Source: Phymorhynchus buccinoides (lineage: Eukaryota > Mollusca > Gastropoda > Neogastropoda > Raphitomidae). Taken from it: a DNA stretch of 64,000 nucleotides. Position 1 is the stretch's first letter; every line of letters starts with the position of its first letter. Below the pieces are notes generated by a model, which did not search any database, was not told the DNA's origin, and worked only from the letters and a program-made list of their open reading frames with translations. Shown in pieces: positions 1 through 64,000 of this stretch. The translations under genes and the position numbers were made by a program. Location of the stretch: positions 22,352,732-22,416,731 of the forward strand of contig CM065686.1 of NCBI GenBank assembly GCA_017654935.2, read 5' to 3'.

Positions 1-147
1 ACACTGGTTTCAGTTCATGCAACGCAGCAAAATGTCGACAAACATGCATATAAATCAAATCAGTTGTTTTCCAGAAAAAGAAGTCAATTACATCATTCGA
101 CCCAGTGACCCATTTCCATCATTGATCAATGACAGCATGCTGTTGTT

Positions 148-462
148 TCTTCTTCAAAATTCGTTCGCTCGGACAGTTTCTTGTCATATGAGCGTAGATG
201 CGTCATGCTGCCGTTATGCGCCTAACTAAGAAATAGTTAGGCCCAGCATGTCCGACTTCGGCTGAAGAAATCTTTGTAAGAATTTGTAGAAAAGAGGCAG
301 GAGAATGGACTGGTAAGGCAGAAAGATAGCAGATGACAGTAAGCAAAGGGAAAAGGCAGAGTCAAAGAGAATGACATAATCAGAGGAAGTTACAAGCACA
401 GAAGATCCAGAAGGTGGGGGAACTATTTGTACAAAAGACCCCCGGTATCCCCACGGGGGGAT
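148..462 (-). repeat. SINE family A copy, (GAA)n tail at left
   Basis: One of at least six copies of the same interspersed repeat in this window (others near 9.4, 20.9, 22.1, 24.4, 30.0 and 59.6 kb). Read on the minus strand it begins with a C-rich head around GTGGGGATACCGGGGG and ends in a (GAA)n tail. The copy at 30.0 kb has clear 11-bp target duplications, which supports retrotransposition. I see no convincing pol III A or B box, so its RNA ancestor is unknown. Confidence 0.75.
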
Positions 463-569
463 GCTGTTGTTTGATTTCTAGTCGAAAGACAAGAGGGAGA
501 CGATATAAACTGTTTTTAAACATAGGTACCGGCAATACAAACTGGAACGTTCAACATTTAAATGTTTCT

Positions 570-738
570 TCTCCCCCGAAGTCGGAGTGTGGCTGCCCAC
601 GTGGCAGGGTAATCAAAAACGGTCACACACGTAATGTTCTCATCCCTAGCTGGTGCATTTGTACTAAAGTGTTCAAGTGCTCTGGCTGTTGGGATGATCC
701 CTGGAGTCGTTAAGCCAGGGAACAACAACAACAACAAC
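570..738 (+). repeat. SINE family C copy with (AAC)n tail and 10-bp target duplication
   Basis: A compact repeat of about 170 bp that begins CTCCCCCGAAGTCGG and ends in an AAC run. It is flanked by the direct repeat AAATGTTTCT (560-569 and 739-748). Other copies lie at 10.64, 11.82 and 58.81 kb. The tail and the target duplications point to LINE-driven mobilisation. Confidence 0.75.
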
Positions 739-748
739 AAATGTTTCT

Positions 749-1368
749 GCATAGGATGATTTTCTTTGATACGAAGCACCACCAAACATATCTTCTCACT
801 TCTAATTCATGATTACACCTTTTGACACAATCAAACCGCTTGCACTTTCAACGATCGATTTTGTCCGATGTATAAGCGCCTGTCCTTTGCTTTTCCCCCC
901 CAGCTTTCTGGCTATCCTGAGCAAACTTCAAACGCAGCAAATAAAAATACTGCAAGATATAAAAGAGAGAACAAAATCACGCAAACGCGACGAAGCAAAA
1001 AATATCGATGAATATTTATGGCAGGCAAGGCAAGGGCAAGGGAAGATGAATCGTAAAATCACACTAAAACTGGAGCCGTTATGAAAGGGAGAAACGTAAT
1101 GGTCAGCTATCGCAAGCACCATCGAGGTCTAAACGATCTTCCTTTTCTCTCAGCCCCCCCCCCCCCCCCCCCCTCTCTCTCTCTCCACCCCCCCCACCCC
1201 AATCTAAACCTCTGATCATAAAACGGACATGACACACGATGACAAAAATCAATATTATGACAAACCAACCAATTTCGGGAAAATTGTTTTTAAAAACAAA
1301 AACAAAATTTTATTTAACTCAGGGAACGAGATAAGCAAGTTACATGCTTTTTTTTCCCACCCAGCCCT
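749..1368. other. Stretch without recognisable gene
   Basis: I see no supported coding sequence here. A poly-C run followed by CT repeats lies at about 1156-1190. Confidence 0.5.
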
Positions 1369-1615
1369 TTAATGCTTTCGCCGCCAGACATTTTTCAGCC
1401 ATAAAATACAATTAAACTTAACTGGGTAGAGAAAAAAAACATGTCTGCAATATTGTGAATTCCTCGGTGACATAGACAACATTAGGCCTAACCTTACCTC
1501 ACAAAATTAAGAAAATAAGGTCTTCGGATAACAGGCCTCGATTGGATGCCTTTTAGTGACATGGGTGTTACACCATTGTGGTGCTAAAATGCGACATTGG
1601 CGGTGAAAGGGTTAA
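1369..1615. mobile_element. TTAA-flanked MITE, family A
   Basis: Member of a family with ends TTAACCCTTTCACCGCCA and its inverse, flanked by TTAA. The left end here has drifted; the right end is intact. A TTAA target plus CCC... ends is the pattern of piggyBac-type elements. This assignment is by inference because no transposase is present. Confidence 0.7.
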
Positions 1616-1959
1616 CATTTCTGGAGGTAGATTATGTTTAAATTTGGATTTATTTCTCTGGGAACTAATTTGAGGAAGTATTAACAAAAACAAACAAACA
1701 AAAAACAAAATTAACTTTACCTACACAGCTTTAGTGCTTTAAATATTTCTTTCAGTAGGGCCTGAAGAAAAGTCTAAGATGCTTGAACATTCCCTGCAAA
1801 CTAGAACATGGGCGTTTGTGTTCTTTATTTTCTGTTAAATATTTATTTTGTCACATTTCATGACATATCACATTTTTCTTGCTGTTGTAGTCTTCTTTGG
1901 TAAAGTTTAACTCTTTTTTGTGTGTGTGTAAAGTTATTGTTTTGTTTTCATCCTAAAGT

Positions 1960-2310
1960 GTCACATATAATGCTTTATATCAACACTAATGCTGTTAAAA
2001 AAAATCCTGCAAAGCAGGGGTCCAGGGGCCGCCCAGGCTCTGACGGAGTGCAGGGACAGCACCCCTCCGGGGCGGCAATGCCCCCTGGAAGCTGAAGAGA
2101 AACAACAGTTTCCAATGTAATTGACAGGCTCTCGTTGCACTTTCTGGTTAAACTTCATGACTTCTATAACCAGCAAAATGCATCTTCTCAAAAATAAAAA
2201 TATATTGAAATTTTCATAATCCGGTGACGCCGGCTCTAAATAAGCAGGAGCATCCGTGACATCATGAGAATTGCATCGCTGCATGCGGTAACATGCATGA
2301 TGATTTAATG
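1960..2310. repeat. GC-rich interspersed repeat fragment
   Basis: Contains a GC-rich segment (GGGGCCGCCCAGG, then CCGGTGACGCCGG) whose pieces recur near 17.6 kb and at 31.36-31.40, 31.61-31.63 and 31.93-32.0 kb. Part of the element E family seen at 11.98, 12.95 and 17.6-18.3 kb. No coding capacity is visible. Confidence 0.45.
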
Positions 2311-2453
2311 ACACAATGCTAACTGAAAACCATTCATGATCAAATTACTATTTACACACGGGTAATTTTGTTAAAAATTCCTTTAATTATTCTCTTTACA
2401 CAAAAAGGAAAATAACAACAACAAAAATCAATACATTTATAAAAAATCTCAAC

Positions 2454-2627
2454 TACCGTATTTTACGGACTATAAGGCGATACTTTTCCCCCAGACTGAG
2501 ACCCCTGCACCTTATAATGTGACTGATAATACAGTAAGAAACTATAATAACAAAATCTGAATAGTGTGTAAAATTAGGGGGGTGCGCCTTATAATCAGGT
2601 GTGCCTTCTAGTCCGTAAAATACGGTA
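2454..2627. mobile_element. TA-flanked MITE with 25-bp inverted ends
   Basis: Starts TACCGTATTTTACGGACTA and ends with the inverse, one mismatch over about 25 bp, with TA at both borders. Diverged pieces of the same family flank the Tigger-like element at 9.83-10.53 kb. A Tc1/mariner-type MITE is likely from the TA target. Confidence 0.65.
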
Positions 2628-2857
2628 ATTAGATTCAAACATTGCAAAACACGCAAATAAAAAGAATTTCCCAGTCGTGTATGAAGCTTAAGAAATCCTG
2701 AACGGTTGTCCTGAAGGTGTGTGATTGTGACTAGAATGCACACACGTCTGTTAGTAGTCACTGGAAATTGAGCAAGTCATCGACTTGTTAGAAGTCTCAG
2801 AAACTTGAGCAAGTCTCTAACTTCCAACAATCTGTACACAAAGTCTGTTTTGCGGGA

Positions 2858-2975
2858 TCAACCTGACTAGCGCAGCGTGACAACTGATGGCATAAACCGC
2901 ACATCCTTCGGATGGGGACTTAAAGCTAGTCTGACCCGTGCGCTTTACGCACGTAAAAATCCCACGGCAGTTGAA
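2858..2975 (+). repeat. SINE family G, 3' portion
   Basis: Shares the segment CGGATGGGGACTTAAAGC and following bases with the 3' part of the tRNA-headed SINE at 18470-18685. The tRNA-like head is missing here. Confidence 0.6.
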
Positions 2976-3074
2976 AGTCGGTAAGAGCAGGGAGCAATCC
3001 TGCTGCCTGGTATGGCCAAATTGATAGCTAGGTTTCCCAAGTCTGCTCCCCCTCCCGCCACCCCTACATTCTTA

Positions 3075-3215
3075 AAAAAATTGGGTAGGTGCAGCACCGT
3101 AAGCGCTGTGCTCTCCGGGGGAGAGCAGCCCGAATTTCATAGTTAAGTCTCTGTTCGAATTTCACAGTTAAGTCTCTGTGACTTGAATATACCAAATACA
3201 TTTGCAAACACCAAC
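3075..3215 (+). repeat. SINE family D copy
   Basis: Begins AAATTGGGTAGG and carries GGAGAGCAGCCCGAATTTCA. Related copies are at 25.04, 33.80, 41.16 and 47.63 kb. An internal piece of about 25 bp is duplicated in this copy. Confidence 0.6.
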
Positions 3216-3348
3216 CAAGCCATGTGCAATGTATTTCTTCCCTACACTTCACTTATTGCTACAGCGGTCCAGTGTCCCTATATTCTGATCAGCAAAAGAG
3301 TCAGCTATAATTCTCTTTGTAGAAAGAGCATTTTATTTTAGGATTAGA

Positions 3349-3370
3349 TGATAAGAGAGAGAGGGGAAAG

Positions 3371-3432
<62 letters not shown>

Positions 3433-3580
3433 ATGTTGATGCTTTATTCAACAGTTTGTATCATGTATTGTTTCTGGGTGGGGTGAGTGGTAGTGATGGT
3501 AATGGTGTGTGTGTGTGTGTGTGTGTGCCTACGTGCCTGTGTGTGTGTGATGTATGTATGTGTATGCCTATTTGTATGTG
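3349..3580. repeat. (GA)n and (GT)n microsatellites
   Basis: A GA tract at about 3349-3433 is followed by a GT-rich tract at 3505-3585. A possible polyadenylation signal for the minus-strand MUS81-like gene (AATAAA on the minus strand) lies at 3443-3448, and another at 3332-3337. Which one is used cannot be told from sequence. Confidence 0.6.
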
Positions 3581-3604
3581 TGTGAGCGATTATATGTCCT
3601 TGCT

Positions 3605-3690
3605 TTTAATTTTTTGTTGTTGTTGTTAAGCGCATAGAGCTCCACATTTGGTGGAGGAAAGCGCTATATTAATGCTTCACTATTATTATA
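3605..3690 (+). repeat. LINE-type 3' end fragment
   Basis: AAGCGCATAGAGC...AAAGCGCTATATTAATGC followed by ATT repeats is a 3'-end pattern that recurs at 36.67-36.75 kb and, on the other strand, at 25.37 and 38.58 kb. It resembles L2/CR1-like 3' ends; the assignment is an inference. Confidence 0.45.
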
Positions 3691-4011
3691 GGAAGCCCCG
3701 CAAGAACTTGTCAAAACATTTTCACATCAAAGTGCTACTGCATAGTCCATAGTGTTCCGCAACTGAACCAACTGATTTCCATTCTGAGTCCTCTAAATAC
3801 AGTCACATGTGTGGAAATTGCCTTTTAAATCTGGTTACCAACAACAACAGCAAATAAATGACAGAGACACAGAGAGAGAGAATAAAAAAGAGGAAAAAAT
3901 ATAAAGAGAGAGAGACAAGACTAAATAAAAAGCTTTTTGGCAATAATTATCAAAGAGAGAGACAGACGGTTGAATTTTCCTATCAGCAATTTTAATCAAC
4001 TTCAGAACTAC

Positions 4012-4013
<2 letters not shown>

Positions 4014-4096
<83 letters not shown>
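4014..4096. repeat. (GA)n microsatellite
   Basis: About 83 bp of nearly uninterrupted GA just beyond the stop codon side of the MUS81-like gene, probably within its 3' UTR or flank. Confidence 0.8.
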
Positions 4097-4097
<1 letters not shown>

Positions 4098-4281
4098 AGA
4101 AAAAGCAAGGATCATATCATTGTACATGTCATAAACGAAAACGTTGACGCTTCAGCCTCCACAAACTAATCAATATAGGGGTAAAAGAAGGAAAAAAAGA
4201 AAGAAAACCCCCCAAACCCTCCCTATCAATCCAGGCAGCGTAAGAACGGTTATGGGTTATAGAGGGTCTCCCTTTTGCCGC

Positions 4282-5872
4282 CTACACCCCCGCCCTTCCC
4301 GGGCTCTCCAGGATGTCAATTACGCTGCGCTCCACATCCCCATCAAAACGACGCAACACCTCGGCAATTTCACTGCCCCTCATCTGCGGGAAGACGACGG
4401 CAATTTGGGCAATTTTATCGGCCGGCTGAACTTGAGTGTCGGCAATCTGGGGTGGGCTTGGTGCAGCACCACCGCCGCCGACGCTCTTACCCCCCATTGA
4501 GTTATGCTCCCCTGGCCGAGAGGTTATTCCCTTTTTCTCTGTGGCACGACAAAGAGTTGCTGAAGATGAAATCGTTTCTGATGGTCCCTGAGAAAGCAAC
4601 CCACCAATATCTATGTCTGGCAGACTGTCAGAGTCTGATCCGTCATGGCCGCGGTATCTCTTGCATACATCGGCTTTTTCATCATTCCCAGGTTTTATGC
4701 CAGAGTTAACGTCCTCGAGTTCTAAAACAGACTTAACCTCTGACCTACTGTTTGGAACATGAACGTCATCGATAGGGAATAAGCTTGACGTAGACGACTT
4801 CTCGGCTACAGATTTGTTTCTAACGACTTTATCATTCCACAAAGTTTGATGAGCAGATCTGACAGCAGTCGAATGTTCTTCACCCTCCAGTGCACTGCTG
4901 CTGACTGACAGTCCGCCGACCGTAGAAGAGACAGACATCTCCTTCACATCATCTATGTTGGAACGGCACAGCAGCGGAGGTGAAAACGACTCAGTGGGGT
5001 TTACTGGATGAGCATGTTTTTGTAGCCTAGAAGACAAGCCTTCATTAATAGATGGTTGATTTGAGGAAGCTGAACGAGTAGGAGAAGAAAAGTGATGAAT
5101 GTGCTCCACACCTTCACGATGCTTCGACGAAATGCTAGATGCAGACGCCACATTTCCTTCTTGGTCTTGTGGCCGGGGCTCAATTGGGTTGGATGTCGTC
5201 GAGCCTCCCCCACTTTCCTTCCTCCCTTTGCAATCTCCTCCCCTCATGGCCCAGTCAGATTTGACCTCTGGACACACAGCAGCGTTTCTCTCTGTTGCAA
5301 CAGCCACAGCCGCGGGATGGCTGCCTCCCTTCCTCCCACAGCCTTTGGAGGGGGTTTTGTTTGGAGAGACTTGCTGTCCAAATTTGTCCCCTGTCCTCTT
5401 CATCAAATAGACGCGACCCCGCGGGGAGCCGCTGAGGGTGGTGAGGGGCACGGGGGGACTGGCCCGACCGACCGTCTCCCCCTTACCAACCTTCTCCACC
5501 CCCCTGCCACCTACTGACCCGTTTTCTTTGTTGACATCCTGACACTGCTGCTGCTGACGCCTGAGAGAAAGTGGAGGGACTAAGGGAGGCAATTCGTCAT
5601 ACTCTTCGCAAAGTGTAGTAGGGGAAGAGTGGCTGCTCTTGAACAGCTGGGCCAGTTCTTGGGTTTCCAGTTGCTGCTCAAACTGGGGAGGGCTCCTCCG
5701 TTGGGGCAGGGCAGATTCTGGAGTGTTATTATCATCATCGTCGTCGTTGTCGCTTAGGACGAGCACAGGACCATCAGACTTGCTGTCATTCGCGGAGCTC
5801 GGTTTGATGCGTGGTGCCGACATTGATGTCATTTCCGCGATGACCAGGCCATCAAACTCCCCTCTCTCTGCC
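4282..5872 (-). CDS. MUS81: Last exon of the MUS81-like gene: SIM-like motif, disordered linker, CUE domain
   Basis: This 530-codon exon opens at the acceptor TTGTCATTTTCAG and closes at the stop codon at 4282-4284. Its first base completes the arginine codon left open by the 11660 donor, so the join is in phase. Near its start GPVLVLSDNDDDDD (about 5728-5766) has the hydrophobic-core-plus-acidic layout of a SUMO-interaction motif. A long Ser/Pro/Gly-rich region without clear domains follows. The last 45 residues (about 4303-4428) read as a CUE/UBA-like three-helix domain: KIAQIAVVFPQM, then EVLRRFDGDVERSVIDIL, with the FP and the DVE...IDIL signature. CUE domains usually bind ubiquitin. A separate CUE-protein gene is the alternative, but no initiator in a good context precedes the acceptor, and the phase match argues for one gene. 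Confidence 0.8.
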
Positions 5873-8800
5873 CTGAAAATGACAACCACCCAATACAGAT
5901 TACAAGATCATCGTGCTAATAAATTGTGGGTCGACCCAGTATCGCAGTACCTCCAGGATCGACCCACTATCTTCACAGGTAGAAATGTCCCATACGACCC
6001 TGTACCAGGTTGGAGGACGTTAACTCCTTTTTTCTTCCAATACAGATTAGAAACTTCAACACTTCTGAGTAACTGAACATTTTTGTGATCAATACATTTT
6101 GTTAACATTAAATCACTTCAACACTTTTCAATAACTGTGAACATTTTTTGTGATCAATGCATTTTGTGAACATTAAATCACTTCTAACACTTCTCAGTAA
6201 CTGAACATTTTTTTTTAATCAATACATTTGTGAACATTAAATCATGTTTTCATGGAATACGTAATGAAATTAAGTAGACAATTTTAAATCTGGATATGCA
6301 AATTATAATCAAAGTATCCATCTTGAACAGATATAAAGATCAATAACAAGCTTAACTCTAAATAATAATAAAAATGTTTACATTAATTTAATACAAAATC
6401 TTCCCAATTTTGCTGATCTTTGTTTTTCAAACTAATTAAAAACAAGAGGCAAAGCCTGCAAGGCTCACGTCTGATTGTTACTACTATAGCAGGCATGGGA
6501 ATTCCCATGACAATTCCCATGCCTGTATAGAGAGAATACTGTTATGTAGACACTTGTGCATCTGAAAACAGAATTAATTTTTATTTTACTGTGTAAATTA
6601 AAATTATTTCTATGCACCCCTACCCCTTTCTTTAAAATTTAATTATATGTATGCGCATGTAACATAGTGGAGCCCTATTTTTATTTTTGGCAAACAAGTA
6701 AAATTGAAAAGCATATTGACCAAGCTTTCAGAAAAAAACTTAGTGACCAATCCCCCTCCCCCACCCACCCCCACCGGGGTAAGGGGGGTCTACGGACACC
6801 TGTAGTAGGCCTAGTCTTTGCCTGTGGGTCTAAGCCTCTTACTCTTAGAAAATTAATAATTGAAGTTGCGTGATCTGTTACTGTTTTAAACTGATTGTTC
6901 ATGCGATGAAAACTTGTTCCACATCATCTACATTTCTGTAAGATATTTTATATTAGTCCTAATATTTTATTTTCGTTTCGTTAATCCCCCCCCCCCCCCT
7001 CTGCCACAAAGCAAAGGTCAAGGTCACAGCCAGCAAGCTCATCCATGTTTATCTTCCCCTGTACAGTCTTTGCTCATGGTGATCAATCGTCTAGGCCTAA
7101 CAAAGGATTCGTACGTCGAAGGCAGTGAAATCGACGAACCATGGATTTTCCGTATATTTTTTTTCAAGACTGAAATGAATGTGGGCTAAATGTTAAGTAC
7201 GTCGTCTTGATTATGAGGTAAGGCATGGACTCTAGGCCTAGGCCTTGTTGCCGGAAGTTATGCGCAGAGATGATGTGCAGCTGAACACGAACAACCGTTA
7301 CTCAAAGGCGCAAATAAAGCTAAACAACCGGGCCGTCAACGCACACACTCGGTACATCCATTTGTTACAGAAAATATAAGTTGACGACGTTAAAATGTAC
7401 CTATTTGTACACACCTGAAGTCTTGTGTTTCTTTTTAAAGAGCGTTTTTGTATATCTAATGGAGAGTCTTCTTTCCAGTATGTATCTCCTACTCGGTACA
7501 ACACAACAGTTACAGTAATCTCTGCAACAAATGATTTTCTTTCTTTTGTTCCTTACCGATGTATCTGACTGCTTTGATCGCCATGACTTGAAGGCTCACA
7601 TCAAAATCAAGTATCCTGCTAACTTTAACCCTCTAACATCTTATGTTTTTTTGAGAAAATGACAACGTTAAAGTTTCAGTGGAGAGTGAGAGTCTTCTTT
7701 AGTTTGAAGAGTGTGACTGAGTCAAGGTGAAGGTTGCACAACAGTAATCTCTGCAACAAATTATTATCTTTATTTTGTTCTTTATCAATGTATCTGACTG
7801 CTTTGATCGTCGTGACTTGAAGGCTCACGTCAAAATCAAGTATCCTGCTAACTTTAACCCTCTAACGCCTTATATGTTTAGAGAAAATGACAACGTTAAG
7901 GTTTGAGTTAAGGTTAAAGGTCGGGGCCACGGACGCAACACACACACACACACATACACACATACATACACACATACATACACACAGACACACAACCGAA
8001 CATGTACGATACTATAGACTCACTTCGTTTTAAAAAACGACGTGAGCCAAAAAACATGTGGGGATGTCTGTTGTATACATAGCTGTGATGAAAGGCATCA
8101 CATTGATAAAATATAATGTTCACTGGAACATAATTTGTATAGCTTTACTTTGTGTTAAAGGCTCCGAACTGAAAGAGCTGCATCATTGTGTACGGATTTC
8201 GTGCATTTAGTTTTTCTCATGCAGCACATGCATATTTTCAGCTGGAGTTGAATACACATTTTTTCCTTCGCCGGTCTGTCCTCTTTTCTAATTCACTTTG
8301 CTTTCTACCTTCGTACTGGCTGTCGAAGCTTGGTCAATCTGATTTGCTCTGCTGCCCTAGTGCAGAGGTAAGAGAAAGATAGCCTTAAGCGTTTACAGAT
8401 TTTAAACATTTGACTTCGTAAAGAGAAAAGATTTTTCATTTACTTTCCACTTAATTTGCAGATTGGAATCTTGTAATCTGTTTTCATTCTTTGTGAGGAA
8501 TTGTTAAATGATGTTGTAAATATAAATCTTTTGTTGGTACTGATTTTTGGCAACTTTAACTCAACTGTAATTGGTAAATTATGGTTTCGTTTTCTTGTAT
8601 GTTAAAGTCAAATTACCATTTCAAAATTCGGACAGCTTTCCGAAAACCATTGAGTTATTTAGAAATGTGGTTTTCTTATGTTGAGACATAGCTATAACTA
8701 CATAGGTGTCGGGAACCTTAAATGTATACTTTTGGTTGTTCACCATTATCGTAAGGTTAATTAATTACGATAAGTAAAGTTGCTTAATAGTGAACGAATG

Positions 8801-11800
8801 GAGTGTGCACGGAATAACAAACTATTAGTGTCGATGTACAGGGCACGCACGCATTAACATGCACACACAAACACAGACATGAGACTTATGCTAGTTTATT
8901 GTTTTCATCCTAAGAGCACCCAGTCTGTGCGCCCAAGAGAAGGCTGCCAGGGTGACTGGAGGCGCCCACGAGCTGGTGTTGGAGCGGCCTGAGAAGAGGC
9001 ACTGGTGTTGGAGCGGCCTGAGAAGAGGAGGCATTCTGCCGAGTCAAATGCCCGGAACAAACGAGCGAGACTACGAGGTCGTCGGCTCAAATCAAGAACC
9101 TAGCGTGCAAATTGCTCCGCGAAAGAACTGAGTATTTTTTGTGTGTTTGTGCAGTGTTGTGCGTGTTGCCCTTAGGTTTTTGCTGCTGTTAATATTCTTT
9201 GATATATGTATGATTGTGTGAGTGATTGAGTGTAAATAAATTGTTGTTAATATTTCAAATTGGCTTTGTTTATAATGTTTGTGGAGAGACTGAATAACGC
9301 GAGAGCATGTACTTCTGAATGAGTTGGATGTTTTGATTTCTGTCTTAACTTTCCGTTTGTGTGTGAATTTCGTTCGTGACAATAGCTCCCCCACCTTCTG
9401 GAAGTTCTGTGCTTGTAACTTCCTCTAATCTGTCACTCTCTTTGACTCTGCCTTTTCCCTTTGCTTACTCTCATCTACTATCTTTCTGCCTTACCGGTCC
9501 ATTCTCCTGCCTTTTTTCACGAAACTTTCAAAAACATTTCCTCCAGCCGAAGTCAGACTTGCTGGGCCTAACTATTTCTTAGGCGCATAACGGCAGCATG
9601 ACGCATCTACGCTCATAATAGACAGGAAACTGTCTGAGTGATTGAAGAAGAAGAAATTAATTCAAAAAACAAAACAAAACAATACAGGTAAGCCTGCTGT
9701 AGGACGATATTTTTTCCCCAGAGTGAGACCTTATGACTTCTGAAAATTATAGTAACAAAATCCAAATTAAATTAAAAAATTGGGGGTGCGCCTTATAAGG
9801 TGGGCTTTAAGAGTCCAAAAAATATGGTAATACAGTGGAACCTCCCTTATAAGACTCCCTCCCACATAAGACCTACTTCTCTGACATTGCCCTTCTTTTA
9901 AGTACAGACAAACCTCTATTCTAAGACTTCCAAAATGTCTGGAAAAATCGGTCGTATGACGGAGGTTTTCACTGGCAGCCGTAGAAAGAAAAAGTTCAGC
10001 ACAGTTCATACTCTCTTCTTCATGCACACATACAATGACATATTAAAACTGGATTTGGGTCTTTCCAACTCCATAGGATTGTGCAATCGATGTATTACAG
10101 TTTCACTTTGCTGACTTCTGTTAATCACCTCCACTCTCGTCCAAAGTCAGTGGTTTTCTTTTTCAAAGTCAGTGGTTTTCGTGCTTTTCCTACGCTTTCC
10201 GCCATCTTTTCTACAACAAGGGAAGCGACTCCGCTTTCAGGCCCTTGACCGTGGTTGTTTCCCTTTGCTCGAAGTCTATGCAGACGACAACAACGGTCGT
10301 AAAAACCAACAAAATGGCGGTCGTAAGTCGCGTTTTAGAGGAAGTCGTTTAAGAGAGGTCGTTTACATAGTAAAATGCATCCGTGCCAACAAATCCGGTC
10401 TCAAATGAGAGGTGGTCGCTTAACAGAGGGTCGTAAAATAGGGGTTTGCCTGTATTACAATTACCTCCATTATAAGACCTCATTTTGGATGATTTTTGAA
10501 GGTCTTTTAAGGGAGGTTCCACTGTACTTTCTGACTAAATTACTAGTCATATTGTAAGATGTGCAGGGACCTCAGTTTGGGAAAAAAAGTATCGCCTTAT
10601 AGTCCGTTAAAATACGTTATTCTTATACTAAAGGGAAGTTGTTGTACCCTGGTTTAGACTCCAGGGATCATCCCAACAGCCGAAACACTTGAACACTATG
10701 GTACAAATGCACCAGCTAGGGATGAGAATATTATGCGTGTGACCGTTTTTTGATCACCCCACCATGTGGGCAGCCACACTCCGACATCAGAGGATTTTGA
10801 ACACTAATAATGTTATGCTAGGAGCTTGTCATGGCTAAAGGCAATCCCGGCATAATTATGCAGAGCATAAACAACATTTTTATGTAGCCTTGGTGTTCTA
10901 GCCTATGTCAATTGGTCTGACCCAGTCTTAAGTCAAGGCGGATACTATTGGCCACCGCAACTAGGGTTATTAACTCCCTTGACAGTGAAGAGTTAATCCC
11001 TTGTTGGTCAGCATCCAAAAGGGCATTCACTCTTGCAAAAGGCAGCGATTTAGTGGCCTCCTCCTCCAAAATCAGAATGCGTCGGCTGAATGCAGCGAGG
11101 AGACCAGTGGAAAAAAAAGACACATACGTACCCATTGTGGCCTTACGTGGCCTTACGGAGCGGGAACGCAGAAGAAGCGGCCTCAAATAGGGTTATTGAC
11201 AAGAGTTACGCTCTTGTTTGGTCAGTACTCAAGCATCTACCAAGGGCATTCACTCTTGCAAAAGGCGGTCGTTGCAGTGGCCAATAGGGATTCTTCTTCT
11301 TCTGCGTTCGCAGGCCATAATGGGCAAGGTACGTATGTGTCCGGTTTTTAGTTTTCACTGGTCTCCCCGCTGCGTACAGCTGACACATTCCGATTTCGGA
11401 GCTCAAATGAAAAAAATTATTTGGAAGATTATTTTTGAAAAAAGGCAGGAGAATGGGCCAATAAGTCAGATAGATAGTAGATGATAGAAAGCAAAGGGAA
11501 AAGGCAGAATCAAAGAGAGTGACAGATTAGAGGAAGCTACAAGCACAGAACTTCCAGAAGCTGGGGGAACTATTTTTACAAAAAATATTTTGGTGAAAAT
11601 ATCGCATCCCCATGGGGAGCCAATAGGGATAAATGTAGACCCCCTGACCAAAAGCCGACCTGTCTTTCAGCTGCGCTGTGGTGCGGGCCAGATGTCGGAC
11701 CGTGTCCAGCATGGAGTCCAGGGACACCACCTCCAGGGAGGGGTGCTGCTTGAGGTCACCCAGCACACGCTGCACACACAGTATGAGACTGAGAGAGCAA

Positions 11801-13522
11801 CGTCACTCATCTGGAGGTCCTTCTCCTGAAGTCGGAGTATGGCCGCCCATGTGGCGGGGCCCTTTAAAAGCAGCCATACACGTAATCTTCCCACCCAAGG
11901 CCATGCAAAATGTTCACATGGCACTGGGTGTGCAGAGCGTTTAAGCTGGGGAACGAAAACAACATCTGGGGGTCCTATTCACATGGATGCAACTGGAGAA
12001 AATCCAAAAACGCCCCCCTGAAGCTGAAGAAAAAGCAAAATCATACTCAATTTGAAGCTTATTCCAGGTTTGCAAAGTGAGAATTCAACACTTTTTTCCC
12101 CTTGAAGTTGAACCCATTTTTTTTTTTTTTGGTGGTAAAAATTTTGAAAAACAGGTGCTGCCTGGTATCTGAGGCAAGGTTGCATCCGTGTATTTCATCG
12201 GGCGTATTTCATCGGGCGTATTCATCGGGCGTATTTCATCGGGCGTATTTCATCGGGCGTATTTCATCGGGTGTATTCATCGGGCGTATTTCATCGGGCG
12301 TATTCATCGGGCGTATTTCATCGGGCGTATTCATCGGGCGTATTTCATCAGGCGTATTCATCGGGCGTATTTCATCAGGCGTATTCATCGGGCGTATTTC
12401 ATCAGGCGTATTTCATCGGGCGTATTTCATCGGGCGTATTTCATCGGGCGTATTTCATCGGGCGTATTCATCGGGCGTTTTTCACCGGGCGTATTTCATC
12501 GGGCGTATTTCATCAGGCGTATTTCATCGGGCGTATTCATCGGGCGTACGTACAGACCTGGTTACCCTGAAATTGAGCTTCAGGTATTCAAAATCCAAAA
12601 TAAGTGTATTTTTTCACAAAATAGGAGTACTCCAACAGGAAAGGTTCCACAACGGAGCGTAAACATGCATACATTTTTATAACTTGTTGAAATACTGTGT
12701 CAAAAGTATCATCCATTTAAATTTACAACAACGCACACACACACACCGAGCGAGCGCACCCGTTTCTGAACCAGGCAATATACAGTTCTAAATGATATAT
12801 TTTTTTCCACCATTTCACCATATTTTTGTCCCATGTACCATATTTATCATATTTGGGTCAAATATGTGTACAAAATATGGTGAAATCTTATGGGTAAACA
12901 GGTCTGACAGTATGAGACTGAGAGAGGAACGTCACTCATCTGGGGGTCCTATTCACATGGATGCAACTGGAGAAAATCCAAAAACGCACCCCTGAAGCTG
13001 AAGAAAAAGCGAAATCATACTCAATTTGAAGCTTATTCCAGGTTTGTAAAGTGAGAATTCAACACTTTTTCCCCTTGAACTTTGAATCAATTTTTTTTTT
13101 TTTTGGTGGTCAAAATTTTGAAAAACAGGCGACGCCGCAAGGTTGCATCCATCTCATGCGGCCTACGTAAGCGCGTACGTCTAACGTATGCGGAAACGCC
13201 TACACTTTCCAGGGAAAGTTGCAATTCATGGGGCCTGACTGACCTAAAAGCTTCGGCGTACCGGCGAACTAAAGAAATGGTACCCCCACCTTCTGTGCTT
13301 GTAACTTCCTCTAATCTGTCACTCTCTTTGACTCTGCCTTTTCCCTTTGCTTTCTGTCATCTACTATCTTTCTGACAGACCAAGCACAGAACTTCCAGAA
13401 GATGGGGGAACTATTTTTACGAAAGATCCCCCCCGGTATCCCCATGGGGAGAGACTCGTGGAGGGGGAGGGGGCATCCAGCTCCCCGTATGGAGGCACGA
13501 GGCATTCCCCCACTGCCCCCCC

Positions 13523-13572
<50 letters not shown>

Positions 13573-16500
13573 ACTGCTTCACCAAGATTGGTCGAATCCA
13601 ATAGCTTAAGATATAAAGAGACCAGAACACAGTTTTGCATGTGCGCATGCACGAACACACATATGTACAGACTCTAAGCACACTAACAAACATGCACACA
13701 CACTCAGAGAAAGAGATTCAAAGAGAGAGTGACTGACAGAAAGAGAGATAAAACACACACACACACACTGAAAGAGAAACACACAGGCAAAATTAACAAG
13801 AGGCAAAGCCTTCAAGGCTCACTCGAACAGGAACATGTGGGACAACAACAAAGAAAGATTGAGGGGGGTGTCTAAAGTACAAGATTGCCAATAAAATTTT
13901 AAAGTACAAATGAAACTATCGTTAATGGATACAACTAAAAAAAAAAAAAAAAAAAAAAAGTGCCTGTGCCGAGAATCGGACCCGGAACCATTGGCATGAC
14001 AGACAGACTATCGTGGCTTTCAGTGTTGATGAGTTTCTTAACTCATGTTGCCTGTTGAATACTCTCTAACCCACTAATCTTTCAGTGTGTGTGTGTGTGT
14101 GTGTGTGTTTTATCTCTCTTTCTGTCAGTCACTCTCTCTTTGAATCTCTTTCTCTGAGTGTGTGTGTGTGTTTGTTAGTGTGCTTAGAGTCTGTACATAT
14201 GTGTGTTCGTGCATGCGCACATGCAAAACTGTGTTCCGGTCTCTTTATATCTTAAGCTATTGGATTCGACCAATCTTGGTGAAGCAGTGGGGGGGGCAGT
14301 GGGGTGATGCCTCGTGCCTCCATATGTGGAGCTGGACGCCCCCTCCCCCTCCACGAGTCTCTCCCCATGGGGATACCGGGGGGATCTTTCGTAAAAATAG
14401 TTCCCCCACCTTCTGGAAGTCCTGTGCTTGGTCTGTCAGAAAGATAGTAGATGACAGAAAGCAAAGAATTAAAGTTTGGAGATTAGACCATGGACGCAAC
14501 ACACACACAACCGAACTATCATACTATAGACTCACACGAGTGAGCCAAAAAATGCCAACGTTAATGTTTGGAGATTAGACCACGGACACAACACACACAT
14601 CCGAACAACTATCATACAATAGACTCACATGAGTGAGCCAAAAATCACCTGCACTCATGGAGATTAGACCATGGACGCAACACACACACACAACTGAACA
14701 ACTATCATACTATACTCACACGAGTGAGCCAAAAATCACCTACACTCATGGAGATTAGACCATGGACGCAACACACACACACAACTGAACAACTATCATA
14801 CTATACTCACACGAGTGAGCCAAAAATCACCTGCACTCATGGGGATTAGACCATGGACGCAACACACACACGGACACACAACCGAACAACCACCATATTA
14901 TACTCACATGAGTGAGCCAAAAAATGCCCACGTTAGTTTGGAGATTGGACCACGGACGCAACAAACACATACACAGCTATCATACTATACTTTTCTAACC
15001 GAGTTGTTCAATACTGGAATAATTTGTCAACTAACATTAAGGCTGCACCTAACATAAATATATTAAAAGAAAAAGTCCATTCCATATTTTTGCTAATTTT
15101 TTTAGCTGTAGAAAGCAAGCCACCTTGAAACAAATCAAAGTCACAAACGAGAAAGGGCGTAAAAGGGCCGCAAGGCCCATTTCTAGCCCTAATTACTACT
15201 ACTACTATAGACTCACACGAGTGAGCCAAAAATCACCTGCACTTGCTGCAAGGTAGGGTTCCCACAACGTCCCACCCCCCGACATCCATCGGCGCAGCGA
15301 ACCACAAAGCTATCCAGCTTTCCCTCGATGACGTACTGCAGAGTGCAGCCAACTCCCTTGTCTTCAAACTCTCCTTTCCGGGAGGCCATCTTGTCTATCT
15401 GACTCCAGAAACGCCCGTCTTTCAGAGAGAAGGCCACATCGTCTGAACAGAACGGAAGCAGAGAGAAACGCCTGTTTGTGCCGCAGTTAGTATTTTCACT
15501 GAAGAATTCGATGGCTTAGAGTCAAAACGGACTATCTTTAGATCGTCCATTGACTTATTATTGATGTTATTGCAAAAACTAAGAACTTTTATTAAGAAAG
15601 ACTACAAATAATATAAAATGGGGATTATGCTTTTTATATCTCTGGGACGGTATTCATGTCGAGATAGCATGAGACTTAGCATGATGCTAACTTAGAAGCT
15701 CTTCCAAAAGTCCTATTAAATCCTATAGGACATTGGAAGAGCTTCTAAGTTAGCATCATGCTAAGTCTCATGCTATCTCGACATGAATACCGTCCCTGGT
15801 CTTTTTTTTGTATGTAGTTATTAGTTTACGCAAAATATGTTCAAAAATACATCAACGGACTATCTAACGATAGTCCGTTTTGGACTATCTAAAGATAGTC
15901 CGGTTTGACTCCAAGCCATTGAAATTTATTGCAACAATAACAAAATGATACACACTTAAAGGTGGACCCTGATGGATGAGTTTTTGCAAAGAAACACGTT
16001 GAGATCTCCAGAAAGACAGCCTTTTCAAGGATCGGAACAATCACTTTGCTCTGGTTTCCTAGAAATCAAACCGTCAAAACGGCGATTCCTCCTTGGCGGA
16101 GATGCCGGAGAGAGAAGCCATTTTGAATGGGGTGGGTGGAGGCCACTCATAGTGGTTGAAGCTTTTTCTTGTTTGTAGTGCAGTTAAAAAAAAGGAGCTA
16201 TTTCCTTTGTTGTGAGCAAAACTCATAAAATAAATAAAATAAAAAGGCTTGTATTGTGGACATTTCGTGCAAACGATTTGGTCTAAACTCAGTCGGCCAT
16301 TAGAAAAGAATTTGACACTGAAAGAATTTAACATCCAGCACCTCCGCCAAGGAGGAATCGCTGATTTGACAGTTTGATTTCTCGGAAACCCGAGCAAAGT
16401 GAGTGTTGCGATCTATGTAAAGGGTGTTTTCCTGGTGATCTCGACGTGTTTCTTGCAAAAACTCATCCGTCAGGGTGCCCCTTTAAGGAAATTAATTTAC

Positions 16501-19500
16501 TGTAGGCATACTAACATTTTTTTTCTCCTGTATTGCCTGCATTTAGTTTGTAACATGGGCATCTAAAATGTGTGCTAGCAACATTTCTTGTGATACAGCG
16601 GAGTACTCTTAAATCAAAACTGGATAACATGAAATATTGGTCAACGCACAAAAATCTGTTTGAACTGACAAAACCCCTCATTATTACTACTTAATGCTTA
16701 ACCCTTTCATCACCACTGTCGCCTCTTGGGACCACAGTGTCACTGAAAGGCATCAAATGAGGGTCTGGTATCCAGTGACCTTATGTTCTTCATTTTGGGA
16801 GGTAAGGATAGGCCCTATTTTATGCACGTCAGAGAGGAACCTCCAATATTGCAGACGAAATCTTCTCTCTACCCGGGTTAAGTTTAATGGTGAATTTTGG
16901 CTGAAAAATGGCTGGCGTTGAAAGGGTTAACACAAAATACTGGTTAATACATCCCAAAAAATCTTTGTCCCCTGAACTTCGTGTTAAGTGTACTCCGCTG
17001 TATTCCCACATATACATTCTGGGTGTGTTTGGGGACACTGAATTCTCAACAGTATTGCCATTGTTAATTCTCTATCACATATTTTTACACTTGAACATGT
17101 TTGGTATTACTGTGAGTGTTTTTAGCCACTCTTAAACCTGAAATAAAAATCCGTAATCTTCTTTCATTTCTCCTTTTGTTTACATAAGCTTTGTTTGTGT
17201 GCATGGCTGGAGTGATTTGTTGAGTTTTTTCAACAATTCAAAATCGCTGCGATGCGAATAAAGAAGAGAGTCAACACAACTACAGACAACAACAAAACAT
17301 GCGGGCAGTGGTGTAGTCAAATCAACCGTATGAACACCCGTGGCAAATGCCCCGTCAGGCACCGCAGCCTCCACCCCAGCTCACCCACCCGCTCTCTTTC
17401 TCTCCAGCAGAAAGGGCAGGTGCCGCTCCACCCCGTCACACCTCCACAGCCAGGCGTAGTCACCGCAGGGCAGCTTCCGGGTCCTGTACACCGCGCCCGT
17501 CTGCTCTATCATCTCGCACAGCTGAACACAGGGCAGGGATTGGCTTCACAGACTAGTTAGTCATACACATGGATGCAACTGGAGAAAATTAAAAAACAGG
17601 CAAGGCAGGGGTGCAGGGGCTGCCCAGGCCCCTGGCATGGTACAGGGGCGGGGTACATATGGTTTGGTTGTATAAATTAAACACACTTTGCTATAAATCT
17701 ATTCATAAAGCTGCTCCATCTTACCTCTGCAACAATATTTCCATCTATACGCCAGCTCGCACTTTACGTTCAGTTTCTGACCCTCTTTCTCTCCAGATCC
17801 CTAGGTATAAGCTTTCAACTGTTGGTCGACGCTCTTTTGCTGTCTCAGGACTGACCTCCTGGAACAAACTTCCTCTCTCCCTCCGTCAGCGACCGACTCT
17901 CTCTGCTTTCAAAGCTAACCTCAAAACCCACCTGTTCCCCCGTCATTAAAGCTCCTCTCTCTTTCTCTTCTCTCTCTTGCCATTAGGTCTGTTTCTGCTA
18001 TATTCCATTTATGTTATCCGTGTGTGTTCGCTTTGTATTGCGTTTGTGTTTGAATGCGCTTTGAATGCTAACGTGTGTGTGCGCTTTGATTTGATTTATA
18101 TCAAGATTCAGCGCCGTATAAATACTGTATGTTGTTGTTAGTGGGGCGTTGCCCCCCTGAAGCTGAAGAAAAAGCAAAATCATACTCAATGTGAAGCTTA
18201 TTCCAGGCTTGTAAAGTGAGAATTAAACACTTTTTTCCCCTTTGAATACATTTTTTTTTTTGGAGGGGGTGGTAAAATTTTGAAAGCAAGGCAAGATTGC
18301 ATCCATGTATACGGCTAACTCAGCGGCATCACAACCAAAGTGACGTAGCTTCCCCCTCATATCGCACTGTTTGGGGCACTTTTTTAAAATTCACAAAACA
18401 TCAACCACACATTGCACAGACATAGAAATATATCAATGGATACGTAAAGAGAAGAAAGGTGGATAGGGAGAAAGGTGGCAGAGTGGTTAAGACGTTCGCC
18501 TGCCAAATGTAATGCGTGACTGCAACATGAGTGACCCGGGTTCGAATCCCGGCCTCGCCCTTTCTTTCTAGTTCGACAGGAAAATCGAACTGAATGTCGA
18601 GTCCTTCAGATGGGGACTTAAAGCTAGTCTGACCCGTGCTCTTTACGCATGTAAGAATCCCACGGTAGTTGAAAGTAAAAAAAAAAACCCACTCCTAAAC
18701 GCTTGACAACTAAGGGAAGCAACTGCAAGAAAAGAGTGAACTTTCCTGAAACCACGACTTACCTCCCTTTTTATCATAACCATCATCAGTATATATATAA
18801 AAAAAAAGTATTGAAAGTTGTCGGCTATACGGATCCGGTGTGACTTTAACGAAGCGGAACAGCGTGACTCGATTGAGTTAAATATTCTAGCATCACAGGC
18901 AAATACATTTGCTGAAGACTTTTTTCTACACTGCACCAAAGGTGGATACAATCATACATACGCTGCCAAGCACTCCGCCATGCCCCACATGGCCGAAAGG
19001 TCAAAGAGGGCGTAAAACATTATTTCTTCAAGCACTCCACCATGTCCTTGTCTATTTTTTAGTCTATGTCACCGTTTTCTCCACTAATGTGACACATGTG
19101 CGCCTGGGAAAAAAAAGGCTACTCCCCCCTTTGCAAAATACTTGGGATGCCAGGGGGAAAAAACGTCATAAAATACATGACGCTAGTAACAATGCTTCTG
19201 GTCGTTGACAACACATTAGATTAGATTCGATTAGACCACTCAAATCTTTGCCCACTCACACCTTCATTTTTTGTGTGTACATGTTCAAGTTTGATTTTTG
19301 TGTATGCATTAATTTTATTCATGATGGAGACATTTTCAAATCTCTTTTTTCAAAAAGGGGTAATGCTGGTAGCCTATAATCAAGACTCTCTTCTTTTGAC
19401 ACACCCACAGACTTTTGCTCTGAATGCGAGCAAAAAAACTGTATACACATGCATGTCCAACAGAAAATTTAAATCATCAGACTATTTCAGGCTTATTTGG

Positions 19501-22500
19501 TCTTTGTGCATATTTATTGATTTTAGGACATGACGATAATCATTCAAGAACATATGGTTTGGTTTGGTTTTTACAATGGGAGGCTGGCATGTGTGGCTAT
19601 GTGGAAGGAATCCCATAGGAATAGGATGTTCCAGAAAAACAAGGCTCAAAGTCTACACAAGGTCAGGTCAGGTAGTTAGGACATTAGGCCTCGCGGCCTC
19701 TTCACCGTCCTTTCATTTTTGTTTGAACTTTTACACAGCTGAGAGGTTTTTATAATATATTTTTTGCAAATCTGCCTTTTAGTCATGCTCATATTGCAGT
19801 TTTGAGATGTTGGTGTATTTATCAATGAGGTTTTTGAATTGTGTTAGATTTTGTGCTCGTTTAATATGTGCAGGAAGAGTATTCCAAAACTTTGTTACTC
19901 TGTTAGAAAATAATTTTTTTCTAATATTAGTTCGGCTATACTGGGTTAGTATTTTTAAATCACTGTTACGGGTTCTTGAGTCAGTTGTTAGCAGGAACAA
20001 AGATTTATTAGTATTGTTATCACTGTGAAATTTTTGGAAAAACCCCCACAGAAAACAAATCGAACCAAACAAGCGCAAAAAAGGAGTCACTTACTTCAGC
20101 AAGGCCAGCTCTGTTGCCCCCACACTCTTGGATGTCAATCAACAAAATCACCCTGCAAACAAAACAGAAACAAATTGACTAACGAATCCAATCAGATTAA
20201 GATAGTTCTTCTTTTTCTGCGTTCCCAGACCGAAAGGCCATAATCGGCAAAGTATGTATGTGTCAGTTTTCACTGGTCTCCCTGTTGCATACAGCCAACA
20301 CATTTCAATTTCGGAAGAGCTCAATGGAGAAAAGTTATTTGGAAGATTTTTTGGGGGAAAAAAGGCAGGAGAATGGGCCAAGTCAGAAAGATAGTAGATG
20401 ACAGTAAGCAAAGGATAAAAAGTCAAAGAGAGTGGCAGATTAGAGGAAGTTACAAGCACAGAACCTCCAGAAGGTGGGTGAACTATTTTTACGAAAGACC
20501 CCCTGGTATTCACACAGGGAGAGACTCGTGGAGGGGGCGGGGTTGTCCAAATCCCTGTATGGAGGCACGAGGCATCCACCCACTGCACTGCCCCATCAGA
20601 TTAGTTCAACACACACAATAATTCTGCTTCTCTTCCCCTCTCCTTGACCCCACTCCCCAAACAAAAAAATACCTACTGTAACTCCCCTGTAGGGATACCA
20701 GGGGGTCTTTCGTACAAGTAGTTCCCCCACCTTCTTCTTCTTCTTCAGCGTTCAACTGGCTACGCATCAAAACCTCAGACCCGAGTGATGCCGCAAACAT
20801 GCATGTCCGGTGAAGGTCGTCCGCAGTCCTCCAGAGTTTGGTTCTGAGGTCCGTTCCTCCAGGCCAGGTCTGTTGCCGCATCCTGTCGTACCCCCACCTT
20901 CTGTGCTTGTAACTTCCTCTAATCTGTCACTCTCTTTGACTCTGCCTTTTCCCTTTGCTTACTGTCATCTACTATCTTTCTGCCTTACTGGTCCATTCTC
21001 TTGCCTTTGTTCTAAAAAACGCTTACAAAGATTTTCTCCAGCCGAAGACGGACATGTTGGGCCTGTTTTCTTAGTTAGGTGCATAGGCAGCATGACGCAT
21101 GTGCGCTCATATGGACAGGAAACTGTCTGAGCAATCGAAGAAGAAGCTATTGTAACCCAAAAGACAATTTCCGCAAACGTAATCACATCATAATTTCATG
21201 AAGGAAAATTCTCAGATGAAATTGTTCTTTGATATTACTATGGTGCTACTTTTTAAAATTTTTCAATATTCTTCCAATCACAAAATATTTAGAAAGAAAG
21301 CCAACAATTAACCCTTTCACCGCCAATGTCGCATTTATGCACCACAATGGTTTAACACCCATGTCACTAAAAGGCATAGAATCAGGGCCTGTTATTCGAA
21401 GACCCTATTTTCTTAATTTTGGGAGGTAAGGATAAGCCTAATGTTATACATGTCACAGAGGAATTCCCAATACAGGGTTCCCACAGATCTCTAAAAGAAA
21501 AATTCAAGGACTTTTCACGGACTATTCCAGGACCATTCTAGTAAATTTCAAGGACTGAAAACACTGCTTGTAATATGGATAATAAGCATTACGGTAAGAG
21601 GCATGCTAATATCAAACTATCCTAATTATTTAAAACTACAAAACCTGCACACACCAAAAGACCACATGCAGTAGCATGGTCGTCTGCTGTCACAATATCA
21701 GGCTGTCAAAAGTCTGAATTTTAAAAAAAAAACAAGTTACAGTAACTTTCAGTTTTACTATATGTATAACAAATTTTCAAAGAGATCTAGTGTTGGTTTT
21801 GCTTGCTTGAAAGTTGATAATCTGGTCAGCAGATTTAAGAAAATTCCAGGACTTTTCCAGGAGCTTTAGGGCCTGTGCTGTTTTTCCAGCACCTTTCAAG
21901 CCCTGGAAAAGGCCTTGCTAGTTTTCCAGGACTTTTCAAGTTTTCCAGGACTTGTGGGAACCCTGCCAATATTGCACATACTTTTTTGTTCTCTACCCAG
22001 CTTAATGGTATTTTTTTGCTGGAAAAAAGGCTGGCGGCGAAAGGGTTAAACTCTTCCCTGCCAGCCCTGTGTCTACCAACAGCAATATTCTTCTTCTTCT
22101 TCGTCTATCGCTCAGTTTCACCGTCATATGAGTGCAGATGCTCCATGCTGCCATTATGCGCCTGACTAAGAAATAGGTTATGCCCAGCATGTCCGACTTC
22201 GGCAGAAGAGGGGGGAGGGGGGTAACAGCAATATATCAATGATGATGTCACAACTCTGGAATGCTGCTTTTTGATTTAGAACAGTCGGGGTGGGGGCATA
22301 TCTCCAGACAGTTTTACCAGACTGAGCACAACAGGTTTCTTTTACAAATTTATAATTCAACAAAAACAATCTCTCAATTTTTTTTCTCCGGCAGTGAAGA
22401 GGTTAATGTGATTTAAGTTTCCCTGAAATCTTCCCATTCGTGAACCTAAATACATATCATTGTAACCGCTACTAAATTTGGAGTTGCCCTAAATTTGACA

Positions 22501-25500
22501 GTGTCATTTCCAAATTACTCATACCTAAATTCCAAACACAATTGCTTTAACACAACACACACTGCATACAGCTTAAACGCTCAAGATGAATGCGTTAAAC
22601 TATTCATATTGTCATGAAAAAACATGAGATTCTCAGGTAGCCAAAAAGGGAGGAAAAAAGCGGGGGTCTGGGGCCTGGTGCAGGCTACATCAGCGAACGG
22701 ATAACTTCTGCTTTCAGTTTTGCTAACCGCAGAGTAACGATAAACAGAGCAGTCTTGGCTGCCCCCAAGCAGTAACCGGAAAATGTTCAATGGAGAATGA
22801 ACCGACCGAGAACAAAATATCAATCAAACTTCTCAAAGCATTTATGCTTCAACACAAAACCTAACCCTCTCCCCCCTCTTATTTTCTCAATGGATTTACC
22901 GCGATCTCAAAAATGACCCCTGGGGCCATCAAAAAGGAGGAAATCCTCCCAATCGGAGGAAAAATATCATCTCTGATTATTTTAACCCTTTCACTGCCAA
23001 TGTCGCATTTTAGCACCACAGTGGTTTAATACCCATGTCACTAAAAGGCATCAAATCAGTGCATGTTATCCAAAGACCCTGTTTTGTTAAATTTTGGAGG
23101 TAAGGATAGGCCTAATGTTATATATGTCACAGAGGAATTCGCCATATTGCTATTTTCTCTACCCAGTTAAGCTTAATGGTATTTTGGGCTGAAAAATGGC
23201 TGGCAGCGAAAGGGTTAAAAAACAACCTCACCCATCCTGTCCTTTGTCGTTGCTGTACATGGCATCAGTGAGCACATGCTCAACAGGAGGCCGCTTGACG
23301 CTTGACGCCGGAACACTGGATGATGACTTGGGGGAAGACAACGATGATGTCGATGAAGATGAATTTGAAACTTCATTGGACCAGGCGGATGGGACTTTAG
23401 CCGCCTGTTTTTTTGCTGATAAGAAATATAAATAGGGTAGTTAAAGAAATAAAAAGAATTACTCTTTTTTTTTCTTAGCCTGAAAAACAACATAAATGAA
23501 AAGGTGATCAGTAAAAATGAAATCTTTTTTAGGAATAAAACTTTGAACGTGGCAAAAACAAATAGTAGTGATACAATATATAATTATAACATTGGGTCTT
23601 TTTAGTAAGTTCCAGCGCTGCCTACCCCCTGTTGCAGTTTCCAGGGACAAACTGCTTAAAAACCAGGGACAGAGACTTATTTCCAGGGACAAACTGCTTA
23701 AAAACCAGGGACAGACTTATTTATTTCCAGGGACAAACTGCTTAAAAACCAGGGACAGAGACTTATTTATTTCCAGGGACAAACTGCTTAAAAACCAGGG
23801 ACAGAGACTTATTTCCAGGGACAAACTGCTTAAAAACCAGGGACAGACTTATTTATTTCCAGGGACAAACTGCTTAAAAACCAGGGACAGAGACTTATTT
23901 ATTTCCAGGGACAAACTGCTTAAAAACCAGGGACAGAGACTTATTTATTTCCAGGGACAAACTGCTTAAAAACCAGGGACACTTATTTATTTCCAGGGAC
24001 AAACTGCTTAAAAACCAGGGACAGAGACTTATTTATTTCCAGGGACAAACATTGCAATGTCTGGCGTCATGAAATATATTTCATGATGTAGCAACATTTC
24101 TGCAACTGGATATTTTGGATAGTATTTTTGCTGCTTTTCGGTGCCAACTTACTTAACTATATTCAAGATGCTTTGGTGTTCAGTAACCTACGCATAGCAT
24201 GCCTGTTAAGAACAATTCAAAGTGCCTGTTGTTTTGGGTGTTCCTGTGTTCAAAAGTAAGGTCAACTAAGACAAGTGATTCCTCTACAAAATTTTGATTC
24301 TGCTCAATTTCCAGGGACGCTACACAGAAAAGTGGATTCCAGGGCCTCTTTTAACTGTTTCCAGGGACAAATACCCCTTAGTAGGGATGGTAGGCAGTCA
24401 TGAGAAACCCAACAATTTTTTTTAGTATCTTCTTCTTCGTTCGCTCAGTTTCCTGTCAATTATGAGCGCAGATGCGTCATGCTGCCGTTATGCGCCTAAC
24501 TAAGAAATAGCTAGTCCGACTTTGGCTGGAGGAAATGTTTTTGAAAGTTTCGTGAAAAAAGGCAGGAGAATGGGCCGGTAAGGCTGTTAGGCAGATAGTA
24601 GATGACAGTTAGCAAAGGGAAAAGGCAGAGTCAAAGAGAGTGACAGATTGGAGGAAGTTACAAGCACAGAACTTCCAGAAGGTGGGGGAACTATTTATAC
24701 AAAAGACCCCCCCCCCCGGTATCCCCACGGGGGGGGGGGGGGGGTTAGAATGAAAAACAACAGCAAACAAACAAAAAGTGGTGATAAACTAAAATGAAAC
24801 GAAAAATTGTTTCAGGAACAAAAAAATGATCCGCAAACAAATTTACCAAAAATCTTTGTGTAAGTAAATGATAACCTAAACTGACTTCAAAACGATACTG
24901 TAACCTTCAGCAACCATAAACTCACCTGGTAAATAAAATTATCTTTGAATATTTGTTTGTAACGTTTTACTAAAACCAACACGGGCAAAGAAAAACACAA
25001 CTTGCCCTCATGCTTCACACACACACACACAATTTTTTTTTAAATTGGGTAGGCGCTGTGATTGCGGCGACGCGCTCTCCCGGGGAGAGCAGCCCGAATT
25101 TCACAGAGATACGTCTCTGACTAGAATATATACCAAACACACAGTAATCGTAAAATGAGGTTCCAGTGAACCAAGTCTCCTAGCTGTATGATGAGACGCG
25201 TTCTCCAGAGTTTTGTTCTTTGAGTTTCGCTAGAGTTCCCTACAGCCCCGTTGGAGGATTCAGTGCAACACAAGAGAAAGAGAGATAACGAGACAGACAG
25301 TTACAATGATGGACAGAGACAGTTTGAATCCGATAAGCCTTTGCCTTTGTTTTACAATATGGCATAATAATAATAATAATAATAATAATGCATATTTTTA
25401 TAACGCCTATTCTCAGTAAGGGCTCTAAACACTTTACAAAACATATTTACATTGATTAAAAAGAAATCATTAAATAATAAATATTAAACAAGAAAACAAC

Positions 25501-28500
25501 CAACGCGAAGTAGCCTTGCACACCCACACCCACAACACACCACCACACACTGTCAGGACACACACGCACACGCGATTGCACACACACACAGACACACGCA
25601 CGCCCACCCAAACGCATGAACACACACTGTTTTCAAGATTCCCAGAGAGAGACTTCCGGGATAGAACAACCAAGTTCAAAACGCCCGAAATTGCTTGTGG
25701 TTCTTTTTTTTTTTTGGGGGGGGGGGGGATTTTAAAAACCCCACCTAAAGTTCAGTTTCTGGTCAAATTAAAAAAACTGAAATCAGTGTGAAACTGAAAG
25801 AGTTGCACCAGTGTCCGAATTTACTGATCTTTGAATTTTTTTTTGCTATTGTTCTAAGGGACACGAGAGAGGATCCAATAACAGGCGTGTGGTGGAACAT
25901 CACAGTAGACAATACAAGGATTTTCTCATAACCCATCGACGATATATTACCTTGCGATGGACTTGCATCAGTAGCCTTCCGTTTCCTTGATTTAGCTGGA
26001 CCAGTGGCAGACGACGATGATGATGACGATGATGCAGTGGATGATGAAGTTGTACTACCTGGAATGCCCAGTGAAATACATTAAAAAACAAACACCAAAA
26101 AAACCCAAGAATTTATCTAGTTGCATTTCATAAACTCACTTTGCAAATGATTTGTTGTATATATAGATATCCCAGGGCTCCCAATTGTCCCGCAAAACAA
26201 GGGGTCCCATGAACTCCTTCACTTACAGTATAGATGGTCCTAGAGGTGGGATAGAGGGTCCCATTGGCATTGCGAATGCTAAAAAGAGTTTCAAGTGCAT
26301 CCCTAGGACCCCCTGCATTCTTTTAGATGGTCCTTTAGAGTGTTTCATAGACCCCCAAATGGGGGTCCCAAGGAAATTATTTCTATTGTGAGACAAAACA
26401 TACAGGAACAGAAATATATGTACCGGTATACAGTTTTATTTGTGAGAGTATGTTTTCACATAACAGATTCTTGTTCAGAGTTTTAAAAAACATCTAGTAT
26501 GCTACCGGTAAATATGTTAGCCTCTCATCACTTCAGACAATTTGCAAGGTTGAATTTGCAAGCTTTGATAAGACCTTGCATAGTCTGTAGTTATTCAGAT
26601 CCTGTGTGAGGAGTGTGTGTGTGTGTGTTCCTGCTTCTAGTTTTTCATATTTTTGGTCTTTAATTAACATTGTCATGATTGACATTATTCGTGTTGTTGT
26701 TAGTGTTGTCATTGTTGTTTTGTAATAAAAAAAAACCCACCCCACACCCTCTCTTCATTGACTAATAATATTAATTATATAATACTGCTTTTAAATATAT
26801 ACTTCTCTCAATTAAGCTTGACCAACCAATTAGGATATTATTACTATTATTTCTGTTTGTAACTCTAACCGAGCCCTGTCCTGATATTGATGAACTATTT
26901 ATTTATCTTTATTTTACTTTATTTGCTCAAATTGTGTTACATGTATATATGTTGATTGGATGAAAGATTGAGTGAAAGCAGGAATTGTGGAATGTAAGAA
27001 GAGATGGAATAAAAACAATATTGAATACCAAAAAAAAAAAAATATGTTAGCCTCATTCCAATTCCAAAATCCATAAATATACCACAATTTGTAGAATCTC
27101 TGCACCCCATTGCATTGTGTGTATTCATAAGCTTGACATTTGATTTTCACATTGTTGTAATAATGTGTTAGGCTGAACATCACCTTTCAGGCGTGCTTTC
27201 TCTCTCTGTGCATAATAATCACACCACTCTTGACACTTTCACCGCCAGACATCTTTGAGCCAAAATTTTCCATTAAACTTACTTGGCTACAGAAAAGATT
27301 TCGTCTGCAATATTGTGGGATTTCTCTGTGACACATTTAGAATAGGGTCAATCCTTACTGCCCAAATTTAGGAACACAATACAATTGAATAATAGACCCT
27401 GATTTCAAGAGTTTTAATCATTATGGTGCAAAAATGCCACATTGGCGGTGAAAGGGTTAACCCCCACTCTCCCACTCTAAATCTAGACATTATTACCTTG
27501 TCTTCTTCAAGGAAAGACCACCCCCTGTATCCCCACAGGGGAGTTTTTACATCATCATAGAGCTTAATTTCTTGTGGGAGAACATTTTCATCAGGCAGAC
27601 CATTGCCAGAACCTGCATCAAACTGCCTGAATTCAGGTTTCAGGTATGTACCCACATGCACTCCTGAATAACAGCCCTTGACCACACAAACGTCGGCATT
27701 ACCTGCAGTGACGGGGGGTCGTGGCCCAGACTCCTCTCTTTCTCCTGAACAGCGGCCCTTGACCACAAACGTCGGCATTACCTGCAGTGACGGGGGGTCG
27801 TGGCCCAGACTCCTCTCTCTCCTGAACAGCAGCCCTTGACCACACAAACACTGGTGTAGCATTCTCAAATAGGATTTGTTCTCAACATGTCTGCGCATGT
27901 GCGAAATCGATCATGACATACCCATACCACCAAATTTTATTTTTTATGTATTCAACACTAAATTGACCCTAAACCTATCCCTAACTCATTGCACATGCGC
28001 AGACGATTTGAGAACAAATCCTATTTGAGAACACCACACCGGCATCACCTGCAGTGACGGGGTCGCGGCCCAGACTCCTCTCCCTCAGCGCCAGGGCAGC
28101 GTCCACGCCCAGGGGAAGCAGGTGGTAGACGCTGGCCTTGTGCAGGGAGCGTCGCTTCACCAGGTCCCTCTTGATGAGCACCTCCAGCCGCCACCACGCC
28201 TGGCAGAAACCTGTGTGGGAAACAACAAACCTGTGTGGGAAACAGCAAACCTGTGTGGGTGGGAAACAGCAAACCTGTGTGGGAAACAGCAAACCTGTGG
28301 GAAACAGCAAACCTGTGTGGGGAAACAGCAAACCTGTGGGAAACAGCAAACCTGTGTGGGAAACAGCAAACCTGTGTGGGAAACAGCAAACCTGTGTGGG
28401 AAAACAGCAAACCTGTGTGGGAAACAGCAAACCTGTGGGGGAAAACAGCAAACCTGTGTGGGAAAACAGCAAACCTGTGTGGGAAAACAGCAAACCTGTG

Positions 28501-31500
28501 TGGGAAACAACAAACCTGTGTGGGAAAACAAACCTGTGTGGGGAAAACAGCAAACCTGTGTGGGAAAACAGCAAACCTGTGTGGGAAACAGCAAACCTGT
28601 GTGGGGAAACAGCAAACCTGTGTGGGAAAACAGCAAACCTGTGTGGGAAACAGCAAACCTGTGGGGGAAAACAGCAAACCTGTGTGGGAAAACAGCAAAC
28701 CTGTGGGGGGAAACAGCAAACCTGTGTGGGAAAACAGCAAACCTGTGTGGGAAAACAGCAAACCTGTGTGGGAAAACAGCAAACCTGTGTGGGAAACAAC
28801 ATGGCAAGAACATAAAATACAGTCTGGTGGGTGAAAACTCAAAGGACTGAGATTGCATTTTGAGATATCATAGTTTTAACCCCTTGACTGCCATAATATA
28901 ACGTTTCACATACACACTTGATGATATCGTTAGACTAGGACGACATCACTGATGATGTCATGAGATGAAGGGAAATAACTCTGGGGTGCTGCTTTTTGCT
29001 TTAACACAGTCTTCCTTCCTTCCAGTAAGTGACCACAGTCAAACTTGACTATTCTGTCACTGTAGAAATTGGGGATCTGCGGAAGAGCGCCTTAATACAG
29101 GGGGAGGGGTAGAGGTGGAGGGAATTGGGGAGGGGGGGGAGCATTCCCTGGCTATAAAACAATCATTTCATTCCCTGGCTATAAAACAATCATTTCATTC
29201 CCTGGCTATAAAACAATCATTTCATTCCCATGGCAATAAAACAATCATTCCATTCCTGGCAATAAAACAATCATTCCATTCCCAGGCTATAAAACAATCA
29301 TTCCATTCCCAGGCTATAAAACAAGAGCATAAAACAATCATTTCATTCCCTGGCTATAAAACAATCATTCCATTCCCTGGCTATAAAACAATCATTCCAT
29401 TCCCAGGCTATAAAACAATCATTTCATTCCCAGGCTATAAAACAATCACAATCATTCCCTGGCTATAAAACAATCATTCCATTCCCAGGCTATAAAACAA
29501 TCATTTCATTCCCAGGCTATAAAACAATCATTTCATTCCCAGGCTATAAAACAATCATTCCATTCCCTGGCTATAAAACAATCATTCCATTCCCTGGCTA
29601 TAAAACAATCATTTCATTCCCAGGCTATAAAACAATCATTTCATTCCCAGGCTATAAAACAATCATTTCATTCCCTGGCTATAAAACAATCATTCCATTC
29701 CCAGGCTATAAAACAATCACTTCATTCCCAGGCTATAAAACAATCATTTTATTCCCTGGCTATAAAACAATCATTTCATTCATGCACGATCATCTCTGAA
29801 CATTTGCATACACAAATACTTGAAACAACTACTCTGGAGAGCTAGAACATCTATACAAAAAAAGTATGTATACAGCCTTAACTCAATGAAGATTTAGAAA
29901 ATTCTAGCTCAGATTGATTTTTTATCACTTCACATTATTAGAACATAAAACAAGATTGCCAGCTATATTATAACTGCTAGTATGTACTCCCAGTCCCCCC
30001 GTGGGGATACCGGGGGATCTTTTGTACAAATAGTCCCCCCACCTTCTGGAAGTTCTGTGCTTGTAACTTCCTCTAATCTGTCACTCTCTTTGACTCTGCC
30101 ATTCTCCTGCCTTTTTTCACGAAACACTTTAAAAAACATTCCCCCCAGCCGAAGTCAGACTTGCTGGGCCTATTTCTTAGTTAGGAGCATAACGGCAGCA
30201 TGGTGCATCTGCACTCAAAATCAACAGGAAACTGTCTGAGCGATCGAAGAAGAAGAAGAAGTACTCCCAGTGAGACATCTGAATGAAAGAGAAGCGCTCT
30301 GATTTTTAAATAATCACGATTAACTCCTTGACTGCCAGATAAAATTAAAGAAAAAAGCATTGGGCAAATCATGCCATGAAAAAGACAACTGATAGAGCCA
30401 ATCTGGCAAAATGGTCTGGGGATATAACTCTCTTGACTGTGTTAGAGCAAAAACCAGCATATCAGAGTTATCCCTCTTCATCTGATGTTGTCATCACTAC
30501 CTAGACATCAGTGATTATATCAAGTCAGTATGTGATACGTTGCATGGCAGTCAAGGCATTAAATCATTAAAATGAAAGTTAATAACAAATTTTTTTTATG
30601 TCAAACTTCTCATAAAATGACACAACTTAGTCACATTTTAATTTTTCAGACACAGCAAAATATCTTTTTAGATAAATAATTATATGAGGCTGCCCAGAAA
30701 TAAACTTTTTAGCCCCCAAGAAACCCTCAAACTGAAAGTGAAAATTCACATACAAGCATACAAATTTACAATATCATACACACCACACATCATACAGAGC
30801 TTCAGATTGTCAGCGGGCCCGGGTCATTGACAATCATTCCATTCCCTGGCTATAAATGGTGATTTGACCCCTCATTTTGTGCAGCAAGGGGTCATGTGAC
30901 CCATGAAGTCTGGAATCAAGCTTAAGTGTAATACTACAGCAACACATAATTGTCCCATTATTTTGGAAACTGACCCATCAGTTTCTGTAATCAGGGGTCA
31001 TGTGACCCATGAAGTCTGGAATCAAGCTTAAGTGTAATACTACAGCAACACATAATTGGCCCATTATTTTGGAAACTGACCCATCAGTTTCTGTATGTAA
31101 TCAGAGGTCATGTGACCCATGAATTTTGAAAACAATCTGAAGCTCTGATCCCCACACACCTGTCTGCTGCCGCCAGTTCAGTCAGGTTGAGCAGCGCGGC
31201 CAGAATAGCGCCAGCGGAACTGACGAAGCGACCCGGGGCCGGGCGGTCAGAACTATACACCTGGCTGTTGGCGTAGCTCTCCAGACGACGCACAGTCTCT
31301 GGACCTATCTGTCAAGCACAAAACCACAGCTCCATGGGTGCTCCTGGGAAATATCAAAAATCATGCAAGGGGGCGGCCCCGGCGGAGTGCAGGGGCAGCG
31401 CACACACACACATTTACTGCTTTTTTTCACCCCTCTAGACTAGTACAAGTGCTACAGTCCTTTGAATATAGCAAATGCGTATATAGGCCCTTTATATTGT

Positions 31501-31508
31501 ACAAGAGT

Positions 31509-31588
<80 letters not shown>

Positions 31589-33154
31589 AACTCGTTGCTT
31601 CTCAAATTCTCATAATCCGGCGACGCCGGTTTGGCAGTGTATTTTTACCTCTATGAGATTTTTACCTCTAGCTGCGTAGCCAATCAGAATCGTTTGTTTG
31701 TCCGCCATTGTGAATCATTACGAAACTAAGTGCATGGCTTTGTACATCGATTTCTCTGCAAATATGTAGATTTACACTCTCCTGCTCTATTTCTTGGTTC
31801 TTTCCGTTGTTTCAACTTCGTTAGGGATAGGGTTAGGGTTAGGGATAGGGTTAGGGTTAGTAGTAATCACGGGAGATAAGTAACTGTTCTAATGCGCATG
31901 CGCAGAGGTAAATATTTCATACGACTACTTATTCATCGTGACACCGGCTCTAGGCAATTTAAAAATCCTGCAGTTCAGGACATGCTGCAAGAAGGAGCAT
32001 CCATGCAGCTCTTAAGACTAAACAATCATAAAATAATATGCATTACCTTATTTTCTAATATTAATAAAATCAACGGTCACTGATTGCCACCTGCATTTTT
32101 CAGGTTAACCAGTTTAATGTCAGAGTTGGACTTTGATGACTCATCTTTTGAAGCATCAGAGAACTGTTGACACTGTTTATAGATATAGATATCTTAATCT
32201 ATAAACATGTTTTTTTAAAAATTGGTAACAGTTTTATAGCATATGATATATGCTCAGTGATATAGATCTAGAATAATAATGTAAAACTTTTAGCATTTAA
32301 GCAAGGAACTACACACAGTACATGGTATAAAAAAAAGAGTCTAAGATCATGCATTAGCAGCATAATTATGCATGTTAATTTTGACCCATATACCGTTGGA
32401 TAGCTCTTGGTTTCGCCTTTCCAATGGTATGTGCTATTAATAGATTTGATGACGTTGGAGGTCACGAAGCGAGTTGAAAGGCACACAGTGTGCTTCACTT
32501 GTCTGTGCAGGGCGCAGAGTCAGGCTCGTCGGCGGCTAAATTAAACTCATGTTTAACACTCTCAGGATCCTTATGTTTTATTTCACACAAAATAGCAAAC
32601 TCGAAGTTGAGGTCTTAAACGTTTTATTGATATATTTTTTTCTCATAAAAAATGTATCTGCATATGAGAATTTGTACAGCAAAGTCGGGCAAATTTGTCA
32701 GTTTTCCCTTGCTTTTCTGGCCTAGCATGGCCTGTGGTCCCATCTAATGTTACATTCATTATGCGCCAACTTTGACATGCAAATAATTATTTGGTTGGTA
32801 TAATTTCGTTGCACACGTTTGATTAATGTTCTTTCAGTTATGTTGTATTTATGTCATGTTGTTGTACCTAACCTGAATCTCTCTTTTGGAGATATTAAAG
32901 TATACTTGAACTTGAACTAGTTTATTAAATATTAGTGATATCAGTATCAAACACTGATCAAATTAATGTCCTCATGCATCTGGTGAAATACTTACAGATT
33001 CCAGACGAACGGCTTGTTTGGCCGTGTTGACATTCTTCTCAGAAAGTTCCAAGGAGACAATGGCCTTGGAGGTGCACTCTGCTGCAGACTTCAGATAGTG
33101 CGTTCCCCTCTGCATCCGCTCGTGGGCTTGCAACCCGCGCATGAACATGTAACG
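4282..33154 (-). CDS. MUS81: MUS81-like structure-specific endonuclease with SIM/CUE C-terminal tail (multi-exon gene model)
   Basis: My model joins ten exons on the minus strand: 33154-32996, 31308-31160, 28199-28049, 26058-25951, 23415-23232, 20152-20095, 17521-17389, 15442-15237, 11769-11660 and 5872-4282. Every junction agrees in reading phase except 31160 to 28199, where one short exon (length 3n+1) must be missing. MUS81, paired with an EME partner, cuts branched DNA such as nicked Holliday junctions and stalled forks in the nucleus. Seen here are helix-hairpin-helix-like sequence, a winged helix, a basic patch (KSRKRK), the first catalytic acidic strand (VILLIDIQE), GDYAWLW, and ERKRADD with DGRFWSQ. 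The tandem helix-hairpin-helix domain that normally ends MUS81 was not found; instead there is a SIM-like motif and a CUE domain. The start codon and first exon were not found. Length without them is about 950 residues, against roughly 550 in vertebrate MUS81. The nuclease assignment is firm; the tail needs transcript support. Confidence 0.85.
5728..5766 (-). other. SUMO-interaction-like motif
   Basis: Codes VLVLSDNDDDDD: four aliphatic residues followed at once by a serine and an acidic run, the usual layout of a SIM. Binding is inferred from the motif only. Confidence 0.55.
6052..6245. repeat. Three imperfect tandem copies of a ~65-bp AT-rich unit
   Basis: The motif ...ACTTCAACACTTCTGAGTAACTGAACATTTTTGTGATCAATACATTTTG... 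occurs three times in a row with small indels. It lies in the intron upstream of the CUE exon. Confidence 0.7.
6246..7511. other. Intron sequence, nothing assignable
   Basis: AT-rich intron of the MUS81-like gene. There is a short C run near 6987 and no supported exon or complete element. Confidence 0.5.
7512..7905. repeat. Tandem duplication of a ~165-bp segment
   Basis: 7512-7675 and 7741-7905 share CAGTAATCTCTGCAACAAAT, the TATCTGACTGCTTTGATCG segment and ATCCTGCTAACTTTAACCC, with scattered differences. About 65 bp of unrelated sequence separates them. Confidence 0.7.
7906..8065. repeat. Diverged copy of the 14.5-kb array unit
   Basis: GGCCACGGACGCAACACACAC, an ACTATAGACTCAC segment and GTGAGCCAAAAAAC match in order the tandem units at 14475-14990. 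Confidence 0.5.
8066..9375. other. Intron sequence, nothing assignable
   Basis: No supported gene. A duplication of about 30 bp (TGTTGGAGCGGCCTGAGAAG twice) lies at about 8978-9027. Confidence 0.5.
9385..9655 (+). repeat. SINE family A copy
   Basis: Runs from AGCTCCCCCACCTTCTGG to a GAAGAAGAAGAAA tail. The 5' GC-rich head is missing, as expected from 5' truncation. Confidence 0.75.
9690..10620. mobile_element. Tigger/pogo-like deletion derivative flanked by TA-MITE pieces
   Basis: The inner element (9831-10526) starts TA-CAGTGGAACCTCCCTTATAA and ends with the inverse, the pattern of Tigger/pogo elements with a TA target. Pieces of the 2454-2627 MITE family lie on both sides (about 9700-9830 and 10550-10618). 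Only non-coding remnants are inside. Related copies are at 33.19, 51.19, 56.66 and 58.08 kb. Confidence 0.7.
10640..10800 (-). repeat. SINE family C copy
   Basis: Inverse orientation of the repeat at 570-738, with GTTGTTG as the remains of its AAC tail at the left end. Confidence 0.7.
10943..11285. mobile_element. MITE with CTATTGGCCACTGCAA-type ends, interrupted by a SINE B fragment
   Basis: Left end ACTATTGGCCACCGCAACTA and right end TTGCAGTGGCCAATAG are inverse to each other. The same element, without the interruption, lies at 46285-46500. A SINE B end in antisense sits at about 11063-11184, between GTGGCCTC and CGGCCTC, likely a short target duplication. Confidence 0.65.
11288..11605 (-). 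repeat. SINE family B copy
   Basis: Shares its head half with SINE A (GGCAGGAGAATGGGCC, GTGACAGATTAGAGGAAG) but has a different tail half containing GGCCATAATGGGCAA and TTCCGATTTCGGAGCTC. The (CTT)n at its left is the inverse of a (GAA)n tail. Confidence 0.7.
11660..11769 (-). CDS. MUS81: MUS81-like exon: end of the ERCC4 nuclease fold
   Basis: The acceptor is ACTGTGTGTGCAG and the donor ACAG/GTCGGC is weak but valid. It codes RVLGDLKQHPSLEVV...MLDTVRHLARTTAQLKD. This fits the stretch of MUS81 that follows the ERCC4 motif, where the family has a variable helix pair before the C-terminal domain. It leaves two bases, completed by the first base of the 5872 exon. The intron next to its acceptor is duplicated at 12907-12948. 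Confidence 0.75.
11822..11962 (+). repeat. SINE family C copy with 14-bp target duplication and an empty site in cis
   Basis: Flanked by CATCTGGAGGTCCT (11808-11821) and CATCTGGGGGTCCT (11963-11976). A duplicated segment at 12907-12970 carries CATCTGGGGGTCCT once and no SINE, so it preserves the empty target. Confidence 0.8.
11977..12187. mobile_element. Element E (GGATGCAAC ends)
   Basis: Starts CATGGATGCAACTGG and ends GGTTGCATCC, short inverted ends. Copies are at 12949-13155 and, split by a LINE fragment, at 17570-18310. Non-coding. Confidence 0.6.
12188..12548. repeat. Minisatellite, 13/14-bp units
   Basis: About 26 alternating units of CGTATTTCATCGGG and CGTATTCATCGGG, with rare CATCAGG variants. 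Because 13 and 14 are not multiples of three, several frames stay open by chance. It directly follows the right end of element E. Confidence 0.9.
12907..13155. repeat. Duplicate of 11779-12187 lacking the SINE C
   Basis: Begins AGTATGAGACTGAGAGAG, as does the intron flank of the 11769 exon, then continues straight into element E. It is a segmental duplication that predates, or escaped, the SINE insertion. Confidence 0.75.
13285..14467. repeat. 1.1-kb foldback: ~380-420-bp inverted arms built on SINE A/B sequence
   Basis: The arms are about 13345-13768 and 14087-14467. Both hold, in opposite order, SINE sequence (GATCCCCC...CCCATGGGGA), the CTCGTGGAGG segment, TTGGTCGAATCC, and an AC/GT-rich stretch. 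The spacer of about 320 bp has a poly-A run. The left arm carries a poly-C run of about 50 bp (13526-13573) that the right arm lacks. Confidence 0.75.
14475..14990. repeat. Tandem array of ~90-bp units that include a copy of an exon donor
   Basis: About six units of GGAGATTAGACCATGGACG ... ACTCACACGAGTGAGCC. Several also carry CAAAAATCACCTGCACT, which is the inverse of the 5' splice site of the 15237-15442 exon. Confidence 0.75.
15237..15442 (-). CDS. MUS81: MUS81-like exon: ERCC4 nuclease, DD...DGRFWSQ part
   Basis: The acceptor is TTCTGTTCAG and the donor GCAG/GTGATT. The split codon gives the first D of ERKRADD; the exon then reads DVAFSLKDGRFWSQIDKMA, the helix that carries conserved D, G and R residues in MUS81/XPF nucleases, then VGCTLQYVIEGK, matching the RRVYLVEE strand of vertebrate MUS81. 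It is followed by PTLQQVQ, like the STLLQAVTN segment. Ends in phase 0 and joins 11769 in frame. Confidence 0.9.
15511..15919. mobile_element. Short TIR element carrying a perfect 63-bp hairpin
   Basis: Outer ends ATGGCTTAGAGTCAAAACGG and the inverse at 15887-15919 match over about 33 bp with two or three differences. Inside lies the perfect inverted repeat at 15644-15796. No coding sequence is present. Confidence 0.7.
15644..15796. repeat. Perfect inverted repeat, 63-bp arms, 27-bp loop
   Basis: 15644-15706 and 15734-15796 are exact reverse complements. The pairing resumes inside the loop (GTCCTAT with ATAGGAC), so the stem could reach about 70 bp. Confidence 0.95.
15956..16486. mobile_element. 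TTAA-flanked element with ~150-bp inverted ends (Kolobok-like)
   Basis: Starts TTAAAGGTGGACCCTGATGG and ends CAGGGTGCCCCTTTAA. The inverted similarity runs about 150 bp inward, through CTCCTTGGCGGAG. A TTAA target and long ends fit Kolobok-type MITEs; that is an inference. Confidence 0.65.
16698..16930. mobile_element. TTAA-flanked MITE, family A
   Basis: Complete copy: TTAACCCTTTCATCACCA at the left and GGCGTTGAAAGGGTTAA at the right. Confidence 0.8.
17389..17521 (-). CDS. MUS81: MUS81-like exon: ERCC4 nuclease, GD and ERK motifs
   Basis: The acceptor is CCTGTGTTCAG; the donor GCGG/GTGGGT is the only one that keeps the frame. It codes LCEMIEQTGAVYRTRKLPCG, then DYAWLWRCDG and FLLERKRA. This aligns with the vertebrate stretch that contains GDFVWVA and VERKR. 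The acidic residue of GD and the E and K of ERK are the metal-binding and catalytic positions of the XPF/MUS81 nuclease family, and all are present, so an active enzyme is expected. Ends with one base of an aspartate codon completed in the next exon. Confidence 0.92.
17570..18310 (+). repeat. Element E copy split by a LINE 3' fragment
   Basis: Left part 17570-17640 (CATGGATGCAACTGG, then a GC-rich piece) and right part about 18145-18310 (CCTGAAGCTGAAGAAAAAGC to GATTGCATCC) are separated by the LINE fragment at about 17645-18143. Confidence 0.6.
17645..18143 (+). pseudogene. Non-LTR retrotransposon, C-terminal end of ORF2 and 3' UTR
   Basis: The plus frame up to the stop at 17947-17949 reads LCYKSIHKAAPSYLC, then RYKLSTVGRRSFAVSG and NKLPLSLRQ, then FKANLKTHLF. 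This is the typical C-terminus of CR1/L2-type LINE polymerases, downstream of the reverse transcriptase. It is followed by a 3' UTR ending AGCGCCGTATAAATACTGTA with a GTT tail. The element is truncated 5', as LINE copies commonly are, and has no catalytic domain. Confidence 0.75.
18470..18685 (+). repeat. SINE family G with tRNA-like head and poly-A tail
   Basis: The head has a good pol III A box (TGGCAGAGTGG) and B box (GGGTTCGAATCCC), resembling a Leu/Ser-type tRNA. After that come TCTAGTTCGACAGGAAAATC, the GATGGGGACTTAAAGC body and an A run at about 18680. It is not a functional tRNA gene because the arms do not close around a proper anticodon loop. Confidence 0.75.
18690..19778. other. 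Intron sequence, nothing assignable
   Basis: No exon or complete element recognised. Confidence 0.45.
19779..20030 (-). pseudogene. Non-LTR retrotransposon ORF2 C-terminal fragment
   Basis: The minus frame reads RNSDLKILTQYSRTNIRKKL, then FSNRVTKFWNTLP and TQFKNLIDKY before the stop. This is the usual CR1/Jockey-type ORF2 C-terminal pattern (F..RV...WN.LP......FK..LD). No catalytic part is present; it is an old 5'-truncated insertion in an intron. Confidence 0.7.
20095..20152 (-). CDS. MUS81: MUS81-like 58-bp exon: first strand of the nuclease
   Basis: The acceptor is CTGTTTTGTTTGCAG and the donor GAA/GTAAGTGA is near-consensus. It codes VILLIDIQECGGNRAGLAE, which aligns with VLLCVDIGETRGGGHRPELL of vertebrate MUS81; the D and E are the first acidic residues of the nuclease. 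It takes one base from the previous exon and ends in phase 0, so the 23232 and 17521 exons both fit. Confidence 0.88.
20200..20600 (-). repeat. SINE family B copy, near full length
   Basis: Extends beyond the usual head with AGAGACTCGTGGAGG and GTATGGAGGCACGAGG, also seen in the arms of the 13.3-14.5 kb foldback. Confidence 0.7.
20680..21150 (+). repeat. SINE family A: head fragment and a longer copy
   Basis: A head fragment (CCCTGTAGGGATACCAGG) at 20683-20735 is followed by a CTT-rich join to other sequence, then a SINE A copy at 20889-21147 ending in GAAGAAGAAGC. Confidence 0.65.
21308..22049. mobile_element. TTAA MITE family A interrupted by another transposon
   Basis: Outer TTAA ends are at 21308-21311 and 22046-22049. 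The element is split by the insertion at 21473-21965. Its right TTAA is also the left TTAA of the next element (family B, to 22406). Confidence 0.8.
21473..21965. mobile_element. 493-bp element with CAGGGTTCCCACA ends and 6-bp target duplication
   Basis: Begins CAGGGTTCCCACAG and ends TGTGGGAACCCTG, flanked by CCAATA on both sides (21467-21472, 21966-21971). The CAGGG ends look hAT-like, but hAT elements usually make 8-bp duplications. The interior repeats CCAGGACTTTTC-type motifs and codes nothing. Confidence 0.75.
22046..22406. mobile_element. TTAA MITE family B with a 5'-truncated SINE A inside
   Basis: Ends TTAAACTCTTCCCTGCCA and GGCAGTGAAGAGGTTAA. A SINE A fragment (22090-22221) lies between two copies of AACAGCAATAT. 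Family B also occurs at 30320-30562 and, partly, at 28.88 kb. Confidence 0.7.
22407..22981. other. Intron sequence, nothing assignable
   Basis: No supported coding region or complete repeat. Confidence 0.45.
22982..23218. mobile_element. TTAA MITE family A beside an exon donor
   Basis: Complete copy. On the gene strand its end lies 13 bp inside the intron that follows the 23232-23415 exon. Confidence 0.8.
23232..23415 (-). CDS. MUS81: MUS81-like exon: Ser-rich linker before the nuclease
   Basis: The acceptor is TATTTCTTATCAG and the donor GATGG/GTGAGG. In the phase set by its neighbours it codes KKQAAKVPSAWSNEV, a Ser/Pro-rich run, and KRPPVEHMLTDAMYSNDKGQ. One other frame is open but hits a stop in the next exon, so the Ser-rich frame is preferred. 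No fold is expected; this is the flexible linker between winged helix and nuclease. Confidence 0.72.
23640..24055. repeat. Minisatellite with ~45-57-bp units
   Basis: About eight units of TTTCCAGGGACAAACTGC, then TTAAAAACCAGGGACAGAGA, then CTTATTTA. Length variants drop GAGA or the second TTTA. The open plus frame across it is an effect of the repeat. Confidence 0.9.
24427..24745 (-). repeat. SINE family A copy
   Basis: Full-length style copy: CTT run at left, GC-rich head at right followed by a long G run (24730-24744). Confidence 0.75.
24746..25029. other. Intron sequence, nothing assignable
   Basis: AT-rich, without recognisable features. Confidence 0.4.
25030..25140 (+). repeat. SINE family D copy
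   Basis: AAATTGGGTAGGCGCTG ... GGAGAGCAGCCCGAATTTCA ... TCTCTGACTAGAATATATACC, a close match to the 3075 copy. Confidence 0.65.
25365..25640. repeat. LINE-type 3' end (antisense) and AC-rich microsatellite
   Basis: An AAT run followed by GCATATTTTTATAACGCC... TCTAAACACTTTACA at 25368-25440 is the inverse of an L2/CR1-like 3' end. ACACAC-rich sequence follows at 25520-25630. Confidence 0.5.
25951..26058 (-). CDS. MUS81: MUS81-like exon: poly-Ser linker with basic patch
   Basis: The acceptor is GGCATTCCAG and the donor CAAG/GTAATA. It codes a serine run followed by ATGPAKSRKRKATDASPSQ; KSRKRK looks like a nuclear localisation signal. Taking one base from the winged-helix exon (28049) gives VTAG-STTSSS in frame, and it leaves one base that the 23415 exon completes. 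Confidence 0.7.
26100..26829. other. Intron sequence, nothing assignable
   Basis: Contains several short GGGTCCC/GGGACCC words (26200-26380) but no clear element, and no supported exon. Confidence 0.4.
26830..27042 (+). repeat. Possible LINE/SINE 3' end with poly-A
   Basis: AT-rich sequence with GGAATAAAAACAATATTGAATACC followed by 12 A; a polyadenylated retroelement end is likely, family unknown. Confidence 0.4.
27230..27460. mobile_element. TTAA MITE family A, left end lost
   Basis: Right end GGCGGTGAAAGGGTTAA is intact. The left end begins within ACTTTCACCGCCA without TTAA. Confidence 0.75.
27497..27663 (-). other. Optional or pseudo exon in the MUS81-like gene
   Basis: Bordered by GGGCTGTTATTCAG and GACAAG/GTAATA and open in the phase left by the winged-helix exon (VHVGTYLKPEFRQFDAGS..., ending WGYRGWSFLEEDK). 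Its 167 bp would break the frame into the next exon, whereas skipping it keeps frame. Its 3' third (ACTCCCCTGTGGGGATAC...) closely matches the head of SINE A, so it may be partly SINE-derived. I treat it as doubtful. Confidence 0.35.
27703..27821 (-). repeat. Two extra copies of the winged-helix exon's 3' end, each with AG and GT borders
   Basis: 27782-27821 and 27703-27744 repeat GAGGAGTCTGGGCC...CGTCACTGCAG, followed by GTAATG and preceded by a TGTTCAG acceptor-like run. They look like 40- and 42-bp micro-exons. The 42-bp one would add 14 residues in frame. Confidence 0.65.
28049..28199 (-). CDS. MUS81: MUS81-like exon: winged-helix domain
   Basis: The acceptor is TTTCTGCCAG and the donor GCAG/GTGATG. 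It codes AWWRLEVLIKRDLVKRR, then HKASVYHLLPLGVDAALAL. This matches the second half of the MUS81 winged helix (in vertebrates, a LIQ/LLH helix, a LV.R/K strand, YSLTPEGLELA). The domain is known to bind DNA. The first half of the winged helix should be in a missing exon of length 3n+1 between 28205 and 31160; I could not find it. A 20-bp minisatellite abuts the acceptor. Confidence 0.85.
28205..28800. repeat. Minisatellite of ~20-bp units abutting an acceptor
   Basis: About 29 units of AAACCTGTGTGGGAAACAGC with 1-4 bp indels. On the gene strand the last unit supplies the bases just upstream of the acceptor (CACAGGTTTCTGCCAG). Long ORFs here are artefacts of the repeat. Confidence 0.92.
28876..29070. 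mobile_element. Truncated TTAA MITE family B
   Basis: Begins TTAACCCCTTGACTGCCA, like the family B ends; the interior resembles 22.2 and 30.4 kb; no right end found. Confidence 0.5.
29140..29785. repeat. Minisatellite of 27-bp units
   Basis: About 24 units of ATTCCCTGGCTATAAAAC plus AATCATTTC, with CCAGG/CCTGG and TTTC/TTCC variants. One stray unit sits at 30829-30856, about 1 kb away. Confidence 0.92.
29995..30260 (+). repeat. SINE family A copy with 11-bp target duplication
   Basis: Flanked by GTACTCCCAGT at 29984-29994 and 30261-30271. It ends in a (GAA)n tail and lacks part of its middle. Confidence 0.85.
30320..30562. mobile_element. TTAA MITE family B, complete
   Basis: Ends TTAACTCCTTGACTGCCA and TGGCAGTCAAGGCATTAA. 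The ends are close in plan to family A but the interior differs. Confidence 0.75.
30563..30884. other. Intron sequence, nothing assignable
   Basis: AT-rich, no exon found although the missing winged-helix exon should lie in this intron or nearby. Confidence 0.4.
30885..31125. repeat. Two and a half tandem copies of a ~105-bp unit
   Basis: The unit runs from GGGGTCATGTGACCCATGAA through GCTTAAGTGTAATACTACAG to CATCAGTTTCTGTAATCAG. Confidence 0.8.
31160..31308 (-). CDS. MUS81: MUS81-like exon: helix-hairpin-helix end and start of winged helix
   Basis: The acceptor is TTTTGTGCTTGACAG and the donor ACAG/GTGTGT. It codes IGPETVRRLESYANSQ, the GIG-type hairpin and following helix of an N-terminal helix-hairpin-helix domain, then a basic/proline linker and SSAGAILAALLNLTELAAA, which fits the first helix of the MUS81 winged helix (SGARVILLVLYREHL in vertebrates). 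Phase 0 at the start agrees with the 32996 exon. It leaves two bases that no found exon accepts directly. Confidence 0.8.
31506..31585. repeat. (GT)n microsatellite
   Basis: About 75 bp of GT. Confidence 0.9.
31590..32819. other. Intron with repeat scraps and a short telomere-like tract
   Basis: GC-rich element E-related pieces (CCGGCGACGCCGG) lie at 31.6 kb. A run of TTAGGG and GATAGGG units is at 31822-31862. The rest is AT-rich and unassigned. Confidence 0.5.
32820..32930 (+). repeat. LINE-like 3' end with ACTTGA tail
   Basis: CTCTCTTTTGGAGATATTAAAG followed by TATACTTGAACTTGAACT is a retroelement 3'-end pattern. Confidence 0.45.
32996..33154 (-). CDS. MUS81: MUS81-like exon: N-terminal helix-hairpin-helix region
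   Basis: The acceptor is TTAAATTTTCAG and the donor GAATCT/GTAAGT is near-consensus. It codes RYMFMRGLQAHERMQRG, then SKAIVSLELSEKNVNTAKQA. This fits the weakly conserved N-terminus of MUS81 (LF..WL.E.R......K.KAL.SL....), followed in the next exon by the IGP hairpin. Both borders are phase 0. It cannot be the first exon; the initiating methionine lies further upstream, in repeat-filled sequence where I could not identify it. Confidence 0.75.
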
Positions 33155-33192
33155 CTGAAAATTTAAAAAAGACAGTTTATTTGGTATTTTGG

Positions 33193-33791
33193 TACAGTGG
33201 AACCTTCCTTATACGATCTTCAAAATTCATCCAAAATGAGGTCTTAAAGGGAGGGGTCTTATAAGGCCAAATTTTTTTTTAAATGTGTTTCCGGTAACCC
33301 AACCGAGCCTAGTTTTTGCTGCCAACCCTAATTTTTTTTGGGGGGACGAGTCCCCCCCCCCCCCCCAAAAAAAAAGCAATTTGAGCAGACGATGCAAGGA
33401 AAACCACCATTGCACTGTCACTCGGCGTAGTCAAGGACCGTTACTCGCGCAGACTTTCGTGATCAACATCCGCAAACACAATGGCGGGCGCAAGGCACGC
33501 GATTGCCATTTCTATGTCTAAATGCGATCATGCGGATGCAATGAAATTCACATGTTTCAGCAAATACGTCAAAAATCTTGCACCACGAAGAAAAAAGAAA
33601 ATAAAATTTTTTTGAAAGCCTACCTATCTACCCTATTTTTGGGGGCCATGTTCCCGGAAACAGACATATTTTTTGTTTGGCCTAAAGGAGGTGATTTTAA
33701 TACTTACAAAGAAGGGCAATGTCTCAGAGAAGTACTCCAAGTAGGTCTTATGTGGGAGGGAGTCTTACAAACAATGGGAGGTTCCACTGTA
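33193..33791. mobile_element. Tigger-like deletion derivative
   Basis: TACAGTGGAACCTTCCTTAT at the left and GGGAGGTTCCACTGTA at the right. Interior G and C runs (33350-33366). No transposase. Confidence 0.7.
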
Positions 33792-33800
33792 TTTGGTATA

Positions 33801-33893
33801 TATTCTAGTCACATAGGCTTATCTCTGTGAAATTCGGGCTGCTCTCCCCTGGAGTGCGTCGCCGCAAGTACAGCGCCAACCCAATTTTTTTTT
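33801..33893 (-). repeat. SINE family D copy
   Basis: Inverse of the 3075 and 25030 copies. Confidence 0.65.
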
Positions 33894-34210
33894 TTTAAGT
33901 GGTTTTTTTTTGGGGGGGTGGGGGGCACAGGGTGAATCTGATCAGGAACCCTAATAATGCTACATATTTAACTAAAGTGGGGTGTATGCAATTTTATGGA
34001 TGACTGGATATTCCGTGACAAAATAATCAAAGTGTTGATTGTGGCCACGCATAGCTAACAGGAAGAAGATATGCTAGGAGAGGCCTCCTGAGGTTATGCG
34101 TTACTTTCAGTCTGTGATAGTTCTTGGAAAGAAAGAACAGAACTTCTGTATTCAGTGTGACCGTGGATAATTGCTGACTGTGCCCTCTTCTTTGGCGGCT
34201 TCGTGCTGGG

Positions 34211-34488
34211 TTAACCCTTTCGTTGCCAATGTTGCATGTCAGCACCACACCGATTTAGCACCGGTGACACTAAGAGGCATGAAATAAGGATGTGTTATTA
34301 CTTATTCAATGACTTTCTGTTGTTAATGTTGGGAGATAAGGCTGGGCCTTATTTGATACTATATATATCATTCATAGGGGGATTCACAGTACTGCAGACA
34401 TCAAGTTCAACTCTTCTTCATTATCCAGGTGAGTTTGACAAAAAAAATTGGCTGACAAATGGCTGGTCACAGGTGGCGAAAGGGTTAA
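34211..34488. mobile_element. TTAA MITE family A
   Basis: Complete ends TTAACCCTTTCGTTGCCA and GGCGAAAGGGTTAA. Confidence 0.75.
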
Positions 34489-34639
34489 ATCTGGAGTGGT
34501 ATTGTTGACTTTGGAAATAACATTGTTGACTTTGACAATGCCATGCAGGGTTTTGTACAGTGTCGTGTAAGCGTGGCAATCTTCCTGCGGTGCTTGAGTG
34601 TGGGCCACCGCCAATGTCGCATTTATGCACCACAATGGC

Positions 34640-34882
34640 TTAACCTTTTCGCCGTCAGTCATTTGTCAGCCAAATAATACCATTAAACTTAACTGGGTTG
34701 AGAAAAAAATGTCTGCAATATTGGGAATTCCTCTGTGACATTAGGCCAATCCTTACCTCCCAAAATGAAAAAAATAGGGTCTTTGGATAACAGGCCCTGA
34801 TATAATGTCTTTTACAGTTTTAGTAACATAGATGTTAAACCATCGTGGTGTACAAATGCGACATTGGCGGTGAAAAGGTTAA
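34640..34882. mobile_element. TTAA MITE family A nested in another family A copy
   Basis: TTAACCTTTTCGCCGTCA to GGCGGTGAAAAGGTTAA, inserted at the TTAA of the host word GGCTTAACACCCATG. Confidence 0.8.
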
Positions 34883-35078
34883 CAACCATGTCACTAAAAG
34901 GCATCAAATCACCGTTATCCAAAGACTTGAATTTGGGAGGTAAGGAAAGGCCTAATGTTATACATGCAATTTCTCAGTTATGAGATAATAAAGATGATTT
35001 GATTTGATTTGATTTGATTTGATGTCACAGAGGAATTCCCAGTATTGCAGTTATTTTTTTCTCTCTACCCAGTTAAAT

Positions 35079-37254
35079 TTAACCCTCTGGGCACGATGAC
35101 CTCCGGTCGGGGCTCCCCGGGACGGGCATGATAAGCCACGATTGCGGCTCAGTTCATATTTCGCGCTGAACTTTGGCCAATCAAATAAGCAAATACAGCT
35201 AACCAATCAGAAAGCTCGTAGCACTCATACGACTTCCGGCTGTCTGAATCTAACCATTCTATCGCGCGCGCGCGCGCGCGCGTGTGTGTGTGTGCGTGTG
35301 CGTGTGCGTGTGCGTGTGTGCGCGTACGTGTGTGTGTGGACCCGTTTGTGTGCCAGTGTTTCCCATAGGGGTGAAATGCGAGAGTCCCAGGGACTCCCTG
35401 TGCAAAATTTTAAGAGTCCTTTTCATATTTTTAAGAGTCCCCTAAGTATATGATAAAAAATGCTTTAACAAAAGCAAATACATGCTACATGCACAGTGAA
35501 CACACAGGCAAACACATGTGCATAACCCCTGGAAATGGAATAGGCTGACTACAGAGAGAGAGAGAGTGTGGGGGGGGGGGGACAAACAGATCGATATATG
35601 GACAGAGAGACAGGCAGACAGACACACAAGCGTACACACACACTTGCATATGCAGTAGCTTATGTTTTTGAGATGATGCCATTCACATATCTAAAAAAAC
35701 GGCTTGATGCTGCTGCTTTTTCCTCTGTCGAACTTGCAAAAACCGTTCAGATTTGGTCAACGAAGAAATCAGACCTAAAACTTGAAGCACTTCACTCTCG
35801 CGAACAAGCATTCAGAAGTAAACAAAGATCGTTTTGGAATGACCGGACATGTGTCTGCTTTAGAAAGGAAAACCCCGGATGGTCAGAAACAAGACTGACA
35901 ACCAGGAAAACCAAAGCAAACAGACTGACCGCTGTGGCACGAAGCGAAAATCGGGTTCGGAGTTTTGATATGGAAAAGTTGGGGTGGCTTGACCTAATTC
36001 CAACGATCCTACAAGTTGCAGACGATGTCTGAGCGAGTCCGAAACTAGCAAACATATTCTTCTGCCCCTTTCCTACTCGTGGCTTCATCTGGGGAGGCAT
36101 GGCTGGTTTTAAACACGAATTGTTGTCAAAAGGCCGAGAACGATCTTGCTTAGCACTAGAAGACTAGGTCACGCTGGAACTTTATTTGGTCTTCAAAAAG
36201 ATGGATCGGAAAAGCTTTACCGAATGTGCAATGCCGCCATTTCTTCGTTTCGGCGTTCGTTTCGCCAGATACAACTTTTTAGTTCTGATTATGGTCCGAG
36301 GCTGCGGAATAACTAAGTTTAGCAGACGACAGAATCCGTGAAGTTGTTGACTGCTTTGACGAAAAATCAATCGGTCAGATGACCGCCTGCCTGCTAAAGC
36401 TATCGGTCAAAATCGAAGAATGAACCCTGCTGTCTCGGTCTGTTGAAAAAAGTGTGCGTCCCATGGGACGCCCAGAGCTGAAATCAAAGAGTCCCTCTGT
36501 GATTTTTGTGCTTCAGGGACGCACATATGTGCGTTATGGGAAACACTGGTGTGCTATGCGAAGATGCATGTTTTTATGTCTATGAATATGTCACACCGTG
36601 AGGGTGAGGGTGGGTATGCGAGCGCGTCTGAGTATGTTTGATATGTCTGTAATTTTGTATGTGGGGCGATTCTTAGTTTTTGTAAAGCGCCATGAGTAGT
36701 ACACCTAGAATGCGCGCTATATAAATATTCTTTATTATTATTATTATTATATAATATCGGTCAGTTTGCATTTGTTTGTGTGAAAATGAGTGATGAAAGG
36801 AGTGATTGTGAGGATGAGGATGAGTATGTTGCCGATAGTTACTCTGATGCAGACTAGGAAGGTAATTAGGCTTGTATTTGTGTTGCAAAGTGAAGGAACA
36901 GGGTTCGAAGTGAAGAAAAGGGTTCGACTGCATGGTTTTGTGATGTCTGACAGTGACACGAGCAGATCATCGTCGGATGGGGTGGGGGTGGGGTTAGTTG
37001 CAGCCACAGTGAAAGTGCTTTACTGGATAAGTGGATTACTGCTGTCACCATATTCAAGGCAATTTTTCTTTATTTTTTCATTGCAAAATTCAAGCTTTCT
37101 TCTTTCTAAATGTGTATAGGTTTCCCAGTCAAATGTTTGTATGAGAGATGAAAAGTGAAAATAAGAAGTACCGGTTGACGTTTCTGCAGTCTTCAATTTT
37201 ACGCCTGTCTTTTAGCTTATGTTTTTAACTTTTACGTCGTGCCCACAGGGTTAA
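35079..37254. mobile_element. 2.2-kb TTAA-flanked element with CCCTCTGGGCACGA ends
   Basis: TTAA-CCCTCTGGGCACGATGAC at the left and GTCGTGCCCACAGGG-TTAA at the right: a piggyBac-type target and ends. It sits in the internal TTAA of a family A MITE. Its own interior is interrupted by the 35354-36548 element. I see no transposase motif in what remains. A LINE-like 3' end (GCGCTATATAAATATTC plus ATT run) lies at 36.67-36.75 kb. Confidence 0.75.
35354..36548. mobile_element. 1.2-kb element with CAGTGTTTCCCATA ends and 6-bp target duplication
   Basis: CAGTGTTTCCCATAG to TTATGGGAAACACTG, flanked by GTGTGC on both sides. It has the same kind of ends and duplication length as 21473-21965. It contains a weakly open plus frame (35568-36032) with no recognisable domain. 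Confidence 0.75.
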
Positions 37255-37512
37255 AGATATTTTGGGGCTGAAAAATGGCTGGCGGTGAAAGGGTTAAAGA
37301 CCCACCAGATCATGTTCAAATCACGGGTTTCACATGTTTTCCCTCTTATAGCTGGTAAGAAATCAGGTTTGACTCCCATACAAATGCTTCCCAAATTGAA
37401 AAGGAAACATCATTTTAAAGAGCAGCCTCAATTTTAAGTTGGGGCATTTGTATGTGGGTCACAGCTACCCAGAAAAACCAAGGGACTTAATCGTGGTGGG
37501 TCAGTAAAGTCA

Positions 37513-37572
37513 CACTTTGAGGGAACAAATATCTTTACTAAACTAACTAAAGATATTTGTTCCCTCAAAGTG
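37513..37572. repeat. 25-bp perfect inverted repeat, 10-bp loop
   Basis: CACTTTGAGGGAACAAATAT... at 37513-37537 pairs with 37548-37572. Confidence 0.9.
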
Positions 37573-38298
37573 TCTGGAACTCTTTTCTAATTGTATGCCT
37601 AAAATTAATACAGACAGGCACACTTCAAGATACTTTTCCTTTTATTTCCCTTGGCTCTGCTTCTTGCACAAACTTTGCACTGAAACTAGGCCTCATGAAA
37701 ACAAACCTGGTCAAAATACTTGCGCTTTCCCGCCATCTTGGTGGTGGACAGCAGTGAAAGTCATTTTTACCGAAATCAACACAAATTTCACAAAGCTTTA
37801 TCGAATGACCCACCATCCACATGTAGGCCTAGTACACAACAGAACATCGCATAAAACAATTCTTCTTCTTCTTCTTCTTCTTCTCTTTAGGGCACACCTA
37901 TCTATATTGCTAAAAACTCGGGACTTTACTGGTGTTGCACTGCCTCCGGGCATTGCAGCCAGTATTGTTCCCACCATCTTTGTATTTACAAATGTCCCAT
38001 ATATGTGTCTATGACTGAGAGGACGTAAAACATAATTTTCATCATTCTCTTCAGGGCCCACGGTCAGTATGTTGACCATTCTGGCTCCATTCTGCTGGAG
38101 TCAGAATTAGTACCAAAGATAAAAAATAGATATGGAAAACAACAACCGTGGGTGCAAACACACCCATACTTTTATAGAGCAAAAACCATATGATTTTCAA
38201 CAATGAGTTTCATTGCACTAAACCGGCTTGCATGATTTAAGAGTCATGGACGGAGCATGGGGGTTTCCTGGTTGCATGGAACCCCCCTCAAATGCCTA

Positions 38299-38300
<2 letters not shown>
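37573..38300. other. Intergenic sequence, nothing assignable
   Basis: A (TTC)n run at 37861-37882; no supported exon. Confidence 0.4.

Positions 38301-38301
<1 letters not shown>

Positions 38302-38392
<91 letters not shown>
38302..38392. repeat. (CT)n microsatellite
   Basis: About 90 bp of CT, followed by a 27-bp duplication (TGATTCATCTATGGCCATTG twice). Confidence 0.9.
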
Positions 38393-38395
<3 letters not shown>

Positions 38396-38574
38396 CACTG
38401 ATTCATCTATGGCCATTGTTCTTATCATGATTCATCTATGGCCATTGTTTTATCATTAATAAACTATAATTTTAAAGAAAAATCTGCTTGATGATGAAGC
38501 CTGAGAGCGAATGTTACAAATGGAGCTAATTCAGAGGACAGCATCAAAACATGTAACAATGTGATCAAACAAAT

Positions 38575-41144
<2,570 letters not shown>

Positions 41145-41240
41145 GGTATTAGGTATTAGGTACTGTATAGTCACAGATGCGTCTCTGTGAAATTCGGTTT
41201 GCTCCCACTTGGAGAGTGCGTCGCAGCCATCAAAAAAAAA
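41145..41240 (-). repeat. SINE family D copy with (TTAGGTA)n tail
   Basis: ATTAGGTATTAGGTATTAGG precedes the inverse SINE D body, GTCTCTGTGAAATTCGG. Confidence 0.6.
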
Positions 41241-41246
41241 TTTGCA

Positions 41247-42193
41247 TGCAATTTTTGCGTGACTGATGAGGAAAGAAAGGAGTGGGGCGGATATGGCCAG
41301 GAATATTCACTGAATCGCCTATATTAAAACCATGGGTGTGTAAGCACCCACGAGGCACTGCGTGTGAGTTTAATAGCAGGGTACGGGAAGGGTTAAGAGG
41401 CAACGCTTAATAGGATAATAGTTGCCACTGTTTAGCCGTTTTGTTAACAAAAAGAAAAGAAAAAGCGGCCCTGATTACCCCAAGCAGGGCCGGACCTGGG
41501 GGGGGGGGGGGGGGGGGGGGGGGGAGGGGGGGGGGGGGGGGGGGTGTTCCTGGGTTCCGCCCCCCCCCCCCCCAGCCCAAAGCAAGTACCTCCGTTTCAG
41601 GTCTTTTTTTTGTTTTTGTTTTTTTGTTTGATGACTTGTATTTCCAGTCATTTTTATAATCATGGGTAAATCCGGTGAGAAAAAGACCCCCCACCCACCC
41701 TCCCCCTCGACGCAATTTACGAAATTTTGTCCCCCCTCGGGTTAATTGGTTGATAAAATTAGGACTTACAGGAGTGGCCGTCACATATCATGTACTTGTA
41801 GCACTGTTGCACTAAAAACTCTCAATGCAAGCGAGACAGGCTCTCCTGGAAAGGCCGATTGTTCAGCGTCTGAGGGTTTCCTTTTGGGCATCATGTCAGT
41901 AAGGACAGACTTTTATTATTAAAATGCTTAAAATGCTACTGCTTTCATTGTGTCATGGTTCTGATGGTTTTATAAAATTATATTCATGGAGAGGCCCAAA
42001 TTACATGTTGAAAATGCTGAAAATAGCATTAGTGTTAGCCGCCCTTCTATCTATATCTCCTCCAAACCGCTCGACTAGGCAGCAACTTGGGATTGTGTGT
42101 GTGTGTGTGCGTGTGTGTGTGTGTGTGTGCGCGCGTGTGCGTGCGTGCGTGCGCGTGTGTGTACGTTCAGATCCAGAGCAGAAAGACTGTTTT

Positions 42194-42261
<68 letters not shown>

Positions 42262-42292
42262 GCTTCAGAATAGTATTTATTGACATTGACAA

Positions 42293-42383
<91 letters not shown>

Positions 42384-42423
42384 GCTTCAGAATAGTATTT
42401 ATTGACATTGACAACTGAGTACT

Positions 42424-42507
<84 letters not shown>

Positions 42508-43158
42508 GGAACTAATAACACAGTTTACTTTTCTTTTTTTGCTTGCTCGTTTTGCTTATTCAGTGCATAACAGACTAGTGCTTTTTTTCGGTCCAGTATC
42601 TAGACCTTCCTTTTTTCGACACACTCTCACTATGGGGCTCAAACGTGATAAAATAGAAGTTGACTACCTAACTGGCTTTAGTATACTATGGGGCTCAGAC
42701 GAGCTAAAATACCAGTTAACTACTTAACTGGCATTATTATTCCAGTTAAGTACTTAACTTACCGGAAGCGAAAATCGCTTATACAAGTTAACTAGTTAAC
42801 GGACATTTCAAAGTCACTTAACTGCTTTTCCGTTTGAGATGAATTATTTTCTGAAGGTTTTGTAACACGCAATGTAATTGGTCGGAGGAACCCCCCCCCC
42901 CCCCCCCTAGGTCCGGCCCTGCTTGGGGTAATCAGGGCCGCTTTTTCTTTTCTTTTTGTTAGCAAAACAGCTAAACAGTGGCAACTATTATCCTATTAAG
43001 CGTTGCCTCTTAACCCTTCCCGTACCCCGCTATAAAACTCACACGCAGTGCCTCGTGGGTGCTTACACACCCATGGTTTTAATATAGGCGATTCAGTGAA
43101 TATTCCTGGCCATATCCGCCCCACTCCTTTCTTTCCTCACCAGTCACGCAAAAATTGC
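41247..43158. mobile_element. 1.9-kb foldback with ~250-bp inverted arms
   Basis: Arms 41247-41498 and 42895-43158 are near-exact inverse copies (GTGGGGCGGATATGGCCAGG, GGTAATCAGGGCCG, GCAGGGCCGGACCT). Between them lie poly-G and poly-C runs, three long GA arrays and AT-rich sequence. No transposase found; a foldback or long-TIR transposon is likely. Confidence 0.75.
42199..42501. repeat. Three GA arrays separated by a repeated 36-bp spacer
   Basis: GA at 42199-42260, 42297-42382 and 42426-42501. The spacer CGCTTCAGAATAGTATTTAT... occurs after the first and second arrays, so spacer and array duplicated together. Confidence 0.9.
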
Positions 43159-43448
43159 GAAAGCTCATTTTAATTTCCAGCTCTACTTGTACAGATTACA
43201 TTGCTTCTACCTCTCAAGACACTTAGATTCTGCAACAACAATTAACATGATCTTGAAAACTTGACAGTAGCTGCTATGCTATGTATGAATGAGTGACAAA
43301 TGAAAAGTAGTTAGTTGCATGCCATGCTACTGGATTATGTTCACCAGACATGATTTTGTTGTTGCTGTTGTCTTACCCTGGCTTAAGTGCTTGGGCAATG
43401 GAATGGTAGTTTTGTGGGTAAGGTACATGTTTAACATCCAATGATTTA

Positions 43449-44175
43449 CAATTTCAAGTAGATTGCAGAGTGCTTCACCACTAGTGTGTTTTCTGGTAGA
43501 GTACCGGTAGGTTCTATGCTTTACTGCTCAATTTCAAGTAGATTGCAGAATGCTTCACCACTGGTGTGTTTTCTGGTAGAGTACCGGTAGGTTCTATGCT
43601 TTACTGCTCAATTTCAAGTAGATTGCAGAATGCTTCACCACTGGTGTGTTTTCTGGTAGAGTACCGGTAGGTTCTATGCTTTACTGCTCAATTTCAAGTA
43701 GATTGCAGAATGCTTCACCACTGGTGTGTTTTCTGGTAGAGTACCGGTAGGTTCTATGCTTTACTGCTCAATTTCAAGTAGATTGCAGAATGCTTCACCA
43801 CTGGTGTGTTTTCTGGTAGAGTACCGGTAGGTTCTATGCTTTACTGCTCAATTTCAAGTAGATTGCAGAATGCTTCACCACTAGTGTGTTTTCTGGTAGA
43901 GTACCGGTAGGTTCTATGCTTTACTGCTCAATTTCAAGTAGATTGCAGAATGCTTCACCACTGGTGTGTTTTCTGGTAGAGTACCGGTAGGTTCTATGCT
44001 TTACTGCTCAATTTCAAGTAGATTGCAGAATGCTTCACCACTAGTGTGTTTTCTGGTAGAGTACCGGTAGGTTCTATGCTTTACTGCTCAATTTCAAGTA
44101 GATTGCAGAATGCTTCACCACTGGTGTGTTTTCTGGTAAGTGGTAGAGTACCGGTAGGTTCTATGCTTTACTGTT
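43449..44175. repeat. Tandem array, nine copies of an 80-bp unit
   Basis: ATTTCAAGTAGATTGCAGAA recurs at 43451, 43531, 43611, 43691, 43771, 43851, 43931, 44011 and 44091. Units are almost identical; the main variant is CTAGTG/CTGGTG. Each carries GTACCGGTAGG. Confidence 0.95.
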
Positions 44176-44322
44176 TAATCTTTCAAAGCTTTGAGACAGT
44201 CTGTGGCAGTCAAAATTTGAATTATTTTTACAATGCTTTTTTCTTCATCCTGATATCACACATATACACACACACACACACACATTCCTTTTTTTGAATT
44301 TATTGAAACCCTGACATCAGTA

Positions 44323-44665
44323 CCGTAAAAACTGGACTATAAGAAGCACCTGCATATAAGCCGCATCACATTTTAGCATCCCATTTTAGCACCACAGTGG
44401 CTTAACACCCATGTCTAAAAGGCATCAGATCAGGGTCTGTTATCCAAAGACCCTGTTCTCTTAATTTTGGGAGACAAGGATGGGCCTTACTTTAAATATG
44501 TCACACAGGAATCCCCAATATTACAGACAGATTGTTTTCTCTACAGAGGTAAGTTTAATGGACATTTTTTGATGAAAAATGGCTGGCGGCGAAAGGGTTA
44601 AATTGACAAAATATTAGGTTTTTATTCACATATAAGCCGCACTAGTTTATAAGCCGCAGAGAAAA
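44323..44665. mobile_element. TTAA MITE family A inside another short repeat
   Basis: The family A copy occupies about 44370-44601 (right end GGCGGCGAAAGGGTTAA; left end lost). It splits a repeat with ACTGGACTATAAG and CATATAAGCCGCA words. Confidence 0.65.
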
Positions 44666-44714
44666 TTATATGTGATCTAAGGGAAAGTGCAGGATCTGAA
44701 AAGTTATGACCAAT

Positions 44715-45872
44715 TAACGTAATAACGATTTGTGATCAATGACATCAGGCTTTAGCAAAATCAACAAAGAGAACTCCAGTGTATTTCAAATCATTAATGT
44801 TTGTTAACCACTGATCAACCAGATTTGTTAGTGCTGTGTCACAGGAATGATTTGACCCAAATCCAGATTGATTAGGATGAAGTAAATCGTATTTAGAAAT
44901 GTGATATGTAATATATTTATTCATGTGCTTTTCGAGAGGTTTAGAAAGAAGAGAAAGTATAAATATTGGTAAAGAATTTGAGGGGTCTAATTTATTTCCA
45001 GATTTAAAAAGTGGTATGACTTTGGCCTGTTTAAGAAGATTAGGTATATGTTTATTATATATATATCTATAAAGGTTTCATGCCAGAACTCAAAGGCTTG
45101 GTCAGGGTCAGTGTACTGATAGACATGGGACAACTGCGATTCTGCTAAATCTCTAAGGAAGGCATCCTTATCGAAATTAGTGAAAGATCTGTAAGTAATA
45201 ATTTTATGTCCGGGCTTGGGAATCTTTATATCCTTTTTAAACCAAGTCACACATATAGGTAAATGGTCGCTGCAACCACAAAAGGGGGTACATGTTTCAA
45301 TTATGTTGTTTTTCACTGACATAAATGTGGTCAATCAATGTTTCAGATGTTGGAATAACACGGGTTGGGGAATCAATTAATTGAGTCAAACCAAAATTAT
45401 TATAACTTTGATGCCATCTAGGATTTCTTGTTAAAAAGTCTATGTTAAAATCACCAAAAAGAATGACTTCATTACCTGTAAGTGAAACGGCCTTCATCAT
45501 ATCTTGAAAATGTTCAAACCAGTTAACACGTTCAGATGGATTCCTATGCAGAAATCCAAGCAGTAAAGATTTGCTCTTTTTTATACTAAGCTCTATCCAG
45601 ATAGATTCAACTCGATAGTCTTCAAAAGCAGTAATCCGTTTGTATGTTAAAGAAAGACTAAAGTATCAAACCTGTTTGCAAAAGAGAGATAGGGTCTAAA
45701 CGAATGTGGTTGTATTCTGGAATAGAAATATCAGAATCAGGTATGTGCTCTGTTAACCTTGATTCGGCACAGCAAAATATATGAAATTGCTTACCAGAAT
45801 TCAAAATAATAGAGGCAAGCTCATCACGTTTATTAAGTACATGATTGATATTTCTAAGACCATGTTTGGTTG
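44715..45872 (-). pseudogene. Decayed non-LTR retrotransposon: endonuclease and start of reverse transcriptase
   Basis: Minus-strand pieces read as an AP-type endonuclease: CCAESRL, LFGDFNIDFL, LIDHIYVS and SDHLPI, each a known endonuclease motif. After an internal deletion, reverse-transcriptase blocks follow: AKVIPLFKSG, LLHPNQSGF, NHSCDTAL and GVLFVDFAKA. Frame changes occur near 45660 and 44740, and everything after the first catalytic block is missing. The motifs fit the CR1/L2/Jockey group. The copy is inactive. Confidence 0.8.
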
Positions 45873-46284
45873 GTCAGTCATACACAGTGGACATTTTATA
45901 AAACAAATAAATGCGCTTTCACAAAATTGAAAACGGCCAAAAGTATATGTACTGTAGTTGAATTACTAGACACACTTTCAATGTAGTTAAATTAGTAACA
46001 AATTAAAGCAACAAACAACAAAAAATGTTCAGCAAAAAAACAACACAAAAATTCCAAATATATAGTAGCAATTATATAATGTTCAAGCAAGTCAATATGA
46101 AACCCATACAAATTTCACAGATATTTAAAAACAAAATCCTTCGCAAAGAGAGAGAGAGTGAGTGAAAGAGAAAACCAAAGAGAGTCTCACAAAGAGAGAC
46201 ATAGATCGACCCACCGAGAGAGAAAGATACAGAGAGAAACTGAAACCGAGAGAGAGAGACAGAGAGAGTTAACCTATAGGCCTC
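45873..46284. other. AT-rich sequence and a purine-rich run
   Basis: Likely the remaining 5' part of the LINE, then GAGAGA-rich sequence at 46148-46270. No gene. Confidence 0.4.
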
Positions 46285-46500
46285 TGCAACTAGGGTTATT
46301 AACGCCCTTGACAGTGAGAGTGATGCCCTTGCTGGTCAGTACTGACAAGGACATTCACTCTTGCGAAAGTCAGCTATTTAGTGGCCTCAAATAGGGTTAT
46401 TGGTGAGAATTATCCCCTTGTTTGGTCAGTACTGAACCACCTCCACCCACCCACCAAGGGCATTCACTCTTGCAAAAGGTGTTCTTTGCAGTAGCCAATA
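46285..46500. mobile_element. MITE related to 10943-11285
   Basis: CTGCAACTAGGGTTATTAACG at the left and TTGCAGTAGCCAATAG at the right. Confidence 0.6.
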
Positions 46501-46762
46501 GACAAACAGAAAAAGAGAATGAGGCAAAATAGCCTGGTCTATTTTGCCTCATGAGGTTAACATGAGGTTAAATAGCCACTGCCTACAAGATAATAATATA
46601 CGAGTTAAGAACTAAAACGTCTGTAGATGCGTGCACATGTGTGTGTGTGTGTGCGCACGCGCGCGCGTGTACTGTAATGACGTCAAGCGTCAGGGGTCAT
46701 CAAAGCTACAAATTAGCCATGTATCAGTGATGAAAGCTTCAGCTGGAGATAAGGGAACCTGT

Positions 46763-46795
<33 letters not shown>

Positions 46796-47204
46796 TAATA
46801 CTAAGACGAATGTTTATTCAGAGAGAGAGAGCAATGAGCAGACAGGGTGTGGCGGCTTCATCACACACTGTAGACATTTACCACAAACTGTAACAGGGAA
46901 AACTATGTGCAGGCACACTTTCTCATAAAACTTTCGCTTATCCGTCTTGGAGAGCTCTAAGGGATGTCAGACACACGTTTCAGGTATCTGAAGTTTTGCT
47001 TATCCGTCGGGAAGTTAGTCTTCCAAAGAAGACCTTTGGCCGGGAAATGAAAATCGCTTTCAGGTATCCAAAGTTTCTCTTAACCGACTTTCAGGTTAAC
47101 GTACACCCACTGTACTCGCAAAAAGTCAAGCAACAAAATTACATTGGTGTTTAGACAGCCCTTTGAAAATGCATGGGCTAGCTTTTAATGTGTAATAATG
47201 CGTT
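46501..47204. other. Intergenic sequence with simple repeats
   Basis: GT and GA microsatellites at 46640-46795. GCTTATCCGTC and TTAACCGAC words at 46930-47110 suggest a pogo-like MITE remnant. No gene supported. Confidence 0.4.
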
Positions 47205-47536
47205 TGGATTTTAATGATGGGAGTCAGCAAGTGTGGAGACAGCCTGGGGAGAGATGTATGGCCTGTGCTGTTGTTGAACATGGCCGTTATGGAGGTGGCA
47301 GCCTAATGTTCTGGGTGGCATTTGGACTGGAGGACTTACAGACCTCGAGGTCTTCCGGAGGGGCACTGTGAACACTGTACGCTATTTGAATGACATCTTC
47401 AGACCTCAAGTGACTCTCCTGATGAGGAGGCTTGGTGCTGGATTTGTTTTCATGGATGACAACGCGCCATGTCACAGGGCACATGTCATCAGGAATGAGT
47501 TGAACACCAACAACATCGCCCATCTTGACTGTTCTC
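47205..47536 (+). pseudogene. Tc1/mariner transposase fragment (DDE region)
   Basis: The plus strand reads VWRQPGERC, VVEHGRYGGGSLMFW and, after a frameshift near 47330, a TVNTVRYLNDIF segment and FVFMDDNAPCHRAH. These are the blocks around the second and the middle aspartates of Tc1-like transposases. The N-terminal DNA-binding part and the end are missing; a SINE B interrupts the right side. Inactive. Confidence 0.8.
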
Positions 47537-47737
47537 CTTTGAGCTCCTCCGAAATCGGAAAGTGTCGGCTGTATGCTGACAGGTGAAAACTGAAAACGAA
47601 CACATACATACTTTACCCATTATGGCTCTCCAGGTGGGAGCAACCCGAATTTCACAGAGACGCCTCTGTGACTATAATGTACCTAACCTAGCCTAACCTA
47701 ACCTAACCTTTTGGCCTGGGAACGCAGAAGAAGGTGA
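47537..47737. repeat. SINE B tail half with a SINE D fragment inside
   Basis: CTCCTCCGAAATCGG to CCATTATGGC, then GGTGGGAGCAACCCGAATTT and an (ACCTAA)n tail (47631-47708), then the SINE B end CTGGGAACGCAGAAGAAGG. Confidence 0.65.
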
Positions 47738-48036
47738 GAGTGATATCCAAATCATCTTTATTATCTCATAACAGAGAAATTGCAGCCAGGTGCACACAAG
47801 AAAAACAACAATAAACACAGTTATGAACAACAAAGAATATGAACTAATAACACTGCAATGTTGTAATGAACAAACCGGACAAATATGAACAAATAGTCCA
47901 GTAAAAGCAAAACGCATTTTAAATACATTTTAAATCAAGACATAATCAGTTGAAAAACGAGGCAAGAATAACGCTTAAAAATGCAGCACTAATAGTACCT
48001 CCATCATCTCTACACAGACAATTTAGACAGCAGTAA

Positions 48037-48042
48037 TTTATT
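48037..48042 (-). terminator. Candidate polyadenylation signal of paralogue B
   Basis: AATAAA on the minus strand about 180 bp beyond the stop codon at 48219. Confidence 0.45.
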
Positions 48043-48218
48043 GCAGAACAAAAGGACTATACGTATTGGGTGAATGTATTCGCTCATGGTACTAAAAAAG
48101 TTAATGATATGCCAGTGCATGACTTTGTGTATCACTCAGCTCAGCCTTCTTCTTTCTCCCGTTTACAGATCGGTGCATTATAATTTCTACATCAGCATGA
48201 ACACCAAAACATCCAAGC

Positions 48219-51174
48219 TCAAAAGCTAAAAGCGGCAGCCCTGTGGGGATTGTTGGTGCTGATTGTGTAGACCAGGAACTCTTCGTTGTCGATGCTGATT
48301 TTGGGGCGACTGACGCACAGGAACTGCCCCTTGCACAGGTCCTCGAACCTGAAGTAAGGCCACACCGGGTTGGAGCCCTCAAGCTTCATGTGGGCCAAGG
48401 TGCCTTGTCTGTCCTGAAACGGTGCGTGAAAACAACGAATGAACAAAAATACTATGTGTAGTTTTTAACAACAATGATGAACACGGGGCAAATCTTTGCT
48501 TTAACTCTTCTCGTGCCATGTTTATAACATTCTTGGTCGTCCATCGCATCTTGACCGACAAGAGGGAAGTAACTTTTTTCGAGTGTGCATGTGTTGCTTT
48601 AATGGAAGAAACGGTGACATAAGCTTTAAAAGCAGGCAAACACGTGACAGGGTGCTTGGCAGTGAATGTCTCTGTATGTTAACCCTTTCACCGCCAGCCA
48701 TATTTCAGCCAAAAATGTCCATTAAATTTACATGGGAAGAGAACAAAATCCATCTGCAGTATTGGGGATTCTTCTGTGACATATATAAAATAAAGTCTAT
48801 CCTTATTTCCCAAAGCTAAGACAATAGGGTCTTTGCATAATAGACCCCAATTTGATGCCTTTTAGTGACATAGATGTTAAATCGCTGTGGTGCTAAAATA
48901 CGACTTTGGCGGTGAACGGGTTAACTCATTCTGGACAAATTCCCAGTATAGGAAGGTGGGGAACTTTGTTCCAAGGGGCACATTGTGTTAGTGCCCAAAA
49001 CATGTAGTAAAACTTAAAATTTAACCATTTTGGTATTTTTCCTGGATTGTAGACTACTTTTTGCTTTAGTATTGGCTCTACTCCGTTTCCCACTTTTGAT
49101 CTGGCAAAGTACTGAAATTGATACAGTGATGAAAATTGGGGGCAAAAGTAAAATTTTATATAATTGTTTTGTTTTTCTCTCTGCATGGCAACATGCTCCA
49201 TGTTTCCAAGCCAAAACTACTAAACTGTTCACAATCAAACTTAGCAAAATTGTATCATATGTGTCCCAACAAACCAGTGTCATGTCGCTTCACACAAAGA
49301 TCGGAAACAAATGAAAAGGGAGGAAAAGAAAAGGGAAACAGCAGCAGAAGCAATGTGTTTGCCTTTCTTATAGGAGTCAATGACATACTTTCAGTTTCAC
49401 CCCCACCTTGACAATCCAGTGGCGCAGGAAGGTCGGGCCTGACACAGAGGACACCAGTTCTACAACTAGCGTCACCCTAACCTCCTCCCCAGTCATGCTG
49501 ATCTGTTCCGGGGGGAGCATTTTGTAGAAGAGGGTGCCGGGTTCGTTGGGGTAGGTCGTTAAGGATAGGACATCCATGTACTGTGTGACAGTGCATGAAA
49601 ACCCCCCACACATGTACATAAGTTGATCAGTATATTTTATAGAGCCAAAAAACATCCACAACCCTAACAGTATCATTTGTGTGTGTGTGTGTGTAGGACA
49701 CATTTATTTCAATATATTCTATCAATGCCATTTGTTTCAATGTATTCTATCAATGCCATTTATTTCAATGTATTCTATCAATGCCATTTATTTCAATGTA
49801 TTCTATCAATGCCATTTATTTCAATGTATTCTATCAATGCCATTTGTTTCAATGTATTCTATCAATGCCATTTGTTTCAATGTATTCTATCAATGCCATT
49901 TGTTTCAATGTATTCTATCAATGCCATTTGTTTCAATGTATTCTATCAATGCCATTTATTTCAATGTATTCTATCAATGCCATTTATTTCAATGTATTCT
50001 ATCAATGCCATTTGTTTCAATGTATTCTATCAATGCCATTTGTTTCAATGTATTCTATCAATGCCATTTGTTTCAATGTATTCTATCAATGCCATTTGTT
50101 TCAATGTATTCTATCAATGCCATTTGTTTCAATGTATTCTATCAATGCCATTTGTTTCAATGTATTCTATCAATGCCATTTGTTTCAATGTATTCTATCA
50201 ATATCCAAAATATAAAATCAAAACCTGAATGATTTCTTTGTGTATTAACCCTTTCTTTCAATGCCAGTCATTATTCAGCTAAAAAGTCTCCATCAAACTT
50301 ATCTGAGAATACAAAGATGGTGTCTGCCATACTGGGGATTCCTTTACATCTGGGTCGAGTTACTCTAGATAACGGTCGCCGCGCGAATAACACTTACGCC
50401 AAACGGGGCCTAAGAAACACTTTAGAAAACGTTTGCGGAAGAATATTACAAGCTCTTGTCTGATTGGTCATTTTTTTTCATTGTTTTTAAACAAACTTTA
50501 ATGGACCAATCAACAACAAGAAACGTATTCACCCCCTACTAGTTCCGGATAGTTCGCCGCTTGCTCGGTGTTTGGCAAGAACAAAACGCCACGCGAACTA
50601 TCGGCAAACGAAGGGTGTTTCTTAGACCGTTTTCGCCGATTTGAGCGAGCGCAACGTAACATTAGCCCTTGTGAAACAGCCCCCAGGTGTAACTTTAGGC
50701 CTATCCTTATCTCCCCAAAATAACAACAAAAGGTGAATGGATATCAGACCCTGACTAAATGTGTTTGATTGGCATTGGGTGTTAAATTGTCAATAGGCGA
50801 CTGTGGCGATGAAAGAGTTAAACAACAATAAAATAACAGTAAAATCTGAACTAGAAAAGACATTTCAATTCTGTTTTGTCTGAGTATTTATCAGGAATCT
50901 TAGCTCCATTTCTGAAATCAAATTCTGAATTTATGCAACAGTTCCATTATGTCTGATTTTGTCATGCTTCATTACCTCTTTCAAATCCCGTTGGTCGATA
51001 TCCTGAAACCTGTCAATGACTTCCACATCTGGGAACATGGCTGCAGCCTTTTCGCGGGCCCTCCGCCAGCTGTCCCCAGTGGAGGGAGGAGAGGGATCAG
51101 GGGCAGGGGAATGGGAAGGGGAGCCTGCTGCACCTGGGGAAGTAGTGCTGCTGGTTGGGGTCCTTTGATTGAGC
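48219..51174 (-). CDS. Paralogue B: uncharacterised protein, C-terminal part (three exons)
   Basis: Exons 51174-50976, 49580-49407 and 48413-48219 all have AG and GT borders and join in phase 0. The first carries a P/S/T-rich linker after NQR, then SWRRAREKAAAMFPDVEVID. The second codes YMDVLSLTTYPNEPG, FYKMLPPEQISMTGEEVRV and HWIVK. The third codes a cassette with PYFRFEDLCKGQFLC and ends at a TGA. Paralogue A (56454-57593) shares the linker, the SW..AR..AA motif and the last cassette, but lacks the middle exon. I do not recognise a named family with certainty; the cassette resembles the C-terminal part of uncharacterised, often MYND-finger, invertebrate proteins, which is only an impression. 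The 5' part of the gene is not identified. Confidence 0.7.
48679..48924. mobile_element. TTAA MITE family A
   Basis: Complete: TTAACCCTTTCACCGCCA to GGCGGTGAACGGGTTAA. Lies in the last intron of paralogue B. Confidence 0.8.
49700..50205. repeat. Tandem array of ~18 units of 28 bp
   Basis: Unit TTCAATGTATTCTATCAATG plus CCATTTRT. The only common variant is G or A after CCATTT. From left to right it reads G, AAA, GGGG, AA, then seven G. Confidence 0.95.
50245..50821. mobile_element. TTAA MITE family A interrupted by a ~340-bp insertion
   Basis: Left TTAACCCTTTC and right GGCGATGAAAGAGTTAA. The foreign part (about 50350-50690) contains GGCCTAAGAAACAC and, inverted, GGTGTTTCTTAG, and ends AACAGCCCCC. 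Confidence 0.65.
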
Positions 51175-51190
51175 CTGCACACCATAACAA

Positions 51191-52124
51191 TACAGTGGTA
51201 CCCCTCTAATAAGACCTTGAAAGTGCAGTGAAAAAAAAGTCTTATCTGAGGGGTGGTCTTATTAGAGAACCAAGCATGTGACATCTTAGTACAGAGTACA
51301 GAACTAAGCAAGCATCGTGGAAAAATGAAATAAAACACTTTTTAACACTGTTGATGAATACTAGTGTAATTTTATTGAACACACGAGAAGAACTGAGAAA
51401 TCCACAAAGTATAATAAATTACTGTAGAACAAGTACATTTACAAACAAAATCTTCTGTGGTGCTATACAGAGCGCCTTTTCCTGGATTCAATTTCCAGTC
51501 ACTGGAATGTTGCGTGATCTTGCATCACAAAACCAGTCCCAAACTTTCTCGTCGATGACCATGGTTTCTGTTTTCCTTACTTTCGCTATAGTTTCCTGCC
51601 CCCACACTCGCCACTTTCCCATCGTGATTTAATCGACTCCTTATCCTTGATTATGTTTTGGATCTGTGTTTTGCCGACACTGAGCGAGTTCGCAATTGCG
51701 ATCGCAGTCTCCCCTTTCTCACTTCTTTCCACAACACGGACGCGTTCTTCCAATGTCAATTGTTTTCTTTTCCGAGTCGCCATATCGATCACTGACTTGA
51801 AGAAGAACAGAGAGTAGCGGGCCCTTCTACAAGTCGCATGAGTACACGGGGCGTAACTCTCCAAGCAAAAGTTAGGGGGCGCGCTTCCAATGGAAGTTCC
51901 ATGTTTACATTTCCATCGAGAGATCGATTTGCACGAAACTGACTGCAAAAAGATAAGATTGCGGTCGCATCTCAACCCTTGAAATCGGGTCGTAAGTCGG
52001 AACTCAGGAAAAGTCGTATTTGCGGCATAGGATATATAGTGGAATGTGTTCGGGAAAAAAAAAATCAGTCGTATGTGAGGAGAAGTCGCATTTGCGAGCG
52101 TCTTATTAGAGGGGTACCACTGTA
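51191..52124 (-). mobile_element. Tigger/pogo-like element with a remnant transposase
   Basis: TA-CAGTGGTACCCCTCTAATAA at the left, and the inverse ending CCACTGTA at the right. Transposase sequence is on the minus strand. It lies 17 bp from an exon acceptor of paralogue B. Confidence 0.8.
51490..51783 (-). pseudogene. Tigger-like transposase, N-terminal DNA-binding part
   Basis: From the ATG at 51783 a 65-residue frame reads MATRKRKQLTLEERVRVV, then AIAIANSLSVGKTQIQNIIK. This is the CENP-B/pogo-type helix-turn-helix that binds the element ends. It stops at 51586; then, in another frame, come VWDWFCDARSRNIPVTG, the start of the second (Tc5-type) DNA-binding helix-turn-helix, and a stop. The DDE catalytic core is absent. 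A short DNA-binding peptide could still be made if transcribed. Confidence 0.75.
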
Positions 52125-52389
52125 TGGGGGAAATTGGTACTTTCTGTCTATTCTTACTCATTAAAAAACCCAAAAAACAATTCCGGTAGACGGAGGTCCT
52201 TTACAAGAACTCAGCATACAAACTCTGGAACTTGCCTTTCTGATGAACAGCCACATAGCAGACGTGAGATTTTTCAGGAAATTTTAAAACCAGCAGGGCT
52301 GTTCTTGAGATAAGTGTAAATCCATTGAGAAATTGGAAGGGGGGGGGGGGGGGGGGTTATAGATTGGGAGTGGCTGATGGAAAAATGAA

Positions 52390-53066
52390 GGAAGCAATCA
52401 TGCCCCAGTTGCCACTCCAATCCACAAGCCAGTGTAGCATGTTCATCCCATTCAGATGAAGCAATCATGCCCCAGTTGCCACTCCAATCCACAAGCCAAT
52501 GTAGCATGTTCATCCCATTCAGATGAAGCAATCATGCCCCAGTTGCCACTCAAATCCACAAGCCAATGTAGCATGTTCATCCCATTCAGAGGAAGCAATC
52601 ATGCCCCAGTTGCCACTCCAATCCACAAGCCAATGTAGCATGTTCATCCCATTCAGATGAAGCAATCATGCCCCAGTTGCCACTCCAATCCACAAGCCAA
52701 TGTAGCATGTTCATCCCATTCAGATGAAGCAATCATGCCCCAGTTGCCACTCCAATCCACAAGCCAGTGTAGCATGTTCATCCCATTCAGATGAAGCAAT
52801 CATGCCCCAGTTGCCACTCCAATCCACAAGCCAATGTAGCATGTTCATCCCATTCAGATGAAGCAATCATGCCCCAGTTGCCACTCCAATCCACAAGCCA
52901 ATGTAGCATGTTCATCCCATTCAGATGAAGCAATCATGCCCCAGTTGCCACTCCAATCCACAAGCCAATGTAGCATGTTCATCCCATTCAGATGAAGCAA
53001 TCATGCCCCAGTTGCCACTCAAATCCACAAGCCAATCCAGCATGTTCATCCCATTCAGATGAAGCC
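52390..53066. repeat. Tandem array of ~10 units of 67 bp
   Basis: Unit from ATGAAGCAATCATGCCCCAG through CCAATCCACAAGCCAATG to GTTCATCCCATTCAG. Units are almost identical. Confidence 0.95.
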
Positions 53067-53763
53067 CACTTCCAACAGCCACATCATTAAAGTTCATTTC
53101 TTGGATCAGGATCAGGATGCTTTTTAGGACAACCAGGGGTCTACACCGGTCCTCGGGGAACATTTCAGGAAATTTCACTTTCCTCTGGTCTCATGTCTGA
53201 CATATAGACCTTCCCAACGTTCCTTTCAGACCAGAACCTTTTCTACTGGGGCCCCCGTTTGTTCAGCCCTTCCCACTTGGAGAGCACACTTTATAATTAC
53301 TGTATTTTAACACTCCCAGTTCTATAAAATGGGAGTACATTGTAACTGGAATGAGGGCCTGTAATATCAAATGTAGTTCCTACACATTACTATAACGTTC
53401 ATTTTAGGTTTGTAACCATACTTTACCCACGCTGCCTGGCATCTCCTGCTACACATGTGACATGCGCATGCTACACTCGTGCTAGCTCTGGCACTGACGC
53501 TACCGCCCACTGCCTCCCAGTCCGTATGCTACCATCCCTGCTGCTTATTAGCCACAATCTATGCTCTGCTGTTAGGCCTGTAATGTGTAGTCTACGTTGC
53601 TGCTATTGTATCAGCTAGTCTTTGGATTATGTCTTTTAATGTAGTATTAATAAAACATGCTTAATACATATATTTGTAGTCAGCTGTGTTTCCTCTTGGA
53701 TGGAATACATGTCTGTGAACCCACAACAACAGTCAACATACAATGGGGCCTGTGCATTTCCCT

Positions 53764-53765
<2 letters not shown>
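53067..53765. other. Unassigned sequence with possible decayed coding
   Basis: On the minus strand 53175-53070 reads FPEMFPEDRCRPLVVL..., which recalls FPEMLPE of paralogue A. I could not confirm exon borders. The rest is unassigned. Confidence 0.3.

Positions 53766-53804
<39 letters not shown>
53766..53804. repeat. (GT)n microsatellite
   Basis: About 38 bp of GT. Confidence 0.9.
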
Positions 53805-53807
<3 letters not shown>

Positions 53808-53986
53808 CGAGCGTCTGTCTGTGAAGACAAATATATTCCACTTCATTGTGCTTGTACTACTATACTGGTTTCAACACAACTTGGCAGAATGGTCCCCCAT
53901 GTCTGAGACGATAATGGTTATGTGTTAGTTTGTATTAATAAGATGCTATTACTTTTAGGGGTCACGTGTTTCCGCGCACCTCTGCC

Positions 53987-54130
53987 AAGGCGGCAGGTTG
54001 CCTTTATTTGTTACAGAATAAACCAAGTTAATCGTTTATTATGGCTCCACGTCTGCTGTATAGATGAGCAACTCAAACATGTGTTGTATGTCCTGTCCAT
54101 CACAAGAACCCACACGCGCAAGTCGTTACA
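53987..54130 (+). repeat. 144-bp LTR-like repeat, copy 1
   Basis: Identical over 144 bp to 55841-55984 and ends CAAGTCGTTACA. It is followed at once by TGGTGTCAGAAGTGGGA, which has the TGG start of a tRNA primer-binding site, so it looks like the 3' part of a 5' LTR in plus orientation. Confidence 0.75.
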
Positions 54131-54147
54131 TGGTGTCAGAAGTGGGA
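54131..54147 (+). other. Primer-binding-site-like sequence
   Basis: TGGTGTCAGAAGTGGGA is a tRNA-type primer site known from Ty3-type elements of marine invertebrates. Read on the minus strand the same bases also continue the RNase H frame of the pol fragment (DHKPLIPLLT). Confidence 0.5.
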
Positions 54148-55765
54148 TCAATGGCTTGTGGTCTGACTCAACCTCCACATGCCTTCCAAAACAATATCGC
54201 TCAAAACGCTCGACCAAAAACAATCGCCAGCATTTCCTTCTCTATTTGAGCATAATTTCTCTCTGTTTCTGAGAATGCCCTGGAAGCGAAATGAACTGGC
54301 TGACCATCAGTCATCAAACATGCCCCAAGACCAAACTCAGAAGCATCACACTGAAGTGTGGTTTTCCCTTCAGCACTGAAAAATCTGAGAACAGGAGGTC
54401 TGGACAGCATAGCTTTGATCTCCTCCAAAGCTTTTGAATGATCTGGACTCCAACGAAACTGAACATTTTTCTTGACCAACTCTCTCAACGGTGCCGCTTT
54501 CTGAGAAAGTTGAGGAGCGAACTTCTGCAGGTACCCAATCATACCCAGCAGTCTTTGAACATCTTCTTTGTTTTCTGGCTGCTTGAAAGAATTGATCGCA
54601 TCAATCTTCGAAAAATCAGCTTTCACACCCTCTTTAGAGATCATATGCCCCAAATATGAGATTTCGGGTTTCTTCAACTCCACTTTACTTCTGTTGAGTT
54701 TGATGTTTTTCTCACGACAACGTCGCAAGAGTTTTTCAACGTTCTTGTCATGATCAAGCGCCGCCGCTTCATCATCGTCTCCTTTCCCCCAAACAATGAT
54801 GTCATCATGCACAGCAAAGACTCCTGGCAAGTCATGAACAGCCTCATCCATCCTACGCTGAAACTCTTCAGGCGCCACTGAGATCCCGAATGGCATTCGA
54901 ATCCAACGAAATTTCCCAAAGGGAGTCTCAAACGTTGTGAGCAAACTGCTGTCCTCATCAAGCCGAACATGCCAAAACCCATTTCTTGCATCAAAGTGAC
55001 TGAAATAACGATCCCCTTCAAGTTCACCAAGGACATCATCAATGGTCTTCATGGGATAGTCATTGCGTTTGAGTGCTTTGTTAAGCGGTTTTGGATCAAG
55101 ACAGAGACGAACCCCTCCATTGGGCTTCATCGTTACAACCAGACTACTGACCCAGCCTGTAGGAGTATTGACAGCTGCTATGACCCCTAGTGCTTGCAGT
55201 CTTTCTAGGTTTTTGGGGACTTTTTGTCTGATCGCAATGGGCCATTTTCTGCATGGTAGTTTTACTGGTGGAACATTGTTGTCTGTTTCCAAGTGCAAAA
55301 TGCCCTCAAGATCACCTAGTTCCCCTTCAAACACATAATCAAACTGGCCAAGAATTGACTCATCAACCCCTGCAATGTTTTCTGGAACCAACTGAATCAA
55401 CTCCATTCTCTGAACAGCTTTCAACCCAAGAATAGGCTTTGAATCACCACAAACCACCTGAAATTTGATCCTGTACTCCCTTTTGTTCTTCGGATTGACT
55501 ACCCTCATGGTTTTCTCACCCAATGGTCTGACAACAGTGCCATCATACATGACTAGTTTTTTGTTTGTTCTTTCTAGTGACCTGAGTGTTTTGCTTTTGT
55601 CACATGTGGCTTTTGTGTATGTGCTTGCTGACATGCAGTTTGTGCTTGCACCACTGTCGAGCTGAAAGGAAATTTCAACATGATTTATCAGCATCTTTGC
55701 ATACACTCCACTCGCATTCTCACCAACATGCAACATGTCAAAGTGTCCATCAACATCATCATCAT
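54140..55765 (-). pseudogene. Ty3-type retrotransposon pol fragment: protease, reverse transcriptase, start of RNase H
   Basis: The open frame 55736-54201 has an aspartic protease with DSGAS near residue 28, then a reverse transcriptase with FDARNGFWHV, RMPFGISVAPEEFQ and, at the catalytic site, AVHDD, where many relatives have YxDD. Some Ty3 lineages do vary that first position. RNase H starts with LQCDASEFGLGA and ends after SDHKPL. A frameshift lies near 54205. Integrase and gag are absent, and sequence before the protease breaks at a T/A-rich run (about 55770). The fragment sits between two 144-bp direct repeats but in the opposite orientation to the primer-binding-like site, so the copy is rearranged and inactive. 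Confidence 0.85.
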
Positions 55766-55840
55766 TTTTTTTTTTTAAATAAAAGAAAACCCCTTCTAAA
55801 TTAGTTTTTACTCAATCATCAATCAACTAAAAACTCACTA

Positions 55841-55984
55841 AAGGCGGCAGGTTGCCTTTATTTGTTACAGAATAAACCAAGTTAATCGTTTATTATGGCT
55901 CCACGTCTGCTGTATAGATGAGCAACTCAAACATGTGTTGTATGTCCTGTCCATCACAAGAACCCACACGCGCAAGTCGTTACA
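55841..55984 (+). repeat. 144-bp LTR-like repeat, copy 2
   Basis: Identical to 53987-54130. The flanks differ completely, and no primer site follows. Confidence 0.8.
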
Positions 55985-56426
55985 ATGTCCTGATGTTCTG
56001 GCATGTTATGTCAGTTCACTTAACAGCAAGCCACTTAAATGTGCTCCCAGTTGATCTGATTTTTTTTATATAACAAAGAATATTGTCACATATACGGAAC
56101 CATTCACTATGAAACTTTGCAGAATTGTTCCTGTACTGATAACCCAAGGAAAATGTCTGTAATGTCAGTTTGCCCAAAACTGTGCTCCCAGCACGTCTGT
56201 TCAAGTGTTACTTTTGTTTGCTACCATTCACTGCCCACTGTGCCACAGTGAATCAACATCTCCCCATTTTTCCACCAGTGTGCAATGCATTACATGCATG
56301 TGGTCTGGCAGACCGACCAAGGAAAGCAGTGGAAGTCATTTTGAAGTGAACAATAAAAAAGTAAGAGAGCGTGAGAAACGCCTGAACTGGGTGTTTTGGT
56401 TGGGGTTTTTTGTGTGGCTTTGCCAG
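55985..56426. other. Unassigned sequence
   Basis: No gene or element recognised. Confidence 0.4.
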
Positions 56427-56437
56427 TTTATTTTATT
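56427..56437 (-). terminator. Overlapping polyadenylation signals of paralogue A
   Basis: Two AATAAA words on the minus strand start 17 bp after the stop codon, suggesting a very short 3' UTR. Confidence 0.6.
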
Positions 56438-56453
56438 TTTTTAGGATCACGTC

Positions 56454-57593
56454 TTACGGTTCCAGAATGTGAACCTCTCCGGGATCGTCAATGCGCAGTC
56501 CCACTGTCTTATCCATGAAGAAGTGTATTTGGGCATTCTTGTAGCACAGGAAGCTGCCCTCCCGCAGCTGGTCATAGCGGAAATAAGGCTGCGGGTCTTT
56601 GGGCGTGTAGAAGATAACAAACGATGGGTTGCCATCAGCATCCTGAAATTAGAAATAACAGTAGAACCTCCCTTATATATAAGACCTTCAAAAATCATCC
56701 AACCTCATTTTGGATGATTTTTTGAAGGTCTTCTAATGGAGGGGTCTTATAAGGGAGGTGATTTTAATACTTACAAAGAAGGGCAATGCCTCAGAGAAGT
56801 AGGTCTTATGTGGGAGGGAGTCTTATAGCGGGAGGTCTTATAACGGAGGTTCCACTGTAACAGGTTTTGTAGATTGTGGAATGCGTGACCCCCCAAAAAT
56901 GCATCCCACAAAATTGCTAATAAAATAAAATACTGTAAAGTACCTTGTATAAGCCCCCCACTAAAAAAGATTCGTTTGTTGTTTGTGAATGTTCCAGGTT
57001 GAAGTAATGTTCTTCAAAAGAGTGTCAAGCACCGTCCACTACCCAAGAGAACGAACAATGTGTTGCCTTCAGCGTCCTTAAATTTGAAATAATGGGGTTT
57101 CGTGGATTTTCAGATACAACATGGATACACACATGCATGCACACACGCACACACACAAGCATGCATATATGCCTGTTTCCATGGACACACACGCTCACAA
57201 GCCCGCATGCACGCAAGTTTTCAGGGACACATAAAACACACACAGACAGACACAGAGAAACACACACTACACTACTCCACAAGACCGTTTATACCTCCAG
57301 ACACCTGCCGTGATGAAGGTAGTGAGGGTAGACAACTCCGATCTTGAACACGGCCACCAACCCCCTCACCACCATGCCCATGATTTCCGGCAACATTTCT
57401 GGGAACAAGTCCATGATGCGATGTCCAGGATACTTCTTGGCGGCCCGCGATCTGGCCTCGTCCCAGCTGATGGCTGGTGAAGAAGAGGTCCCCCCCGGTG
57501 CCTTTCTCGGAAAAGAAGATTCTGAGGGAACCGACATCTTCTGGGCTCGTTGGTTCGCTCCCTTGGGCTGTAGGTCGGAGGGGTTAGCTGCCC
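56454..57593 (-). CDS. Paralogue A: uncharacterised protein, C-terminal part (two exons)
   Basis: Exons 57593-57295 and 56642-56454 have good acceptors (GGTTTTAG, TTCTAATTTCAG) and a CTGGAG/GTATAA donor, and join in phase 0. The first codes an NQR-P/S/T linker, SWDEARSRAAKKYPG, LFPEMLPEIMGMVVRGLVAV and YPHYLHHGRCLE. The second codes DADGNPSFVIFYTPKD, PYFRYDQLREGSFLC and HFFMDKTVGLRIDDPGEVHI before the TAA. The layout equals paralogue B without its middle exon. I cannot name the family; the cassette resembles the C-terminal part of uncharacterised invertebrate proteins. Upstream exons lie beyond or within 57.6-59 kb and were not found. Confidence 0.72.
56656..56860. mobile_element. Short Tigger-like MITE
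   Basis: ACAGTAGAACCTCCCTTATA to GGAGGTTCCACTGTA, in the last intron of paralogue A, 14 bp from the acceptor. Confidence 0.7.
57035..57076 (-). pseudogene. Relic duplicate of the last exon of paralogue A
   Basis: After ATTTCAAATTTAAG it reads DAEGNTLFVLLG, matching the start of the true last exon (DADGNPSFVIFY). The similarity includes the acceptor region and then stops. It lies inside the intron of paralogue A. Confidence 0.65.
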
Positions 57594-58080
57594 CTAAAAC
57601 CAAAAAACTGTTGGCGTCAATTTAACCAAATTTTTCGTTGTTTTTTTCTTCTAGACCTTAAAGTTCCCAATAGGACTTGTTCGGAAATAATCATGGGGAG
57701 TAATTTCATGGTGTGTGGAGTGATCTTGCCTAATTCAATCGGTCAAATACCATCAGCTCTCGTAGCCAATCGACTCGTGTGTTTGAGCAGACATAGGCTA
57801 CAGCACTTAGAACACTGTGCATCATTCTAAAACTTTATGTCATTTATATTTTTACGTCACATTTTGCAAGTTTTATCAGTTTGTGGTCACTGGCCACCCC
57901 TAATTTTTTCTTTAAAAAAATGTTTGCAAGTCGCTGACTCGCATCCTGCGGTTTCAAGCTTCGACGCCATTGTTGCTATGGTATTTGACTGAGTAATGGA
58001 GGTAAACAACTCTAATTTTCACGAAGTGCTCTCCCCTACTTTTTTCCGAAAATCGTATTGGAAAAAAGAAAGTATACTAC
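57594..58080. other. Intron or upstream sequence, nothing assignable
   Basis: No supported exon; AT-rich. Confidence 0.4.
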
Positions 58081-59049
58081 TACAGTGGAACCTCGCTTTT
58101 AAGACCTTGAAAAATTAGCCCCCCCCCACCCCCCAAGGTCTTAATAGGGAAGGGTCTTATTGTGGAGGTGGACACTCATGATCAGTAGTCTCAGATCTGT
58201 TTACCCCAAATCTTCACTGTCAGTAATCCCAAGCTCTGAAATCAGTAATTTCAAGCATCTGTCCATAATTTTGCTGGCCGAGAAATCCTTCCACCAGAAT
58301 TTTTCGCTGCCATCAAACCTTTTGCTGAGCGGGGCGGAGGGGGGGGGGGGGAAACGTACACGCACGCTGCAACTTTCCATCCAAACCCAACTTCAACAAC
58401 TGCCGAAATTTTGGTTGCGTTGAGGCGGGAGAGGGGACCTCGCTTTTTTCTTTGGCGTCCGATCAGGATCAGAGTCGGAATCATCCGCTTGCAAGTGGGG
58501 GGTTTTTCGGCATGCCTTCAGATTGCACTTCGTACCTAGAAAAATGGCGGAATGGAGAAATAAACCGGAAGTATTCCTTCAAGGGACATCACTCAAAGTG
58601 ATACCTTTGATAGCAGACGACACAGTAGCGAGTACGGCTCAAACGCCAGGCCTTCTTTCAATTTCTTCTTTTTTTTCGCACTCGTTCAGTGGAAATGCGG
58701 ATTTTTTTGTTGCTGACCGCAAGCGTAATCGGAGGTCTTAAAACGTAATAATTACAGACAAATCCGTAGGGAAAACAGGTCTGTAGTCTGGATATGAAGG
58801 GGAAAATCTCCTCCGAAGTCGGAGTGTGGCTGCCCACGTGGTGGGGTAATCAAAAACGGTCACACGCTTAATGTTCTCATCCTTAGCTGATGCATTTGTA
58901 CCATAATGTTTAACTGCTTCAGCTGTTGGGATAATCCCTGGAGTCTTTATGCCACGGAACGACAACAACAACAGCAACAAGGGGAAAATCAGTGAAAATG
59001 TTTTGGGGTCACATCTTATAGAAAGTCTTAATAGGAAGATTCCACCATA
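58081..59049. mobile_element. Tigger-like element carrying a SINE C
   Basis: TACAGTGGAACCTCGCTTTT to GGAAGATTCCACCATA. A SINE C copy (58810-58978) lies between two copies of AAGGGGAAAATC. No transposase frame remains. Confidence 0.7.
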
Positions 59050-59082
59050 TGGTTGTATCGATTATACTAAGCATGTTTTTAT

Positions 59083-59375
59083 GCACAATGTGTCCGTTTT
59101 CCAGTTTTCACTGATGTCCTCGCTGCATTCAGCCGGCACATTCCGATTTCGGAGGAGCGCAAAGGAGAAAATTATATGGAAGATTTTTGGGGGAAAAAAG
59201 ACAGGAAAATGGGCCAAAAAGTCAGAAAGATAGTAAGTAGATGACACAAAGCAAGGAAAAAGGCAGAGCCAAAGAGAGAGACAGATTAGAGGAAGTTACA
59301 AGCACAGAACTTCCAGAAGGTGGGGGATCTATTTGTACGGAAGACACCCCCTCCCCAGTATCCCCACGGGGGGGT
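59083..59375 (-). repeat. SINE family B copy
   Basis: Tail half TTCCGATTTCGGAGGAG, then the shared A/B head half ending at CCCAGTATCCCCACGG. Confidence 0.7.
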
Positions 59376-59384
59376 CCACCACAC

Positions 59385-59606
59385 TGATTTAACATCCTTG
59401 TCACTAAAAGGTGCGAAAGTTAGGACCTGTCATCCAATAATTACCTTATGTTGTTACTTTAGGGAGATAAGGAAAAGCCTCATTCGTGTTTTGATACATG
59501 TCATGGGGGCATTGAGCATTGACAGTATTCTAGATGCAGACTTTTCTTAACTGAGGTAAGCTTGACAGAAATTTTGGGCTGAAAAATTTCTGCTAGCGAA
59601 AGGGTA
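59385..59606. mobile_element. Degenerate TTAA MITE family A
   Basis: Interior matches the family (CTTGTCACTAAAAGG, GGGAGATAAGG); right end CTAGCGAAAGGGTAAA has lost TTAA. Confidence 0.6.
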
Positions 59607-59609
59607 AAT

Positions 59610-59842
59610 TCTTCTTCTTCTTCAATAGCTCAGACAGTTTTGCTGTCAATTATGAGCGCAGATGCGTCATGCTGCCGTTATGCACCTCACTAGAAAATAG
59701 TTACGCCCAGCAAGTCCAACTTCGGCTGGAGGAAATCTTTTTGAAAGTGTTTTCTTGGAAAAAAGGCAGAAGAATGGACCGGTTAGGCAGAAAGATAGTA
59801 GATGACAGTAAGCAAGGGGGAAAAGGCAGAGTCAAAGAGAGT
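59610..59842 (-). repeat. SINE family A copy cut by the DIRS element
   Basis: Runs from CTTCTTCTTCTTC to AGTCAAAGAGAGTG, where the family sequence stops at the end of the DIRS element. The other half should lie beyond 64000. Confidence 0.7.
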
Positions 59843-60203
59843 GGTAGATTTATATTAATCTTACTATCAATATAACTAAATACTTACCAACACTCAAAAC
59901 AATTGCATACATACTGCTTAGCTGGAAGAACATAAGCGTTAAACGCTTGTTACCATAGTAACTCAAAAAGAGAAGCACCTCCGTGACAGTAGCCTTACCT
60001 CCCCTTGCTACTCTCCTGTCACGGTGGCTGCTTACTGCTTAAACCTCATTCCCCATTTTCCATCAGCATCAGGAGGGATGGATGGGAGGGAACCTTAGGT
60101 TGTTTTGAGTGTTGGTAAGTATTTAGTTATATAGATAGTAAGATTAATATAAATCTACCAATCTATTATAACCATACATTACCAACACTCAAAACAATTG
60201 CAG
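59842..60203. repeat. Terminal inverted repeat structure of the DIRS element
   Basis: GGTAGATTTATATTAATC... (59842-59902) is repeated in reverse at about 60096-60158 with one or two mismatches over about 60 bp. A third copy of the inner part, ACCAACACTCAAAACAATTG, follows at 60181-60200 in direct orientation. Inverted and split repeats are a hallmark of DIRS elements. Confidence 0.75.
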
Positions 60204-60400
60204 AATACCAACGCGGAGGAGGGTGATGCTATGTAATCATATTGGGAGCGAGAAGTACTAAGAATGAAAAGTACATGCATAAAACTCCATGAAAAAAAAA
60301 GCATACACATAGATACCTCACAGATACTCCAATCTCTTTTCCCCCATAGGCCAAAACATTGGCTTACCAAAGAAGAGAATAACAAACGTAAAAACTTACA

Positions 60401-61600
60401 TTAGCAGGAGATGGGAGTATGGGCCACGACCACTCGTTTAATAGCAAACGAATTGTCGGACCTCTCGGTGGAGACATCCCGGAGGTAGAAACTCAGGAAG
60501 GTATTCACTGAGCGCCAGGTCGCCGCTTCCAGGATCTTGGAGAGCGGGACGCCCTTGGTTAGCGCCAGAGAAGCGCTGACAGCCCGCACCTCATGAGCTC
60601 TGATGGGGTTGTCCGGGAAGAGAGGAGCAAGAGTTAGACTTAGAGTAAGCTAACTTAACCGTCTCGACCAACCACCTAGAGATAGTACCCTTAGAAATAT
60701 CCTTGTTATATTTCCGGTTGATCGAGAGGAAAAGGCGTCTCCTCGAGCCCCTGAAGGAGCTGGTGCGTTTAAGATAGAACCTTAAGCAACGAACTGGGCA
60801 AATACAAATCTCAGAATCGTCGTCACAGATGATAGAGTCTAGACTCGGGATATTAACAAGAGGAGAGTCTACATCACCCGGTTGGGTCTTAGCTCTGAAT
60901 TCAGGTAGGAACGACAGAGAGACCATAGAGCCAGAGGGATCAAACTCAATGTCTCTAGAGAGGCCACTAAGGGAGTGAATGCCGCTAACCCTACGTGTGG
61001 AAGCAAGGGCTATCAAAAACAAAGTCTTGTACGTGAGAACTTTAAGCGAGAGTTTGTCCAAGGGTTCACACTTATCACGCAGATAATTCAAAACCAAAAA
61101 GAGATCCCACTGAGGGAAACGAATGGAGCGCGAAGGAGCTCTTAGTTTCACAGCATCAATGAAATGAGTCACGTAAGGTGAGGACAACGCTGACACCGAA
61201 CGAGAACCGAGGGTTAGAGAAATGGTACTACTGATGGCCGATTTGTAACCCAAAATAGTCTTTGCGGACAAATCCTTCTCAGTGAAAAGGAAAGTTAGAA
61301 AACGAACAAACTCAGCCGAAGACGGGTGAAGAGGGTCAAATTTATGTTCTCTACAAAAATTGTACCAAACACGCCAGCGAAGATTGTACAGCGCGTTAGT
61401 GCTCTGTCTCCTCGAGGAAAGCAAGAGGTCGATAGAACGAGAAGCAAAACCTTGTCTCTTGAGACCCTGCCTCACAGTTTCCAGGCGGTCAGCCTGAGCA
61501 CGTCTGGGTTTGGGTGCCCTAATCCTGATCTGGGTTGAACCAACGTCTTTGAGCTGAGTTGGAGGTGGAGCGGTGGCGCTTTCGCCAATGCCAACACCTC
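60401..61600 (-). pseudogene. DIRS tyrosine recombinase
   Basis: The frame carries a core-binding region (TNALYNLRWRVWYNFC, KTILGYKSAIS) and a catalytic domain. The conserved residues are R in ASTRRVSGIHSL, HEVR, W in ATWRSVNTF, and Y in SFYLRD, the R-HxxR-Y set of tyrosine recombinases that DIRS elements use in place of a DDE integrase. A one-base insertion near 60617 separates the HEVR...Y end (60589-60401) from the rest. The frame overlaps the end of the reverse-transcriptase frame. Disabled as it stands. Confidence 0.85.
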
Positions 61601-63377
61601 CGGGAACCAAGCACTGGTTGGCCAGAAGGGCGTGATGAGGATCAGTTGAGGAGCGTCTCTTGTCACTTTCTCCAACACTTTGGGTATCAGAGTGGTTGGC
61701 GGGTAGGCGTAGGCGAAGAGGTTCATCCACGGAATGGTGAACGCGTTTCGAGCGAAAGCCTGTTGATCCCTGACCGGGGACACATAGAGAGGGAGACGAG
61801 AGTTGTGGCGCGTCGCAAAAAGGTCGAGCCAAGGTTTCCCCCAGAGGTCCCACACTGGTTGAAGGGACTGGTGAGCAATGGTCCATTCCGTCGCCAGGAC
61901 TTGACTGGAGCGGCTCAGCTGATCTGCAATCACATTGAGCCTGCCGGGCACGAATTCTACCGAAAGGGCAATGTCCTGGTTGTGTGCCCACAGCAGGATG
62001 TCCTCGGCAGCGAGCGACAGCGACGTAGACCTGGTGCCCCCCTGGCGTCGGAGTTAAGAGAGACAAGCTGTATTGTCGCTCGCCACCGTGACCCAGAGAC
62101 CCTGAAGACGCTCCAAGAAGTGTAGAAGAGCGAGGCGGATGGCCTCCATCTCCAACAGATTGATATGGAGGAGAGAGAGCTGTAGAGACCAAACCCCCGA
62201 GACTTCGTCGTCGTCGATGTGAGCACCCCAGCCCTCCTTTGAAGCGTCTGTGAAAAGGAAGACCTGACTTCTGAGCACACGTAGAGGGACCGAACTGTGG
62301 AGCCAAGCCACAGAACGCCACTGAGACACAGCTTGGTGAAGCCAAGGGCCGACTGGGACTGCATTGTCGAGTAGTGAGAGGTCCTGAAAAAAGTCTGTCA
62401 CGTGTCTCTGTAGATTCCTCTTGTGAAGCCTTCCCAAAGGGAGAAGCTCCGCCATGGATTCCATCATACCCAGAATCCTTAGACATTGACGCAGGGTGAT
62501 GAAGGGGGCCGCGAGAGAAGAGTCCAAAGTTTGTGTGAGAGACTGGATTCTCTCGGGCGTTGGCGAAACGCAAAACTTGACGCTGTTTATTAGCATCCCT
62601 AGATAGCGAAATTGTTGCCTTGGAGTCAGATCTGACTTTTTCTCGTTGATTTGGAAACCGAGCGAACGAGACAGATCGACTAACTGATGGGTGTGAGACA
62701 GGCAGACCGATTGGCCGGCCCCCAGAATGAGCCAGTCGTCCAGATAAACGCGAAGGCGAATACCCTTTGCCCTCGCCAGAGCCGCGAACTCCCTGGTGAC
62801 TTTTGTGAAAAACCAGGGAGCAAGGGATAACCCGAAGGGGAGTGCCCTGAACTGGTGAACTTTTCCGTTCCAAACGAATCTGAGGAACTTCCGTCTCGAA
62901 GGGTGGATGAGAACGTGGGAAGTAAGCGTCTCTTAAGTCTATCGATGTGGCCCAATCTCCGGGCTGAATGGCAGCGCGAATCGAGGCTGCTGTCTCCATT
63001 TTGAACTTGACCGGTTTGATAAACTTGTTCAAAGGGGAGAGGTCCAGGACTGGCCTGAATCCTCCCGACTTTTTGGGGACAGTAAAAAGCCGGGAGTAGA
63101 AGCCCGGACCTGGGTTGTGAATAAGTTCTACAGCCCCTTTCAGCAGAAGAGAATCGACTTCTGTTTGGAGAATGGAGAGTCTCTCCGGGTCCACCGGGGG
63201 TGGAAACACGATCGGAGTACGCAAAAGGTTTGGTTCCTCGAGGAACAGAAACCGAAACCCCGCCCATACCACCCGAAGAATCCAGCTGTTGTCTACCAAA
63301 CTCAGCCAAGCTGGTAGTGCGGCGCTGAGAGCGCCCACGCAGGAAGTAGAAACAGCTGGAACTTCTTCGGAGGGCAC
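61472..63377 (-). pseudogene. DIRS reverse transcriptase, RNase H and methyltransferase-like region
   Basis: From the ATG at 63377 the frame reads VDSLLLKGAVELI, SRLFTVPKKSGGFRPVLDL and TSIDLRDAYF. One extra C near 62924 shifts the frame, and it continues with RALPFGLSLAPWFF and YLDDWLI, the reverse-transcriptase catalytic site. RNase H follows: FLFTDASKEGWG, LEMEAIRLAL, ASDNTA; an in-frame TAA at about 62056 comes next, and then NVIADQLSR. Downstream, WLDLFATRHN, FAYAYPPTTLIPKV and LILITPFWP match the conserved region after RNase H in DIRS elements, often described as DAM-like methyltransferase; that role is from family knowledge. At least two disabling lesions. Confidence 0.85.
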
Positions 63378-63382
63378 GGGCC

Positions 63383-64000
63383 CTAACGAAAAAGCTGCTT
63401 GTTCTGTGTTTTTGGAGGACCCGAAGCCCTACCTCCGCGAGAAGAGGAAGGCCTTCCTCTGGAGAAGGAACCGCGAGAGAAAGAGGACTGGGCTCTGAAG
63501 ACACGACGGCCTGGGAAGGAACCTCTGAAGGAGCTCCTGAAAGGGCGTGACGGCCTAGGTGCAGATAGTTGAGGACGTTGCGAAGAAGATTCAGAGCGGA
63601 AACGTTTAGTCACCGCCTGCATGAGCACTTCTTGAGAGAGTTCCGCCTTGCGCTTGTTGGCCGAGTCGACGGAAGAGTCCAAAAGTTTGTTGCCGAACAG
63701 GCCACTGGGAGGGAGGGGAAGAGAGCGAAGCTTTTCTTTCTCTTCCTTCGCAAACCTCATGTGAGAGGAGTCGAGCACATGATCCCGGCGCAGAGCAGCG
63801 ATTTGAACACGAAGAGCTGCAACAACGTCCATCTGGCTGGAGAGAGCGTCAGTCTGGAGTGAGATGAGAGATCCCAGAGTTGACTCATCAATGTTCTCAT
63901 ACAGTCTGAATTCTTCCGGCTTAAGAGACGGAGAGATGCCAATGAGTTGAGAAATGGACTGGTGGAGCGATGACGTGACGGCACAGGCCCTAAGAGAGTC
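63383..64000 (-). CDS. DIRS gag-like ORF, C-terminal part (runs off the window)
   Basis: The frame is open from the window edge to the TAG at 63383. It codes SISQLIGISPSLKPEEFRL, then ALRVQIAALRRDHVL, SANKRKAELSQEVLMQAV and a basic R/S/F/G-rich tail (RGSFSRGRPSSSRGGR). The RGG-like tail suits nucleic-acid binding. DIRS ORF1 products are usually like this and lack a zinc knuckle. The pol start codon lies 6 bp past the stop. The N-terminus is outside the window. Confidence 0.75.
   Translation of the reverse strand, partial: DSLRACAVTSSLHQSISQLIGISPSLKPEEFRLYENIDESTLGSLISLQTDALSSQMDVVAALRVQIAALRRDHVLDSSHMRFAKEEKEKLRSLPLPPSGLFGNKLLDSSVDSANKRKAELSQEVLMQAVTKRFRSESSSQRPQLSAPRPSRPFRSSFRGSFPGRRVFRAQSSFSRGSFSRGRPSSSRGGRASGPPKTQNKQLFR

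Follow-up and report, generated by a model that had tools for sequence, protein, structure and literature searches.

The window, the whole 64,000-nucleotide stretch of Phymorhynchus buccinoides DNA analysed here, contains a minus-strand gene with a MUS81-like nuclease domain. So far, eleven exons have been located between 37736 and 4282. The sequence-only reading had placed the gene within 4282..33154, but the first coding exon lies upstream of that range, at 37707..37736. It contains the start codon, encodes MAGKRKYFDQ, has a gt directly after it, and was recognized by tblastn of Nucella P0001 (8/9 residues) and by its sequence. The other ten exons, Ea to Ej (33154-4282), all have AG/GT borders.

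The N-terminal part of the protein is encoded by five of these exons, all on the minus strand. Ea (32996..33154) encodes the first half of a pol-beta-like helix-hairpin-helix (HhH) domain and is identified by its splice borders and by 93% identity with Nucella over 54 aa. Eb (31160..31308) encodes the second half of the HhH and the start of a winged helix, with splice borders and a Nucella match. A short telomere-like array of GTTAGG-type units is found at 31820-31860, in or near the Ea-Eb intron. Ec (28049..28210) contains the second half of the winged helix (GFCQAWWRLEVLIKRDLV...); its orthologous start is 28210, and the version delimited by AG/GT borders runs from 28199 to 28049. Ed (25951..26058) is a linker with in-phase borders that resembles the Babylonia linker. 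Ee (23232..23415) is also a linker, with TDAMYSNDKGQDG at its end, and is supported by its borders and an orthologue match.

The nuclease domain is composed of the next four minus-strand exons. Ef (20095..20152) begins the domain with the catalytic D..E (VILLIDIQECGG). Eg (17389..17521) runs from GDYAW, within GDYAWLW, to ERKRA, and its join to Eh (15237..15442) forms ERKRA|DD. Eh contains DDVAFSLKDGRFWSQ, DGRFWSQ, and the family-specific cysteine loop CADGCRGVGRCGNP. Ei (11660..11769) ends the domain and aligns with the end of the MUS81 nuclease. The GDXnERKX3D motif of ERCC4 nucleases is present, and PF02732 matches the joined exons with an E-value of 1.1e-12 (48.5 bits; the query was two residues, VA, short). 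Among 35 sequences of the family, D..E.GG is found in 33, GD(Y).W in 34, and ERKRxD in 34, and the G of GD is an A in three. Each miss is a record without that part, an isoform, or a fragment; for ERKRxD, it is the first of these. Judged by these residues, the gene is predicted to encode a catalytically intact ERCC4 nuclease. A three-cysteine loop, C-x3-C-x3to5-C, is present in 33/35 sequences (e.g., P0001 328-341) and is absent from MUS81 in the alignment; that it might be a metal site is a guess.

Ej (4282..5872, minus strand) is the terminal exon. Its 530 codons are free of stops and encode a long tail, low in model confidence (disordered), that bears SIM-like motifs and ends in a CUE domain; identity to Nucella is 44% (E 5.9e-58). 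A 6-kb intron separates it from Ei. As the sequence-only reading had proposed, the exon at 11660 joins the exon at 5872 in phase: Ei is phase 2, and the nearest orthologues have the identical protein junction. The broader proposal that all exons join in phase holds from Ec to the Ej stop, a single open frame of 846 codons, but fails between Eb and Ec, where a winged-helix exon is missing.

This missing exon corresponds to approximately 32 aa that lie between Eb and Ec in the Nucella (...LIPEEALRSEAAKLCDERFLP...) and Babylonia orthologues. The segment is part of the winged helix; residues 122-131 form a helix in the Nucella structure model. The window, although free of N, lacks this segment, and searching the rest of the genome did not recover it. 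Eb does not join in phase to Ec at its orthologous start. A VNTR of 20-21 bp units (28207-28798) adjoins the Ec acceptor, and seven acceptors within it give an open, in-phase join with Eb, the nearest being the exon start at 28230. Because Eb and Ec are out of phase and in-phase acceptors exist only within the VNTR, the winged helix of the window copy may be shortened, an exon may have been lost or left unassembled, or the copy may be damaged. In the next intron, at 27661-27849, a 79-bp unit is repeated in tandem approximately 2.4 times; by eye, it looks like the 3' end of Ec, donor included.

The CUE domain occupies 4300..4422 of the minus strand (ADKIAQIAVVFPQMRG...VIDILES) and was identified by Pfam and family profile matches. 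Within the long exon, PF02845 scores 16.9 bits, below the cut-off of 21.1 and slightly under the DMA motif. The peptide alone scores 22.3 bits, above the cut-off, with DMA at 23.4. CUE matches 20/21 family C-terminal pieces, which bears out the CUE-like end first noticed in this exon; in several members scanned as whole proteins, it is weak or absent. As a profile against the PDB, the C-terminal pieces match the CUE of Tollip (E 6.1e-7) and that of Cue2 (E 0.0019), and SMARCAD1 CUE1 follows at E 0.097 and weaker. The window CUE peptide alone retrieved no CUE chain from the PDB. Like the CUEs of Tollip and Cue2, the family domain is a C-terminal three-helix domain, though theirs are not joined to a nuclease.

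Other candidate modifier-reading motifs are found in the tail. A putative SIM-like motif, PVLVLSDNDDDDD, lies at 5731..5769 (minus strand), a position conserved in gastropods. The nuclease end could be placed in 17 of 22 proteins and not in the other five; nine of these 17, including the window protein, have a strict SIM-like motif soon after it. Shuffling gave values of 0.006 for Nucella, 0.020 for Babylonia, 0.034 for the window (with the tail cut too early), and 0.106-0.23 for the others. By the strict definition, five bivalves have no such motif. Haliotis, Lingula, and Nematostella have a SIM-like VVDLT or VIDLT at the C-terminus, which the window protein lacks. Ubiquitin-interacting motifs (UIMs) exceed the cut-off in Nematostella (29 bits), and Mya has one below it. 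An acidic SDSD-x-LPDI motif at ~4643-4601 of the minus strand, with LPD(I/L) in 22/31 sequences, resembles the N-terminus of human EME1.

The tandem HhH domain, (HhH)2, with which MUS81 ends, is missing from this family. Human (HhH)2 gave no credible tblastn match in the window; the best hit, at 46861, spans 15 aa with E 0.17. The exon that could have restored the domain between 11660 and 5872 was sought in the same way, and the only match there lies on the opposite strand (E 1.8). EME1-MUS81_C (PF21292) matches 0/23 family members, and the positive controls, human MUS81 and the MUS81 of this genome, both match. When the intron regions were scanned with Pfam in six frames, with stops as X, no HhH, winged-helix, or (HhH)2 exon emerged, which shows only the extent to which the domains are split.

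Searching protein sequences with the nuclease region yielded 11 relatives, and two further searches with profiles raised the number to 34 proteins, some of them isoforms or fragments. These searches covered 574, 7999, and 8000 candidates. The molluscan members are from Nucella, Babylonia, Littorina, Haliotis, Solemya, Mytilus, Mercenaria, Mya, Mizuhopecten, Saccostrea, Pinctada, and Liolophura. Members are also found in Lingula (brachiopod), Owenia (annelid), Tubulanus (nemertean), Branchiostoma (lancelets), and the cnidarians Nematostella, Actinostola, Exaiptasia, and Hydractinia, plus four metagenome records. The closest to the window is Nucella, with 79.8% nuclease identity, a proximity that points to a probable caenogastropod genome. 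Most are named "uncharacterized" at NCBI and some MUS81; the name "Crossover junction endonuclease MUS81" on such records refers to the wrong paralogue. Domain scans of 23 members, a check foreseen when the locus was first read, found ERCC4 in 23/23, HHH_8 in 21/23, and CUE in 17/23 (E<=0.1).

The candidate winged helix of the family aligns with that of MUS81 in HH-suite (E 7.1e-5, probability 63%) and is matched by the Pfam model PF21136 in 0/23 members; the window copy is one exon short. In profile comparison, the HhH, winged helix, and nuclease of the family each align with their namesakes in human MUS81, and the domain order agrees; for the C-terminal end, the comparison returned no match. 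The window nuclease as a single query gave no PDB match at E<=0.01, so profiles were used for the PDB search. In the structure models, the nuclease is MUS81-like, the tail is disordered, and the C-terminus forms three helices, with no folded region in between. The VIA-align structure comparison barely covered either the winged helix or the C-terminal domain. Compared with XPF and archaeal XPF/Hef, the family lacks both the helicase-like part and (HhH)2, and the sequence match is weaker (E 0.06).

An ordinary second MUS81 was sought in the same 2.1-Gb genome and is present on another contig, at C9:47.944-47.976 Mb, extending from the N-terminal HhH through the nuclease to the (HhH)2 exons. It was matched exon by exon to human and zebrafish MUS81, with most of the winged helix unmatched; part of the stretch reads N. 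An EME1-like C-terminus is located on C1, where PF21292 matches an exon pair. Whole-genome searches with PF02732 matched XPF (C10) and MUS81 (C9) and not the window gene, and those with PF21292 matched the C1 pair and not the split C9 exons, because a whole-genome profile search overlooks exon-split genes.

In a tree of 19 family and three MUS81 nucleases, with no XPF outgroup, the two groups are split with support of 100/100. The C9 MUS81 groups with human and zebrafish MUS81, and the window gene with the family. When human XPF is added, on a very long branch, MUS81 still groups (97/100), and the family does not fall on one side of a branch. Nuclease identity is 41.9% between the window and Nematostella, 23.5% between the window and the MUS81 of its own genome, and 51.2% between the latter and human MUS81; against the human, zebrafish, and own MUS81 together, the window ranges from 23.5 to 25.8%. 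Identity to human MUS81 is 35.1% for Nematostella, 33.8% for the lancelet, and 25.8% for the window. From the tree split and these identities, the duplication is judged older than the cnidarian-bilaterian split, provided that the root lies outside the family.

By these comparisons, the gene is best classified as a distinct, old animal paralogue of MUS81, for which we propose the name MUS81-CUE. This anatomy and paralogy are regarded as very nearly certain. The description first given to the locus, a MUS81-type nuclease with a SIM and CUE tail in place of (HhH)2, was right in its anatomy; the protein is a paralogue and not a modified MUS81. Nor did the tail arise in this lineage, since orthologues in cnidarians, lancelets, and other molluscs share it. 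The belief that no MUS81 with such a tail had been described agrees with the open-licence PMC literature, in which no description of such a nuclease was found. The family is apparently undescribed, and its kind, the XPF/MUS81 nucleases, is already known.

MUS81-CUE differs from MUS81 in lacking (HhH)2 and in possessing a cysteine loop insert and a CUE tail. Passages of PMC3834828 name both (HhH)2 domains of MUS81 complexes as essential contributors to junction binding. The family also has an EGIG-type hairpin, whereas MUS81, including that of this genome, has QHFG. Mutations of MUS81 Q67, H68, F69, and G70 abolish SLX4 binding (PMC5344696). SLX4, with its UBZ and SIMs, brings in the nuclease MUS81, as parts of PMC6316474 and PMC8599992 describe. 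SLX4 is a functional analogue only: in the same passages (PMC8599992, PMC6316474), it joins the reading of ubiquitin and SUMO to a structure-specific nuclease. It is a scaffold that acts in trans, whereas the candidate readers of the window protein would act in cis.

The best explanation of the locus, with a probability of roughly 0.55, is a single MUS81-CUE gene whose MUS81-like cutter would be targeted by its own ubiquitin- and SUMO-reading tail. Branched DNA would be cut as by MUS81. The tail, rather than SLX4 docking, would bring the nuclease to its substrates: ubiquitin would be read by the CUE (in Nematostella, by the UIMs as well), and SUMO by the SIM-like motifs. The absence of SLX4 docking is drawn from EGIG in place of QHFG at the SLX4-binding hairpin, and the simplest reading is a paralogue that would bypass this docking and carry its own modifier readers. 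Without (HhH)2, any dimerization might occur through the nuclease domain alone, possibly between two copies of the protein or with some other partner. Recruitment by ubiquitin is given slightly better than even odds; the original suggestion of recruitment by both ubiquitin and SUMO marks is a sensible guess. The fuller scenario is put somewhat short of even odds. It holds that a second MUS81-type nuclease, predating the cnidarian-bilaterian split, is targeted to ubiquitin and SUMO by its own tail without (HhH)2 pairing or SLX4 docking, as a self-sufficient equivalent of the SLX4-MUS81-EME1 machine, and that vertebrates may have lost it.

The main competitor keeps the same family and architecture and makes the CUE a protein-protein or dimerization module, with the nuclease placed by a protein partner. 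The PDB relatives include CUEs that have protein partners, e.g., SMARCAD1 CUE1, whose partner is not known to be ubiquitin. The best PDB relatives of the CUE profile are nevertheless those of Tollip and Cue2, and the Nematostella UIMs and the VIDLT/VVDLT ends of Haliotis, Lingula, and Nematostella point to modifier reading, which leaves this account rather unlikely. It is improbable that the window copy is a pseudogene or a mis-assembly around the lost winged-helix exon. The ~32-aa exon is indeed absent from window and genome, and the VNTR adjoins the acceptor; however, eleven exons retain intact borders and frame, Ej stays open over its full length, identity to the Nucella nuclease is high, in-phase acceptors exist, and the window contains no N.

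Two further readings can be given very little weight. An ordinary MUS81 orthologue whose C-terminus was exchanged in this lineage would account for the MUS81-like order of the N-terminal domains. Such an exchange is highly improbable given the ordinary MUS81 in the same genome, the same-tail orthologues in cnidarians and lancelets, and a nuclease far closer to that of Nematostella than to its own MUS81, which itself resembles the human protein. The notion that the nuclease exons and the CUE exon are two neighbouring genes draws on the 6-kb intron and on the single genome. It deserves next to no credence, as records from Nucella, Babylonia, Haliotis, Mytilus, lancelet, and cnidarians have both parts in a single protein.

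If targeting of MUS81-CUE by its own tail is right, an uncharacterized catalytic member joins the XPF/MUS81 group of animals. It would also serve as an experiment of nature, showing which functions of (HhH)2 and of the SLX4 readers of ubiquitin and SUMO can move into the nuclease. Nematostella, Hydractinia, and lancelets carry the gene, which makes it open to tests in laboratory animals.

Elsewhere in the window, three minus-strand open reading frames were observed. One is a 945-aa open frame (60591-63428) with only a sub-threshold phage-integrase SAM-like match. An ORF at 51589-52200 has a CENP-B N-terminal domain and is likely a transposase relic. The ORF at 54201-55811 has reverse transcriptase and RNase H domains and is a retroelement.
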